From positions 1,922,001-1,986,000 of the forward strand of contig OZ024883.1 in NCBI GenBank assembly GCA_964017185.1: 64,000 bases of DNA, in the 5' to 3' direction. The notes beneath the pieces are model-generated. The model worked only from the letters and a program-made list of their open reading frames with translations, did not search any database and had not been told where the DNA came from. The DNA comes from Rugalucina vietnamica. Taxonomy: Eukaryota; Mollusca; Bivalvia; Lucinida; Lucinidae. A program made the translations under genes and the position numbers. Below, in pieces: positions 1 to 64,000 of the stretch (position 1 is its first letter; each line of letters begins with the position of its first letter).

Positions 1-20
1 CAGCATAGTTATCAACCATG
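1..20 (-). mobile_element. Fragment of Penelope-like element ORF end
   Basis: These 20 bases match exactly the antisense of the reverse transcriptase ORF end found at 22137-22156. A match this long is unlikely by chance, so a copy of that element probably lies just left of the window and was cut by the LINE fragment that follows. Only the match itself is seen; the rest is inference. Confidence 0.5.
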
Positions 21-40
21 AAGTCGCACATAGGTTCTGT

Positions 41-1040
41 GTGAAATTCGCACAAGGTTTTCCGAAACTGACTAGAACTGATATTGCCCTGGGTATGTTA
101 GGCGTCTCATCACTCGAAACATATATAGATATGCGAAAACTCAACTTTCTGGGAATACTTTGTAGATCTAACCCAGTGTTCATTGTAAAATTACTGTTTA
201 TGATAAGATTATTTCAATATCAATGTAACTCTTCTAAAATCCACAGAGGATTCATTCCAGATATTGTGAGGATCTTACATAAGTATTCACTTTATACATA
301 CCTCACGGACTTTATATCAAGCGGTTACTTCCCAAATAAGCTACCGTGGAAAAACATATGTAAATCCGCGATATGGTTCAATGAAGAAAATCAGTGGAAA
401 ATTAGACTAAATGAATCAAATGACTTTTCCAGATTCCGTATAGTGCACAATAAACTGCAGCCATCAGTGTTTTGGCAGATTGCATATAAAAGACCATACT
501 CACGACGTGTTTGTCAGTTTATGGCTAAAATCGTGTCTCAGAAAATAACTGAGGAACATTGTTCAAACTGTGGAAATTTCACAAACGATATCCTGCTACA
601 CAGCACTTTTGAGTGCAATCATGCCATACAAGTGCACCTACGTAACAATTTCTGGTATACCTTACAAACAAACTTGGACGTTGTTACCTTCAACGCACTT
701 AATCAGTTACTCAATGATGACCTCCTCACTCTCATGCTTGGGTGCCAAGTTTTTGAAAATCTATTTAAAACAAACTCGGATTACTGTGATTTTATACTGC
801 TAAGTGCTTATTTCATAATGCAACTGTTGGCGTAGGCAGTTGGTTACAACGATCAGTGGACGATACCAAACAATATAACCAGCACCTTAATGTGCTGTAT
901 ATCTTGAGAAATACTATAGAGACTGTATTTGCGCAAGTTATGTATATTTGTCTGTATATTTGTAACTTAGATATTGTTATTGCATTTTATATGTCTTGAT
1001 CTGATATGCTGTAATCTTCATATAATGGAGGAAATAAAGA
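41..1040 (+). mobile_element. 5'-truncated non-LTR retrotransposon (LINE) 3' end
   Basis: An open frame of about 260 codons (41-835) resembles the C-terminal part of a non-LTR retrotransposon ORF2. Near residues 173-193 it has a C-x2-C-x9-H-x4-C zinc-knuckle-like motif, as seen behind the RT of several LINE clades. No RT catalytic box is present, so the copy is truncated at its 5' end. A 3' UTR of about 200 bases follows, with AATAAA at 1033-1038, and it runs directly into (AAT)n. Some LINE families end in or target such microsatellites. The clade is not assigned. Confidence 0.65.
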
Positions 1041-1066
1041 TTATAATAATAATAATAATAATCATA

Positions 1067-1099
<33 letters not shown>

Positions 1100-1323
1100 C
1101 ATAAATAATAATAATAATAATAATAATCATAAATAATAATAATGATAATAATAATAATAATAATAATCATAAATAATAATAATAATAATAATAATAATAT
1201 TAATAAAATAATAATAATCATAAATAATAATGATAATAATAATAATAATAATATTAATAATTATAATAATAATAATAATATTAATAATCATAAATAATAA
1301 TAATAATAATAATAATAATCATA

Positions 1324-1365
<42 letters not shown>

Positions 1366-1406
1366 CATAAATAATAATAATAATAATAATAATATTAATA
1401 ATCATA

Positions 1407-1452
<46 letters not shown>

Positions 1453-1716
1453 TTAATAATCATAAATAATAATAATAATAATAATAATATTAATAATCAT
1501 AAATAATAATAATAATAATAATAATATTAATAATCATAAATAATAATAATAATAATAATAATATTTATAATCATAAATAATAATAATAATAATAATAATA
1601 ATATTAATAATCATAAATAATAATAATAATAATAATAATAATATTAATAATCATAAATAATAATAATAATGATAATAATATTAATAATATTAAATAATAA
1701 TAATAATAATAATAAC

Positions 1717-1752
<36 letters not shown>

Positions 1753-1803
1753 CATAAATAATAATAATAATAATAATAATGATAATAATAATAATAATAA
1801 TCA
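1041..1803. repeat. (AAT)n microsatellite with regular TCATAAA interruptions
   Basis: About 760 bases of AAT/ATA triplets are interrupted again and again by TCATAAA and by ATATTAAT, giving a higher-order pattern. The right flank (from 1807) is the same sequence that follows short (AAT)n tracts next to the CTLD exons at 25575-25621 and 37037-37073. This is therefore a greatly expanded copy of that locus. An antisense poly-Ile/Tyr open frame here is not a gene. Confidence 0.95.
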
Positions 1804-1846
1804 TAATGAATTTATTACTGTTACTGTAATCTCAATTGTTTGAAAT

Positions 1847-2081
1847 GAGCCTCGACGCGAGAAATCCGGTCTTCGGGGTTTCCGACCAGGTCCGACACAA
1901 ACCGGCCTGTACAAGCTCAGAAAAGAGCTAGAAGCTTGAAATTTCGGATTTAAGTAGAAGAGGAATTGTACTATCCGAGTAGCGAAAACAAAGGCGCTGA
2001 TCAGCTTCGCGGTTACCGCGAAGCTGATCTGCGCCTTTGTTTTCGCCTAGGCAAAAATCCGGTTTTCTCACGATGCGGCTC
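1847..2081. mobile_element. MITE with AAAT target duplication
   Basis: This 235-bp insertion has imperfect terminal inverted repeats (GAGCC...CCGG at the left, CCGG...GGCTC at the right). It is flanked by AAAT on both sides (1843-1846 and 2082-2085). The paralogous loci near 25650 and 37110 show the uninterrupted empty site with a single AAAT. It carries a central hairpin of about 65 bases (1982-2046) with long GC-rich arms. No coding capacity is seen. Confidence 0.75.
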
Positions 2082-2282
2082 AAATTGCAGTATATTTATC
2101 TGGCTATCGTCGCCGGTTTATAAAGGGTCACTGATATGAGGGTTCAGTATTCGAAATTGCGCAATATGGCCCATACTACTTTGAACGTTTTCACTGCTTC
2201 CAAAGGATCAAACTTTTATATTTTATTCCCTAGTTGCGATATTAAATTTTGATGCGTCAAATAGCGATAACGCGTTCGAAGT
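2082..2282. repeat. Interspersed repeat shared by the three receptor loci
   Basis: The segment is nearly identical to 25657-25855 and 37113-37372. Diverged versions occur at 12795-12890 and 51470-51600, recognised by the words GAAATTGCGCAATATGG and CTGCTTCCAAAGGATC. It is therefore an older interspersed repeat sitting in the first intron of the receptor genes. Confidence 0.6.
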
Positions 2283-3346
2283 AATAGTTAGAGTATGGAG
2301 GTGAGGTCAATACGAAACTTATAGACCCGGGCACGTGAACTTAAAGCCGACCGAGCGCAGCGAGGGAGGCTTTAAGTTCACGTGCCCGGGTCTATAATTT
2401 TCGTATTGACCGATACTGACATACTCTAACTGACTTATATACTGGCTCCTTTGTTTCGCTATAACAAATGCTACACAGCGAGCCGATTGACCAAACATTG
2501 CGTAGTATGCTTAGACCAATTAAATTCTGTTAAAGCGTGTTTTCTCGCGACATGACTATTGGCCAAAACTCCCACGGACTGCGAACGAGAATTTCTTTCC
2601 TCGTGCAGCCATGTCCAAAAACAACTTTCACAGTAGCTTCCCCTTAAAACGTTGTCGAAGTTATTTATTGATCAAGATTTAATGCAAATAATTCAATACC
2701 ATTTAAGTATGAAGTTTGTTTATCTATATACTGTGCGTAAACTGATTTGAAAGTGTAGATCACTTCTACTTGGATCTGTCATAGGCGGAATCCCCATGCT
2801 GAAATGACAGAGGACCATTTACTGAATGCCCGGCTGTTTATAGGGGAAACAGCTGGTCAAAACTAACTTCGTTCAGTTTGTTCCTTCTTCCCTGGTTTCT
2901 CATTAACCTCACACTAACCCTAACCTTCTACACTACCAATGAAACCATGGGGCGAGGAATATTTTCACACAGAAATGTACGGTACGTTTGAAATACCGTT
3001 TTGGGGAAATTATGAAATAATACATATTTGCCTCATCTCAAAGAATTTCGGATACTCAGTAGGAAAACAATTTGTATTTACCTTTAGCATGATTTGCTGG
3101 GAAAACGTACAATCAGCATACGCATGACCACAGCGAAAGCATTTTGTGCGGTGCAGCTGAACCGTTACATAAACTTACTGTTGTGTCTAATATATAACAG
3201 CGTACATCTACGGGAGGTTTATAAGTTTCCCGCCAGATATTATCAACCGGTTGATAATAAAAAGCGCGAAACTTATCAACCTCCCTCCTAAACTTCCTTT
3301 GTTTAGCAGGTCAATACGTTTGTTATAGACCTGTTCGAAACATAAG
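2283..3346. mobile_element. 1.06-kb insertion with fold-back ends
   Basis: This segment is absent from the two paralogous copies, where TTCGAAGT joins TTACTAGC directly. It contains a strong fold-back at 2286-2431 and another at about 3211-3288. The ORFs inside are short and unrecognised. It is probably one or two nested non-autonomous elements. No clean target duplication was found. Confidence 0.5.
2286..2431. repeat. Fold-back palindrome of about 146 bp
   Basis: The outer arms AGTTAGAGTATG and CATACTCTAACT, and the inner arms around CCCGGGCACGTGAAC and its complement, pair across a short centre containing GAGCGCAGCGAG. The structure is nearly perfect over most of its length. Confidence 0.85.
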
Positions 3347-3490
3347 TTACTAGCAATATAAGTTTGCTGTGACCACTGATTAATTGGTCGGATGGTTTCA
3401 AAGGTTACTTACCAAGCACACAACGTCTATTAACACACATGCCTTTATCGATCTTTACGTTCAGGCACAATTCTACCAGATGGAATTAAT

Positions 3491-3830
3491 ATGGACCACG
3501 CAAAGCGGAAAAAAGACATCATCGATATTCTCAAGATGGAGTATTATCTTTTCTGGCAAAATAAAGTTGATGGAATATGGATAGGGCGATTACCCCTTGA
3601 AAACCCCAATAGAAAAATACCGCTTGTTCTTATAGAAGAAGTCAATGAGCATTTACAGGAGATGCCCAACACAGAGGTCATCAAAGAAAACAATAGTCCG
3701 TATTCCTCCTATGTCGTTGCGACAGAAAGACGAAACTAATTTGCATTGATTTGAGGGGAATATGCAACAAAACTATTAGAAATTGCTACGTCATATCGCG
3801 TTTTGAAGACTTGCAAATCTATGTTGCAAC
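3491..3830 (+). pseudogene. Degenerate Ty3/gypsy-like reverse transcriptase fragment
   Basis: Translation in two frames gives the start of a gypsy-type RT. First comes a stretch ending HLQEM...EVIKENNSPYSS (frame of 3491-3739). After a frameshift near 3735 there is ICIDLRG...SRFEDL. The remainder of pol is absent. Near-identical fragments lie at 37515-37845 and, shorter, at 25995-26150, so the fragment predates the local duplications. It is dead. Confidence 0.6.
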
Positions 3831-6070
3831 CAGAAATGTTACAATGTAACAAGTGTTACATTTTGGGCAAATTGTTACATTTCTGGTTTTCAACGTCGAC
3901 CAGAAATGTAACAATCATGTTACAATTGTTACATTTTGGGCAACGTCGACCAGAAATGTAACAATCATGTAACAAAAATTTTGTTACATTTTGGGTCGAT
4001 GAGTGGCATATTTTTGAAAAAAAAATGAATATTTAAACAAACACTTTAGCATCTATTATCCGTCAAAGACGATGAAGAGAAACACGTTTATCTTTCAATT
4101 TCTTCACTCAATCCACATTTTCAACAAACTATAATATTAAGACAATACTTTGAATTAAAACTTAGAAAATGACTTCCAAACGAGTACTATCCCCTACCAT
4201 CGCATGTCGAAACTTTTCCAGTTATATCCAAAACTGATGAAAGAATAAATCATTCTATCATTTTTTCTTATTCAAGACATTCGTGTTGTAACATTGTTAC
4301 AATTTAGGTTTTCCATATACAACCCAAAATGTAACAATGTTACAAAATCTAAACTTTCTCTTCCAAACTACCAGCGTTTCCTAACCCTTTTCCTTTGTAA
4401 AGTTTTGAAAAGAAAAGTAGCTACTTTGCTGGCTGCGGGGTACATCAGGATAACCAGTCAATAATCAGATATTGAATACCCAAGACTTAAATAGTACGTG
4501 ATTTTGGCCCCGGATTTTGGCCATTTGTTACCACTTGGGAAGGAAAAATCTATACATGTGTTTTGTCGATCAGCCTGATAAGTACGGATAATTTTTCAGT
4601 ATGATAGCTGTCTCATATCGATAGCTTTTGTCCTAAAAACTCGTATTTCGACATGTACCCAAGTTCGTCACTTTCAATTAAGACAATATGGTGTACCTAC
4701 GAAATCAGACATATCTTACATGTACAAGCTATTATCCTTAACATGTGAATATGGTACCAAGTTAAGATTTAGGCGCTGAACCTTTGTCTTGTTGTCATAC
4801 ACGTAAATCATCTAATTTGCATACTCATTAATATTTAAGAAAACTTAAAAAATAAGATGTAAACTATGGGAAAACGAAAATCTTCGTATGTTACTCATTT
4901 AATCAGTCCTATATTACCTACAGTTTATCATAGACAATGGAATATGGTAGGCCTACCAAATCAAGCGTGTGCTAGGAGCATTCATTTGGCGTATCACATG
5001 TTCAAATTAGTTCTAAAACGTGTGTAGGTGAGAATTGGGCGGAAAAGGCGAAATTAATTTCTAAGTACGCGAATTGCATACTATTTTTCACTGACACAGC
5101 CCTATATTCTGAAAATGGTTATGCGCATCATGCATGTCAGGACCCTTGTCGTACAATGAGTGAAGTGGGGGTGGGGGCCTCATTGCCTGTCAGTGTGGTA
5201 ATATAAGAGTTGAGGTCAAATTGGACAAAAACGACAAACATTTCAGAATTGTGGAATTTCATTTTTTTTTTTTGTTTTTCCCAAAACCAGCCCCTTATTT
5301 TGATGGTTTAATTATGTGTATCATGATACTACCCTTTTATTGCGAGCGTCAGCAAGGAAGCTACGAGTACCATTTTAACGCCTTTTGGTATGGCGCGAAC
5401 CCGCGATCTACCACTCTCGAAGCGGACGCTCTAACCACTGAGCTATCTTGCCATAATTTGTTTATTTGTGTATTGAATGGAGCATCTCCGTCAGTGTCCC
5501 AGCTTCATTGTATTCCTCTCGACGGAGACGCCATTGCACATGTACATATGCAGCGTAAACTTAGAGATGTCAATTAAACTTGGAAACTTGGAAAAGGAGT
5601 ACGAGCTTTCTTCTGTGACATCGAGTCTTGGCCTGGAGGTCTTAAAGGACGACGGAAGCCGCATCGACACCGGCGCATGCTGAACTGGTGAGCCAATAAA
5701 ACAACTACAACAAACTTTCCCCTACTTGCATGTTAATGATCATTTATACATGCTGAACTGGTGAGCCAATAAGACAACCCCCTACTCGCATGTTAATAAT
5801 CATTTATACATTGTAAGTACGTCTACAGTCAATCATATACGACTAAAACTGTTTATTTATTACAAAACAGCGTCGACAGCGACAAACTGCCAAAAATGTA
5901 ACTGTTGTTACATTGTTACATTTTGGGTCGATAGGTACTCTATCGACCCAAAATGTAAAAAAAAAATTGTAACATGATTGTTACATTTCTGGTCGACGTT
6001 GAAAACCAGAAATGTAACAATTTGCCCAAAAAGTAACAATTGCTACATTGTAACATTTCTGGTTGCAACA
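3822..6070. mobile_element. 2.25-kb terminal-inverted-repeat element
   Basis: The left end (3822-4000) and right end (5890-6070) are inverted copies for more than 100 bases, beginning TGTTGCAACCAGAAATG. Within each end the words CCAGAAATGTAACAAT and TTGTTACATTTTGGG repeat in both orientations. The paralogous locus at about 37845 lacks the insert but differs by about a dozen bases at the junction, so no exact target duplication can be named. No transposase ORF is visible. A SINE is nested inside. Confidence 0.7.
5262..5458 (-). repeat. tRNA-derived SINE nested in the TIR element
   Basis: On the minus strand, 5458-5386 looks like a tRNA, with an A-box region (TAGCTCAGTGGTTAGAG) and a B box (GGGTTCGCGCC). 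It is followed by a short unrelated body and an A-rich tail (T tract at about 5262-5273 on the plus strand). The weak anticodon stem and the fused tail show it is a SINE, not a tRNA gene. Confidence 0.65.
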
Positions 6071-6844
6071 GAGCTATGTAATTCTCGAAAATTGGTAATC
6101 GTAGTAGATGTTGGCAGGTGGAGATATTCGAGGCCGACAACGTAATAAAGCTGTCCCTGTTACTAACCTGGGAGTCATTTGTTGAAACATTATGCCCTGT
6201 CGACTCTGCAATGCACCATCCGGCTTCCAGGGACTAATGTTACGGTTTATACGAGATCTGAACCTCAGAGATTGTCTCTGCATAAAGTGGACAATAGCAA
6301 GCTTTCCAAAGATGACGCTTTAGACAGACAATGAGAAAACAAGGATAGACTCACAGAGAAATCACACACTAGGGCGCAACATCAAAGGGGAGTGTCAACA
6401 GTGTCACTTCAGAAAGTAAAAACATAAATTTTCTCCATTTCTCATTCCGTCTGTGTTGAAGTATCGGAACTACCTCTGGTCTCACATGAACTAGAGTAGT
6501 AACAACCAGAACAGGATGATGCGCTTAAAACTCAATATTGTGTCAAGGCACATGAGGAAGATGGACAAATAAAGAGAGTGAAACAACTGCTGGAACGAGT
6601 CCAGCTGCCAAAAACGGAGGTCAACTCTCGACATTGACATTTTCCAGAAACATCTTGAGAAGTCTTGTTTCCTTTACACAATTTGGTACAGAAATTGTTT
6701 CTTTGAAGATCAAGAGATACTATTTCCCCTTAATACAATACTCTATACGTGTCTCGGCGATTTTAGGATCCAGGGCAACAGATTTTATTTATATCGAATC
6801 TTATGCGCCAATCGAAAATGGGTGTAATATTTTCTTGAAAAAAA
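6071..6844. other. Noncoding intron-like copy, no gene seen
   Basis: This block is shared with 26150-26940 and 37855-38640. The short open frames in it are not conserved in length between copies. No exon with sensible splice sites was found. Confidence 0.5.
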
Positions 6845-6995
6845 GGTACAAGCAGGCAACGATCGGGAAAAGGCGCAATCAGAAAAAGATTCCAACTCCA
6901 AAAACCGAGGTGGGAAAAAACTAAATTAAAAATTATGTACTTATTCAATGAAAACATATCGAAAGCCGAATGAGCAGCTATTTTCCCAATTGGTG
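6845..6995 (-). mobile_element. Solo 3' end of the Penelope-like element
   Basis: It contains the words AAAAGGCGCAATCAGAAAAA and AAAACCGAGGTGGG, which form the 3' tail of the longer copy at 21456-23436. It is strongly 5'-truncated. Sister copies created by local duplication are at 26943-27062 and 38640-38790. Confidence 0.7.
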
Positions 6996-7149
6996 AAATT
7001 TGACTGATCCAGTGTTGGGTATGAAACATTATAATCATCACGTATCACTTCACTAGGTATGTACATATTTTCTATCTATCTTCTGATACTAAGTCGATCA
7101 ATTTCTGATCATCACCTCAGGTGTGGGGTGGGTGGCTAAATTTAGAATT

Positions 7150-8290
7150 TAGTAAAGGGAGAAAAACATTCGGGGTGGGCCATTAAAACTATTTACAAGA
7201 TATAGATAGAGGCATACTAAAACGCATGTCTCTGGGCTTATGATTAAATAGAAACCTTAAATTTCTCAATGGTCTTAGATGAGACCACTGAAGAAGGGAG
7301 ATTATTCCAAACGGAAATAGTTCTGGGGAAAATGAGTTTTTCAGGGCATCACTATAGGCAAATTGTCTTGTATACTGTGATTCATGCGATGCCCGAGTTC
7401 GCCTTAGGTTGGGTGCCGAGGTCAGGTATTTGACTTTATCAAGAGACACTGTACCGGAGTGTATCGTGTATCTCGTAGAAGAAGGGTAAGGAGGACCGCT
7501 CTCCGCGGGACTGCAGGGATGGCCACTCAAGCTCGTCAAGCATATCACCGACGCTACTGGAGTTCCTCCATCTCCTGCAGGTCCACCTGGCTGCAGTCTT
7601 CTGCACCTTCTCCACCTTAGTAGTCTGAGTTTCATTATAGGGATGCCAAATAGGAGCTGCATACTCAAGTTGAGGACGAACCAATGTTTTTTATGCAACT
7701 TCGTTTGTATGCCTAGGTGCCAATGCCAAATTGCGCCGAAGAAAGCCCAAAGTCTTAGTTGCCTTGCATGTAATTTCCGAAATATATTGACCCCAATCAA
7801 GGTTGTCTGTGATAGTTAAACCTAGGTATTTTGCGGACTGAACCTGTTCTAATGTTTGCTGGTGCAGTGTGTAGCTGAACTGTATATGATTGCTTGGGTG
7901 TAGCCGACTCATTGAATGACATTTGCTAACATTAAATTTCATTTGCCAATCCATTTCCCATTTGGCCAAGCTAGTCATGTCATCTTGCAAAATGTGACAA
8001 TCCAATGGAGACTTGATATTCCTGTACAAAACACAATCATTAGCAAATAGCCGAAAAGATGAACTGATATTATCCGGAAGATCATTGATGAAAATAAGAA
8101 ATAGGACCGGGACACCAGATAGAACCGGGACTGGATCTGAGGCTCGGCCATCTAATACCACTTTTTGAGAGCGCTCAGAGAGCCACGAGTCGATCCACTT
8201 ATGTGTAGATCCTCTAATCCCGTAGAAGTCAAGTTTGTATAATAACCTTTTATGTGGGACCTTGTCATACGTTTTTATTATATCGACCAT
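7150..8290 (-). pseudogene. Dead non-LTR retrotransposon RT (jockey-like), copy 1
   Basis: The minus strand encodes the second half of a jockey/CR1-like reverse transcriptase: KTYDKVPHKRLL, SGVP, LFLIFINDLPD, then a catalytic box reading FAND instead of FADD, and downstream AKYLGLTI and TCRRWRN. The residues normally found between SGVP and LFLIF are missing. The C-terminal part is split over several frames. The 5' end stops at (ATT)n. The sister copy at 38980-40097 keeps FADD but shares the same internal deletion. Confidence 0.8.
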
Positions 8291-8356
8291 TATTATTATT
8301 ATTATTATTATTATTTTTTTTTTTTTTTTTTTTTTTTTTTTGGGGGGGGGGGGGGA
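8291..8356. repeat. (ATT)n followed by T tract and G tract
   Basis: About ten ATT units, about two dozen T and about a dozen G follow each other at the truncated 5' end of the LINE. The sister copy at 40097-40139 is shorter. Confidence 0.9.
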
Positions 8357-8513
8357 GGATTACTAATTTACCAAGAACTTTATGTTGATAAAGTGCACTT
8401 GATACGCTTGAGTAGCCATATTCAGTCTTAATGTCGATTCTTTTCACTTGGCTACCAAACTTCTCACAATTGTTTTGTGATCTGAGGTCAAAAAAGAAAA
8501 AGAAAGTCCATAC

Positions 8514-8598
8514 CTGCAATCGCAACAACGTTTATCACCGTAATACACAAAGTGATTATTGTCAGTCCCTCGTAAGTTATGAATCGAAGATACGTCAT
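8514..8598 (-). CDS. Orphan leader-peptide exon of receptor gene 0
   Basis: ATG at 8598 begins MTYLRFITYEGL, followed by a hydrophobic run ending in VVAIA, then one base of the next codon and a GTATGG donor. The exon is 85 nt, phase 1, and identical in design to 27334-27418 and 40294-40378. The matching lectin exon should lie beyond the (AAT)n tract to the left. There the sequence is a LINE fragment instead, so the rest of gene 0 is either beyond the window or lost. Confidence 0.65.
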
Positions 8599-8599
8599 C

Positions 8600-10974
8600 T
8601 TTGTACAGTTTTGCGCCAAAATGAGCCGATTCACCAAATGTATGTGAATCACTTTTATTTCAAAGTCTTCTCTCTTTTCGGCAGGGTAATGTACACAGTG
8701 TAGCTGTTAACATGGCTTGACATTTCAAAAACCACATCTTAAAGACAAGGCACCTCAAAGATGGCCTACATTTTTACATACTGGTCAGCAATAATTTGCG
8801 ATGTTATGCTTTTGAATGGTTCCCGTGCTCGTTATTATTTCAAGAACCAGGGTGATAATACATTTATTGTATTCATAGGCCATAACCTTATTCAATTTGA
8901 TTTTGCTCTATAAAATTTATATCGTTTTTGCATTTCCACACAATTATGTCTTCATAATTACAATTTATAGCGGATACTACTTTTTATCCAAGGTTTCATT
9001 ATAATTTATCGTGATCTTTTACAGTCAATAAATAACCTCATGTACACGAGTTTTAAAAATGACAGCGGTAATGTTTTATTTTTTTTATTCAGTAAAGAAG
9101 ATGAGCAAACTTTTGAATGTTATTTTTGAGGGATTAAAACGACGAATTTAAAATAATTTTACTCTATTAGCTTTTATATCTCTTTAAATTGAATTGGGCA
9201 ACGAGCTCTGTTGGAAAGATAAAAAATAACGGTTTTCTGGAAAGAATATAATATAAAATATAAAGAAAACCCCTAAAATTACCATTTTACTCAAAAATCG
9301 TTTCAAGACTAGTTTTATCAAAGTGTTCATTGTTTCAATAGGAAAATAAAAATACTTTATGAACTTCGCTAAGCGACGCTTTCCTTTGCAATAAAACTAG
9401 CAACAATGTCAACATTTTCAAATTGATAGCATGAATCTTTTTTATCCTCAGTTCACGGTAATTAAACATGGGTTTCAATCTGCAATTCTGTAAAATGTGA
9501 ATATAAATATATATTTTGTGCGTTTGGATTAGAATCGCAGTGCAGTTTGTTTTAAGTACGGTATACAACACCTTTTTTTACTGCCCTTGATGAAAGAGAG
9601 TTATTCAAGGAGCATAAATTGTATCCGTGTTGGTGCAATACGAGCCAAACATCTTATATCCGTAGGGGGAATTAAAACGCCCCTAAATGATGTGGCCCCT
9701 GATAACTGGTGCCGTAACTTCCTCTGCACTCATACAACATACAACATTGATTTTTCTTTTGGGTGCGCCTACCTGTATTCTTGACCAGGTTTTCTAGTAT
9801 AATAACCCTTATCGGGAAGCTCGTTGGGAACGAGCTGCACATAGCCATCTATCTCCTTATGTGTGATGCAACATATTGTGTGATATCTTATGTAGATATT
9901 TCGTTTTCGTCTGGTGTCTAGGTTCGGACATTAGATTCATTTGATTTTATTCAATTTCAGACCTACAATTCTTCATTAGAACACAGTATATAAAACGGTA
10001 AAACTGAGTTAATAGATTTTAGTGACGATATAAACACGATTGTCCATACTATGTATCCTTGACACCATCCATGATAAATGTTAGCAATTTATCAATATTG
10101 ACATGAGTGGAAGGGTTATTTTAAACAGACATCTACTGTTTTTTTTAATCTGTCAATCAAATGATGATGTGCATTTATTGCTAACATACATCACAAATAC
10201 AAGGAATGACTCAATATAGTTCTTCTTTTAAAATTTTAAATAGCTTGGTTTAGAATTGGAAATGTAACTAGTTTTCGTGGGGCCCATTTCCTGGAAAATG
10301 GAATGCATTTGAATAAAAATTACACAAAGCCTACATGTCTAGGATATATAATCTGACAAATTAAGGATTATTTTGGGGTCATGGAAAAGTATTTCTCTGG
10401 GAAAAGTTAGTGTAAACATGTTTTTCTGGAAAATTCTCAAAGTGGGTAACTTGGGGCGGCTCGTGTGCGCTGATTGTTTGCTGAAAGATGACATGCATTT
10501 TGTTTCAGGTTCTTATATGATTGAAGTCAATGACTACATCTGGCTTATTTTTAAAAAAGCCTAAGAAAAATGGGTCCAACGATTTCAACCCGGAAGAAAC
10601 TGAAAAATTACTCACTTGCTCTGAGCTGACCACTTATTTCACAATTATGTATACACAAATCCATGTATTTGCAACATATTCAACAGCCACATGATAAAGC
10701 ATGCTAAAGAATGTAGCATTGTTGACAAAAATAAACAATTCTTTTTATACAGGTAAATCTTCAAACATGTATATACAGTGACCTTATATAAGTCCTTAAT
10801 AACTTTATTACATGTATGTTAATTTTGAATGTTGGCGCAGAGTTTAGCTATAAAAGTAGGTGGCTTTGAAAATGCATATGTATTTCAGGAAGACAAAATT
10901 TAGGTACTTACACTTACACGAAACTTTTTTGTTACGTGTCTACTTTTTTCAGTTTAGAAAAAATAATTAATTAT
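8600..10974. other. Duplicated 5' flank of receptor genes, no further gene seen
   Basis: It is nearly collinear with 27420-29807 and, interrupted by a 3.6-kb insertion, with 40380-41069 plus 44701-45284. Small open frames (for example 9587-9784 and 10373-10564) are broken by indels in the sister copy and are not considered genes. Confidence 0.5.
8950..9050 (-). promoter_or_regulatory. Conserved block upstream of leader exon 0
   Basis: This block lies about 350 bases upstream of the leader ATG. It is nearly identical at 27769-27870 and 40755-40875 and recognisable, though diverged, at 50737-50925 upstream of gene C at a similar distance (TTTTTATCCAAGGTTTC followed by ATTTATCG). Conservation at a fixed distance from four leader exons suggests promoter or 5' UTR sequence; function is inferred. 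Confidence 0.4.
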
Positions 10975-11245
10975 TACAGACGTATAGGTTTGAACTTCAA
11001 TATTAAGCGACAGCCTGCATGCTTAGTTTATAACCCAATTATGGTTGATAACATGCCGGTGAATCGGGCGTCAGACTCGACTCTATGATGGCCCCGACAT
11101 AAAGCTATTCATTTTAGTTGGTTTGGGCGGAGCTTCTTGTCTGTTCCTTGGCCACCGGGGTTTAACCTGTGTTTTTCTTTTGCTCCGGATTTCAGTAAGT
11201 TATTCGGCGCCCAGTGATCTCCATCGTCGGGCACACAGCTTGCAT
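10975..11245 (+). mobile_element. 5'-truncated Penelope-like element fragment
   Basis: The sequence matches the end of the RT ORF and start of the 3' UTR of the element at 21456-23436, here in plus orientation (ACGTATAGGTT start; GGGCGTCAGACTC; GATGGCCCCGACATAA). Sister copies occur at 29808-30180 and 45285-46040. Confidence 0.75.
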
Positions 11246-11545
11246 GGTAGAGTTTTGTCTAGAACCCAGGGCCTCCCGCATCGGAGTCCTGTAGTCTACC
11301 CCTACGGCACTGCACTTCCTTTTTTAAATTAAATGAAGTCAAATTGTATTGAGGCTTAATGTCCCAGTCAACATTGTTTCAGTCATGTCGGTACACAGCC
11401 AATTCTTCTACGGTTTAACCAGTACTGTAAGGAGTTAATGTGTTTTGCTCAAGGACACAACACGGTGACGCCTGTTGGGTCGAACCCAGGACCTCTCTAT
11501 TTGGAGTCCGACACTCTACCACTATGCCACCGGGCTCTGAAGTGA
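11246..11545 (-). repeat. Two adjacent tRNA-headed SINE copies
   Basis: On the minus strand, 11540-11470 has an A box (TGGCATAGTGGTAGAGTG) and B box (GGGTTCGACCC) and then a body containing CATGACTGAAAC and GTTGACTGGGACATTAAG. That body is related to the repeats at 23605, 34650 and 53965. A second, diverged tRNA-like head lies at 11325-11246. Neither looks like a functional tRNA. Confidence 0.65.
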
Positions 11546-11984
11546 AGTCTGAATACTGAAACAGACTGGACTGTGTCATGTGGAGTTGAATTAATCACTT
11601 AAATAATATTCATTTGAAAATGGTATTTTCAGTGAAAAGCAGCCACTTTTTCTAGTGATGATAGAGCACACGTTTTATTCGTTTGTAACTATCGTCTTTT
11701 TAGTGGTGCAGAAATTTAGTTATACGTAGGCCTACCTGCTATGTGATGAAGTGGCTTATTGGCATGGTTGATTCAACCCCGGCACATTACACACCCCTGG
11801 TTGTTATATCAAGTCAATAAGAATTCTGTAAACACGGCATATTATTGTTTTCATTCCAATACAAATAAGAACTTGCTTCTACTTAACACGTGTAGGAGAA
11901 CATTAAAACCAGATGACCAATGGTCCTGTAAACGCTCACCTGAAACCCGAGATATATGCCAATAAACTTTATTGACTAGAATGG

Positions 11985-13510
11985 TAATATACATGTATAT
12001 AACCCCAGGGCCGGGTCAGAGCAACCCCTGGATTCAATTTCTTTTTGAAAAACATAAAACTGCAGTCCATTTGCCAATTTACTGCAAGTTTTGCCCTTCA
12101 AATGGCATTTTAACAATTTTCCCCATTCAAATGCATGGGCGACCTAAGTTGACCTTGCCATAAAATAGGTCAAGGTCATCCAAGGGTCACGATTTATATA
12201 AACTTTGTAGAGCTCCATTGCCTGATGCTTCATGCCAAGTTTCATAATCATAGGCCTTCTGGTTCTGGAGAAAAAGATTTTTTAAAGGTTTTTGCTATTT
12301 ATAGCCATGGCAGCCATCTTGGTCATGTGACCTTGACCATTTATATACACTTTCATTCCTAACAATGCTCCTCATAAAGTTTGGCTTTGATTGGCCAAAC
12401 AGTTTCAGAGAAGAAGATCTTTGAATATCACTAATATACATGTATATTGCCCCGGGGTGGGGGCAGACAGACCCCTGGGGTCCAAATATTTTTCAGATTC
12501 ATCAATCTTAAGTCCATTTGCCCATTTCCTGCAAGTTTTTCCCTACAAATGACAATTTAACACTTTTCCCCATTCAAATGCATGAGCGACCTATGTTGAC
12601 CTTGCCGTAAAATAGGTCAAGGTCATCCCAGGGTCATGATTTATATATACTTTGTAGAGCTTCAGTCACTGATGCTTCACACCAAGTTTCAAAATCATTG
12701 GCCTTCTGGTTCTGGAGAAGAAGATTTTTAAAGTTTTTTTCTAATTATAGTCATGGCGGCCATCTTGGTAATGTGACCATGACCATTTATATAAACTGAT
12801 GAAGGTTCATTACCCGAAATTGTACAATATGGCCCACCTCTCTTTGAATGTTTTTACTGCTTCCAAAGGATCTAACAATTATATTTTATTTCTTTCCCCC
12901 TTCCAAAGGTTGCTCCATATTAAGTTTGGCTTCGATTGGCCAAGCGGTTTCAGGGCAGAAGATGTTTCATTATTATGGAAATATACATGTATATAGCCCC
13001 GGGGCAGGAGCAGACAACCCCCCAGGGGCTGAAATTTTAACATTAATCTTCTGTCTATTTGCCTATTCCCAGTAAGTTTTACCCATTAAATAGCATTTTA
13101 CCATTTTTTCCCATTCAAATGCATTGGCGACCTAAGTTGACCTTGCCATAAAATAGGTCAAGGTCATCCTAGGGTCATGATTTATATAAAGTATGATGGG
13201 CCCACGTCCCCAATGCTACATACCAGGTTTGGTGGAAATCGGCCCACTGGTTCTGGAGAAGAAGATTTTTTAAAGGTTTTTGCTATTTATAGCCATGTCA
13301 GCCATCTTGGTCATGTGACCTGAACCATTTATATAAACTTTTGTTCCCCCTTCCTAAGGATGCTCCACATGAAGTTTGGCTTTGATTGGCCAAGCGGTTT
13401 CAGAGGAGAAGATATTTGAAATTGTGAACGACGGACGGACGGCGGACGGACGACGGAGCATGGGTATACTATAAGCTCACCTGTGAGCCTTTGGCTCAGG
13501 TGAGCTAAAA
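11985..13510. repeat. Three tandem units of about 450-540 bp with AGGTCA motifs
   Basis: Units start near 11985, 12435 and 12975, each with TATACATGTATAT followed by a CCCC(G/A)GGG motif. Each repeats CCCATTCAAATGCAT, TTGACCTTGCC and ATAGGTCAAGGTCATCC in the same order. The array ends with a GGACGGACG run and a palindrome AGCTCACCTGTGAGCC / GGCTCAGGTGAGCT (13473-13505). The open frames inside are not conserved between units. Confidence 0.85.
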
Positions 13511-13679
13511 AGGATTACAAAAAAACCACAGCTGTTAGTATTACATTCTACGATAGATCTACAAGATGTCCTTTTAACATTGCAGGAGGCACTTGATGTA
13601 TCATGCTCCAGCAAAGGTTAACATCCCTGGCCCTGGTTCAGTCAACATGTGATTCATTCAAACCCCTGACTCCCTAAAC

Positions 13680-13790
13680 ACACCTGTCACACCTGCAAGC
13701 AGAACTTGGCTTGTCTCACAATTACCCAGTGCGGGACTTGAACCCACACCAAACACAGCGCTGAGATGATTGAGTGATTATGAAACTAAT
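13680..13790 (-). repeat. SINE fragment
   Basis: It shares GCAAGCAGAACTTGGCTTGT with the SINEs at 20125-20400 and 58585-58733, and includes the tRNA B-box-like region on the minus strand. Confidence 0.6.
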
Positions 13791-13794
13791 ATAA

Positions 13795-14860
13795 TTTAGA
13801 TATCTTATATACTAAATGAGAGATCTGCTATACCTAAATAATATATCGTCTTCACAAGATAAATCAAGATATCTTCCTAACAAGATTAATCAAGATATCT
13901 ACTTTGGTTTATAAGACATCTTTATTGCTAAACTAGGTATCTTAATTAGCAAATAAGATATCTAAATTGGTAAAACAAATATCTTATATACAGTGGTCAA
14001 TAAGATATCTTTTACGGTAAATTAGATATCTTAATTAGAAAAACGATATCTTAATTTATAATTCAGATATATGAATTAATACAATATATCTTAATTAAGG
14101 CTATAAATTAGATATCTGTATTGACATAGTAGATATCTTATTTAAGTAAAAACAATAGGTTGTGATTGGGCGAAATAAATAAGATATATTATAAACTAAA
14201 GGTGTCTTATTTGTTTAGCTCATTAAGATAGCTAATAAAGGATATAAGATAACTTTTTTGTAAATAAGATATCTTATTTGTCTAAAACCATATCTACTTA
14301 AGCATATTAGATATCTTATGTAATAAAGATATCTTATATACTCAAGAAGATAACTTATTTGACAAATATAAAAAGCTTATATGTTAACATAGATATCTAT
14401 ACAACTATTTTAGATATCTCAAATGCTGATTAATATGTCATATTCTCAAATGCTGATTAAGATGTCATATTAAGAAAAAAATCTAATATCTTATATCATA
14501 ATTGCTATATCAGATATCTTTATGACAAATTATAAATTAAGATATGTTATATACTTTTTACAAATAAGATATCTAATATAATTTTAAGATATCTTATTTG
14601 TCAATTTAGATATCATTTTTTACAAATAAGATATCTTATTAAGCCTGAATGATATCTAAATATACTATATAAGACATCTAAATTAACATTGCGGATATCT
14701 AATATTAACATTTTGTACATCTATTATAATTAAATGGATATCGTATTTGCTATATAAGATATCTTTTTTATAATAGATATCTAATGGATTAAAGTAAATA
14801 TCATATTTATTAAACAAGATATCTAATATTCCATAACAGATATCTGCTTTCTTGAATAAA
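13795..14860. repeat. Degenerate array of AGATATCT palindromes
   Basis: About 1 kb of AT-rich sequence contains dozens of copies of AGATATCT or one-base variants, spaced irregularly by about 20-40 bases, with no fixed longer unit. No ORF is convincing. Confidence 0.85.
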
Positions 14861-15054
14861 CAGTAAATTCGTTTGCCATAGAAATTAGATCCTGAAACAG
14901 CAGTGAAAGGAATGTGGATCTGTTTCAAATAATCAATACTCGTTAGTGGCCTTGAATATTTATATTTCCTGAATTCCAGTCTGGCAGTAAATGTTACCTC
15001 TCTCAAGTGGCACCGAAAAGGAAAAAAAGTATGCAATGATGATGATTAGAGGAA

Positions 15055-15195
15055 ATGGTGCAATCAGAAATTCCCACTCCGAAAACCAATGTGAAAAAAC
15101 TACATTGACAATAAGGTACTTGGTATACTTAGGGAACATTTTGTAATCAGAGTGAGTAGCTTTTTCCCACTAGGCAGTCACTCAGTTACCCAAAC
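15055..15195 (-). mobile_element. Solo 3' end of the Penelope-like element
   Basis: It matches the 3' tail family (GGTGCAATCAGAAA; CCAATGTGAAAAAACTA; CCACTAGGCAGTCACTCAG). It is more diverged than the copies inside the duplicated loci. Confidence 0.55.
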
Positions 15196-15601
15196 ATGAA
15201 AACATACATAAGGGGACATAGCGAAGCGGTAAGGTGGTTAGAAATGGGATCAATGCCCATCCTTGTGAGACCAAAAACAGAAAAAATGTAAAATTGTACA
15301 CACATGAATACTACTTATAAGATTGTCGGTCTCACTGATTGAAAAAAAAAAAATTGAATTGATTTAACAAAAGGTTAAAAAATAAATAAATAAATAATAG
15401 TGTTTTCTGATATACACAAATATACAACAAGGTTCAGATCTACATTAATCACAATTATTAATTGGTTTGTGATAAATCTGATCGAATTTTACAGTGCACA
15501 TCATATTTCTTGCAGTGTGGAGTTGATAAAAACACAGTTCATTGGTGGACCATGGGTCCAAATCTGCATTATAAGTTGTAGAACATCATAAACTTGCTTT
15601 A

Positions 15602-16105
15602 AATCATAAAGAATCTGTAACATTCATCATAAAGAATCCGTAACATATATCATAAAGAATCTGTTACCCACATTTTGATATCATACAGAATCTGTAACGT
15701 ATCATCAAGAATCCGTAGCATGCAAAAAAATGAAAAAAGGTTATAACGCAGGGTAATGTAGAATTTGAAGGTCTACATATCACTTTTATTAACTGTTTCA
15801 ATGTTTCCAAACATGTTTGCTTAGGAATTCACATAGTTATACGGAATTACCATATTTTTCATATTTGCTCAATTTATCTAATTAGTTTTATTTTGAAACC
15901 ATAACATGTAGAATATATAGATTATCATGAACCATGCTTCTAATATGTCTCCTGACAAAATTTAGATCTACAACCATCTAAAATTACCATTTTTTGCTGT
16001 TTGCAATTGGAAGTATCAATCCTTGTCAAGAATCCGTAGCATTTGTCAAGAATCCGTTACCTGATATCATCAAGAATCAGTAGCTGATATCATAAAGAAT
16101 CACTC
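15602..16105. repeat. Two clusters of a TCATAAAGAATCCGTAAC repeat
   Basis: The words CATAAAGAATCTGTAAC and TCAAGAATCCGTAGC recur about five times in 15602-15725 and about four times in 16021-16105. About 300 bases of unrelated AT-rich sequence separate the clusters. The second cluster abuts the truncated first exon of gene E1. No such array exists at E2. Confidence 0.8.
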
Positions 16106-16123
16106 ACACTGTGACGGACCTAA

Positions 16124-17402
16124 AACAGTGTGATCGGAGATGCATTTGAGAAGCTGTTGGTCAATTCCAATTTCACTGTGGAGGAGTATGTACGTGTAAA
16201 CGCTGGAATATGGAGTGTGTCTGTCTGTACAGTTGATAGACTGTGTCTTGATATGACCGTGTGCGAAGCGGAGGACTTGTTTGGACCACATCCCCTGTTC
16301 AGCCGGGTTTTCGGTATGTTATTTATCATTGCTTGATGACGTGAGATTCGACAGAGAGAAAATCCAAAATATAAATCTGGTAAACTGTGTTTGTTGTCTT
16401 TGGTTTAGTAATTAAGAGACTCGAAACTGTAACAATTTGCAAGCAGAATTACTTTAAGGGCTCAAAACGTGCCATTCACAAGCAGAAGTAATGGTATATG
16501 GTACTTACATGTACATGTAGCATTACAAACAAATTTTTACACGTATGACGTCACAAAACAATTGATAATTGTGCCATTTATTTTCAGCAAGTCTGCGACT
16601 ATGTGCTGTCTTCCTGAAGTCAGGAGTTATAGTCACGGTGCTTTGTTTCATATCTGCATGCACAGCTTCCCCTAGTCGGATAACAACCTTTTGGTTCTCA
16701 ATCTCTGCGGGTAATGCATTAGTTTTGACTAACTGGTTGATTGTTTCACTAAAATCATACTTTATTAATGTTTTGTGCCATCAGATCCTACAATATTTCA
16801 CTACCCGAGTAAGATCTACATGTATTACATGTATGTCACACTTTGTAACTGCTTGGGAAGTAATATAACCGTACATTCATAATCGCCCTGTCCGGACAGT
16901 AGGCCCATGCCATGCCATATCTTCCAGTGTGCCTGATATGTACATAGGTAAGATATAAGGTACATCTGCGATTTCCCAAACATCAACATTTGACTTTAAA
17001 TGAGAGGCGAATATACTTTTTTTAGTATACATTTTTGCTTATGCAGATGTGTAATATGCTATTCGTTATCAGTTATTTAAAATCAATTTTAATTCTCTTT
17101 TTCTTCCAGGCGTTTTGTTACTGTGTCCTACTGTTGTTTTGTCAGCTGTTCATGCCACGAGAAACTTTGCCATATTCTATACAGAGGTTTTTATACCATG
17201 GGCCGCTCTGTCGACAACATTAGCTGACCTGTTGCTATTTATCTGTGCTTTTCTCATATCGAAGACAACACGTGCGACCAAATCTTCCGTGTCAGATTGC
17301 AGACCGTGGAAATGTTGGAAATCACGTGCCGTTAACGTCTCTGTGACAGATTACAGTTTGTGGGAACACTGGAGACATAGAAACAAACTTTTGACTATAT
17401 GA
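16124..17402 (+). CDS. Claudin/PMP22-like four-TM gene E1, 5' part missing
   Basis: Exons at 16124-16313 (partial), 16588-16710 and 17110-17402 join in phase 1 with GT/AG borders. The product has an extracellular loop with GIWSVSVC and a second cysteine five residues on, like the W-GLW-C-C loop of claudin/PMP22 proteins, then three hydrophobic segments and a short basic, Trp-rich cytoplasmic tail ending at a TGA. The first TM segment, present in copy E2, is missing: an in-frame TAA lies at 16121-16123 and the upstream sequence is a repeat array. Either an upstream exon was not recognised or the gene is broken. Its 3' end faces that of gene A. Family assignment is by motif only. Confidence 0.6.
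16588..16710 (+). CDS. E1 exon 2 (TM2)
   Basis: The exon is 123 nt, phase 1-1, with TTTTCAG acceptor and GTAATG donor. It encodes SLRLCAVFLKSG followed by a hydrophobic segment and ITTFWFSIS. Confidence 0.65.
17110..17402 (+). CDS. E1 exon 3 (TM3-TM4 and C-terminus)
   Basis: CTTCCAG acceptor; 293 nt to the stop. It encodes two hydrophobic segments and a C-terminal tail with WKCWKS and WEHWRHRNK. It differs from E2 exon 3 by very few bases. Confidence 0.65.
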
Positions 17403-17695
17403 TAATAATTTAACGGAAGAAGTACAAAAATAAGAAAATGGAACGCCCAATTCCGTGTTGTTATATATAGTATACTCAAAGTAAGCCCTAGCTACTTGTT
17501 CCCACAAAAAGCTTTTATCAGTATCCTTTTATGCCATTACATAACCTTGTAGGAAAAAAATATAAATTGCTATTGGTCTAATGAACAACTAAAATTTGTA
17601 AGACTTTGTAGCCTTTAACCCCTTTGACAAAAATGTTACATTAACTAGTCACAGAACGCGATGGGTGTACGAATAGATGGGTCAGGAATCTGAAT

Positions 17696-17809
17696 TTACT
17701 CAGAGTCTTCAACATCTATCAAGGGATCCGCTTTTGTCTGCGCAGTCAGCTCGTGGTGGGGAGGGTGCAATGAACCTGGGCGATTAAACAAGTCAGACAT
17801 ATTCTTCGT
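17696..17809 (-). pseudogene. Lost C-terminal coding part of gene A
   Basis: The reading frame beyond the premature TAA (17810-17812) stays open to the ancestral stop at 17696-17698 and matches the last 38 codons of gene B (MSDLFNRPGSL...DVEDSE). It has not visibly decayed. Confidence 0.75.
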
Positions 17810-18243
17810 TTAGCTTGTGGATTGTGCTGTATCTTTGGGTGGTATAGTGGGCTCTCTCGTACAGGCCGGCGGCATTGGAAGACCCTTGCTGACGGTTGAC
17901 ACGTTGAAATTATCGGTGACTGGTTGAGAGTTCTGAGTAAGCTTTGAATCTATACTGGTATTATTTTGGGGTAGTGGTGATGGTATGATGTTCCGGTCCC
18001 CTATGTCGAACAGGTTTGTATTTACACGCTTTGGTGGAGTTGGAAATCTGGGTTTTGACGGCATTGTTATTCCGGATGTTGAGTGCTGGTTGGTGTGACG
18101 GACTGGCCTGGATTCCAGTGGCGATATCTGCCGATATTTGGCTTTCGCAACATAACAAACCGTCAGAGACAGTATGGTGAAAATCAAGACTATACCCCCG
18201 GTTACAATCGTGTATAGGTAAACTGTATCATCATCAGGAGCAT
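17810..18243 (-). CDS. Gene A exon 6: TM and truncated cytoplasmic tail
   Basis: TTTTCAG acceptor at 18244-18250. The exon begins in phase 1 and encodes APDDDTVYLYTIV, a hydrophobic stretch, KYRQISPLE, a Pro-rich region, and then ...AQSTS followed by TAA. In gene B the same codon is GAA, so one base change made the stop. Confidence 0.8.
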
Positions 18244-20123
18244 CTGAAAACCAAGAGGAGTAGAAAATAAATCGGTTTGGGTGTTGTCAAAAACAAATAT
18301 TCCCATCCGCCGTTTAATTTTCAGGTAAATGCGAAAAGGAAAAACGATTTTAACCATTACATATTATTATATTTGAAGAAAAGATATTTTACATGTAAGC
18401 CCATGCAGAACATTGTGAGGGACTTCGATAGATTCTATGGTCCGACTGAGCAATGATCGAATTCAGTCTAGTGAGACCAGAGTGACGCCATTCGCAGACC
18501 CGATTGTTCAACCAAGCCTTCGCTGGAACAAGTATGGCCGACAGTGTTGAAAATATTTCCTGGTTCTCTAATTCAAAGATAAACGGTCATTTGGGGGCTA
18601 TATTTTGATATTTTTCTTGTTTCTTTGATGCTTGAATTAATTTTCCCCATGTTCTTTTACTCTGTCTACTGAAATACTCTCTCTTCTTTGACTTGATACA
18701 AAAAAAGGAGACGGCTGTTCATGGGCGCCGCCATATTTTCTAGACCATAGATCAACCAAACATCGTTCGGTCACATTTTACATGTAGCTTAAAGCAAGCT
18801 CAATAACATCTTCCGGGACTAGACTATGGTCTGAGATCGAAGTCGCTCCGTATGAAACTTTGACAAAAGTGTCACGCGGCAATTAAAACAGTATCTACGT
18901 GTGCTCGTATGTTATTCAGAGAATGGAAACATGGGGGTCACCAAATACATGCGTTTTTGGAATTATTGCTTACTATTTTCTAGTGTATTTGAGTTTTCGG
19001 TGGTTTTGGTAGTTGTAACTTGGCCCACGGTTGTTATTGCGTCGCTGGTAGTTACTAGCTGAGTGATTGTTATTGCGTCACTGGTAGTAACTTGTTGACT
19101 GGTTGTTTGAACGTCACTGGTAGTGACTTGCTGACTGGTTGTTTGAACGGCACTGGTAGTGACTTGCTGACTGGTTGTTTGAATGTCACTGGTAGTGACT
19201 TGCTGACTGGTTGTTTGAACGTCACTGGTAGTGACTTGCTGGCTGGTTGTTTGAATGTCACTGGTAGTGACTTGCTGACTGGTTGTTTGAACGTCACTGG
19301 TAGTGACTTGCTGACTGGTTGTTTGAATGTCACTGGTAGTGACTTGCTGGCTGGTTGTTTGAGCGTCACTGGTAGTGACTTGCTGACTGGTTGTTTGAAC
19401 GTCAGTGGTAGTGACTTGCTGGCTGGTTGTTTTAACGTCACTGGTAGTGACTTGCTGACTGGTTGTTTGGGCGCCACTGGTAGTGACTTGCTGACTGGTT
19501 GTTTGAGCGCCACTGGTAATGACTTGCTGACTGGTTGTTTGAGCGTTACTAGTAGTGGCTTGCTGACTGGTTGTTTGAGCGTCACTGGTAGTGACTTGCT
19601 GACTGGTTGTTTGAGCGTCACTAGTAGTGACTTGCTGACTGGTTGTTTGAGCGTCACTGGTAGCGACCTGCTGACTGGTTGTTTGAGCATCACTGGTAGT
19701 GACTTGCTGACTGGTTGTTTGAGCGCCACTGGTAGTGACTTGCTGACTGGTTGTTTGAGCGCCACTGGTAGTTTTTTGCTGACTGGTTGTTATTGCGTCA
19801 GTAGTAGTGACTCGGTCACTCGTTGTAAAAGCGTCACTGGTTGTTGGAAGCAAATCACTGGTAGTTGTTTCTGAAACCAAGATGTATGCACTTGTGGTTT
19901 ACACGCAGAACCCTGTTTAAAGATATCATCCAAAGTATTCCAGTTCTAAAACTTTATTGAAACGGATAATACTTGTATTCTAGATTTTCTCATGTTATTA
20001 GTGTATAGGATCTTTGATTAAGAAGGATTATATTAAGACGTCTGTTGTCAACCAAAATTCAAATTTGAAATCTACCAAAGTCCCAGTAACTTATATAACT
20101 GATCGATCCAAGGCGACGCATAT

Positions 20124-20161
<38 letters not shown>

Positions 20162-23100
20162 ATTCAGTTTTACGTCCCTTTCAAGCTTTTTCACTCATAT
20201 CGAGACGAATCAATCGGTAGGTGGGGCGAAAACCGGAGTAACCGGGGAAAAACCACCTGGCACACCCGCAAGCAGAACATGGCTTGTCTTACATATGAAT
20301 TCGTGCCCCGTGCGAGGCGCGAACCCACATCGGTGAGATGATCGAATGATCAAGAGCACTGAAGTCAGCGACCTTAACCACTCGGCCACGGGGGGCCGCC
20401 CATATTGAGTTGTGTTGTGATATCAGTTGATATTGTTTTCAAGCTGATTGGCCATCTTTTGAAAGTAAATATTCCCTCAAGCCGTATGATGATTTTGTTT
20501 ATAAGTCTTTTAATCATTTCCCGTTCAGATTTCAGGGATACGGGTACTAGCATGTTTGTTATATGCTTTCGTTTCGTTTCGGCTCATTGGTTATTGTTAA
20601 TTTTACCTACCGAGTAGTATTACTTCGCAGACATAATTTTTACTTTCAGAACCAGTGCATAGATAGAGGATATTCAAGTTTTTGGAGTGAATATGAGTTT
20701 TATTTCATTGAGTGAAGTGAAAATTTTTATATTTCATGAGTGCCGAAGGCACGAATGAAATATATAATTTTTCACTTCACGAGATGAAATAAAACTCATA
20801 TTCACGACAAAAACTTGAATGTTCTTTTTATTATATTGCATCCAGTCATTGTAACGTTGCGCGCTAAAGCATATGACGTCAAAATCTTAAATGACGTCAT
20901 TACGTCACGTCATTACGTCGCTATTGTGTGTGAACGTTCATTGCGTCAACAATAGCATAGATTATAAAATTTAGTTATGTATAAATTAGAAATGAAACGG
21001 TGGAATCGTAATTTGCGTATTCCCAAATCTTATATTTTCACATGTGAAAATATAACTTTTTTATATTTTCACATGTGAAAATATAACTTTTTCAAATATT
21101 GGTTATATTTAGTACATATTTCTCTATATTTCATCACTTGCCATATAATAAAAACTTTTTTCTACCTTCCTTTGAATGTTTGCATTGCTCCAAAAGGATC
21201 TAAAATTTATATTTATAAATTTATAAATTTCTATATATTGTTTATTGTAAACGTTTAACGTACCGAGAAGTGTTACTTCGCAGACATAATTTTTACTTTC
21301 AGAACCAGTGCAGGCAGTTTTCCACACCTCTATGAAAGCTGAAAACACATCTATATCTCCGCATCCGTCTGTTGAGGACCCCAAACCTAATAGTTCATTT
21401 ATGTGTAAGAAACTGTATGATTTAATACATACACATAGATCCGAAAATTCATAGAAAGGTACAAGTAGGCAAAGATCAGGAAAAGGCGCAATCAGAAAAA
21501 GATTCCCACTCCAAAAACCGAGGTGGGAAAAAACCAAACTAACAATCAGGTACTCATACCATGAAACATATCGTAAGCCGAATGAGCAGCTATTTTCCCA
21601 ATAGGTGGCCACTCAGTTACCTTAACTTAACTAAAAATATGAAAACATACATAAGGCGCCAACAGCACAAAAAAAATTTATACGCCAAGACATAAAACAA
21701 AAAGAACCGCCACAGAAGTATCGACTTGGAACGATCAGTAACACAAAGTTACTGGCGGGCTTAAACCGGTTTTACATGGCCATAACCTCACCCTCAGCTT
21801 CTGCAGTGGTTCATAACATTTAGTTAGTTATTCGGTCCTCGTGGTGAATCTCTAACTAGTCAATGAATCATCAAGAACAAACAGATAAATCGTGATAAAC
21901 ATCCTGATGAATCACAAACCAGGACTCACAGACTGAGTAAGCTGCCCGACGATGGAGATCCCTGGGCGCCGAATAACCTACTAACTCCGGAGCAAAAGAA
22001 AAACACCAGTTGGACCCCGGTGGGCCAAGCAACAGACAAGAAGCTCCGGTCCCAACCAACTAAAATGAATAGCTTTATGTCGGGGCCATCATAGAGTCTG
22101 ACGCCCGACCCACCGGCGTGCAATTAAAGAAGGCAGCATAGTTATCAACCATGATTGGGTTAAAAACTAAGCATGCAGACTGTCGCATAACATTCAAGTT
22201 ATAACCTATACGTCTGTAACGTGTTATGATTTTTCTGAACTGAAAAGAAAAATCATTAATTCCTTTAAGTTTCTTAAATTTGTAAACCAAGTCACCATAA
22301 AATTCAGGTTCCGAAAGGCCCTCACTTAAAAGCGTCTTTAACCCAACATTATATTTGGAAATCAATTCATAGTGCCTACGATAAAATTTAGAAAATGTTT
22401 TTCGAAGTTTATGATACCGATAGCCCTGTTGGAGAAGTTTTGCCGTTAAACATTTATTTCGAGCGTTGAAGTCTGTAACATGATTGCAGACTCTAGCAAA
22501 CCTAATAAGTTGCGAAATGTATACACCATAAGAAGCACGACGAGGAACGTCACCATCCAAAAAAGGAAAATTTACTATATCAAAATCAAAGTCATCGCGC
22601 TTATCATAAATTTTAGAAGAAACAAATCCATTTGCAACAGAAAGATGTAGATCTAAAAAGGGGGCTTCAGTATCTGAGATATTGGCTTTGTTCAACTGAA
22701 GTTCAGGTGGATAAATTTGATTGACCATACCTTCAAAATAAGGGTTGTCAATGTTCAAAAGGTCATCGAGGTACCTAGATGTGGAATTAAAAGCCTCGAT
22801 AACATCAGCTTGATTATCATGGTTAAGAGAATCCATGAAATCTCTTTCGTAGCAGTATAAAAATAAATCAGCTACGAGAGGTGCGCAATTTGTACCCATC
22901 GGAATTCCAACAATTTGTCTGTATAACTTGGTCCCAAATCTAATATAAATATTATCAAGGAGATAGGATAAGGCGTCGCATACATTCTGACATGACCAAA
23001 GTGTATACCGACTTTGGTCAGAGGAAGTGAAAAAAGCCTTTTTGTCATTACATGCCATATAAAGTGAACCATAGTTTTTTAATGCCCTTTTGAAGGTCCA

Positions 23101-24115
23101 CTCTATCAAATCCAGAAGTTTTTCTTTAATTAGATTATGTGGTAATGTTGTATACAGAGTAGAAAAATCATATGTGGACAAGCTTGTCGCACGGAACCCT
23201 CTACACTTCAATTTACTGAGCACCTCACCAGAATTTTTAATTGACCAAAACCAATTTTTATTTGAAGTTTCATACACTGTCTCACAGTATCTTATAACAT
23301 GAGATTTGATAGCAGTAAGACAGGAAGTTAATAATTTAGAAAGTTCAGTGGTAGTACAAGAGCTAGAATTTGCAATAAATCTAGCTTTGTATGGTCTTTT
23401 GTGAAGCTTAGGTAACCAATACATCGTAGAACATATATGAAAAATCATGAAAGTGAAAGACATTAGGCGAGGCCTTTAATGTTAACTAAGGTACTGCCGA
23501 TGGCTAATGTAATTACAATTTAAAACAACGAAGATGACGAATGAACTACAAAACATAAATACAAAATATCTATGGAATTGCTAACGAGATAAAGAAAATT
23601 TGTTTGAATTGTTTGAATTGATGCTTTACGTCCCAGTCAACAGCTAATATCATGTCGGGACGTTGCCTCCACTTTATGAGATTTTTACCCAAAATGAGGA
23701 TGTCACGACATCCAACAAGTGCTTAAAATATAACCACCCAACAAAGCCACAAAGGCTTATATCTGTTGACGGTTTGACTTGAAACCACTTTTCCTGGGCA
23801 AGCTCAGACCTGAGCGGTTAACCAGTAATCAGATGGTCAGTCAGCAGCGAACAAGCTTTGCATGGAGGCACAAGCAGCACATCGGGGCCCATATTCCGAC
23901 CCGGCCACCCTTAAGAGATAAAGAAGAAAGGCTATATTCATGCATTCGTGAAACTTGAAAAGTTACATGGAATTATGGAAGCAGAACTTTGGAAATACAA
24001 TTTGAAACATATGTAGGTTGTATCACAATAAAATAGTCAAGAGGAAATGAATTAATATTAGATAGGCTGTGTGAGAAGAGAAGATAGAAAATACAAATGG
24101 CGCACAGACACACAT

Positions 24116-24156
<41 letters not shown>

Positions 24157-25573
24157 TTTTAAAAGGCAAATATGAATTGAAAAAAAAATCTAGCAAGGGC
24201 ATTAACTTCCTATATATATGAGGATATAATATGTGACAGAAGACGGTTCTATTGATGAATCGTATATCTAAAAACGTGAATATCTGATCAAATTAAATAA
24301 TTATAAAGATAAAGTAAGATGTTTAAAGAAGTGTATTACTGTGTACCGTATGGACTAATTCGTTGTGGTAGCAAGGTTAGCAGTATGCTAAAAGAAGTGT
24401 TTTGCTGTTGTGGATGATTTGAACGGTATTTGCTATCATCATGTTTGAACAGCGCATTTAAATGTGTAGCTTCAACAGAACAGACGTACATGGTTTGTAT
24501 ATCTGGTACCACTGTTTATTGGTTTTATGACTAATAGGTGTAATATGATCCAGAAGTTGTGGGGCGGGAATAATGAAGTGATTATCATCACAGTCATTTG
24601 CACTCCGACAGTTTTTAAGTGCCTCTCTATCAGTAAAATAAATTAAAACTTTTAAGAGCAGTGAACATGTTGATGGGACAGTGAATGGGCCACGCCATAG
24701 TTTCGGCTACATAAGCCTCGTCAGTGACCCTATAGATTTGGCAACATGGAGCCTAAGAAAATTGCTGCAAGTTTGCAACTTTCAACAGGACAGTCGCTAA
24801 AAAAAAACTAGGCATATGTCATCAAACACATGATAACAATATGCCTTTCAGCTCATGAATACCTTAAAAAATTCCTACCATCAGAAACCTCTATATCTTC
24901 TGAGAGCTGTTCACCAGTTGACCACTTCCATACACCATCCCCACCTTTTGTTAGCCCCACCCACCATGTCGTGAAGTCCTCAATGTCGGATAAATATTCT
25001 GTAAGTAATCAAAATTTCACACAGAAAACAAACTCGTCCTAGAGACATCCTCTCTATAGCAATACCCGTTTGCTAGACGTTCGGTATAGCAGAGCTTCGA
25101 TATCTCTCAAATATATACAAGAGTATATGAAACTGATACGAAGCTCTAGATCAAAGCCTTTATCAACTTGATGAAAAAGGAACAAGTAGGTAATGACCAG
25201 GAAAAGGCGAAATCAAAAAGATATTCCCACAACAAAAAGCCGAGGCGGGACAAACTAAATTGACAATTAGGTACTTATACTTAGAGAACATACCGTAAGC
25301 CGATAGGCGGCCACTCAGTAAAACAAATTGGTTATCAGAAATTCAGAACATGAATACTACTATAGCCGTGCGAAAAGATGCATAAACTCATACATACGTC
25401 CAATAAATTCATACTCATCGGTTGATGTTATACTGGCTAGATCACCACCGTGTTGTTGACACAGGTCACGTGCAACTGACCACTCCTTTACTTGATCAGT
25501 AAAACCTTGGTAACAGTGACAACCGTTTGTAACCGGCCTACCAACCCTGTTACCACCACAGTCACACACGCCT

Positions 25574-25624
<51 letters not shown>

Positions 25625-27418
25625 TTATTACTGTTACTGTAATCTCAATTGTTTGAAATTGCAGTATATTTATCTGGCTATCGTCGCCGGTTTATAAAGG
25701 GTCACTGATATGAGGGTTCAGTATTCGAAATTGCGCAATATGGCCCATACTACTTTAACGTTTTCACTGCTTCCAAAGGATCAAACTTTTATATTTTATT
25801 CCCTAGCTGCGATATTAAATTTTGATGCGTCAAATAGCGATAACGCGTTCGAAGTTACTAGCAATATAAGTTTGCTGTGACCTCTGATTAATAGGTCGAA
25901 TGGTTTCAAAGGTTACTTACCAAGCACACAACGTCTATTAACACACATGCCTTTATCGATCTTTACGTTCAGACACACTTCTATCAGATGGAATTAATAT
26001 GGACCACGCAAAGCGGAAAAAAGACATCATCGATATTCTCAAGATGGAGTATTTCTGGCAAAATAAAGTTGATGGAATACCGGATAGGGCGATTACCCCT
26101 TAAAAACCCCAATAGAAAAATACCGCTTGTTCTTATAGAAGAAGTCAATGTTGGCAGGTGGAGATATTCGAGGCCGACAACGTAATAAAGCTGTCCCTGT
26201 TTAATAACCTGGGAGTCATTGATTGAAACATTATGCCCTGTCGACTCTGCAATTCACCATCCGGCTTCCAGGGACTAATGTTACGGTTTATACGAGATCT
26301 GAACCTCAGAGATTGTCTCTGCATATAGTGAACAATAGCAAGCTTTCCAAAGATGACGCTTTAGACGGACAATGAGAAAACAAGGATAGGCTCACAAGAG
26401 AAATCACACACTAGGGCGCAACATCAAAGGGGAGTGTCAACAGTGTCACATCAGAAAGTAAAAACATAAAGTTCCTTGGTGTTTTGCAGTCCATTTCTCA
26501 TCCCGTCTGTGTTGAAGTATCGGAACTACCTCTGGTTTTAAATGAATTAGAGTAGTAACAACCAGAACAGGATGCTGCACTTAAAACTCAATATTGTGTC
26601 AATGCACAGGAGGAAGATGGACAAATAAAGAGCGTGAAACAACTGCTGGAACGAGTCCAGCTGCCAAAAACGGAGGTAATCTCTCGACATTGACATTTTT
26701 TCTGAAACATCTTGAGAAGTTTTGTTTCCTTTATACAATTTGGTACAAAAATTGGTACAAAAATTGTTTCGTTGAAGATCAAGAGATACTACAACTACTG
26801 ATATGTTCCCCTGATACAATACTCAATACGTGTCACGGCGATTTTGCTCATGTATGAACAACTACCTTTAGGATCCAGGGCAACAGATTTTATTAATATC
26901 GAATCTTATGCGCCAATCAAAAATGAGTGTTATATTTTCTTGAAAAAAGGTACAAGCAGGCAACGATCGGGAAAAGGCGCAATCAGAAAAAGAATTAGGT
27001 ACTTATTCAATGAAAACATATCGTAAGCCGAATGAGCAGCTATTTTTCCCAATAGGTAAATTGACTGATCCAGAGTTGGGTATGAAACATTATAATCATC
27101 ACGTATCACTTCACTAGGTATGTACATATTTTCATACTTTTTATTATATCGGCCATAGTTTTGGTTTTTTTTTACTAATTTACCAAGAATTTTATATTGA
27201 TAAAGTGCACTTGATACGCTTGATACGCTTGAGTAGCCATATTCAGTGTTAATGTCGATTCTTTCACTTGGCTACCAAACTTCTCACAATTGTTTTGTGA
27301 TCTGAGGTCAAAAAAGAAAAAGAAAGTCCATACCTGCACTCGCAACAACGTTTATCGCCGTAATACACAACGTGATTATTGCCAGTCTCTCGTAAGTTGT
27401 GAATCGAAGATACGTCAT
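17810..27418 (-). CDS. Receptor gene A: CTLD, mucin-like stalk, TM, short tail
   Basis: The model joins 27418-27334, 25571-25398, 24998-24879, 21386-21264, 19870-18974 and 18243-17810: 1833 nt, 610 aa, all introns phase 1, all borders GT/AG. Residues 1-28 are a leader ending ASA|G. Residues 29-168 form one C-type lectin-like domain (CHCYQGF, AR.LC..HGGDLASI, WWVGL, W.W..G..L, YVCE) with eight cysteines. The EPN/QPD and WND calcium-sugar motifs are not present. Residues 168-466 are Thr/Ser/Gln repeats, likely O-glycosylated. One TM segment covers about 474-498, followed by a tail with KYRQISPLE. A premature TAA removes the last 38 residues conserved in B. A 2-kb Penelope-like element sits in the third intron. 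Type I membrane topology is inferred. The CTLD call is strong; the biological role is unknown. Confidence 0.8.
18244..18973. other. Gene A intron 5
   Basis: The intron is noncoding and collinear with 32501-33175 of gene B apart from an extra segment of about 50 bases near 18396-18450. No repeat family was recognised. Confidence 0.6.
18974..19870 (-). CDS. Gene A exon 5: mucin-like minisatellite
   Basis: The exon is 897 nt, phase 1-1, built almost wholly from a 36-bp unit encoding variants of TTSQQVTTSDAQ. GGTTTCAG acceptor, GTAAGC donor. It is seven units longer than the gene B exon (897 minus 645 = 252 = 7 x 36). The repeats leave long open frames on the other strand that are shadows. Confidence 0.85.
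19871..20600. other. Gene A intron 4, part, with SINE
   Basis: It is collinear with 33821-34255 in gene B except for the SINE at 20125-20400. Confidence 0.55.
20125..20400 (-). repeat. tRNA-headed SINE
   Basis: On the minus strand the head (20400-20305) has TGGCCGAGTGGTTAAGG (A box, Leu/Ser-like) and GGGTTCGCGCC (B box). The body follows, with an A tail of more than 30 bases (T tract at 20127-20160). The gene B intron lacks it, so insertion followed the A/B duplication or was lost in B. Confidence 0.8.
20611..20662 (-). pseudogene. Remnant of a second CTLD C-terminal exon
   Basis: The minus strand reads CTGSESKNYVCEVILL and a GTAGGT donor, the 3' half of the exon at 21264-21386. Its 5' half is missing and is replaced by sequence leading into the fold-back at 20672. 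Its downstream flank matches the gene B flank, unlike the intact exon. Confidence 0.75.
20672..20820. repeat. Fold-back palindrome
   Basis: Arms of about 73 bases (ATTCAAGTTTTTGG... and its complement) meet at GTGCCGAAGGCAC. It probably marks an end of a non-autonomous element running to about 21110, which also holds two copies of TATTTTCACATGTGAAAATA. Confidence 0.85.
20872..20930. promoter_or_regulatory. Cluster of TGACGTCA-like (CRE) motifs
   Basis: ATGACGTCA occurs twice (one full ATGACGTCAT), followed by TTACGTCACGTCATTACGTC. These match the CREB/ATF palindrome. The cluster is in a repeat-derived stretch of gene A intron 4, so a regulatory role is only possible. Confidence 0.3.
21264..21386 (-). 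CDS. Gene A exon 4: CTLD C-terminal part
   Basis: 123 nt, phase 1-1. It encodes GSSTDGCGDIDVFSAF, EVWKTACTG and NYVCEV. The donor-side flank (21160-21263) resembles gene D (61900-61983), whereas the acceptor-side flank resembles gene B, so the exon region looks recombinant. Confidence 0.8.
21456..23436 (-). mobile_element. Penelope-like retroelement, 5'-truncated, in gene A intron 3
   Basis: Absent from the gene B intron, where CATAGAACATAC is uninterrupted; both junctions show TAGAA, a possible 5-bp target duplication. On the minus strand it holds an open RT frame of about 450 codons (22075 to about 23430) and a 3' UTR of about 600 bases. The first dozen codons of the open frame (23463-23430) come from host flank. 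The same 3' UTR is dispersed as short fragments across the window. Confidence 0.75.
22075..23430 (-). CDS. Reverse transcriptase ORF (Penelope-like)
   Basis: The frame is intact, with YWLPKLHKRPYKARFI (RT start), YDFSTLYTTLPH, GIPMGTNCAPLVADLFL and the catalytic box RYLDDLL, then FLDLHLS, YDKRDDFDFDIVNFPFL and GVYISQLIRFARVC. It ends with VGRASDSMMAPT and TAA. No GIY-YIG endonuclease domain is visible after the RT. RT identity is firm. Assignment to the Penelope-like group rests on motif style and needs a tree. The 5' part of the ORF is missing. Confidence 0.75.
   Translation of the reverse strand, partial: STMYWLPKLHKRPYKARFIANSSSCTTTELSKLLTSCLTAIKSHVIRYCETVYETSNKNWFWSIKNSGEVLSKLKCRGFRATSLSTYDFSTLYTTLPHNLIKEKLLDLIEWTFKRALKNYGSLYMACNDKKAFFTSSDQSRYTLWSCQNVCDALSYLLDNIYIRFGTKLYRQIVGIPMGTNCAPLVADLFLYCYERDFMDSLNHDNQADVIEAFNSTSRYLDDLLNIDNPYFEGMVNQIYPPELQLNKANISDTEAPFLDLHLSVANGFVSSKIYDKRDDFDFDIVNFPFLDGDVPRRASYGVYISQLIRFARVCNHVTDFNARNKCLTAKLLQQGYRYHKLRKTFSKFYRRHYELISKYNVGLKTLLSEGLSEPEFYGDLVYKFKKLKGINDFSFQFRKIITRYRRIGYNLNVMRQSACLVFNPIMVDNYAAFFNCTPVGRASDSMMAPT
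23605..23925 (-). repeat. SINE-body repeat
   Basis: It is recognised by ACGTCCCAGTCAACAGC, CATGTCGGGACGTTG and GAACAAGCTTTGC. Copies occur at 34650-34952 (duplicate locus), 53525-53785 and 53965-54200, and a tRNA-headed relative at 11340-11540. Confidence 0.65.
24121..24151. repeat. (AG)n microsatellite
   Basis: A short (AG)n tract preceded by ACACAC. The gene B counterpart (35143-35217) is a longer (AC)n(AG)n tract. Confidence 0.9.
24879..24998 (-). CDS. Gene A exon 3: CTLD central part
   Basis: 120 nt, phase 1-1, TTACAG acceptor, GTAGGA donor. It encodes YLSDIEDFTTWWVGLTKG, GVWKWSTGEQL and EVSD. WWVGL is the core CTLD motif. Confidence 0.85.
25168..25322 (-). mobile_element. Solo 3' end of the Penelope-like element
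   Basis: It contains GGAAAAGGCGAAATCAAAAAG and GCCGAGGCGGGA. The duplicate copy in gene B is at 36618-36785. Confidence 0.65.
25398..25571 (-). CDS. Gene A exon 2: CTLD N-terminal part
   Basis: 174 nt, phase 1-1, GTATGT donor. It encodes VCDCGGNRVGRPV, GCHCYQGF, WSVARDLC and HGGDLASITSTDEYEFIG. The acceptor TTATTATTACAG is formed by the adjoining (AAT)n microsatellite (25575-25621). Confidence 0.85.
25572..27333. other. Gene A intron 1
   Basis: It holds (AAT)n (25575-25621), the shared interspersed repeat, a short gypsy RT fragment (25995-26150), and a Penelope-like 3' end (26943-27062). The LINE present in the sister introns is deleted here, leaving only its edge near 27140. Confidence 0.6.
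27334..27418 (-). CDS. Gene A exon 1: leader peptide
   Basis: ATG at 27418 in the context AAAGATGA. It encodes MTYLRFTTYERLAII, then a hydrophobic core ending VVASA before Gly, a good signal peptidase site. GTATGG donor, phase 1. Its sequence is conserved with 8514-8598 and 40294-40378. Confidence 0.75.
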
Positions 27419-27419
27419 C

Positions 27420-29807
27420 TTTGTACAGTTGAATAAGCCAAAATGCGCCGATTCACCAGATGTATGTTAATCACTTTTATTTCAAAGTCTTCTCTCTTTT
27501 CAGCTGGGTAATGTACACAGTGTAGCCGTTAACATGGCTTGACATTTCCAAAACCACATCTTAAAGACAAGGCACCTCAAAGATGGCCTACATTTTAACA
27601 TACTGGTCAGCAATAAATTGTCGATGTTATGCTTTTAAATGGTTCCCATGCCCGTTATTATTTTAAGAACCAGGGTGATAATACATTAATTGAATTCATA
27701 GGCCATAACCTTATTCAATTTGATTTTGCTCTATAAAATTTATATCGTTTTTGCATTTCCACACAATTATGTCTTCATAATTACAATTTATAGCGGATAC
27801 TACTTTTTATCCAAGGTTTCATTATAATTTATCGTGATCTTTTACAGTCAATAAATAACCTCATGTACACGAGTTTTAAAAATGACAGCGGTAATGTTTT
27901 ATTTTTTTTTATTCAGTAAAGAAGATGAGCAATCTTTTGAATGTTATTTTTGAGGGATTAAAACGACGAATTTAAAATAATTTTACTCTATTAGCTTTTA
28001 TATCTCTTTAAATTGAATTGGGCAACGAGCTCTGTTGGAAAGATAAAAAATAACGGTTTTCTGGAAAGAATATAATATAAAATATAAAGAAAACCCCTAA
28101 AATTACCATTTTACTCAAAAATCGTTTCAAGACTAGTTTTATCAAAGTGTTCATTGTTTCAATAGGAAAATAAAAATACTTTATGAACTTCGCTAAGCGA
28201 CGCTTTCCTTTGCAATAAAACTAGCAACAATGTCAACATTTTCAAATTGATAGCATGAATCTTTTTTATCCTCAGTTCACGTTAATTAAACATGGGTTTC
28301 AATCTGCAATTCTGTAAAATGTGAATATAAATATATATTTTGTGCGTTTGGATTAGAATCGCAGTGCAGTTTGTTTTAAGTACGGTATACAACACCTTTT
28401 TTTACTGCCCTTGATGAAAGAGAAAGTTATTCAAGGAGCATAAATTGTATCCGTGTTGGTGCAATACGAGCCAAACATCTTATATCCGTAGGGGGAATTA
28501 AAACGCCCCTAAATGATGTGGCCCCTGATAACTGGTGCCGTAACTTCCTCTGCACTCATACAACATACAACATTGATTTTTCTTTTGGGTGCGCCTACCT
28601 GTATTCTTGACCAGGTTTTCTAGTATAATAACCCTTATCGGGAAGCTCGTTGGGAACGAGCTGCACATAGCCATCTATCTCCTTATGTGTGATGCAACAT
28701 ATTGTGTGATATCTTATGTAGATATTTCGTTTTCGTCTGGTGTCTAGGTTCGGACATTAGATTCATTTGATTTTATTCAATTTCAGACCTACAATTCTTC
28801 ATTAGAACACAGTATATAAAACAGTAAAACTGAGTTAATAGATTTTAGTGACGATATAAACACGATTGTCCATACTATGTATCCTTGACACCATCCATGA
28901 TAAATGTTAGCAACATCAATATTGACATGAGTGGGTGGGGTATGTTATACAGACATCTACTGTTTTTTTTTTTAATCTGTCAATCAAATGATGATGTGCA
29001 TTTATTGCTAACATACATCACAAATACAAGGAATGACTCAATATAGTTCTTCTTTTAAACTTTTAAATAGCTTGGTTTAGAATTGGAAATGTAACTAGTT
29101 TTAGTGGGGCCCATTTCCTGGAAAATGGAATGCATTTGAATAAAAAATTACACAAAGCCTACATGTCTAGGATACATAATCTGACAAATTAAGGATTATT
29201 TTGGGGTCATGGAAATGTATTTCTCCTGGGAAAAGTTAGTGTTAACATGTTTTTCTGGAAAATTCTCAAAGTGGGTAACTTGGGGCGGCTCGTGTGCGCT
29301 GATTGTTTGCTGAAAGATGACATGCCTTTTGTTTCAGGTTCTTATATGATTGAAGTCAATGACTACATCTGGCTTATTTTTAAAAAAGCCTAAGAAAAAT
29401 GGGTCCAACGATTTCAACCCGGAAGAAACTGAAAAATTACTCACTTGCTCTGAGCTGACTACTCATTTCACAATCATGTATAAACAAATCCATGTATTTG
29501 CAACATATTCAACAGCCACATGATAAAGCATGCTAAAGAATGTAGCATTGTTGACAAAAATAAACAATTCTTTTTATACAGGTAAATCTTCAAACATGTA
29601 TATACAGTGACCTCATATAAGTCTTTAAGAACTTTATTACATGTATGTTAATTTTGAATGTTGGCGCACAGTTTAGCTATAAAAGTAGGTGGCTTTGAAA
29701 ATGCATATGTATTTCAGGAAGACAAAATTTAGGTACTTACACTTACACGAAACTTTTTTGTTACGTGTCTACTTTTTTCAGTTTAGAAAAAATAATTAAA
29801 TATTACA
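27420..29807. other. 5' flank of gene A, no gene seen
   Basis: It is a near-identical copy of 8600-10974, including the block at 27769-27870 that is conserved upstream of every leader exon. Confidence 0.5.
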
Positions 29808-30180
29808 GACGTATAGGTTTGAACTTAAATATTAAGCGACAGCCTGCATGCTTAGTTTATAACCCAATTATGGTTGATAACATGCCGGTGAATCGGGCGT
29901 CAGACTCGACTCTATGATGGCCCCGACATAAAGCTATTCATTTTAGTTGGTTTGGGCGGAGCTTCTTGTCTGTTCCTTGGCCACCGGGGTTTAACCTGTG
30001 TGTTTTTTTTTTTTTGCTCCGGATTTCAGTAAGTTATTCGGCGCCCAGTGATCTCCATCGTCGGGCAGCATTCTAAGTCCGTGAGTCCTCGTGTTTGATT
30101 CATCATGATGGTTATCATGATTTATTTGTTTGTCCTTGATGATTCATTGACTAGTTAGAGATTCACCGTGACACAACTAA
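29808..30180 (+). mobile_element. 5'-truncated Penelope-like element fragment
   Basis: It covers the end of the RT ORF and part of the 3' UTR, stopping at GATTCACCGTGAC. It is the sister of 10975-11245. Confidence 0.75.
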
Positions 30181-30856
30181 CCACATTTATATATTTTAAA
30201 AGTAATTATGTTTATTTATTTTGGTCACCGATGTGTGGATCCAAGACATGTATAATGGCGAATTTGCGAAACACTTTTCCATCGTACGTTTGATATTATT
30301 CTTGGCGATAGGGCTGCTCAGTTTCAGTGCCACAGACAAGACCTGGATCAGCCTGGAGATCAACCTGATAGATTGTACGCGGTGTGGAGAACTCATAGTC
30401 ACAATCGGCAGCTTTTGAGAGGCTGTTGGTCAATTCCAATTTCACTGTGGAGGAGTATGTACGTGTAAACGCTGGAATATGGAGTGTGTCTGTCTGTACA
30501 GTTGATAGACTGTGTCTTGATATGACCGTGTGCGAAGCGGAGGACTTGTTTGGACCACATCCCCTGTTCAGCCGGGTTTTCGGTATGTTATTTATCATTG
30601 CTTGATGACGTGAGATTCGACAGAGAGAAAATCCAAAATATAAATCTGGTAAACTGTGATTGTTGTCTTTGGTTTAGTAATTAAGAGACTAGAAACTGTA
30701 ACAATTTGCAAGCAGAATTACTTTAAGGGCTCAAAACGTGCCATTCACATGCAGAAGTAATGGTATATGGTACTTACATGTACATGTAGCATTACAAACA
30801 AATTTTTACACGTATGACGTCACAAAACAATTGATAATTGTGCCATTTATTTTCAG

Positions 30857-30979
30857 CAAGTCTGCGACTATGTGCTGTCTTCCTGAAGTCAGGAGTTATA
30901 GTCACGGTGCTTTGTTTCATATCGGCATGCACAGCTTCCCCTAGTCGGATAACAACCTTTTGGTTCTCAATCTCTGCGG
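30857..30979 (+). CDS. E2 exon 2 (TM2)
   Basis: 123 nt, phase 1-1, with the same borders and nearly the same sequence as 16588-16710. Confidence 0.55.
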
Positions 30980-31366
30980 GTAATGCATTAGTTTTGACTA
31001 ACTGGTTGATTGTTTCACTAAAATCATACTTTATTAATGTTTTGTGCCATCAGATCCTACAATATTTCACTACCCGAGTAAGATCTACGTGTATTACATG
31101 TATGTCACACTTTGTAACTGCTTGGGAAGTAATATAACCGTACATTCATAATCGCCCTGTCCGGACAGTATCCATATCTTCCAGTGTGCCTGATATGTAC
31201 ATAGGTAAGATATAAGGTACATCTGCGATTTCCCAAACATCAACATTTGACTTTAAATGAGAGGCGAATATACTTTTTTTAGTATACATTTTTGCTTATG
31301 CAGATGTGTAATATGCTATTCTTTATCAGTTATTTAAAATCAATTTTAATTCTCTTTTTCTTCCAG

Positions 31367-31659
31367 GCGTTTTGTTACTGTGTCCTACTGTTGTTTTGTC
31401 AGCTGTTCATGCCACGAGAAACTTTGCCATATTCCATACAGAGGTTTTTATACCATGGGCCGCTCTGTCGTCAACATTAGCTGACCTGTTGCTATTTATC
31501 TGTGCTTTTCTCATATCGAAGACAACACGTGCGACCAAATCTTCCGTGTCAGATTGCAGACCGTGGAAATGTTGGAAATCACGTGCCGTTAACGTCTCTG
31601 TGACAGATTACAGTTTGTGGGAACACTGGAGACATAGAAACAAACTTTTGACTATATGA
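31367..31659 (+). CDS. E2 exon 3 (TM3-TM4 and C-terminus)
   Basis: CTTCCAG acceptor and open to TGA. It is nearly identical to 17110-17402. Confidence 0.55.
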
Positions 31660-31952
31660 TAATAATTTAATGGAAGAAGTACAAAAATAAGAAAATGGAA
31701 CGCCCAATTCCTTGTTGTTATATATAGTATACTCAAAGTAAGCCCTATCTACTTGTTCCCACAAAAAGCTTTTATCAGTATCCTTTTATGCCATTACATA
31801 ACCTTGTAGAAAAAAAATATAAATTGCTATTGGTCTAATGAACAAATAAAATTTGTTAGACTTTGTAGCCTTTAACCCCTTTGACAAAAATGTTACATTA
31901 ACTAGTCACAGAACGCGATGGGTGTACGAATAGATGGGTCAGGAATCTGAAT

Positions 31953-32500
31953 TTACTCAGAGTCTTCAACATCTATCAAGGGATCCGCTTTTGTCTGCGC
32001 AGTCAGCTCGTGGTGGGGAGGGTGCAGTGAACCTGGGCGATTAAACAAGTCAGACATATTCTTCGTTTCGCTTGTGGATTGTGCTGTATCTTTGGGTGGT
32101 AAAGTGGGCTCTCTCGTACAGGCCGGCGGCATTGGAAGACCCTTGCTGACGGTTGACACGTTGAAATTATCGGTGACTGTTTGAGAGTTCTGAGTAAGCT
32201 TTGAATCTATACTGGTATTATTTTGGGGTAGTGGTGATGGTATGATGTTCCGGTCCCCTATGTCGAACAGGTTTGTGTTTACACGCTTTGGTGGAGTTGG
32301 AAATCTGGGTTTTGACGGCATTGTTATTCCGGATGTTGAGTGCTGGTTGGTGTGACGGACTGGCCTGGATTCCAGTGGCGATATCTGCCGATATTTGGCT
32401 TTCGCAACATAACAAACCGTCAGAGACAGTATGGTGAAAATCAAGACTATACCCCCGGTTACAATCGTGTATAGGTAAACTGTATCATCATCAGGAGCAT
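31953..32500 (-). CDS. Gene B exon 6: TM and cytoplasmic tail
   Basis: 548 nt to TAA, phase-1 start, GTTTTCAG acceptor. The tail is uninterrupted, unlike gene A. Confidence 0.85.
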
Positions 32501-35140
32501 CTGAAAACCAAGAGGAGTAGAAAATAAATCGGTTTGGGCGTTGTCAAAAACAAATATTCCCATCCGCCGTTTAATTTTCAGGTAAATGCGAAAAGGAAAA
32601 ACGATTTTAACCATTACATATCATTATATTTGAAGAAAAGGTATTTTACATGTAATGATCGAATTCAGTCTAGTGAGACCAGAGTGACGCCATTCCCAGA
32701 CCATTGTTCAACCAAGCTTTCGCTGGAACAAGTATGGCCGACAGAGCTGAAAATATTTCCTGGTTCTCTAATTCAAAGATAAACGGTCATTTGGGGGCTA
32801 TATTTTGATATTTTTTCTTGTTTCTTTGATGCTGGAATTTATTTTCCCCATGTTCTTTTACTCTGTCTACTGAAATACTCTCTCTTCTTTGACTTGATAC
32901 AAAAAAGGAGACGGCTGTTCATGGGCGCCGCCATATTTTCTAGACCATAGATCAACCAAACATCGTTCGGTCACATTTTACATGTAGCTTAAAGCAAGCT
33001 CAATAACATCTTCCGGGACTAGACTATGGTCTGAGATCGAAGTCGCTCCGTATGAAACTTTGACAAAAGTGTCACGCGGCAATTAAAACAGTATCTACGT
33101 GTGATCGTATGTTATTCAGAGAATGGAAACATGGGGGGGTCACCAAATACATGCGTTTTTGGAATTATTGCTTACTATTATCTAGTGTATTTGAGTTTTC
33201 GGTGGTTTTGGTAGTTGTAACTTGGCCCACGGTTGTTATTGCGTCGCTGGTAGTTACTAGCTGAGTGGTTCTTATTGCGTCACTGGTAGTAACTAGCTGA
33301 GTGATTGTTATTGCGTCACTGGTAGTAACTTGTTGACTGGTTGTTTGAACGTCACTGGTAGTGACTTGCTGACTGGTTGTTTGAATGTCACTGGTAGTAA
33401 CTTGCTGACTGGTTGTTTGAATGTCACTAGTAGTGACTTGCTGACTGGTTGTTTGGGCGTCACTGGTAGTGACTTGCTGACTGGTTGTTTGAACGCCACT
33501 GGTAGTGACTTGCTGACTGGTTGTTTGGGCGTCACTGGTAGAGACTTGCTGACTGGTTGTTTGAGCGCCACTGGTAGTGACTTGCTGACTGGTTGTTATT
33601 GCGTCACTGATAGTGACTTGCTGACTGGTTGTTATTGCGTCACTGGTAGTGACTTGTTGACTGGTTGTTTGAGCGCCACTGGTAGTGACTTGCTGACTGG
33701 TTGTTTGAGCGCCACTGGTAGTGACTTGCTGACTGGTTGTTATTGCGTCAGTAGTAGTGACTCGGTCACTCGTTGCAAAAGCGTCACTGGTTGTATGAAG
33801 CAAATCACTGGTAGTTGTTTCTGAAACCAAGATGTATGCACTTGTGGTTTACACGCAGAACCCAGTTTAAAGTTATCATCCAAGTTATTCCGGTACTAAA
33901 ACTTAATTGAAACGGATAATACTTGTATTTTAGATTTTCTCATGTTATTAGTGTATAGGGTCTTTGAGTAAGAAGGATTATATTAAGACGTCTGTTGTCA
34001 ACCAAACTTCAAATTTGAAATCTACCAAAGTCCCAGTAACTTATAACTGATCGATCCAAGGCGACGTATATTAGTTTGTGTTGTGATATCAGTTGATATT
34101 GTTTTTGAACAAGCTGATTGGCCATCCTTTGAAAGTAAATATTCTTTGAAAGTAAAATAAGTATTTTAATCATTTCCCGTTCAGATTTCAGGGATACGGG
34201 TACTAGCATGTTTGTTATAGGCTTTCGTTTCGTTTCGAGTCATTGGTTATTGTTAGTTTTACTTACCGAGAAGTGTTACTTCGCAGACATAATTTTTACT
34301 TTCCGAACCAGTGCAGGGAGTTTTCCACACCTCAATGAAAGCTGAAAACACATCTATGTCTCCGCACCCGTCTGTTGAGGACCCCGTACCTAAATGTTCA
34401 TAAATTTATAAGAAATTGTATGATTTAATACATACACATAGATCCGAAAATTCATAGAACATACGCTGTAATGAACAATCATGAAAGTAAAAGACATAAG
34501 GCTAGGCCTTTAATGTTAACTAAGGTACTGCCGATGGCTAACGTAATTACAATTTAAAACAATGAGGATGACGAATGAACTACAAAATATAAATACAAAA
34601 TATCTATGGAATTGCTAACGAGATAAAGAAAATTTGTTTGAACTGTTTGAATTCATGCTTTACGTCCCAATCAACAGCTAATGTCATGTCGGGACGTTGC
34701 CTCCACTTTATGAGATTTTTACACAAAATGAGGATGTCACGACATCCAACAAGTGTTTAAAATATAACCACCCAACATAGCAACAAAGGCTTATATGTGT
34801 GGACGGTTTGACTTGAAACCACTTTTCCTGGGCAAGCTCAGACCTGAGCGGTTAACCAGTAATCAGATGGTCAGTCAGCAGCGAACAAGCTTTGCATGGA
34901 GGCACAAAGCAGCACATCGGGGCCCATATTCCCACTCGGCCACCCTTAAGAGATAAAGAAGAAAGGCTATATTCATGCATACGTGAAACTTGAAAACTTA
35001 CATGGAATTATGGAAGTAGAACTTTGGAAATTCAATTTGAAACATATGTAGGTTGTAGCACAATAAAATAGTCAGAGGAAATGAATTAATATTAGATAGG
35101 CTGTGTGAGAAGAGAAGATAGAAAATATAAATGGCGCATA

Positions 35141-35222
<82 letters not shown>

Positions 35223-37035
35223 ATTATATGTACATTTAAAAGGCAAATATGAATTGAAAAAAAAATCTAGCAAGGGCATTAACTTCCGATATATATGAAG
35301 ATATAATATGTGACAGAAGACGGTTCTATTGATAAGGCGTAAAATAAAAATAGCCTTGTTTCCGCTAACATGCTGAAGATGGGGTAGAGTCGGTAGGTCG
35401 GAAAATCTTTTTATTTTTCGTGTATTTTTTCTTTCTTGAAAATGAATAAAAAGGGTAGAAACACGCTACAATTAATCATAAGTACTCGAAACAAACGTGC
35501 GATGAAGTTTAAAACCAGTAGGAAGCTAGCGAACGCGAATTGACCTAGTATTGTTAAAATTATAGCAGTTTTTAAATCATTGTCTGTTTTCCACTTCAAA
35601 TGTTGAAGGTCGGCCGGCATGAAAATATTTTTATTTTATTTTTATTGGCAATTAAAACTGCAGGGTCGGCGCAAAACCTCAGAGTCGGTCGGGTTAGCGG
35701 AAACACAGCTATTTTTGTTTACGCCTAACGTGAAATACAAGATTTATCTGATCAAATTAAATAATTATAAAGATAAAGTAAGATGTTTAAAGAAGTGTAT
35801 TACTGTGTACTGTATGGACTAATTCGTTGTGGTGGCAAGGTTAGCAGTATGCTAAAAGAAGTGTTTTGCTGCTGTGGATGATTCATTCGAACGGCATTTG
35901 CTATCATCATGTTTGAACAGCGCATTTAAATGTGTAGCTTCAACAGAGCAGACGTACATGGTTTGTATATCTGGTACCACTGTTTATTGGTTTTATGACT
36001 AATGTGGTGTAATATGATCCAGAGGTCGTGGGACGGGAATAATGAAGAGATTATCATCACAGTCATTTGCAGTCCGACAATTTTTAAGTGCCTCTCTATC
36101 AGTAAAATAAATTAAAACTTTTAAGAGCAATGAACATGTTGATGGGACAGTGAATGGGCCACGCCATAGTTTCGGCTACATAAGCCTCAGCAGTGACCCT
36201 ATAGATATGGCAGCATGGAGCCAAAGAAAACTGGTGCAAGGTTGCAACTTAGGGTAGTCGATACAAAAACAAGGCATATGACATCAAATACATGATAACA
36301 ATACGCCTTTCAGCACATGAACACCATACAAAATTCCTACCATCAGAAACCTCTATATCTTCTGAGAGCTGTTCACCAGTTGACCACTTCCATACACCAT
36401 CCCCACCTTTTGTTAGCCCCACCCACCATGTCGTGAAGTCCTCAATGCCGGATAAATATTCTGTAAGTAATAAAAATTTCACACAGAAAACAAACTTGTC
36501 CTAGAGACATCCTCTCTATAGCAATACCCGTTTGCTAGACGATATCCCCCAAATATATACAAGAGTATAATGAAACTGATACGAAGCTCTAGATCAAAGC
36601 CTTTATCAACTTGATGAAAAAGGAACAAGTAGATAATGACCAGGAAAAGGCGAAATCAAAAAGATATTCCCACACCAAAAAGCCGAGGCGGGACAAACTA
36701 AATTGACAATTAGGTACTTATACTTAGAGAACATACCGTAAGCCGAGTTAGCAGCTATTTGCCAATAGGCGGCCACTCATTAAAATACATCGGTTATCTG
36801 AAATTCAGAACATGAAGACTACTATAGCCGTGCGAAAAGATGCATAAACTCATACATACGTCCGATAAATTCATACTCATCGGTTGATGTTATACTGGCT
36901 AGATCACCACCGTGTTGTTGACACAGGTCACGTGCAACTGACCACTCCTTTACTTGATCAGTAAAACCTTGGTAACAGTGACAACCGTTTGTAACCGGCC
37001 TACCAACCCAGTCACCACCACAGTCACACACGCCT

Positions 37036-37075
<40 letters not shown>

Positions 37076-40000
37076 ATTTATTACTGTTACTGTAATCTCA
37101 ATTGTTTGAAATTGCAGTATATTTATCTGGCTATCGTCGCCGGTTGATAAAGGGTCACTGATATGAGGGTTCAGTATTCGAAATTGCGCAATATGGCCCA
37201 TACTACTTTGAACGTTTTTTGGAGTGGGAGTCTTTTTCTGATTGCGCCTTTTCCTGATCTTTGCCTACTTGTACTTTTTCACTGCTTCCAAAGGATCAAA
37301 CTTTTATATTTTATTCCCTAGTTGCGATATTAAATTTTGATGCGTCAAATAGCGATAACGCGTTCGAAGTTACTAGCAATATAAGTTTGCTGTGACCACT
37401 GATTAATAGGTTGAATGGTTTCAAAGGTTACTTACTAAGCACACAACGTCTATTAACACACATGCCTTTATCGATCTTTACGTTCAGGCACAATTCTACC
37501 AGATGGAATTAATATGGACCACGCAAAGCGGAAAAAAAGACATCATCGATATTCTCAAGATGGAGTATTATCTTTTCTGGCAAAAGAAAGTTGATGGAAT
37601 ATCGGATAGGGCGATTACCCCTTAAAAACCCCAATAGAAAAATTACGCTTGTTCTTATAGAAGAAGTCAATGAGCATTTACAGGAGATGCCCAACACAGA
37701 GGTCATCAAAGAAAACAATAGTCCGTATTCCTCCTATGTCGTTGCGACAGAAAGACGAAACTAATTTGCATTGATTTGAGGGGAATATGCAACAAAACTA
37801 TTAGAAATTGCTACGTCATATCTCGTTTTGAAGACTTGCAAATTTTAATTCCCGTAGCTATGTAATGCTCGACAAATGGTAATCGTAGTAGATGTTGGCA
37901 GGTGGAGATATTCAAGGCCGACAACGTAATAAAGCTGTCCCTGTTACTAACCTGGGAGTCATTGATTGAAACATTATGCCCTGTCGACTCTGCAATTCAC
38001 CATCCGGCTTCCAGTGACTGTATACGAGATCTGAACCCAGAGATTGTCTCTGCATAAAGTGGACAATAGCAAGCTTTCCAAAGATGACGCTTTAGACGGA
38101 CAATGAGAAAACAAGGATAGACTCACAGAGAAATCACACACTAGGGCGCAACATCAAAGGGGAGTGTCAACAGTGTCACTTCAGAAAGTAAAAACATAAA
38201 TTTTCTCCATTTCTCATTCCGTCTTTGTTGAAGTATCGGAACTACCTCTGGTCTCACATGAACTAGAGTAGTAACAACCAGAACAGGATGCTGCGCTTAA
38301 AACTCAATATTGTGTCAAGGCACATGAGGAAGATGGACAAATAAAGAGAGTGAAACAACTGCTGGAACGAGTCCAGCTGCCAAAAACGGAGGTCAACTCT
38401 CGACATTGACATTTTCCAGAAACATCTTGAGAAGTCTTGTTTCCTTTACACAATTTGGTACAGAAATTGTTTCTTTGAAGATCAAGAGATACTATTTCCC
38501 CTTAATACAATACTCTATACGTGTCGCGGCGATTTTGCTCATGTATGAACAGCTACCTTTAGGATCCAGGGCAACAGATTTTATTTATATCGAATCTTAT
38601 GCGCCAATCGAAAATGGGTGTAATATTTTCTTGAAAAAAGGTACAAGCAGGCAACGATCGGGAAAAGGCGCAATCAGAAAAAGATTCCAACTCCAAAAAC
38701 CGAGGTGGGAAAAAACTAAATTAAAAATTATGTACTTATTCAATGAAAACATATCGAAAGCCGAATGAGCAGCTATTTTCCCAATTGGTGAAATTTGACT
38801 GATCCAGTGTTGGGTATGAAACATTAAAATCATCACGTATCACTTCACTAGGTATGTACATATTTTCTATCTATCTTCTGATACTAAGTCGATCAATTTC
38901 TGATCATCACCTCAGGTGTGGGGTGGGTGGCTAAATTTAGAATTTAGTAAAGGGAGAAAAACATTTGGGGTGGGCCATTAAAACTATTTACAAGATATAG
39001 ATAGAGGCATACTAAAACGCATGTCTCTGGGCCTATGATTAAATAGAAACCTTAAATTTCTCAATGGTCTTAGATGAGACCACTGAAGAAGGGAGATTAT
39101 TCCAAACCGAAATAGTTCTGGGGAAAAATGAGTATTTCAGGGCATCACTATAGGCAAATTGTCTTGTATACTGTGATTCATGCGATGCCCGAGTTCGCCT
39201 TAGGTTGGGTGCCGAGGTCAGGTATTTGACTTTATCAAGAGACACTGTACCGGAGTGTATCGTGTATCTCGTAGAAGAAGGTTAAGGAGGACCGCTCTCC
39301 GCGGGACTGCAGGGATGGCCACTCAAGCTCGTCAAGCATATCACCGACGCTACTGGAGTTCCTCCATCTCCTGCAGGTCCACCTGGCTGCAGTCTTCTGC
39401 ACCTTCTCCACCTTAGTAGTCTGAGTTTCATTATAGGGATGCCAAATAGGAGCTGCATACTCAAGTTGAGGACGAACCAATGTTTTTTATGCAACTTCGT
39501 TTGTACAGTGTATGCCTAGGTGCCAATGCCAAATTGCGCCGAAGAAAGCCCAAAGTCTTAGTTGCCTTGCATGTAATTTCCGAAATATGTTGACCCCAAT
39601 CAAGGTTGTCTGTGATAGTTAAACCTAGGTATTTTGCGGACTGAACCTGTTCTAATGTTTGCTGGCTGGTGCAGTGTGTAGCTGAACTGTATATGATTGC
39701 TTGGGTGTAGCCGACTCATTGAATGACATTTGCTAACATTAAATTTCATTTGCCAATCCATTTCCCATTTGGCCAAGCTATTCATGTCATCTTGCAAAAT
39801 GTGACAATCCAATGGAGACTTGATATTCCTGTTCAAAACACAATCATCAGCAAATAGCCGAAAAGACGAACTGATATTATCCGGAAGATCATTGATGAAA
39901 ATAAGAAATAGGACCGGGACACCAGATAGAACCGGGACTGGATCTGAGGCTCGGCCATCTAATACCACTTTTTGAGAGCGATCAGAGAGCCACGAGTCGA

Positions 40001-40378
40001 TCCACTTATGTGTAGATCCTCTAATCCCGTAGAAGTCAAGTTTGTATAATAACCTTTTATGTGGGACCTTGTCATACGTTTTTATTATATCGACCATTAT
40101 TATTATTATTATTATATTTTTTGGGGGGTGGGGGGGAGGATTACTAATTTACCAAGAACTTTATGTTGATAAAGTGCACTTGATACGCTTGAGTAGCCAT
40201 ATTCAGTCTTAATGTCGATTCATTCACTTGGTTACCAAACTTCTCACAACTGTTTTGTGATCTGAGGTCAAAAAAGAAAACGAAAGTCCATACCTGCACT
40301 TGCGACACCGTTTATCGCCGTAATACATAAAGTGATTATTGTCAGTCCCTCGTAAGTTATGAATCGAAGATACGTCAT
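31953..40378 (-). CDS. Receptor gene B: CTLD, mucin-like stalk, TM, full tail
   Basis: The model joins 40378-40294, 37033-36860, 36460-36341, 34389-34267, 33820-33176 and 32500-31953: 1695 nt, 564 aa, all introns phase 1. The leader is residues 1-28 (VASA|G), the CTLD about 29-168, the Thr/Ser/Gln stalk 168-382, the TM about 390-414, and the tail about 150 aa. The tail holds KYRQISPLE next to the membrane, Pro-rich stretches (FPTPPKR, LPMPPAC), and an end module with LFNRPGSL and DVEDSE that is also kept in gene C. The CTLD has WWVGL and eight cysteines but no EPN/QPD or WND calcium-sugar motif. This is the most intact full-length member in the window. Intron 1 holds a dead LINE and a gypsy fragment. 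Confidence 0.8.
32501..33175. other. Gene B intron 5
   Basis: Noncoding, with no repeat family recognised. It is nearly identical to the gene A counterpart. Confidence 0.6.
33176..33820 (-). CDS. Gene B exon 5: mucin-like minisatellite
   Basis: 645 nt, phase 1-1, with the same 36-bp unit as gene A. Some units read TTSDAI instead of TTSDAQ. GTAAGC donor. Confidence 0.85.
34267..34389 (-). CDS. Gene B exon 4: CTLD C-terminal part
   Basis: 123 nt, ATTTAG acceptor, GTAAGT donor. It encodes GSSTDGCGDIDVFSAF, VWKTPCTG and NYVCEV. It differs from genes A and D by a Pro in place of Ala before the cysteine. Confidence 0.85.
34390..36340. other. Gene B intron 3
   Basis: It contains the SINE-body repeat (34650-34952), (AC)n(AG)n (35143-35217) and an extra segment of about 400 bases (about 35335-35735) absent from gene A. 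It lacks the Penelope-like insertion. Confidence 0.6.
35143..35217. repeat. (AC)n(AG)n microsatellite
   Basis: About 17 AC units run into about 20 AG units. It is expanded relative to 24109-24151. Confidence 0.95.
36341..36460 (-). CDS. Gene B exon 3: CTLD central part
   Basis: 120 nt, phase 1-1. It encodes YLSGIEDFTTWWVGLTKG and VWKWSTGEQL. Its borders match gene A. Confidence 0.85.
36618..36785 (-). mobile_element. Solo 3' end of the Penelope-like element
   Basis: Duplicate of 25168-25322, slightly longer at its right side (TTAGCAGCTATTTGCC). Confidence 0.65.
36860..37033 (-). CDS. Gene B exon 2: CTLD N-terminal part
   Basis: 174 nt, phase 1-1. It encodes VCDCGGDWVGRPV, GCHCYQGF and GGDLASITSTDEYEFIG. 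Its acceptor lies at the end of the (AAT)n tract 37037-37073. Confidence 0.85.
37214..37277 (+). mobile_element. Very short 3'-end insertion of the Penelope-like element
   Basis: About 60 bases ending CTTTGCCTACTTGTA interrupt GAACGTTTTCACTGC, which is whole at 2190 (GAACG) and 25750. It is the most extreme 5' truncation of the family here. Confidence 0.65.
37515..37845 (+). pseudogene. Gypsy-like RT fragment, duplicate
   Basis: Sister of 3491-3830 with further small indels. It retains NSPYSSYVVAT and, in another frame, CIDLRGICN. Confidence 0.55.
38980..40097 (-). pseudogene. Dead non-LTR retrotransposon RT (jockey-like), copy 2
   Basis: Duplicate of 7150-8290. It keeps FADD but shares the missing residues between SGVP and LFLIF. 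The frame breaks earlier, near 39660, because of a 4-base GCTG duplication. It sits in gene B intron 1. Confidence 0.8.
40294..40378 (-). CDS. Gene B exon 1: leader peptide
   Basis: 85 nt, ATG at 40378. It encodes MTYLRFITYEGLTII, then a hydrophobic core ending GVASA before Gly. GTATGG donor. Confidence 0.75.
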
Positions 40379-41069
40379 CTTTGTACAGTTGTGATTCTTT
40401 AAATTGAATAAGTTTGAAACTGCGCCAAAATGAGCCGATTCGCCAAATGTATGTGAATCTCCTTTATTTCAAAGTCTTCTCTCTTTTCAGCTGGGTAATG
40501 TACACAGTGTAGCCGTTAACATGGCTTGACATTTCCAAAACCACATCTTAAAGACAAGGCACCTCAAAGATGGCCTACATTTTAACATACTGGTCAGCAA
40601 TAATTTGTCGATGTTATGCTATTTTGAATGGTTACCGTGCTCGTTATTATTTCAAGAACCAGGGTGATAATACATTTATTGTATTCATAGGCCATAACCT
40701 TATTCAATTTGATTTTGCTCTATAAAATTTATATCGTTTTTGCATTTTCACACAATTATGTCTTCATAATTACAATTTATAGCGGATACTACTTTTTATC
40801 CAAGGTTTCATTATAATTTATCGTGATCTTTTACAGTCAACACTTCTGAAACTATTAAATAACCTCATGTACACGAGTTTTAAAAATGACAGCGATAATT
40901 TTTATTTTTTTCTTTTTTTGTTCAGTAAAAAAGATGAGCAAACTTTTGAATGTCATTTTTGAGGGATTAAAAAGACGAATTTCAAATCATTTTTATATTA
41001 GGTTTTATATATCTTAAAATGGAATTGGGCATCGAGCTCTTTTGGAAAGAAAACCCCTAAAATTACCAT

Positions 41070-44000
41070 AGTTAGAGCCCCAGCCATCAGAAAAATGGTG
41101 ATAGGTGGTCAGAAAGTAGCACAAATTTCATTCATACCCTCTTGTAGAGGAACCCACTGGAAGCTTGAAAAACAATGTTTGGTCAATTTTAAGTCTTGCA
41201 AAAGTGTTGAAATTATTGGATGTATACTGCTACACATGGCATTCTATAATGTGATTCTCGAAAATGAGGGTGTACATACAAAATTAGTCATATCTCTGCT
41301 GTTACTTATCCTACATCACTGAACCTGGTCTCATTTTAAAGCTTAGACATAGCCCTTTTATCCTATGATAAGAAATGCAAGTCATCTAATCTGTATATTC
41401 GTGAATTTTAATGAAAACATTAAAATGACAGAAAAACATTAAAAATCCATAAATAAACTAATATGAGGCCCAAACTATCTCTGTGACACTTTGTTATTGA
41501 GCCAGTAATATCATATGACAAGTGTATTGATGTCAAGGGCCTAAATGAAAATTATTTCCTTTGGATATTCATGAATTTTAATGAAAATGTCAAAAATCAA
41601 GGAAAAACAAGGGAAAAACTATAGCCATTCCAAGGTTTTGGATAGGTTATAAGATCTGTCTTGCATCCCTGGGACCATACTATAATTGGTCTGATAGTGA
41701 TGCATGGACCTAGCAATTTAACCTTGATACCTAATATTCAAATCATTGGATATGCTTATTCATGAAAATTAAAAAAATACCCCATAAGAAATCGGAAACA
41801 AATCATGGATAATAAGGGGTGTTAGTACAAAATCACTTGTTCCAGAGCTGTTAATAAACCCAGGATACTGGAAAAGGTATCAAATGACTGCTATGGAAAT
41901 GTACTTTGATCCTAAAGTATGATATAGGAATAACCTGATTTTCAATTTCATGAATTTTAATGAAAACTTTAAAAATTGGAGAGAAAAAGAGAAAAAAATA
42001 AACGGGTAAACCTACAAAATAACTTGTATCTCGGCAATCAAAAGCCCTAAAGTGCTGAAAATGGCATCAAATTGTTGCTAGAGCAATATTATACCATCGT
42101 GTACTACAATATATAAGTCATTTGATTTTTAGTTTTAAGAATATTAGCAAAACCTTCAGAATTTAGAGAAAAATATACGGAAAATAAGGAGGTATACATA
42201 GAAAGACGCATATATCTTGGCTACTGATAGACTTAGATAGCTATAATTGGTTGCTAGGACTATGTTATACTCATATATAAATAATAAGCTATTTTTGTTG
42301 TATGGCTGCCAATGAGATCTTTATAAATAAGACAAAAAGCAACGAAAAGTGAAGGGGTACACAAACAAAATCGTGTATATCTTGACTGCCAAGAGCTGTA
42401 GAAAACATGAAATGGCAGCAATTTATTGGAAGGACACTGTTTTATTGCCATGTGTTTAGATATATAAAACATGCTTGCTGGCAATCAAGATTTAATAAAT
42501 TTTGTTGGAGCACAATCTTCAATTTTCTGTCATTTCCACAATTTTTCAAAATTTTGTGTAACTTATGCTTAAGCTATCAGACCACATGGCAATAGTGCAT
42601 TGTCCCAGCATTCTTCTGGTACCATTTTCAATTATCTAAGGATATTGGCAGCTGAGATACAAGCGACTTTGTTGGTGTACCCCCTCGTTTTTAATTGATT
42701 TTTCTCTTATTCATAAAAAACCTTTTAATATCCACACAACAAAAATAGCTGAATATTTATTTATCAGATTACATTGTTATAGAACATTGTCCTACCAATC
42801 ATTGGACACCAATTATAGCTCTCTAGGTCTATCAGTAGCCAAGATACATGTGATTTTCTTTGTATACCGCCCTAACTTTTCCGTAATTTTCCTCTAAATT
42901 CGAAAGGTTTTGTTAATATTCATAAAGCAAAAAATCAAATGACTCGTTTATTGTAGTACAGGACGGCATAGTTTTGCCCTGGCAACAATTTGATGCCATT
43001 TTCAGCATGTTAGGGATTTTGGTTGCCGATATACATGTACAAGTCATTTTGTATGTTTACCAGTTTCATTTCTCTTTTTTTTCATTCCTGGTTCTAGAGT
43101 TTTCATTATAATTCATGAAATTGGAAATCAGACCATTGTTATATAATACTTAAAGGACATGGTACATTGCCATAGCATTCAGTTGATACTTTTTTCAGCA
43201 TCCTGAGTTTGTTACCAGCTCTGGTATAGTTCGGCAAATGGGTCACTGTATGGGCGGCAGCTTTAATATTCATATCTGGGCGTGGTCGGCTGGTCCATCT
43301 GTTCAAGTAGGGAGATAATAGAAAAGTCGAATTCAGTCAGCCTAGAGCGCTGACACGTATTTTACCGTTAAAGATCAGCTACCTATTTTGTCCAATCCAG
43401 TAAACTAGACAAACTCGGATTTAATTCTAACGGACAACATGTGAGTTGAGTCTTTCAACTGTGTACCTTTAGCTTTTACCTAGGTCAAAAGTAGACCATA
43501 CCCAATAACGTATTCATAAGGTAACGCCCATACAGTGACCTATTTGCCGAGCTATACAAGTGACTTTGTATGTCTATCACTATTTTATTTTACATATTTC
43601 TTATGTATTTTATTTTTTCATGAATAAGCAAACGCAACGATTTGAATGATAGGTATTAAGGTAAAATTGCTTGGTCCATGCATCACTATCAGACCAATTA
43701 TAGTATTCTAGAGCATGCTTTTCTTGGAATATGTATATTTTTAAGTACCCTATTCATTAGAATCACACTAGGGGTAGGAGTGGAAACTATGTAATTTTAC
43801 ATCTAAATGCGTTCATTGTTGAGAACAATATTTTATGGCATTTAGGTGATACCTCTGACTACACTGGCAGCCATGAGAATTGGTCCCAGTGATGCAAGAA
43901 AGATCTTATAACCCGTCCAAAACCTTGCAATGGCTACAGTTTTTTCTCGTTTTCCTCGAATTTTTACTTTTCATTAATATTCATGAATATGCAAATGAGA

Positions 44001-44695
44001 TCATTTTTATTTAGGCCCATGAAATCAATACATTTGTCATATGATATTACTGGCTCAATAACAAAGTGTCACATTGATAGTTTGGTCCTGAAACTAGTTT
44101 ATTAATGGTTTCTCAATGTTTCTTCTGTCATTTTAATGTTTTCATTAAAATTCATGAATATGCAAATTAGATAACTTGCATTACTTGCCATAGGTTGAAA
44201 GTGCTATGTCTTAAGCTTTAAAATGAGACCAGGATCAATGGTCTAGGATGAGTAACAGCGGGAATATGATCAATCTTGTATATACACCCCCATGTGCGAA
44301 AATCATGTTAATGGTTGCCATGGAAACCATGCATTTTTCATAGAACGAAAGAGTTTATCTTTGACAACAAAGATGATTTGCATTTCTGGGGTCTCAATGA
44401 ATGATTTGGCACCCTTGAAATATTCTACTGGGAGGGGATGTACAAGGTAGGCCAAATTAGCCGCCGGGTACCCAGAAATAAATGTCCTTAATGTCGCGGA
44501 TCAAACAAGCTAGCCTAAGGGTACTTCATTTTCACCCGAAATAAAAGTACTTTTGCAAGACCGAAAAAAATTAAAACATTGGTTTTCATACTTCTTAAAG
44601 ACAGTACTTAACAACTATACCAAGGAAATTTGTGCTAAACAGGTGGCCACCAAAAGTGATTTTTTGATGGCTTTTCTCAGTCTGGGGCTTTAGCT
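41070..44695. mobile_element. 3.6-kb long inverted repeat element with internal ~180-bp units
   Basis: It is inserted at ACCAT, which is duplicated on both sides (41065-41069 and 44696-44700). Paralogues near 9280 and 28110 show the empty site. Ends AGTTAGAGCCCCAG and CTGGGGCTTTAGCT are inverted copies. The two halves are imperfect reverse complements around about 42500. Each half is made of diverged units of about 170-195 bp marked by TTCATGAATTTTAATGAAAA. A smaller fold-back (43226-43557) is nested in the right half. There are no convincing ORFs. Confidence 0.8.
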
Positions 44696-45233
44696 ACCAT
44701 TTTTACTCCAAAATCGTTTTAAGACTAGTTTTATCAAAATGTTCATTGTTTCAATAGTCAGATCAAAACACTTTTTGAATTTCGCTAAACGACACTTTCC
44801 TTTGCAATAAAACCAGCAACAATGTCAACATTTTCAAATTGATAGCGTGAATCTTTTTTTTTTCTCCGTTCACGGTGTTAATTAAACATGGGTTTCAATC
44901 TGAAATTCTGTAAACTGTGAATATAAATATATATTTTGTGCGCTTTGCTTAGAATCGCAGTGCTGTTTGTTTTAAGCCCGGTATACAGCAGGTGTTTCAG
45001 ATTTTTACCGCCTTTGATGAAGAGAAAGCTATTGAAGGAGCATAAGTTGTACCCGTGTTGGTTTAATGTGACCAAACATCTTTTTTCCACAATTTATACA
45101 TGTAAGTAAATTTGGAATGTTGGCGCACAGTTTAGCTATAAAACTAGGCGGGTTTGAAAATGCATATATAACTCAAGAAGACAAAATTTTAAGGAACTAT
45201 CACCTACACGGAAATATTTTGCTATTTGCCTGG

Positions 45234-45266
<33 letters not shown>

Positions 45267-45284
45267 GCAGTTCAGAAAAATAAT

Positions 45285-46040
45285 TACATGTTACAGACGT
45301 ATAGGTTATAACTTAACAATGTTAAACGACAGTCGGCATGCTTAGTTTACAACCCAATCATGGTTGATAACTACGCTGCCTTATTTAAATGCATGCCGTT
45401 GGGTCGGGTGTCAGACTCGACTCTATGATTGCCCCGACATTAAGCTATTCATTTTAGTTGGTTGGGGCCGGAGCTTCTTGTCCGATCCTTGGCCCTTTGC
45501 TCCGGACTTCAGTAAGTTATTCCGCGCCCAGTGATATTCATCGTCGGGCAGCGTACTGAGTCTGTGAGTCCTCGTGTTTCATTCATCATGGTGGTTATCA
45601 TGATTTATTTGTTTGTCCTTGATGATTCGTTGACTAGTTAGAGATTCACCACGAGGACCGAACAACTAACTAGATGTTGTGAACCACTGCAGAATCTGAG
45701 AGTGAGGATAGAGATCTGTAAAATCGATAGTAGCACCCCAGTAAGTTTATTTATTATTACTGAGCGTTTCAATGCGATTCTTCTGTTGTGGTTCTATTTG
45801 TTTTGTGTTTTGGAGTCGAATTTTTGTGCTGTTTGAGCCTTCTGTACGTTTTCATAGTTTTAGTTAAGCTCGTGTAACTGAGTGACCGCCTATTGATAAA
45901 TAGCTGCTCACACGGCTTACGATGTGTTTTCTAAGTTTTCGTACCTAATTGTCAATTAAGTTGTTTCCCATTTCTGCATTTGGAGTGTGAATTTCTTTCT
46001 GATTGCGCCTTTTTCTGATCATTGCCTACTTGTAACTACA
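45285..46040 (+). mobile_element. Penelope-like element 3' part
   Basis: It covers the end of the RT ORF (with indels) and the full 3' UTR to TTGCCTACTTGTAA. It is the most complete view of the 3' end in plus orientation. The C-terminal coding part is damaged. Confidence 0.7.
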
Positions 46041-46335
46041 TGTATGAATAAAATATATGAAGAATGTTTCAAGAGCAAGGCAGAATAAAAGGTACTGTAG
46101 TTACGTATCTTATCATTTTTTATTTTTGTTACAAAAGCACAATTTTACAGAGATGTATTCTCATTTTCATCATGATGTGTTTAAAGCTCGAAACTGTTGA
46201 GCAGAACAAAGTCTACATCAGCAGTAAAGGGTTACCCCCACCAAATCTCAGGGCCCGGATAAGATACATCCCTGATATATAGCACAAACGAAAGATAGTA
46301 TAAACATTTGATATGTTCTTTGAACTAATGTACTT

Positions 46336-47851
46336 AACTCATTTAAGTCTGGCGTTCCTTTTATGAGACATAGGCAAACAGAATAGCCCCAGGTGTAACT
46401 TATTTAAGCCTGGGGTCCCTTTTATGGGACACAGGCAAACAAAATAGCCCCAGATGCGACGCCGCAGATCGCGGCGTCCCATCTGGGGCTATTTTGTTTG
46501 CTTAGAGGAATTCTATCGAAAAATTGAATAAAAATTAAAAATCACCACTAACACCCCTAAAAATGAAAGTGGGCTCATTCTATTGATAATGATGGGAAAA
46601 TCCATTCGTCAAATATGGGTTAAGTTTGTAGTATATTAGGACTGTAGTTACTTTCTAGCATTGACAATTGCCAAAGGCACATCCTGGCAATTTATACAGT
46701 ATAAAGTTGTCATGAAACAATGTAAAACGCATGACAGATTACATATGAAAATGGAGTGTATGTATGATGAGAACATGTACATCAAACACTCATTTTTGAA
46801 AAAAAAAAATTAATAGTTCTTAATTAAATTATGCTATACTAATATGAGTCTGTGGTCACAAGTTGCTTCAAACTAAAGTCTGTTTCGTAGTGTGTGATAA
46901 TGGTTTTTCGCAGATATTTTACAACTGTTCAAATGTAGAAGAAATATTTTCTTGGCACAATTGAGCATCTAGTTTGTCGCAAATTGTGCAGCAAAGATTT
47001 TGAAAATCGGTTGACAAATAAAAAAGTTCTGGTCAAAAACATTTTTGAATAGGGATTTCCTGTACAAAAAAAACTCATGGAAGGGAGGTAAATATTTTCC
47101 CGCAAAAAATTTAAATTCTGACTATTTTATCATGATTGCTCAAAATTATTATAAATTGACACAAATGACATACCTGAGACTAAATCTTCATGATGAAGTA
47201 AAAATTCTCGAAAATTATGCATTTTCACGATCATCGATTATCTCCCTTGCCAATGCAAAATCCCTATGCAAAATTCATTTTGGCCATAAAAACGTTATTT
47301 GTTCACCGATTTTCAAAATTTTTGCAGGTCCTATTAGGACAAACTAAGATCAAGATTTTGACATGAAAATAACTTTTCTATCGTCCAACATACAAAAATT
47401 TTCTGCGAAAAACCATTATCAGAGGCAAGTTTTTAGACAATAATTAAGAGGCACATGTATGTAACGCTGACCAGGACACTGAGGTCAGGAAGACATGCCC
47501 ACTCACTTCGCATTGCACATGAACATGTCTAAAGCGAGTACATTCCGATAGTCATATTGCTCTCATGCATGATGATAATTTTTGTTGTGTCTTAAAATGT
47601 CATTTCTTGCGTCTGGGGTGGTATTAACCCATATTTGACGAATGGATTCTCCCATCGTTATCAATTGGGTGAGTCCACTTGCATTTGTAAGGGCGTCAGG
47701 AGTGATTTTTAAATTTTATTCAATTTTTCGATGAAAATTCTCTAAGCAAACCGAATAGCCCCAGATGGGACGCCGCCTTCTGCGGCGTCGCATCTGGGGC
47801 TATTTTGTTTGCCTGTGTCCCATAAAAGGGACGCCAGGCTTAAATAAGTTA
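46336..47851. mobile_element. 1.5-kb TIR element with palindromic ends
   Basis: Inverted ends of about 220 bases each contain the hairpin AATAGCCCCAGATG / CATCTGGGGCTATT around GACGCCGC. At the left the terminal segment is duplicated in tandem (46336-46395 and 46396 onward). A further inverted pair (GGTTTTTCGCAGA near 46905, TCTGCGAAAAACC near 47402) lies inside. The 100-codon open frame at 47045-47347 is unrecognised. Confidence 0.8.
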
Positions 47852-47946
47852 AAAGTTTAATTGCAACAAGTTGCAGGGTCAGACTATGTACAAAAATAAA
47901 CCATGGAAACACATGATCACATACACCTTATCGACAATGATCGAGT

Positions 47947-48488
47947 CTAGTCGGAGTCATCCATATTAACCGAGTGGTCCGTGTTTAGCTGTGGAGTCGG
48001 GTGATGATGGAGGGGTGGAAGTGTCCCAGGACGGTTAAACAGTTCCGACGCACTCTTCCCATCGCTGGTTGATTGCTGAGGATCTCTTGGTGCCATAGTG
48101 GCCTCTCTAGAGTGTAGAGGAACTGCCTTGCCCATATTGCCGGATGTCATGTGGACGTTCTCAAAGTCATGTTGGACGTTCTGTGAAATCGTCGGTTCCA
48201 TTCTGGTATTAAGTGGTGGTAGAGGTGCTGGTTTGAGATTATTCTCACCTATCTTATGATGGTTGGTGTTGATATAAGATTGAGTAGGGGGGAATTTCGG
48301 CTGTGATGTTAGAACCCCGTTGGGTGTGCTGATGTTGGTTGGACGAGCTGAACTGGGTTCCAGTGGTGATATCTGGCGATATTTGGTTTTAACAATATAA
48401 CAAGCAGTTAAACCCAATATGACGAAGATCACGACGAGGCCACTTGTTACTATTCCAGCTATGGCAACACCATCGTTACTATCAGCTG
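47947..48488 (-). CDS. Gene C exon 3: TM and cytoplasmic tail
   Basis: 542 nt to TAG, TATTTCAG acceptor, phase-1 start. The tail is clearly homologous to gene B but diverged, so the conserved patches (KYRQISPLE, LFNRPG, C-terminal acidic DS) stand out. Confidence 0.85.
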
Positions 48489-50369
48489 CTGAAATACAAA
48501 ATGGAGAGGTTATCTTTACTTTAATATTACTTCTTAATCCAGCCCAAACAAACTAATGCGTAATAAATAGATGGAACAATAAATTAAATCTTTCAAGTTT
48601 TAAATACAGGCGTCAAGGTTGAAATTTGCTTCCATGAGATATGACAAAAACAAACAAACAAAACGCCAATGATGCACACTTTGCTCATGGTGAAAAGGGT
48701 AGTTTAAAACTGTTTGCTTGCTTTGTTCTGTTTTCATTATCGTTCCTTGATTATTTTACAGTTATTTGTAGTCTTTTGAAAATGCCGATGGCACTTGAAA
48801 TTTAGCAGTAAGATAAGACAATAACTAAGAGGTGTTGCTTGTACTTGTCAATTATACCCCAAAAGGATTAACTTCACAGCAACAAACATAGTTACGAGTT
48901 TACATAAAATACGTTTCTAGATTGTAAATACTTACTAGTCGCAGATGTTGCGGCTTCCTTTGAAGCGCCTTTAGTGTTTGATGGCTTTCGTGTTGTCGAC
49001 GTACTTTGTGTTGTTTTGGACTGTGATGTTGTTGTAGTAGATACAATCTCTGGTGTAGATTTCGGTGCAGCCGTTACCATACCTCCAACAGTCGAGACTG
49101 TATCACTATTGGTTGTTTCTAGACCACCTGTAGTGGTTATCTCACCAGTTGTCATTCCTGCTTCATTTGTTGTTATGGCAACTTCACTTGTCGTCGTGAC
49201 CATTCCACTTGTCAGTACATCGCTTGTGGTCAGTGCAGTGTTTGTTGTCAATTCATCACTTGTGGTCAAAGCATCGCTTGTGGTCACTGCATCGCTAGTT
49301 GTCAAGCGATCATTTGTGGTCATAGCATCGCTTGTGGCCAATGCGTGACTTGTGGTGAATGAATCACGTGTTGTCATTGAATCACTTGTGGTCAATGCAT
49401 CGCTCGTGGCCAATGCAGCACTAGTGGTCAATGCATCGCTCGTGATGAAAGATTCACTGGTGGCTAGTGCAGCACTTGTTGTCAATGCATCGCTCGTAGC
49501 CAATGCAGCACTTGTTGTCAATGCATCGCTCGTGGTCAGCGCTTCACTTGTGGTCAACACACCACTCGTGGTCAGTACATCGCTCGTGGTCAATTCAGCA
49601 CTTGTGGTCAATGCACCGCTCGTGGTCAATGCAGCACTTGTGGTCAGTGCGTCGCTCGTGGTCAATGCTTCGCTCGTGGCCAATGCTTCGCCCGTGGTCA
49701 TTGCAGCGCTCGTGGTTAATGCTTCACTTGTAGCATCACTCGCTGACATTGCAACGCTTGTTGTCATACCCTGACTCGAGGTCTGTGCGCCGCTAGTTGT
49801 CCATTGACCAGTTGTGGTCCATACACCGCTTGTCTGGACATTTGTCGTTGAGAATATCCCACTTGTAACTGCGTAACCGGTAGTTGACCACGGACCAGTT
49901 GTCGATGAAATAGCTGAAATACAATCATCAGCTCTTCTTCGAAAAGATGGGTGGGGGCTGGGGACAGTAACGATAATATAAAACTATAAGAAGAGGGTAA
50001 CGAAGACCTTTTGTGAGCGATGTAAATTATTTCAATATAACTAACAGTTATGCTGACATTGTGCATTTTAGACCTAGAATTAATAAATTAAAGAAAGAAT
50101 ACCGGTATGCTTAACAGATCATAGCTTGATAAATTAGAAAGTAAATGGATTATTTTATAGATAAACAAAATGCATGCAGTACCTTGCTTACTTGTCAGTG
50201 GTCAGACTCTGCACACGTAAAACAATGCAAATTACTGACCAATTATGTCTTTGGTTTGTCTGACATAAGATCAAAATGAAGTAACTGACTTACCCGTCCC
50301 TGGCAGAAAAACAAGCAGAGCTGTTATCCACACCGTGAACTTTCTTAATTGGTGAACAGTTGATGTCAT
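47947..50369 (-). CDS. Gene C: mucin-like single-TM protein without CTLD
   Basis: The model joins 50369-50294, 49913-48936 and 48488-47947: 1596 nt, 531 aa, phase-1 introns, GT/AG borders. Residues 1-25 are a leader (MTSTVHQLRKFTVWI then a hydrophobic core ending LPGTG). Residues 26-351 are Thr/Ser/Ala-rich: an opening non-repeat part with TTGPWSTTGYAV, then 18-bp-based repeats of the ALTTSD type. One TM covers about 359-384. The tail starts KYRQISPLEP and ends with LFNRPGTLPPLHHH and MDDSD, like gene B. The upstream flank shares the conserved block of the A/B leaders. It is a coherent short gene that skips the lectin domain. It may also supply 3' exons to gene D. Confidence 0.75.
48936..49913 (-). 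CDS. Gene C exon 2: Thr/Ser-rich stalk
   Basis: 978 nt, phase 1-1, TATTTCAG acceptor, GTAAGT donor. The repeat unit is 18 bp (ACCACAAGTGCTGCATTG-type), and the last third is less regular Thr/Ser/Val-rich sequence. Opposite-strand open frames here are shadows. Confidence 0.8.
50294..50369 (-). CDS. Gene C exon 1: leader peptide
   Basis: 76 nt, ATG context AAAAATGA, GTAAGT donor, phase 1. It begins MTS and ends in Gly at the split codon, paralleling the MTY leaders of A and B. Confidence 0.7.
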
Positions 50370-53300
50370 TTTTGTAGTTTGTACGTTTGTGTTTTATTTT
50401 TACGCAAAATTAGCCAAAAAGTCAGGAACGTGCTACGGATTCAAGCGATGATCAAAACCGATTCGTCCGTTCTTCAGAATTATGCTAGTTTGTAATCATG
50501 AAAACGATTTGTATTTTTTTTTTTTCAAAAATAAAAGAATGCGAATGGACAAAGCATAGCAGCTGGCGTGAGTTTTTAATGTGTTTCCCTAAACCACACT
50601 TATCGTTGCCGTGTACTGGAATGGTACCCAGCACCGTAAGCATTACAAGAAACCGGGATATATCATACGTGTACCAAACTGATAGTCCATACCCCTCTTG
50701 GTGATTTTTTGTTTATTAAATTTATGACTGATTTTGGCATATTATTGCAATTATCCCATAATAATTAATATTTATTGCGGCATATCGAGAGAGGATAATG
50801 ATTAGCTTTATGTTTCGTTTGACATATGTTTTTATCCAAGGTTTCCTTTTGATTTATCGAGATCATAAACAGTGAATAGTGTCAAAATTATTAAAAACAA
50901 CCAATAAATAAGGATAATGTACATCGATAAAATCGTAACTATCACTTTTTGAAATCATGCCTACGAACAATGTAAGTTTAAGATCGGCTAAAACCCGATG
51001 GGCCTATAGCTTTAAGAGTGGTGTAATAGATATACAAGATTTTAAACCTTCATAAAATGTATCGCATTGATGAGGTTGAGTTTGCACATGTAAAACTAGC
51101 TTATGAAAGGGAACGCAAAATAAAATGCATTTCGAAAACTTGATGTTAATATTTTATCTGTGGCAACTGCAATCAATTATTTACCGTTTTCATGCAGCTT
51201 CCTTAGAATATTTTCTCTGCTTCCAAAGCATCATTTAATATTTTATTTGTTATTACTGCAACTAGTGTTGTGCCGTGTGGCGGCCCTAAAGATTCATAGT
51301 GCACATTATATTTTTTCCTCCTTTGACATCAGTTAGAATATTCAGAGTACTCAAAACATACATGTTCAGAGACATATGCTAGACAATATTTTTTTTTACT
51401 ATTTGGCCTCCTTTAGGAATTTGTCTTTGTTTAAGACTACCCTTGTGTAAATTCTCGAAATTGCAGCAAAACTGTCTAGCTTTCGTTGCCGGTTTATCAG
51501 GGTCACTGATGAGGGCTTATTACCCGAAATTGCGCAATATGACTAATATTTTCTCCCTTAGAATACTTTCACTGCTTTCAAATGATCATTTAATACTTTG
51601 TCCTCAAGTTTCTATAATTGTGTTCTGTCGTATTTTTATACGTCAGAATTATAAATTTGAATTGTTCGAATGTTCGAGAATAAACAATAAACAAAGTTCA
51701 GAGATAAATTTCTTTGTGGAAATCCACACATTATAGCAATTTTGACACAAATAAAACACATATGATTCAAAGTTCTTAACAATTTCTATTCGTTTAGTAT
51801 CAACTGGGAATCCAGCACTACATATAACAAAGTTCTTAATTTTGAATTATCTTTTAGAAATCCGATTTGTTTCAGCCCGCTGTATTCCACTTGCAATCTA
51901 ATCTAACTGACCTCTTTCTCTCTCTTTCTCTCTCAGTATTTCGCTACCAAAACTAACCAACCAAACCGTCGCTTGTAAAATATATTGACCAAATCAGTAA
52001 TTTTCTCTCAGAAATCAGCAACCTTATAGGGGTATTTTTGATGTTTCAAAAACTGAGGTAACCTTTCCTGGCAGACACTTTTATGGCATTTGTGTTAGCC
52101 ACTATATGCAATTTTCTTTATTCGAAACCACCACTTCCAGAAGAATAATTTTATTATTGCCCAATTATAGGGGACTGTGAACTAATTATTTATCCCATAG
52201 GCTCCAATGCTAAATCCCTGCTCTTTGACAGTTTAACCTGCATTCCAGGTAACACTTGGGCCATCAAAATAAACCTGAATTTCAAGCCAAAAGATAGATA
52301 AGAAGATTTAAAATTGAAAAAAAAAAACATACCATCACCGTCTCTTTTCTCAGCTGTTGCGTGTTGAAGAATGGCCATCAATTTTTGGAAAAACCCACCT
52401 GACCTCATTTTCAAAATCGCTGCTTTTACTTTTTGGACCAGAAAAAAGCACAATTTATGTGCATCAGGTGGTAAGTTATATACCAATTTGAAGAAAAATA
52501 ATTTTTCAAGTTGCTAGAAAGAAAAAAAAAAGTATTTTTAGTTCACAATTATCACCCAATCAGGTGCCTCCATTACCAGATAACAGTCTCGGAGCAACCT
52601 ACAGATTTTGACTTCTGGGATATGTTGACATAATTAGTTCCCGGTCTCCTATACTGCACACTTTTTTGAAGGAATTCTTCTTAATCTGTGTTGTATATGA
52701 CAATTTAATGTTTTTCGAATAAGCTTGTGTGACTTTTTACTTGTTTTTGTCTCCTTTAGTCCCTAATATCTCAATTTAATTACCTACCCCCTCTGAAGCA
52801 ATATAATGAAATAAATCAGATTTTCACAAAGTAGAATAGCAGTAAATGCCAAAGTAAAACCCTCATTACAACAGAAATGAACATCATATTCACTTGAAAT
52901 TTTCAGGAAAATACTGAATGCATTGTTGTATAATTACTTGAATAGAACATTTCAGATGAAGGCATTAAAGGACCCTACAGTGATGCAATTACCCCACCCA
53001 CCCCATATTTTTTGTAATTTTCTACCCCCATGCTAGTACATCATATCTGTCAAAGAGATTTTCACCCTGAGCTTGCAGTTTTGATTTAAATGGAAAACAG
53101 TATCTTTATTAAACATCATATTGACAGAACATACAAAAATATCAGTTATTCTGGAAGTCAAAACCCTGGGGCTGATTTTACAATGGTACTGCGGCCGAAG
53201 CCGCATGCACTGCTTGATGATGAAAAAAAATCTGTTATGGGCAAAACCTATATTAATTTGCTTTTTTACCCTGGTTGTTGCTTGTGAAAATAATACTACA

Positions 53301-53524
53301 TACAGAGTCAAACAACACTTTTCAGTGACATTTTTACATCAAAATGACAAAAAGGGGAAAATTGAGACAATTTCCTTTAAAATATAAGGGAATTCATATT
53401 TTAAAGCCCTCCAAAACACTAAAATACAGCTTATATTGTGGAAAAATAATTCAACTCTTCTTATAGCAGTGCATTCTTGTCAAAAAAGAGGAAAAAAATA
53501 AACCAAAAATAGCGTTTGTGCTTT
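50370..53524. other. 5' flank of gene C and intergenic sequence
   Basis: 50737-50925 resembles the conserved upstream block of the other leader exons. 51470-51600 is a diverged copy of the interspersed repeat at 2082-2282. A small hairpin GCGGCCGAAGCCGC lies at about 53191. Otherwise AT-rich with no gene seen; the open frames at 51443, 52190 and 53033 are short and lack support. Confidence 0.5.
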
Positions 53525-54200
53525 TCGCAACAGTCAACAGATATTGTCATGCTGGGACGTTACCACTGGTTATCGGGACTTCTGTCCAACATAAGGATGA
53601 CACTACTTCTAAAATGTACTACAAAATATCCACCCAAGTTACAAAACTAAGGTTTTTATATATGCATGAGTCGCTTTAACCTCATTTCCTGGACACGCTC
53701 ACACATTCTAAACGGTTAATCAGAAATCAGATGGTTGTAAGCTTTACCTGGAGGCACAAGCAGTCGTTTTAAGTATTAGTTGATTAAGTTGTCTATGTTG
53801 TAAAATAGCTGCTACTCTAAGATTTATGAAAAAGAAATTAACGTGTACAGTGTACAAGTTCTTACATTAAGACCATACAAGCGCAAACAACAGCAATAAA
53901 TAGTTGACTATACCACACTCTGTTGGCTGTAACGTAACTATTTCGTCACTGTGTTTGTTTGTTTGTTTGAGTTGGTGCGTTACGTCCCAGTCAACAGCCA
54001 AGGTCATGTCGGGACGCTGTCTCCACTTTATGGGACTTTTACCCAAAATGAGGACGTCATGACATCCAACAAGTGCTTGAAATAAAACAACCATCCAACC
54101 AAGCCAAAAAGGACAAGCTCAGACCTGAGCAGTTAACCAGTAGTCAGTCAGCAGTGAACAAGCTTTGCCTGGAGGCACAAACAGCACATCTATTTCTCCA
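53525..54200 (-). repeat. Two SINE-body repeats in tandem
   Basis: 53525-53785 is diverged. 53965-54200 is closer to the copies at 23605 and 34650 (CATGTCGGGACGCTG; ACATCCAACAAGTGCTT). Confidence 0.65.
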
Positions 54201-54444
54201 GACCCTAATGTGCGGGGGCTTCGTCACTGTGTGCGCAGATATTGTATCATGATGTGGCGTAATAATTCACTCATTCTAAAATAAGTTGCAAATCCTGGAA
54301 ACAAATATGAAGAAAAATAAACTTTTAAAAATACACCATCAATATTCTTGACCATTCAGGCTTCCGTTTGTGAATTTTGGCACTTCCCGATATTCTTTCA
54401 ATTTCTATAGCATTTTGAAACTTGGTGTATATATTCCAATCCGG

Positions 54445-55895
54445 TAATCAACGTGACACACTACATATGAACGAAATATATCCAAAACACAAACTCAATG
54501 TATATCTTTAACTATCAAACTTCGTTTTCTCAAATAAAGAACAATATTAAGTAGATCAGATCAAGCAATAAACATCATTTCATACCTACTATCGAAAACT
54601 TTTAGAAAAGATGCGCATGATGCAGATTTCTAAATTCAGAATTTTTATTGTTGTTAACTTGCAACTTTAATAACATCTGGCATGTACATCAGAATAATAT
54701 AAACACATGTAATGTTAATTACGTTTATCCTTTATGACTGTCGAAGCTTGAAATTACTTTTTAAATACATTTTAGTTTATGACAGGTCTTGTTTTATTGA
54801 GCGTCACGTAAATTACTTTCAAACGGTCATATAAATTATTTTTGCAATACAGACACACAATGGCATTAAATATTACCTGAAAGACTTTATCCGGATACAT
54901 ATACTCCTGACAATAAAGTGTGCTCCTTTTTCACTTTTGAACAATTAATTTACAGTTTGCACAACATTCTATCATAATGTAATAAACGTGACGGAATACT
55001 GTAATTTACGTGACAGTAATATTAAAGTCAACTGTATTATTTTCAAACTAAGATATGTTTATGTTTTTGCTTACTTACGTATAATGAATCATGTTATTTG
55101 AACCAGTCTGCACAAGAAGTAAATCTTTGGATGATTATAACCACAGAATTATTTAGTAGAAGATAACTGTTATATTTTGATAAAAATGTATATTAATCTC
55201 AAAGCTGATATTTTAGTGTTGGTCAATATTTTGTCATGGACAACTGCATATAACAAATGTAGTATTGTTATGTCTTTGATGGACCTTTTATTCCCCACTG
55301 TCTTTAACCATAATCGACTAATAGAGTTAAACTGTCTTTGTATTTTACGTGACAAATGCGTAATTTACGTGACTTCGCTTGCAAAAACATCATATTATGT
55401 AAACGTAGCTACTGAAAAGTACTTTGTAGACATTAAAACATTTATAGACACTGATTCAAAGCATAATCTTATCTATATGAAATGTCATATCGGCATTTTG
55501 AAAATAAGTGGCGTCACGCAAATTACTGTCACGTTAATTACATTTTCGACTTTAGCATCCATCCAGCAATACCTCTTTAGGCTCGTTTGATATGAACTTT
55601 AATTTTCGTGAGATGTTTTCGGCCACCCTATTTTCATATTCAGATGAAATTGTTTCATGTACCGTGTTGGATTTGTGAAAAATCAGAGTCACGTATGATT
55701 ACATCTTAAAAAGGACGCAATGGGTAAGCAAGGGGATTAGATTTATTTGACCAAAAAAGTAAAGCAAAATTAAAAAAACTATATTTTATCCACTTAACGG
55801 ACTTATTCAACTATTTAATGGGCACAGATTGGTCTGCAATAAGAGAAACCACCATAAAATTTGGAGAATCTTCTGTAGCGTCACGTAAACTAAAA
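54445..55895. repeat. Region with dispersed TAATTTACGTGAC motifs
   Basis: About ten copies of the 13-mer TAATTTACGTGAC or close variants occur in both orientations (for example 54803-54816, 55001-55014, 55361-55373, 55513-55541, 55879). No gene is seen; the 137-codon open frame at 55177-55590 spans several of the motifs. Confidence 0.6.
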
Positions 55896-56059
55896 GAAAC
55901 CCTGTGACATGCTTTTTATGAATTTCTATGTTGAATATTTTTTGTTTGTTTACCAGGTATATAATAACCATTTATTTTACCATAATGTTTGTCAAGTTAA
56001 GTAAATCAAACACTGTTTTTTTTTTTTCATGTAAAAACAAGCAAATTCAGAGAATTTAT

Positions 56060-58301
56060 GTCCCCCGCCTTGATTGTTTCGATACACAAATATAATCGGA
56101 GGATAACGCGTATCCAAACCACACGCACTTTCTTAGTGTAAATCACGGCTAACAAACCTTTAAATGCGTAACCGCGGTTAAGAAAAGAAATCCGATTCAT
56201 GTCCTTCCGGGTTAGCATCAGATGACCAACAAAAGGTAAACAAACTTTTGCAGCTCGTGTTTCCGAGTAAAATATTTTGACTTGAAGACAGATATTATAA
56301 TTCTCTCAATGCTATTTTATTAGTTAGACATTGCTATATTTGGACCCCAAAGGATTTCCAGAAATTTTTCTTTATAATCATGATTTTTATTCCCTACCCC
56401 AAAACACATGTTGGGATTGCACTGTACACGACGAAAATGTGGGTCAGTAGCAGGGATATTTTTAGATTTCCGCTGATTACGTCCATATTAACGGAAAGCA
56501 ATACAGTGCGCAGATGATTTTAACATTGTGTGAGGTCTGGTGACAGTTTCGTTGCCTCTGGCCAATGCATTCTATGCATATGTGGTTAAAAGCTGTGTCA
56601 ACATTTCGGTTACGAATTTAATCATTAGAATGATAGCAATATAATCATTATAGAACACATGCAATAAAGTTTTTATTTTTGGTAATTGTTTTACGCTGAA
56701 GATTATTGACACATTCTCTCGTCCTTTCTTAATAGGTTCTTACTCAAATTTGGTGTGTTTGTGATATTTGCAGTGAAAATGTTTGATATAAAATAATACA
56801 AATTGTCTATGAAATACATGTAATACAATAGTTCACATGCATGATATTCCTGTTCATGAAGACGATTTTACAGCATTCTGTATACTTTAATTTGTTTTTT
56901 CTTGGTTTTATGTCTTTCAAAACGCTTTACAGGGAAATAAATACCATAACTTGAACAGAGTGAGGTTTTCAAACGTATCTTGAAGTATATCCTTCATATT
57001 TTAATGATTAAATGCGTACCCATCTTTTCCTTCCCTTCAAATCGATAATGCCGGGCACTAACACAACGAAATACTGGCACAGACATCAGATGCAATTTAG
57101 TTAATACATATCTGTAAATGTCGTGGAACAATCACTAAAATTTGATATTTACCAGCAAATTGTCCAATTTTTAGTTGTATTTCGCCGACTTTGGCCTTGT
57201 TGGAACACCAGGTTCGACGAAGGGAATAAATAACTCAAAGACCATCAAATTATTTTGCGAGCTACTTTGGTGCTGACTTACAGTAGTAAATAAGTGACAA
57301 AATAGCATTCATAGATAATCGATATATTTCTGTACTAAAATATAATCATCAATCGATCCTAGTAGTGTATGTTTTGTTTACCTTTTCTTGGTCTTCATAT
57401 GCGCAACCGGAAGGGCGTGAATCGGATTTTCTTTCTTAACCGGCGGTTACGCATTTAAAGGTTTGTTAGCCGTGGTAAATGTCCAAAAAAAAACAACCAA
57501 GTTCAAATTGCTAAAAATTGATAAAAATTAAGCTGAGGATTATATGCAAACCACATGCATATCTTTAAAGCAAGATCAATACATCTGTAAAGTTTCAAAA
57601 GAATCGGAATGGAACTGTAGGAGGAGTTGCACACACAAGATACCCCTTGTCCATTCACTTTCATTGTCAAAATGCCTGCAAAATGACTAATTTCAAATTG
57701 CAAAAAATGTGTGAAAAATTAATCTGAGGATCATATCCAAACCACATCACATCTTCAAAGCATGGCCAAGATACCTGTACTGTTTCAAAAGAATCAGAAA
57801 AAAACTGTAGGAGGAGTTGCGCACACAAGGTACCCACTGTCCATTCACTTTCATTGTCAAAATGCTCGAAAAATGACTAAGTTCAAATTGAAAAAAAAGT
57901 GTCAAAAACTAATCTGAGGATTATATCCAAACCATATGCATATCTTCAAACTAAGCAAGTTTCAAAAGAATTGGTATAAAACTGTAGGAGGAGTTGCACA
58001 CACAAGGTACCCAATGTCCATTCATTTTCACTGTCAAAATGCCCGAAAAATGACTAAGTTCAAATTGCAAAAATAGTGTCAAAAATTAATCTGAGGATTA
58101 TATCCAAACCACCTGCACATTTTCAAAGCATGGTCAAGACATCTGTAAAGTTTCAAAAGAATCGGAATAAAACTGTAGGAGGAGTTGCGCACACAAGGTA
58201 CATACTCCTATAGGGGGACGGAAGGACGGACATATGGACATACGGAAGGACGGAAAGCCGAAAACTACGGCCCTCCGCTTTTGTTCAAAAAGGCGGGGGA
58301 C
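56060..58301. mobile_element. Composite element bounded by GTCCCCCGCC inverted ends
   Basis: The ends GTCCCCCGCCT and AGGCGGGGGAC face each other. Inside is an inverted pair of about 72 bases (56143-56215 and 57403-57474, CCTTTAAATGCGTAACCG) around 1.2 kb of unique sequence. Then come four tandem units of about 180-190 bp (57484-58210) marked by ACTGTAGGAGGAGTTGC, and a GGACGGA run. It is similar in plan to the array at 11985-13510. No transposase is visible. Confidence 0.65.
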
Positions 58302-58307
58302 AGTATA

Positions 58308-58480
58308 CAACTATTTCATACCTTCCTTTGTAACAGTCAAAACTATCACCCCGAAGTGCTGTGGATAACCCGATGAACTGTTGCCCGAGGCCGAAGGCCG
58401 AGGGCAACAGATCATCGGGTCATCCACAGCTCCGAGGGGTGATAGTTATGACTGTCACACAGGAAGGTTTGAAATAGTTG
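58308..58480. repeat. Fold-back palindrome of about 173 bp
   Basis: Arms of about 80 bases (CAACTATTTCATACCTTCC... and its complement) meet at GAGGCCGAAGGCCGAGG. Confidence 0.85.
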
Positions 58481-58584
58481 TTTTACTACCCAACTCAAAC
58501 ATTCATTATTAACTTCATAACAGACACATACTATAGTATGACAAGACTGGTGGTAACATTAAATGTTAAAACTGAAAATATATA

Positions 58585-58733
58585 TATTTTTTTTTTATTC
58601 AGTTTTACGTCCCTTTCCAGATTATTTCAGGTCATATGAGACGGGCCAATCAGTAGGTGGGGCGAAAACGGGAGAACCCCGAGAAAAACCACCTCACACA
58701 CCCGCAAGCAGAACTTGGCTTGTCTCACAAAAC
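58585..58733 (-). repeat. SINE fragment
   Basis: It shares TTCAGTTTTACGTCCCTTTC, GGTGGGGCGAAAAC and GCAAGCAGAAC with the SINE at 20125-20400 but lacks the tRNA head. Confidence 0.7.
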
Positions 58734-58759
58734 TGAAAATATGGTTGAAACATGTTTAT

Positions 58760-59240
58760 ATCCTGGTTTTGTTGTATAGATCATGTTTGCTTGTTTGATT
58801 CTGATTTGCTTGTTTGTTTACTATTTTATTTTATTTACTTATTTTTTTTATTTATTTATTTATTTATTTTTTTTTTTTTGTAAGATCTGCTTGTTTATTT
58901 TGCACTTAGGAAAAGTTGATTGACTTGCTTGCTTATCTTACTAATTTTGTTTTGTTTATTCTGCTTGTTTGTTTGGTTCATTTTTTGTTTGTATGATTGT
59001 TTGTTTGTCATGTTTTATTCTGTTTGGTTTGTTTTGCTTGTTTGTTTGTTGATTGTTTTGTTTTAAGTTACTGTTAGTTTTTTATTTCTGTTTTCTTAGA
59101 TTATTTCATGTGCTTATTTGTTATTAACGCTTCGTTGGATTTGTTTGTTTTATGTTTGTTTGCTTGTTTTTGTTTGTTTGATCATGTTTTGTTTGTTTGT
59201 TTGATTCATTTGTTTGGTTGTTTGCCTTTGATTACTTTTT
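58760..59240. repeat. Low-complexity TTTG/TTTA-rich tract
   Basis: An irregular mixture of TTTG, TTTA and CTTG words, including (TTTA)n at about 58845-58870. Confidence 0.8.
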
Positions 59241-60010
59241 TTAACAATATTTGCAGGTATGGTGAGGCAGTATAAAAGCATGCAAAGCATGTCTCATGAC
59301 TGGGAAACAGTAAAAACTGTTGCACATGAAACAGTTCGTCACATGACATGAAACAGTTCATTGAAACTGGTTTAAACTGGCTTTAACTGAAATAGTTTAA
59401 AAACAGCATGAAATGTTTTATTTCTCTTTATATAGTATGTTGGATAATAATAAAATTTGTTCATTGTGTCTTCTTTTGATTTTTTTGCATTTTGAATTTT
59501 ACGGTTTGTGACATACCGTTTTAGGTGGGGTCATACATTATTCACGACTACCAGGAATCTTAAAAGACATAACTGGGTATCATACTTTGTTCGATCTTAA
59601 TTGAGACTTGAAAATACAACCAATGTAGGTGATATATTTAACAACATCACTTCAACTAAATGTAACACCCTGAGACAGGGGGTGCGCTGCTTATTTTAGA
59701 ATGAATGATTACGTCATAATTGATTTAAAACAATGATAAAACTGTAGAAACGGTCATACATAACACCGAGACGGTTACTGCAGCTGCACCTGAAAGAAAG
59801 CAAGCCAATAACTATCAGCTACCTATCACATCAGATTTCTGTGTGTTAACAACCCTTTAATCATGACAACCGATCACATTAATGCAGATCATAATTTCAC
59901 ATCATGGAAAACGTAAAAGATAACTCTCATCAGGAAAACATGTCCATAAAATGTATACCCCCTTGAACCCCACTTTTATATAGTAAAACTGGGGTACGCA
60001 GGGGTATACC
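59241..60010. other. Noncoding sequence, nothing recognised
   Basis: AT-rich, with no splice-flanked exon on either strand that fits the receptor genes. GAAACAGT repeats a few times at 59300-59390. Confidence 0.4.
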
Positions 60011-60120
60011 TATTTTTCTTATTTTTGCTCCAAAACATAGATTATGGGTACTCGTTAGAACCGCCTCGCGGTACTAACGTGTACCCACAATCTATGTTTT
60101 GAGCAAAAATATGAAAAATA
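60011..60120. repeat. Fold-back palindrome
   Basis: Arms of about 52 bases (ATTTTTGCTCCAAAACATAG and its near complement) meet at CCGCCTCGCGG. The right arm with its flank recurs, diverged, at 62667-62780. Confidence 0.85.
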
Positions 60121-60554
60121 TCAACATTTTTCTACTGAAAATTTTCAATTTTTACAACTTTCCAAAAATCTTTAAATCACATGGGCATGTTTTCGTAATG
60201 TTACGGTTGCATAAGGTACCAAATAGGCATGAACATACTTGTAATTGGCAAATTGAAAACAATAATAATAAACTGACAAGAACTCGAAATAGGCAAAAGT
60301 CAGAGTTATGTTTTCAACAGAGTAACCTGACAAGAAGACACTACAATACATGGCATGCAAGTTCTTAATACGATTTAAATTGATTTTTAGTCTATATTTC
60401 ATTATAGTTGCTTGCTGTGTGAAATGAGCGATATTTATTTTAATTCTATTTATCAATTTATAGAGGAATAAACACTTAGCAAAATAGGCAGTCTCATTTA
60501 TCTTCATAAAACAGTTATCGTGCAAATGCGTTACATTATCTAATATATACGTAC

Positions 60555-61562
60555 CATTGTTATGCATATCAAATGCATCGCTTGAAGTCAGTGTATAGCT
60601 CGCTGCCAATGCATCGTTTGTTGTTAAAACATCGTTTGTCGTTATTGCAGCGCTTATTGTTAGTGCATCGTTGGACATCATTGCAGCGCTTGTTGTTAAT
60701 GCATCGTTTGTCGTCATTGCAGCGCTTGTTGTTAATACATCGTTTGTCGTCATTGCAGCGCTTGTTGTTAATGCATCGTTTGTCGTCATTGCAGCGCTTG
60801 TTGTTAATGCATCGTTTGTCGTCATTGCAGCGCTTGTTGTTAATGCATCGTTTGTCGTCATTGCAGCGCTTGTTGTTAATGCATCGTTTGTCGTCATTGC
60901 AGCGCTTGTTGTTAATACATCGTTTGTCGTCATTGCAGCGCTTCTGGTTAATACATCGTTTGTCGTCATTGCAGCGCTTGTTGTTAATGCATCGTTTGTC
61001 GTCATTGCAGCGCCAGTTGTTAATACATCGTTTGTCGTCATTGCAGCGCCTGTTGTTAATACACCGTTTGTCGTCATTGCAGCGCTTGTTGTTAATACAT
61101 CGTTTGTCGTCATTGCAGCGCCTGTTGTTAATGCATCGTCTGTCGTCATTGCAGCGCTTGTTGTTAATAGATGGTTTGTCGTCATTGCAGTGCCTGTTGT
61201 TAATACATCGTTTGTCGTCATTGCAGCGCCTGTTGTTAATACATCGTTTGTCGTCATTGCAGCGCCTGTTGTTAATACATCGTTTGTCGTCATTGCAGCG
61301 CTTGTTGTTGATGCATCGTTTGTCGTCATTGCAGCGAGTGTTGTTAATGCATTGTTTGTCGTCATTGCAGCGCTTGTTGTTAATACATCGTTTGTCGCCA
61401 TAACATGGCTTGTTGTTAATGCATCGTTTGTCGTCATTGCAGCGCCTGTTGTTAATGCATCGTTTGTCGTCATTCCAGCGCTTGTTGTTAATGCATTGTT
61501 TGTCGTCATTTCAGCGCTTGCTGTTAATGCATCGTTGGTCATCATTGCAGCGCTTGTAGTCT
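60555..61562 (-). CDS. Gene D stalk exon: 36-bp minisatellite
   Basis: 1008 nt, about 28 units of 36 bp (ALTTSAAMTTND variants), phase 1-1, AATTTAG acceptor. It ends DAFDMHNN before GTACGT. The unit differs from that of A/B (TTSQQVTTSDAQ) yet has the same length. Long open frames on the plus strand are shadows. Confidence 0.8.
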
Positions 61563-64000
61563 CTAAATTTAGTGGACAGAAATGTATAAACTTTCACATC
61601 AAATGTATAAAACGACTACCAGTATACGTATGTAGCATTAATTTAAAATTGATGTTATAATCATTCTTTCTTTCGTTTAATATTTCAGATATGTTAGTAT
61701 TTCAGATGACATTTTCGCTTTGTTTGAAACAGGTAGCTTGGCGACCACGATGTAAGCTATACCTACTCCTTCTGCTTACCGCTTCGTGTTTTAGTAGTAT
61801 ATCCTGCCGATTTACTTCAATGTTTATGGGCGTGTAGCATCTCGATTTTTTGTGTAATTTACTGTGTAATTAAGCATGCATAGAAACTTTTTTCTACCTT
61901 CCTTTGAATGTTTGCATTGCTCCAAAAGGATCTAAAATTTATATTCATTTCTATATATTGTTTATTGTAAACGTTTAACGTACCGAGTAGTGTGACTTCG
62001 CAGACATAATTTTTACTTTCAGAACCAGTGCAGGCAGTTTTCCACACCTCCATGAAAGCTGAAAACACATCTATGTCTCCGCACCCGTCTGCTGAGGACC
62101 CCGTACCTAATATTATTAATTAACTCATACATGTAAGTAATAGTACTTGGTCTGTGGCATACTGGTGATGTTTCTTTCTTTCTTTTTTTTTTTTTTTTTT
62201 TTTGTATAGTCTATACTGGATTTCACCTTGACTTGATACAGCTGACCTCGCACTAATACAGCTGACCTCGTTTCTGTATGGATTTACCTGCTATCTATAT
62301 TGAAATCCCTATATCTGATTGGTCAAAATACGACCCGCAAGGTCACGTGCCGCGTTGAATGAGTTGAGACAAAAAACAATGGCGGCGATTCAGCCGATCG
62401 AGTAAATAGTGAACAAACAACCAAAATCATGTCAGCATCATTGAAAAGAATGTCAGACATTGGCACTAAACATGGCGATTGTATGCTTGAGGTGCTAGCG
62501 AATGAGACCGATATGGACTTTTGACAGTTAATTTATAAAAATCTCATTAATCAAGTTATTTCGTATACCAGTTACAGGTCCGAGGACAGTTGTAACTGGT
62601 CCAATACGAAATAACTTGATTAATAACATTATAATAGGTACACTTAAAATGCAACAATAAAATAACCCACAATCTATGTTTTAAGCAAAAATAAGAAAAA
62701 CATCAAAAGTTTTCTACTGAAATTTTTAAATTGTTACAACTTAGGTAAACGCTGTATATTACATGGGCTTGTTTTCATAATAGACAAAAAATGACTATAT
62801 AGTGAACCTTTTACCATCAGAAACCTCTATATCATCTGAGAGCTGTTCACCACTTAACCATTTCCATACACCATCCTCACCTTTTGATAGTCCTACCCAC
62901 CATGTCGTGAAGTCAGCAATGTCGGACAAATATTCTAAAGTTGATACATAGATCTAAGGAAACTGTTATCAACAAAGAACATCGACTCGCCCGCGTTTTA
63001 GGGTTTATAGTAGAGTTGCTTATGTAACGAAAAATGCTCCCGTGGACTTTTCTTGTTAATCAGGGTTTTTATATACCAAAATGTTTATAAGCATGTGTAG
63101 GTTTCAAAAATGTTTCCTGCCATTTTTTCTATTAACTTTCAAGGTCAAGGTCAAAGGTCAAAGGTCACGGCTAAGGCTTAATGGTGTGACTTACAATATC
63201 AATAATTATGACCAAGATAATGTTTTTGAAAAGTACAAAACTAGTGTAATTGATAGTAAACACATTTCGACAATTTTTGATGTCACTTTCAAGTGACCTT
63301 GAAAACCCAATTCTAAAGGTCAAGGTCATTTATGCCAAATTTGTAAGAAAAATTACAGACATACGGCTTATTTATCGGCGCATTACAAAGTCAGCAGTAT
63401 ATAGAATGAATCTTTGACATAGATGGTATCTTGAATATTTGTGGGTTTGGTGTATTAGTCATTTGCACCTCCATGTCACAAACAGTTGCCATAGCAACAG
63501 CACTTTATGGTAGCCTTAGCGTGAATTTTGAATGATTTTAATAGCTCATTTAAGTGCTTAATCATTGAATTTTCTATTAGTTTTGTAGTGGTTTTGAATC
63601 ACCATGGGGATAAATGAAAATGTTTTAATGCATTTATTACTAGCATAAACAATCCCCACAACTTTAATTTTACAGTTAAAGGTCAAGGTCAAATGATAAT
63701 GGTCGAATGATACAACGAACACCCCGTCCATGATCCCCTTTTAAAATAATGCCGAAACGGGGATATATATATACAAGATTAATCATATGTCAGCAACAAC
63801 TTGCCTTAAATCATTGAAATCGAAGCAAAGATAGACCCCTTTCATCTCATGGTAACATTTGCAAATTATCTAATTTGCATATTCATGAATATTAATGAAA
63901 ACATAAAGAAATCACTGAAAAAAAAAACAACAAGAAAACCACCGTGGTATTCCTGGAGCTAATTTGACTTACCTTGCGCCCCAGAAAGTGCAAAATCATT
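60555..64000 (-). CDS. Gene D: CTLD plus mucin-like stalk (partial)
   Basis: Exons seen are 64000-63973 (partial, continuing out of the window), 62934-62815, 62106-61984 and 61562-60555, all phase 1 with GT/AG borders. They encode the end of the CTLD N-terminal part (NDFALSGAQ), the WWVGL part (YLSDIADFTTWWVGLSKG), the YVCEV part, and a 336-codon stalk of ALTTSAAMTTND units. No leader is in view and no TM/tail exon homologous to A, B or C exists between 60555 and 50370. The stalk donor (GTACGT, phase 1) is compatible with the acceptors of gene C exons 2 or 3, so D and C may be one transcription unit with two starts. The reading frames are intact. Confidence 0.7.
61563..61983. other. Gene D intron between stalk and CTLD
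   Basis: Its right part (61880-61983) is shared with gene A 21155-21263. Confidence 0.6.
61984..62106 (-). CDS. Gene D CTLD C-terminal exon
   Basis: 123 nt, phase 1-1, GTACGT donor. It encodes GSSADGCGDIDVFSAFME, VWKTACTG and NYVCEV. Confidence 0.85.
62107..62814. other. Gene D intron between CTLD exons
   Basis: It contains a T-rich tract at about 62170-62203, a fold-back (62546-62624, arms ATTAATCAAGTTATTTCGTA) and a diverged copy of the fold-back arm from 60011-60120. Confidence 0.6.
62815..62934 (-). CDS. Gene D CTLD central exon
   Basis: 120 nt, phase 1-1, TTTAG acceptor, GTAAAA donor. It encodes YLSDIADFTTWWVGLSKG, GVWKWLSGEQL and EVSD. Confidence 0.85.
62935..63972. other. Gene D intron with AGGTCA-rich repeats
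   Basis: It contains AAGGTCAAGGTCAAAGGTCA (63141-63160) and further AGGTCA half-sites in both directions to 63690. A single unit related to the 41070-44695 element is at about 63860-63910 (ATTTGCATATTCATGAATAT). Confidence 0.55.
63973..64000 (-). CDS. Gene D CTLD N-terminal exon, end only
   Basis: A strong GTAAGT donor (63967-63972) follows coding sequence NDFALSGAQ, which fits the end of a CTLD first half just before YLSDIADF. Only 28 bases are in the window, so this is tentative. Confidence 0.45.

Follow-up and report, generated by a model that had tools for sequence, protein, structure and literature searches.

The window, a stretch of 64,000 nucleotides from Rugalucina vietnamica (C15:1922001-1986000), contains a cluster of duplicated genes, all on the minus strand, which encode predicted surface proteins with a lectin-type head (CTLD) and a stalk of variable length. 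Sequence evidence gives good support to the initial annotation's proposal of a tandem array of lectin/mucin-like membrane receptor genes. The four or five genes in the cluster are provisionally identified as type I single-pass surface receptors working by the mechanism set out below, a reading to which a probability of roughly 0.6 is given. Across units 0, A, B, C and D every exon junction keeps the frame, with phase-1 introns throughout, and in the sequence-derived models of A, B and C all introns have GT/AG borders. The description of five units each possessing all parts is wrong, as C lacks a CTLD, D lacks a transmembrane (TM) segment and tail of its own, and unit 0 is represented in the window by its leader only; there may be four genes rather than five.

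Gene B comprises six minus-strand exons that splice to 564 amino acids: a leader exon (40294..40378), CTLD exons 1, 2 and 3 (36860..37033, 36341..36460 and 34267..34389), a Thr/Ser stalk exon with 15.3 copies of a 36-bp minisatellite (33176..33820), and an exon carrying the TM segment, the full tail and the stop codon (31953..32500). The six exons of gene A, on the same strand, splice to 610 amino acids and consist of a leader exon (27334..27418), CTLD exons 1, 2 and 3 (25398..25571, 24879..24998 and 21264..21386), a Thr/Ser stalk exon with 22.3 copies of a 36-bp minisatellite (18974..19870), and a TM and tail exon with a premature TAA at its end (17810..18243), the tail being 38 residues shorter than that of B, while a B-like frame would reach 17697. 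All these exons are taken from the gene models, combined with TRF for the stalks, and both frames close at the lengths initially annotated, across five introns each, all in phase 1.

On the minus strand of the gene A intron between CTLD exons 2 and 3, a 466-aa open frame (22078-23475) matches no Pfam family in a Pfam scan and has what we take to be a Penelope-like look. The gene A intron before the stalk carries a tRNA-like short element with a poly-A run (20127-20420, minus strand), with no counterpart seen in the corresponding intron of B, and downstream of gene A exon 3 the 3' end of CTLD exon 3 is repeated as 17 codons followed by GT (20609-20659, minus strand). An open frame in intron 1 of B (39600-40148, minus strand) is near-identical to a reverse-transcriptase fragment (RVT_1, 2.7e-12) in intron 1 of unit 0 (7694-8359, minus strand).

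The leader exon of unit 0 (8514..8598, minus strand; gene model) has 28 codons and a phase-1 donor, and the remainder of the unit lies 1.2-22 kb to the left of the window, with exons from -1204 to -22128 in window coordinates. The 5' part of its CTLD exon 1 is lost or replaced, with a phase-1 acceptor still readable, giving a predicted product of 652 amino acids. A weak Rfam tRNA match at 5391-5452 (minus strand; 29.6 bits against a cut-off of 29), where ARAGORN finds none, is probably a tRNA-derived repeat, and an ATA microsatellite of ~765 bases with a 37-base higher-order period occupies positions 1043-1807.

Two exons of D, the leader (70257-70170) and CTLD exon 1 (69815-69642), lie to the right of the window (window coordinates, minus strand; outside-window sequence). 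Within the window and on the same strand, D has CTLD exon 2 (62815..62934) and CTLD exon 3 (61984..62106), both from the gene model, and a Thr-rich stalk exon with 26.3 copies of a 36-bp minisatellite and a phase-1 donor (60555..61562; TRF and gene model). C consists of three minus-strand exons, namely a leader-like exon with a phase-1 GTAAGT donor (50294..50369; leader scan and gene model), a Thr/Ser stalk exon with 28.6 copies of an 18-bp minisatellite (48936..49913; TRF and gene model) and a TM and tail exon 43% identical to the B tail (47947..48488; similarity and gene model), which close in frame at 531 amino acids as initially annotated. No Pfam family scores above cut-off in these 531 residues, hence C has no CTLD, and none was found for it in the 380-base leader-stalk intron or in the 10 kb upstream with regular expressions, by eye in 85 open frames or in the genome search. 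No TM/tail for D is found by similarity or by the TM-exon scan between the D stalk and the C leader, the scan giving zero phase-1 matches on the minus strand from 60.5 to 50.4 kb. A tandem array of ~190-base units (3.8 copies, 57499-58201) lies between the D stalk and C, and just downstream of C are two inverted repeat arms of 228 bases (46396-46623 and 47624-47851), 90% complementary and 1 kb apart, which resemble a non-autonomous DNA element.

The head domain is identified by the Pfam family Lectin_C, which matches residues 57-163 of spliced B (7.7e-10; 39.9 bits against a cut-off of 22.6) and is detected in 4/4 whole CTLDs scanned (B, A, D and a relative on contig C4, with E up to 1 and unit 0 left out); D exons 2 and 3 without exon 1 give no Pfam match above cut-off. 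A Pfam scan of B with E up to 10 returns solely Lectin_C and one sub-threshold viral family, with no EGF-like and no sushi domain, and no Pfam match to SEA or VWD domains occurs in B or C. In the genome searched (1.09 Gb, 47 contigs), the CTLD search finds 12 exon-sized matches in the array, which are exons 1, 2 and 3 of 0, A, B and D, together with an additional 16-residue fragment within an intron of A. The nearest PDB sequences belong to the mannose-receptor family (IgY receptor, Ly75 and PLA2 receptor), with best values of 2.7e-24 for a whole multi-domain chain and 2.1e-8 for the best single domain of that chain. In 6/6 CTLD pairs among 0, A, B and D, dN is lower than dS; dN/dS is ~0.27 for D against A or B, 0.33 for A against B and, for unit 0, 0.42 against A and 0.62 against B. 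Classical calcium-dependent sugar-binding lectins contain EPN or QPD plus WND in the long loop, and as none of EPN, QPD and WND is present in the CTLDs of B, A and D read from the sequence, these domains are not of the classical type. Atypical motifs have been reported to bind sugars in bivalves in passages of PMC12842671, and the array CTLDs may thus still bind sugars.

The stalks comprise 310 residues in unit 0, 298 in A, 214 in B, 335 in D and 325 in C, with 30-35% Thr, 7-16% Ser and 0-1.2% Pro. Their encoding by minisatellites, as initially annotated, is seen in frame: the repeat period is 36 bp in 0 (23.3 copies) as in A, B and D, and 18 bp in C, and in the main TRF rows 5/5 stalk arrays show a period that is a multiple of 3 and 0% indels, while a second TRF row of the B array, with 18-bp units, has 15%. 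Among the remaining arrays in 164 kb, the two that reach 300 bp with a period of up to 100 have 3-4% indels; the 190-bp array at 57499 has 5%. An uninterrupted frame by itself was not accepted as evidence for a stalk, other frames of the repeats being open too. In the proposed frame, the repeats of the C stalk show 31 nonsynonymous and 39 synonymous changes, a nonsynonymous fraction of 0.44 against an expected 0.72, with 0.87 and 0.86 in the other two frames. Constraint is weak in the stalks of A, B and 0 (0.70, 0.65 and 0.72 against an expected 0.75) and is absent or reversed in that of D (42 nonsynonymous and 8 synonymous; 0.84 against an expected 0.74), all these counts being indicative only, since repeat copies are mutually dependent.

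Scanning both strands of 164 kb (328 kb of strand) for phase-1 TM exons, with thresholds chosen when the real exons were known, yields 9 matches, among which five are the four array tails (that of C twice), three are antisense to the D stalk and one is unrelated. By similarity, the whole genome contains the four array copies of the TM/tail (0, A, B and C) and two distant ones, on C4 and C1. The motif YRQI lies just inside the membrane in 4/4 array tails and is missing in those of C4 and C1, while a P[KR]FP core is found in the array tails and also in C4 and C1; LFNRPG occurs in the tails of 0, B and C, and in A solely beyond its stop. Tail dN/dS is 0.64 for unit 0 against B and 0.47 for B against C. 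The tail tyrosines of 0, B and C, inspected by eye, are found in a juxtamembrane CY, in YRQI, in SYI in C and in SYL in 0. The hemITAM is an acidic YxxL motif; no YxxL occurs among these tyrosines, so no hemITAM is recognised in the three tails. The YRQI tail probably carries an endocytosis-like candidate YxxPhi motif for AP-2.

In the genome as a whole, at least 150 Lectin_C matches pass an E threshold of 0.001, with 150 of 555 candidates scored. At 4/6 loci sampled outside the array a Thr-rich stalk comes after the CTLD, a proportion that is no frequency estimate, as the six were hand-picked from the first 32 of 133 rows of the CTLD search and others were skipped. The locus at C4:7922072-7929284 has CTLD exons, a stalk and a TM/tail 34% identical to that of B, with introns in phase 1 by eye, and contains an 814-residue open frame in which CTLD exon 3 is fused to a stalk with 51/54-bp minisatellites. 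At C5:25159312-25170527, matches to three CTLD exons are accompanied by a TTTSDKV-type repeat stalk and a TM segment in one open frame, with an unrelated tail, while the loci on C13 (~10176620-10182819) and C14 (~41686374-41690251) show a CTLD and then a Thr-rich stalk, with no TM seen in the stretches fetched. The CTLD locus at 42.1 Mb on C12 has TM exons and no stalk, and several CTLD pieces at 56.2 Mb on C1 have no stalk seen. A related TM/tail with a Thr-rich stalk is located at C1:73.58 Mb, with no CTLD match in the 50 kb retrieved there. That the CTLD-stalk order recurs at several loci points to a design used repeatedly in this animal and not to a one-off.

If expressed as modelled, the full protein would contain a signal peptide, one CTLD, a Thr/Ser stalk, one TM helix and a tail of ~150 residues, and the stalk would shift in length by gain or loss of 12-residue repeats. 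The stalk would be O-glycosylated and rod-like and would hold the CTLD well clear of the membrane, where the domain may bind a non-self or self ligand through a face distinct from the classical calcium/sugar site, and the juxtamembrane YRQI and the proline-rich tail may couple binding to clathrin uptake or to cytoskeletal partners. The interpretation as a receptor cluster draws on the frames joining in phase 1, Lectin_C in all four whole CTLDs scanned, dN below dS in every CTLD pair, the constraint on the C stalk, the indel-free stalks, YRQI in each array tail, the same layout on C4 and the in-frame joins from D to C. Against it stand the higher dN/dS in comparisons with unit 0, the lack of constraint on the D stalk, the absence of YRQI from C4 and C1, and stalks almost without proline, unlike typical mucin domains. 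The premature stop in A and the lost 5' part of exon 1 in unit 0 indicate that some copies may be decaying.

The odds are about even that D and C form one gene with an internal promoter. Joining the D stalk donor to the C stalk acceptor gives 1010 amino acids and joining it to the C tail acceptor 684, each with one terminal stop, and the C leader would then be an alternative first exon of the D/C gene producing a head-less form. With a likelihood a little short of one half, C and D are instead separate genes, C being a mucin-like membrane protein that has no head and is driven by its own promoter, and D a secreted lectin-mucin or a decaying fragment devoid of TM/tail. The leader-like exon of C is well-formed and has a GTAAGT donor, which argues that C is a gene of its own; in the leader scan (328 kb of strand, limits chosen with the real leaders known) it is the most hydrophobic of 10 matches, four of which are the leaders of 0, A, B and D and five of which are unexplained, so that otherwise one leader-like exon is met per ~65 kb of strand. 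Separate genes are further favoured by the D stalk, whose frame remains open beyond the donor to 60172, so that intron retention would yield a secreted form, and which shows no protein constraint, as well as by the second TM/tail and Thr-rich stalk on C1, without a CTLD match in its 50 kb. However, C and D are neighbours complementary in parts, and their stalks share ~70% DNA identity across 459 bases. Dividing tail dS by CTLD dS gives, against B, ~4 for the C/D pair (0.94 and 0.23) and ~5 for unit 0 (0.25 and 0.05). With A as the reference unit 0 gives 2.7, and A compared with B gives 0.26 (0.015 and 0.058). All these values come from few sites, and their unevenness marks the array as a mosaic, so the dS argument for a C-D join is weak. 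Gene conversion within the array is likely. More doubtfully, two promoters at the D/C locus may yield forms with and without the head that share one tail, within a lineage-specific family in which the head is kept and changes in the minisatellite alter the height of the ectodomain (stalks of 214 to 335 residues across one cluster).

For the array as a whole, it is rather unlikely that the genes encode ordinary secreted or surface epithelial mucins, in which the CTLD would merely anchor or gel, with neither signalling nor uptake. The long Thr-rich repeats, the CTLDs without classical sugar motifs, and the recurrence of the CTLD and stalk order at other loci with a TM in only 2/4 within the stretches fetched are compatible with such mucins, but the TM exon and long tail of 0, A, B and C, with YRQI in 4/4 tails, and the lack of Pfam matches to SEA or VWD in B and C count against them. 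Still less probable is an array made up mostly of pseudogenes, with B the one working gene among decaying duplicates; in its favour are the stop in the A tail, the truncated exon 1 of unit 0, the split of C and D, the reverse-transcriptase sequence in an intron and the unconstrained D stalk, yet A and 0 keep full stalk frames and splice sites, and all six CTLD pairs have dN below dS.

In bivalves, the CTLD repertoires are reported to be greatly expanded (PMC10140915, in part), and the C-type lectins form large lineage-specific repertoires that include bivalve-only architectures and forms with a C-terminal TM (passages of PMC10140915 and PMC12842671); 146 CTLD proteins are given in the portion seen of an Aplysia survey (PMC9334734). 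Most bivalve lectins reviewed have a single-domain structure, and the C-terminal TM forms include CgCLec-HTM with one CTLD and ScCTL-1 with several, according to sections of PMC12842671. The oyster CgCLec-HTM, a bivalve surface pattern receptor, resembles the array proteins in its single CTLD and its C-terminal TM, but it signals through hemITAM/Syk, whereas the array tails have YRQI and no YxxL by eye; the passages of PMC12842671 on CgCLec-HTM mention no mucin stalk. As a word start, "mucin" is absent from the main text of PMC10140915 and has four uses in the text of PMC12842671, all about ligands. Among the open-licence papers listed in the literature searches, as far as titles, the starts of abstracts and some passages go, the CTLD-stalk-TM layout is not described for molluscs. 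To this extent the initial suggestion of an undescribed family stands, but the layout modifies that of known type I CTLD proteins and is found again at other loci of the genome. In a clustered subfamily, a stalk encoded by a minisatellite offers a simple handle on how copies, and perhaps individuals, differ in receptor height and glycan density.

Membrane mucins with SEA or VWD differ from the array in these domains, neither of which is matched by Pfam in B or C. The nearest known layout is that of the vertebrate group XIV (CD93, CD248/endosialin, CLEC14A and thrombomodulin), which, as described in passages of PMC9167495, are type I proteins with an N-terminal CTLD, a Pro/Ser/Thr-rich mucin-like region, one TM and a short tail, and the models of A and B have the same order of CTLD, mucin-like region, TM and tail. 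Group XIV proteins also contain EGF-like repeats and sushi domains (thrombomodulin has no sushi), and their human genes are intronless or have a single small intron (PMC9167495, same passages), whereas the array has no EGF-like or sushi domains by Pfam, encodes a nearly proline-free stalk by a minisatellite and spreads its CTLD over three phase-1 exons.
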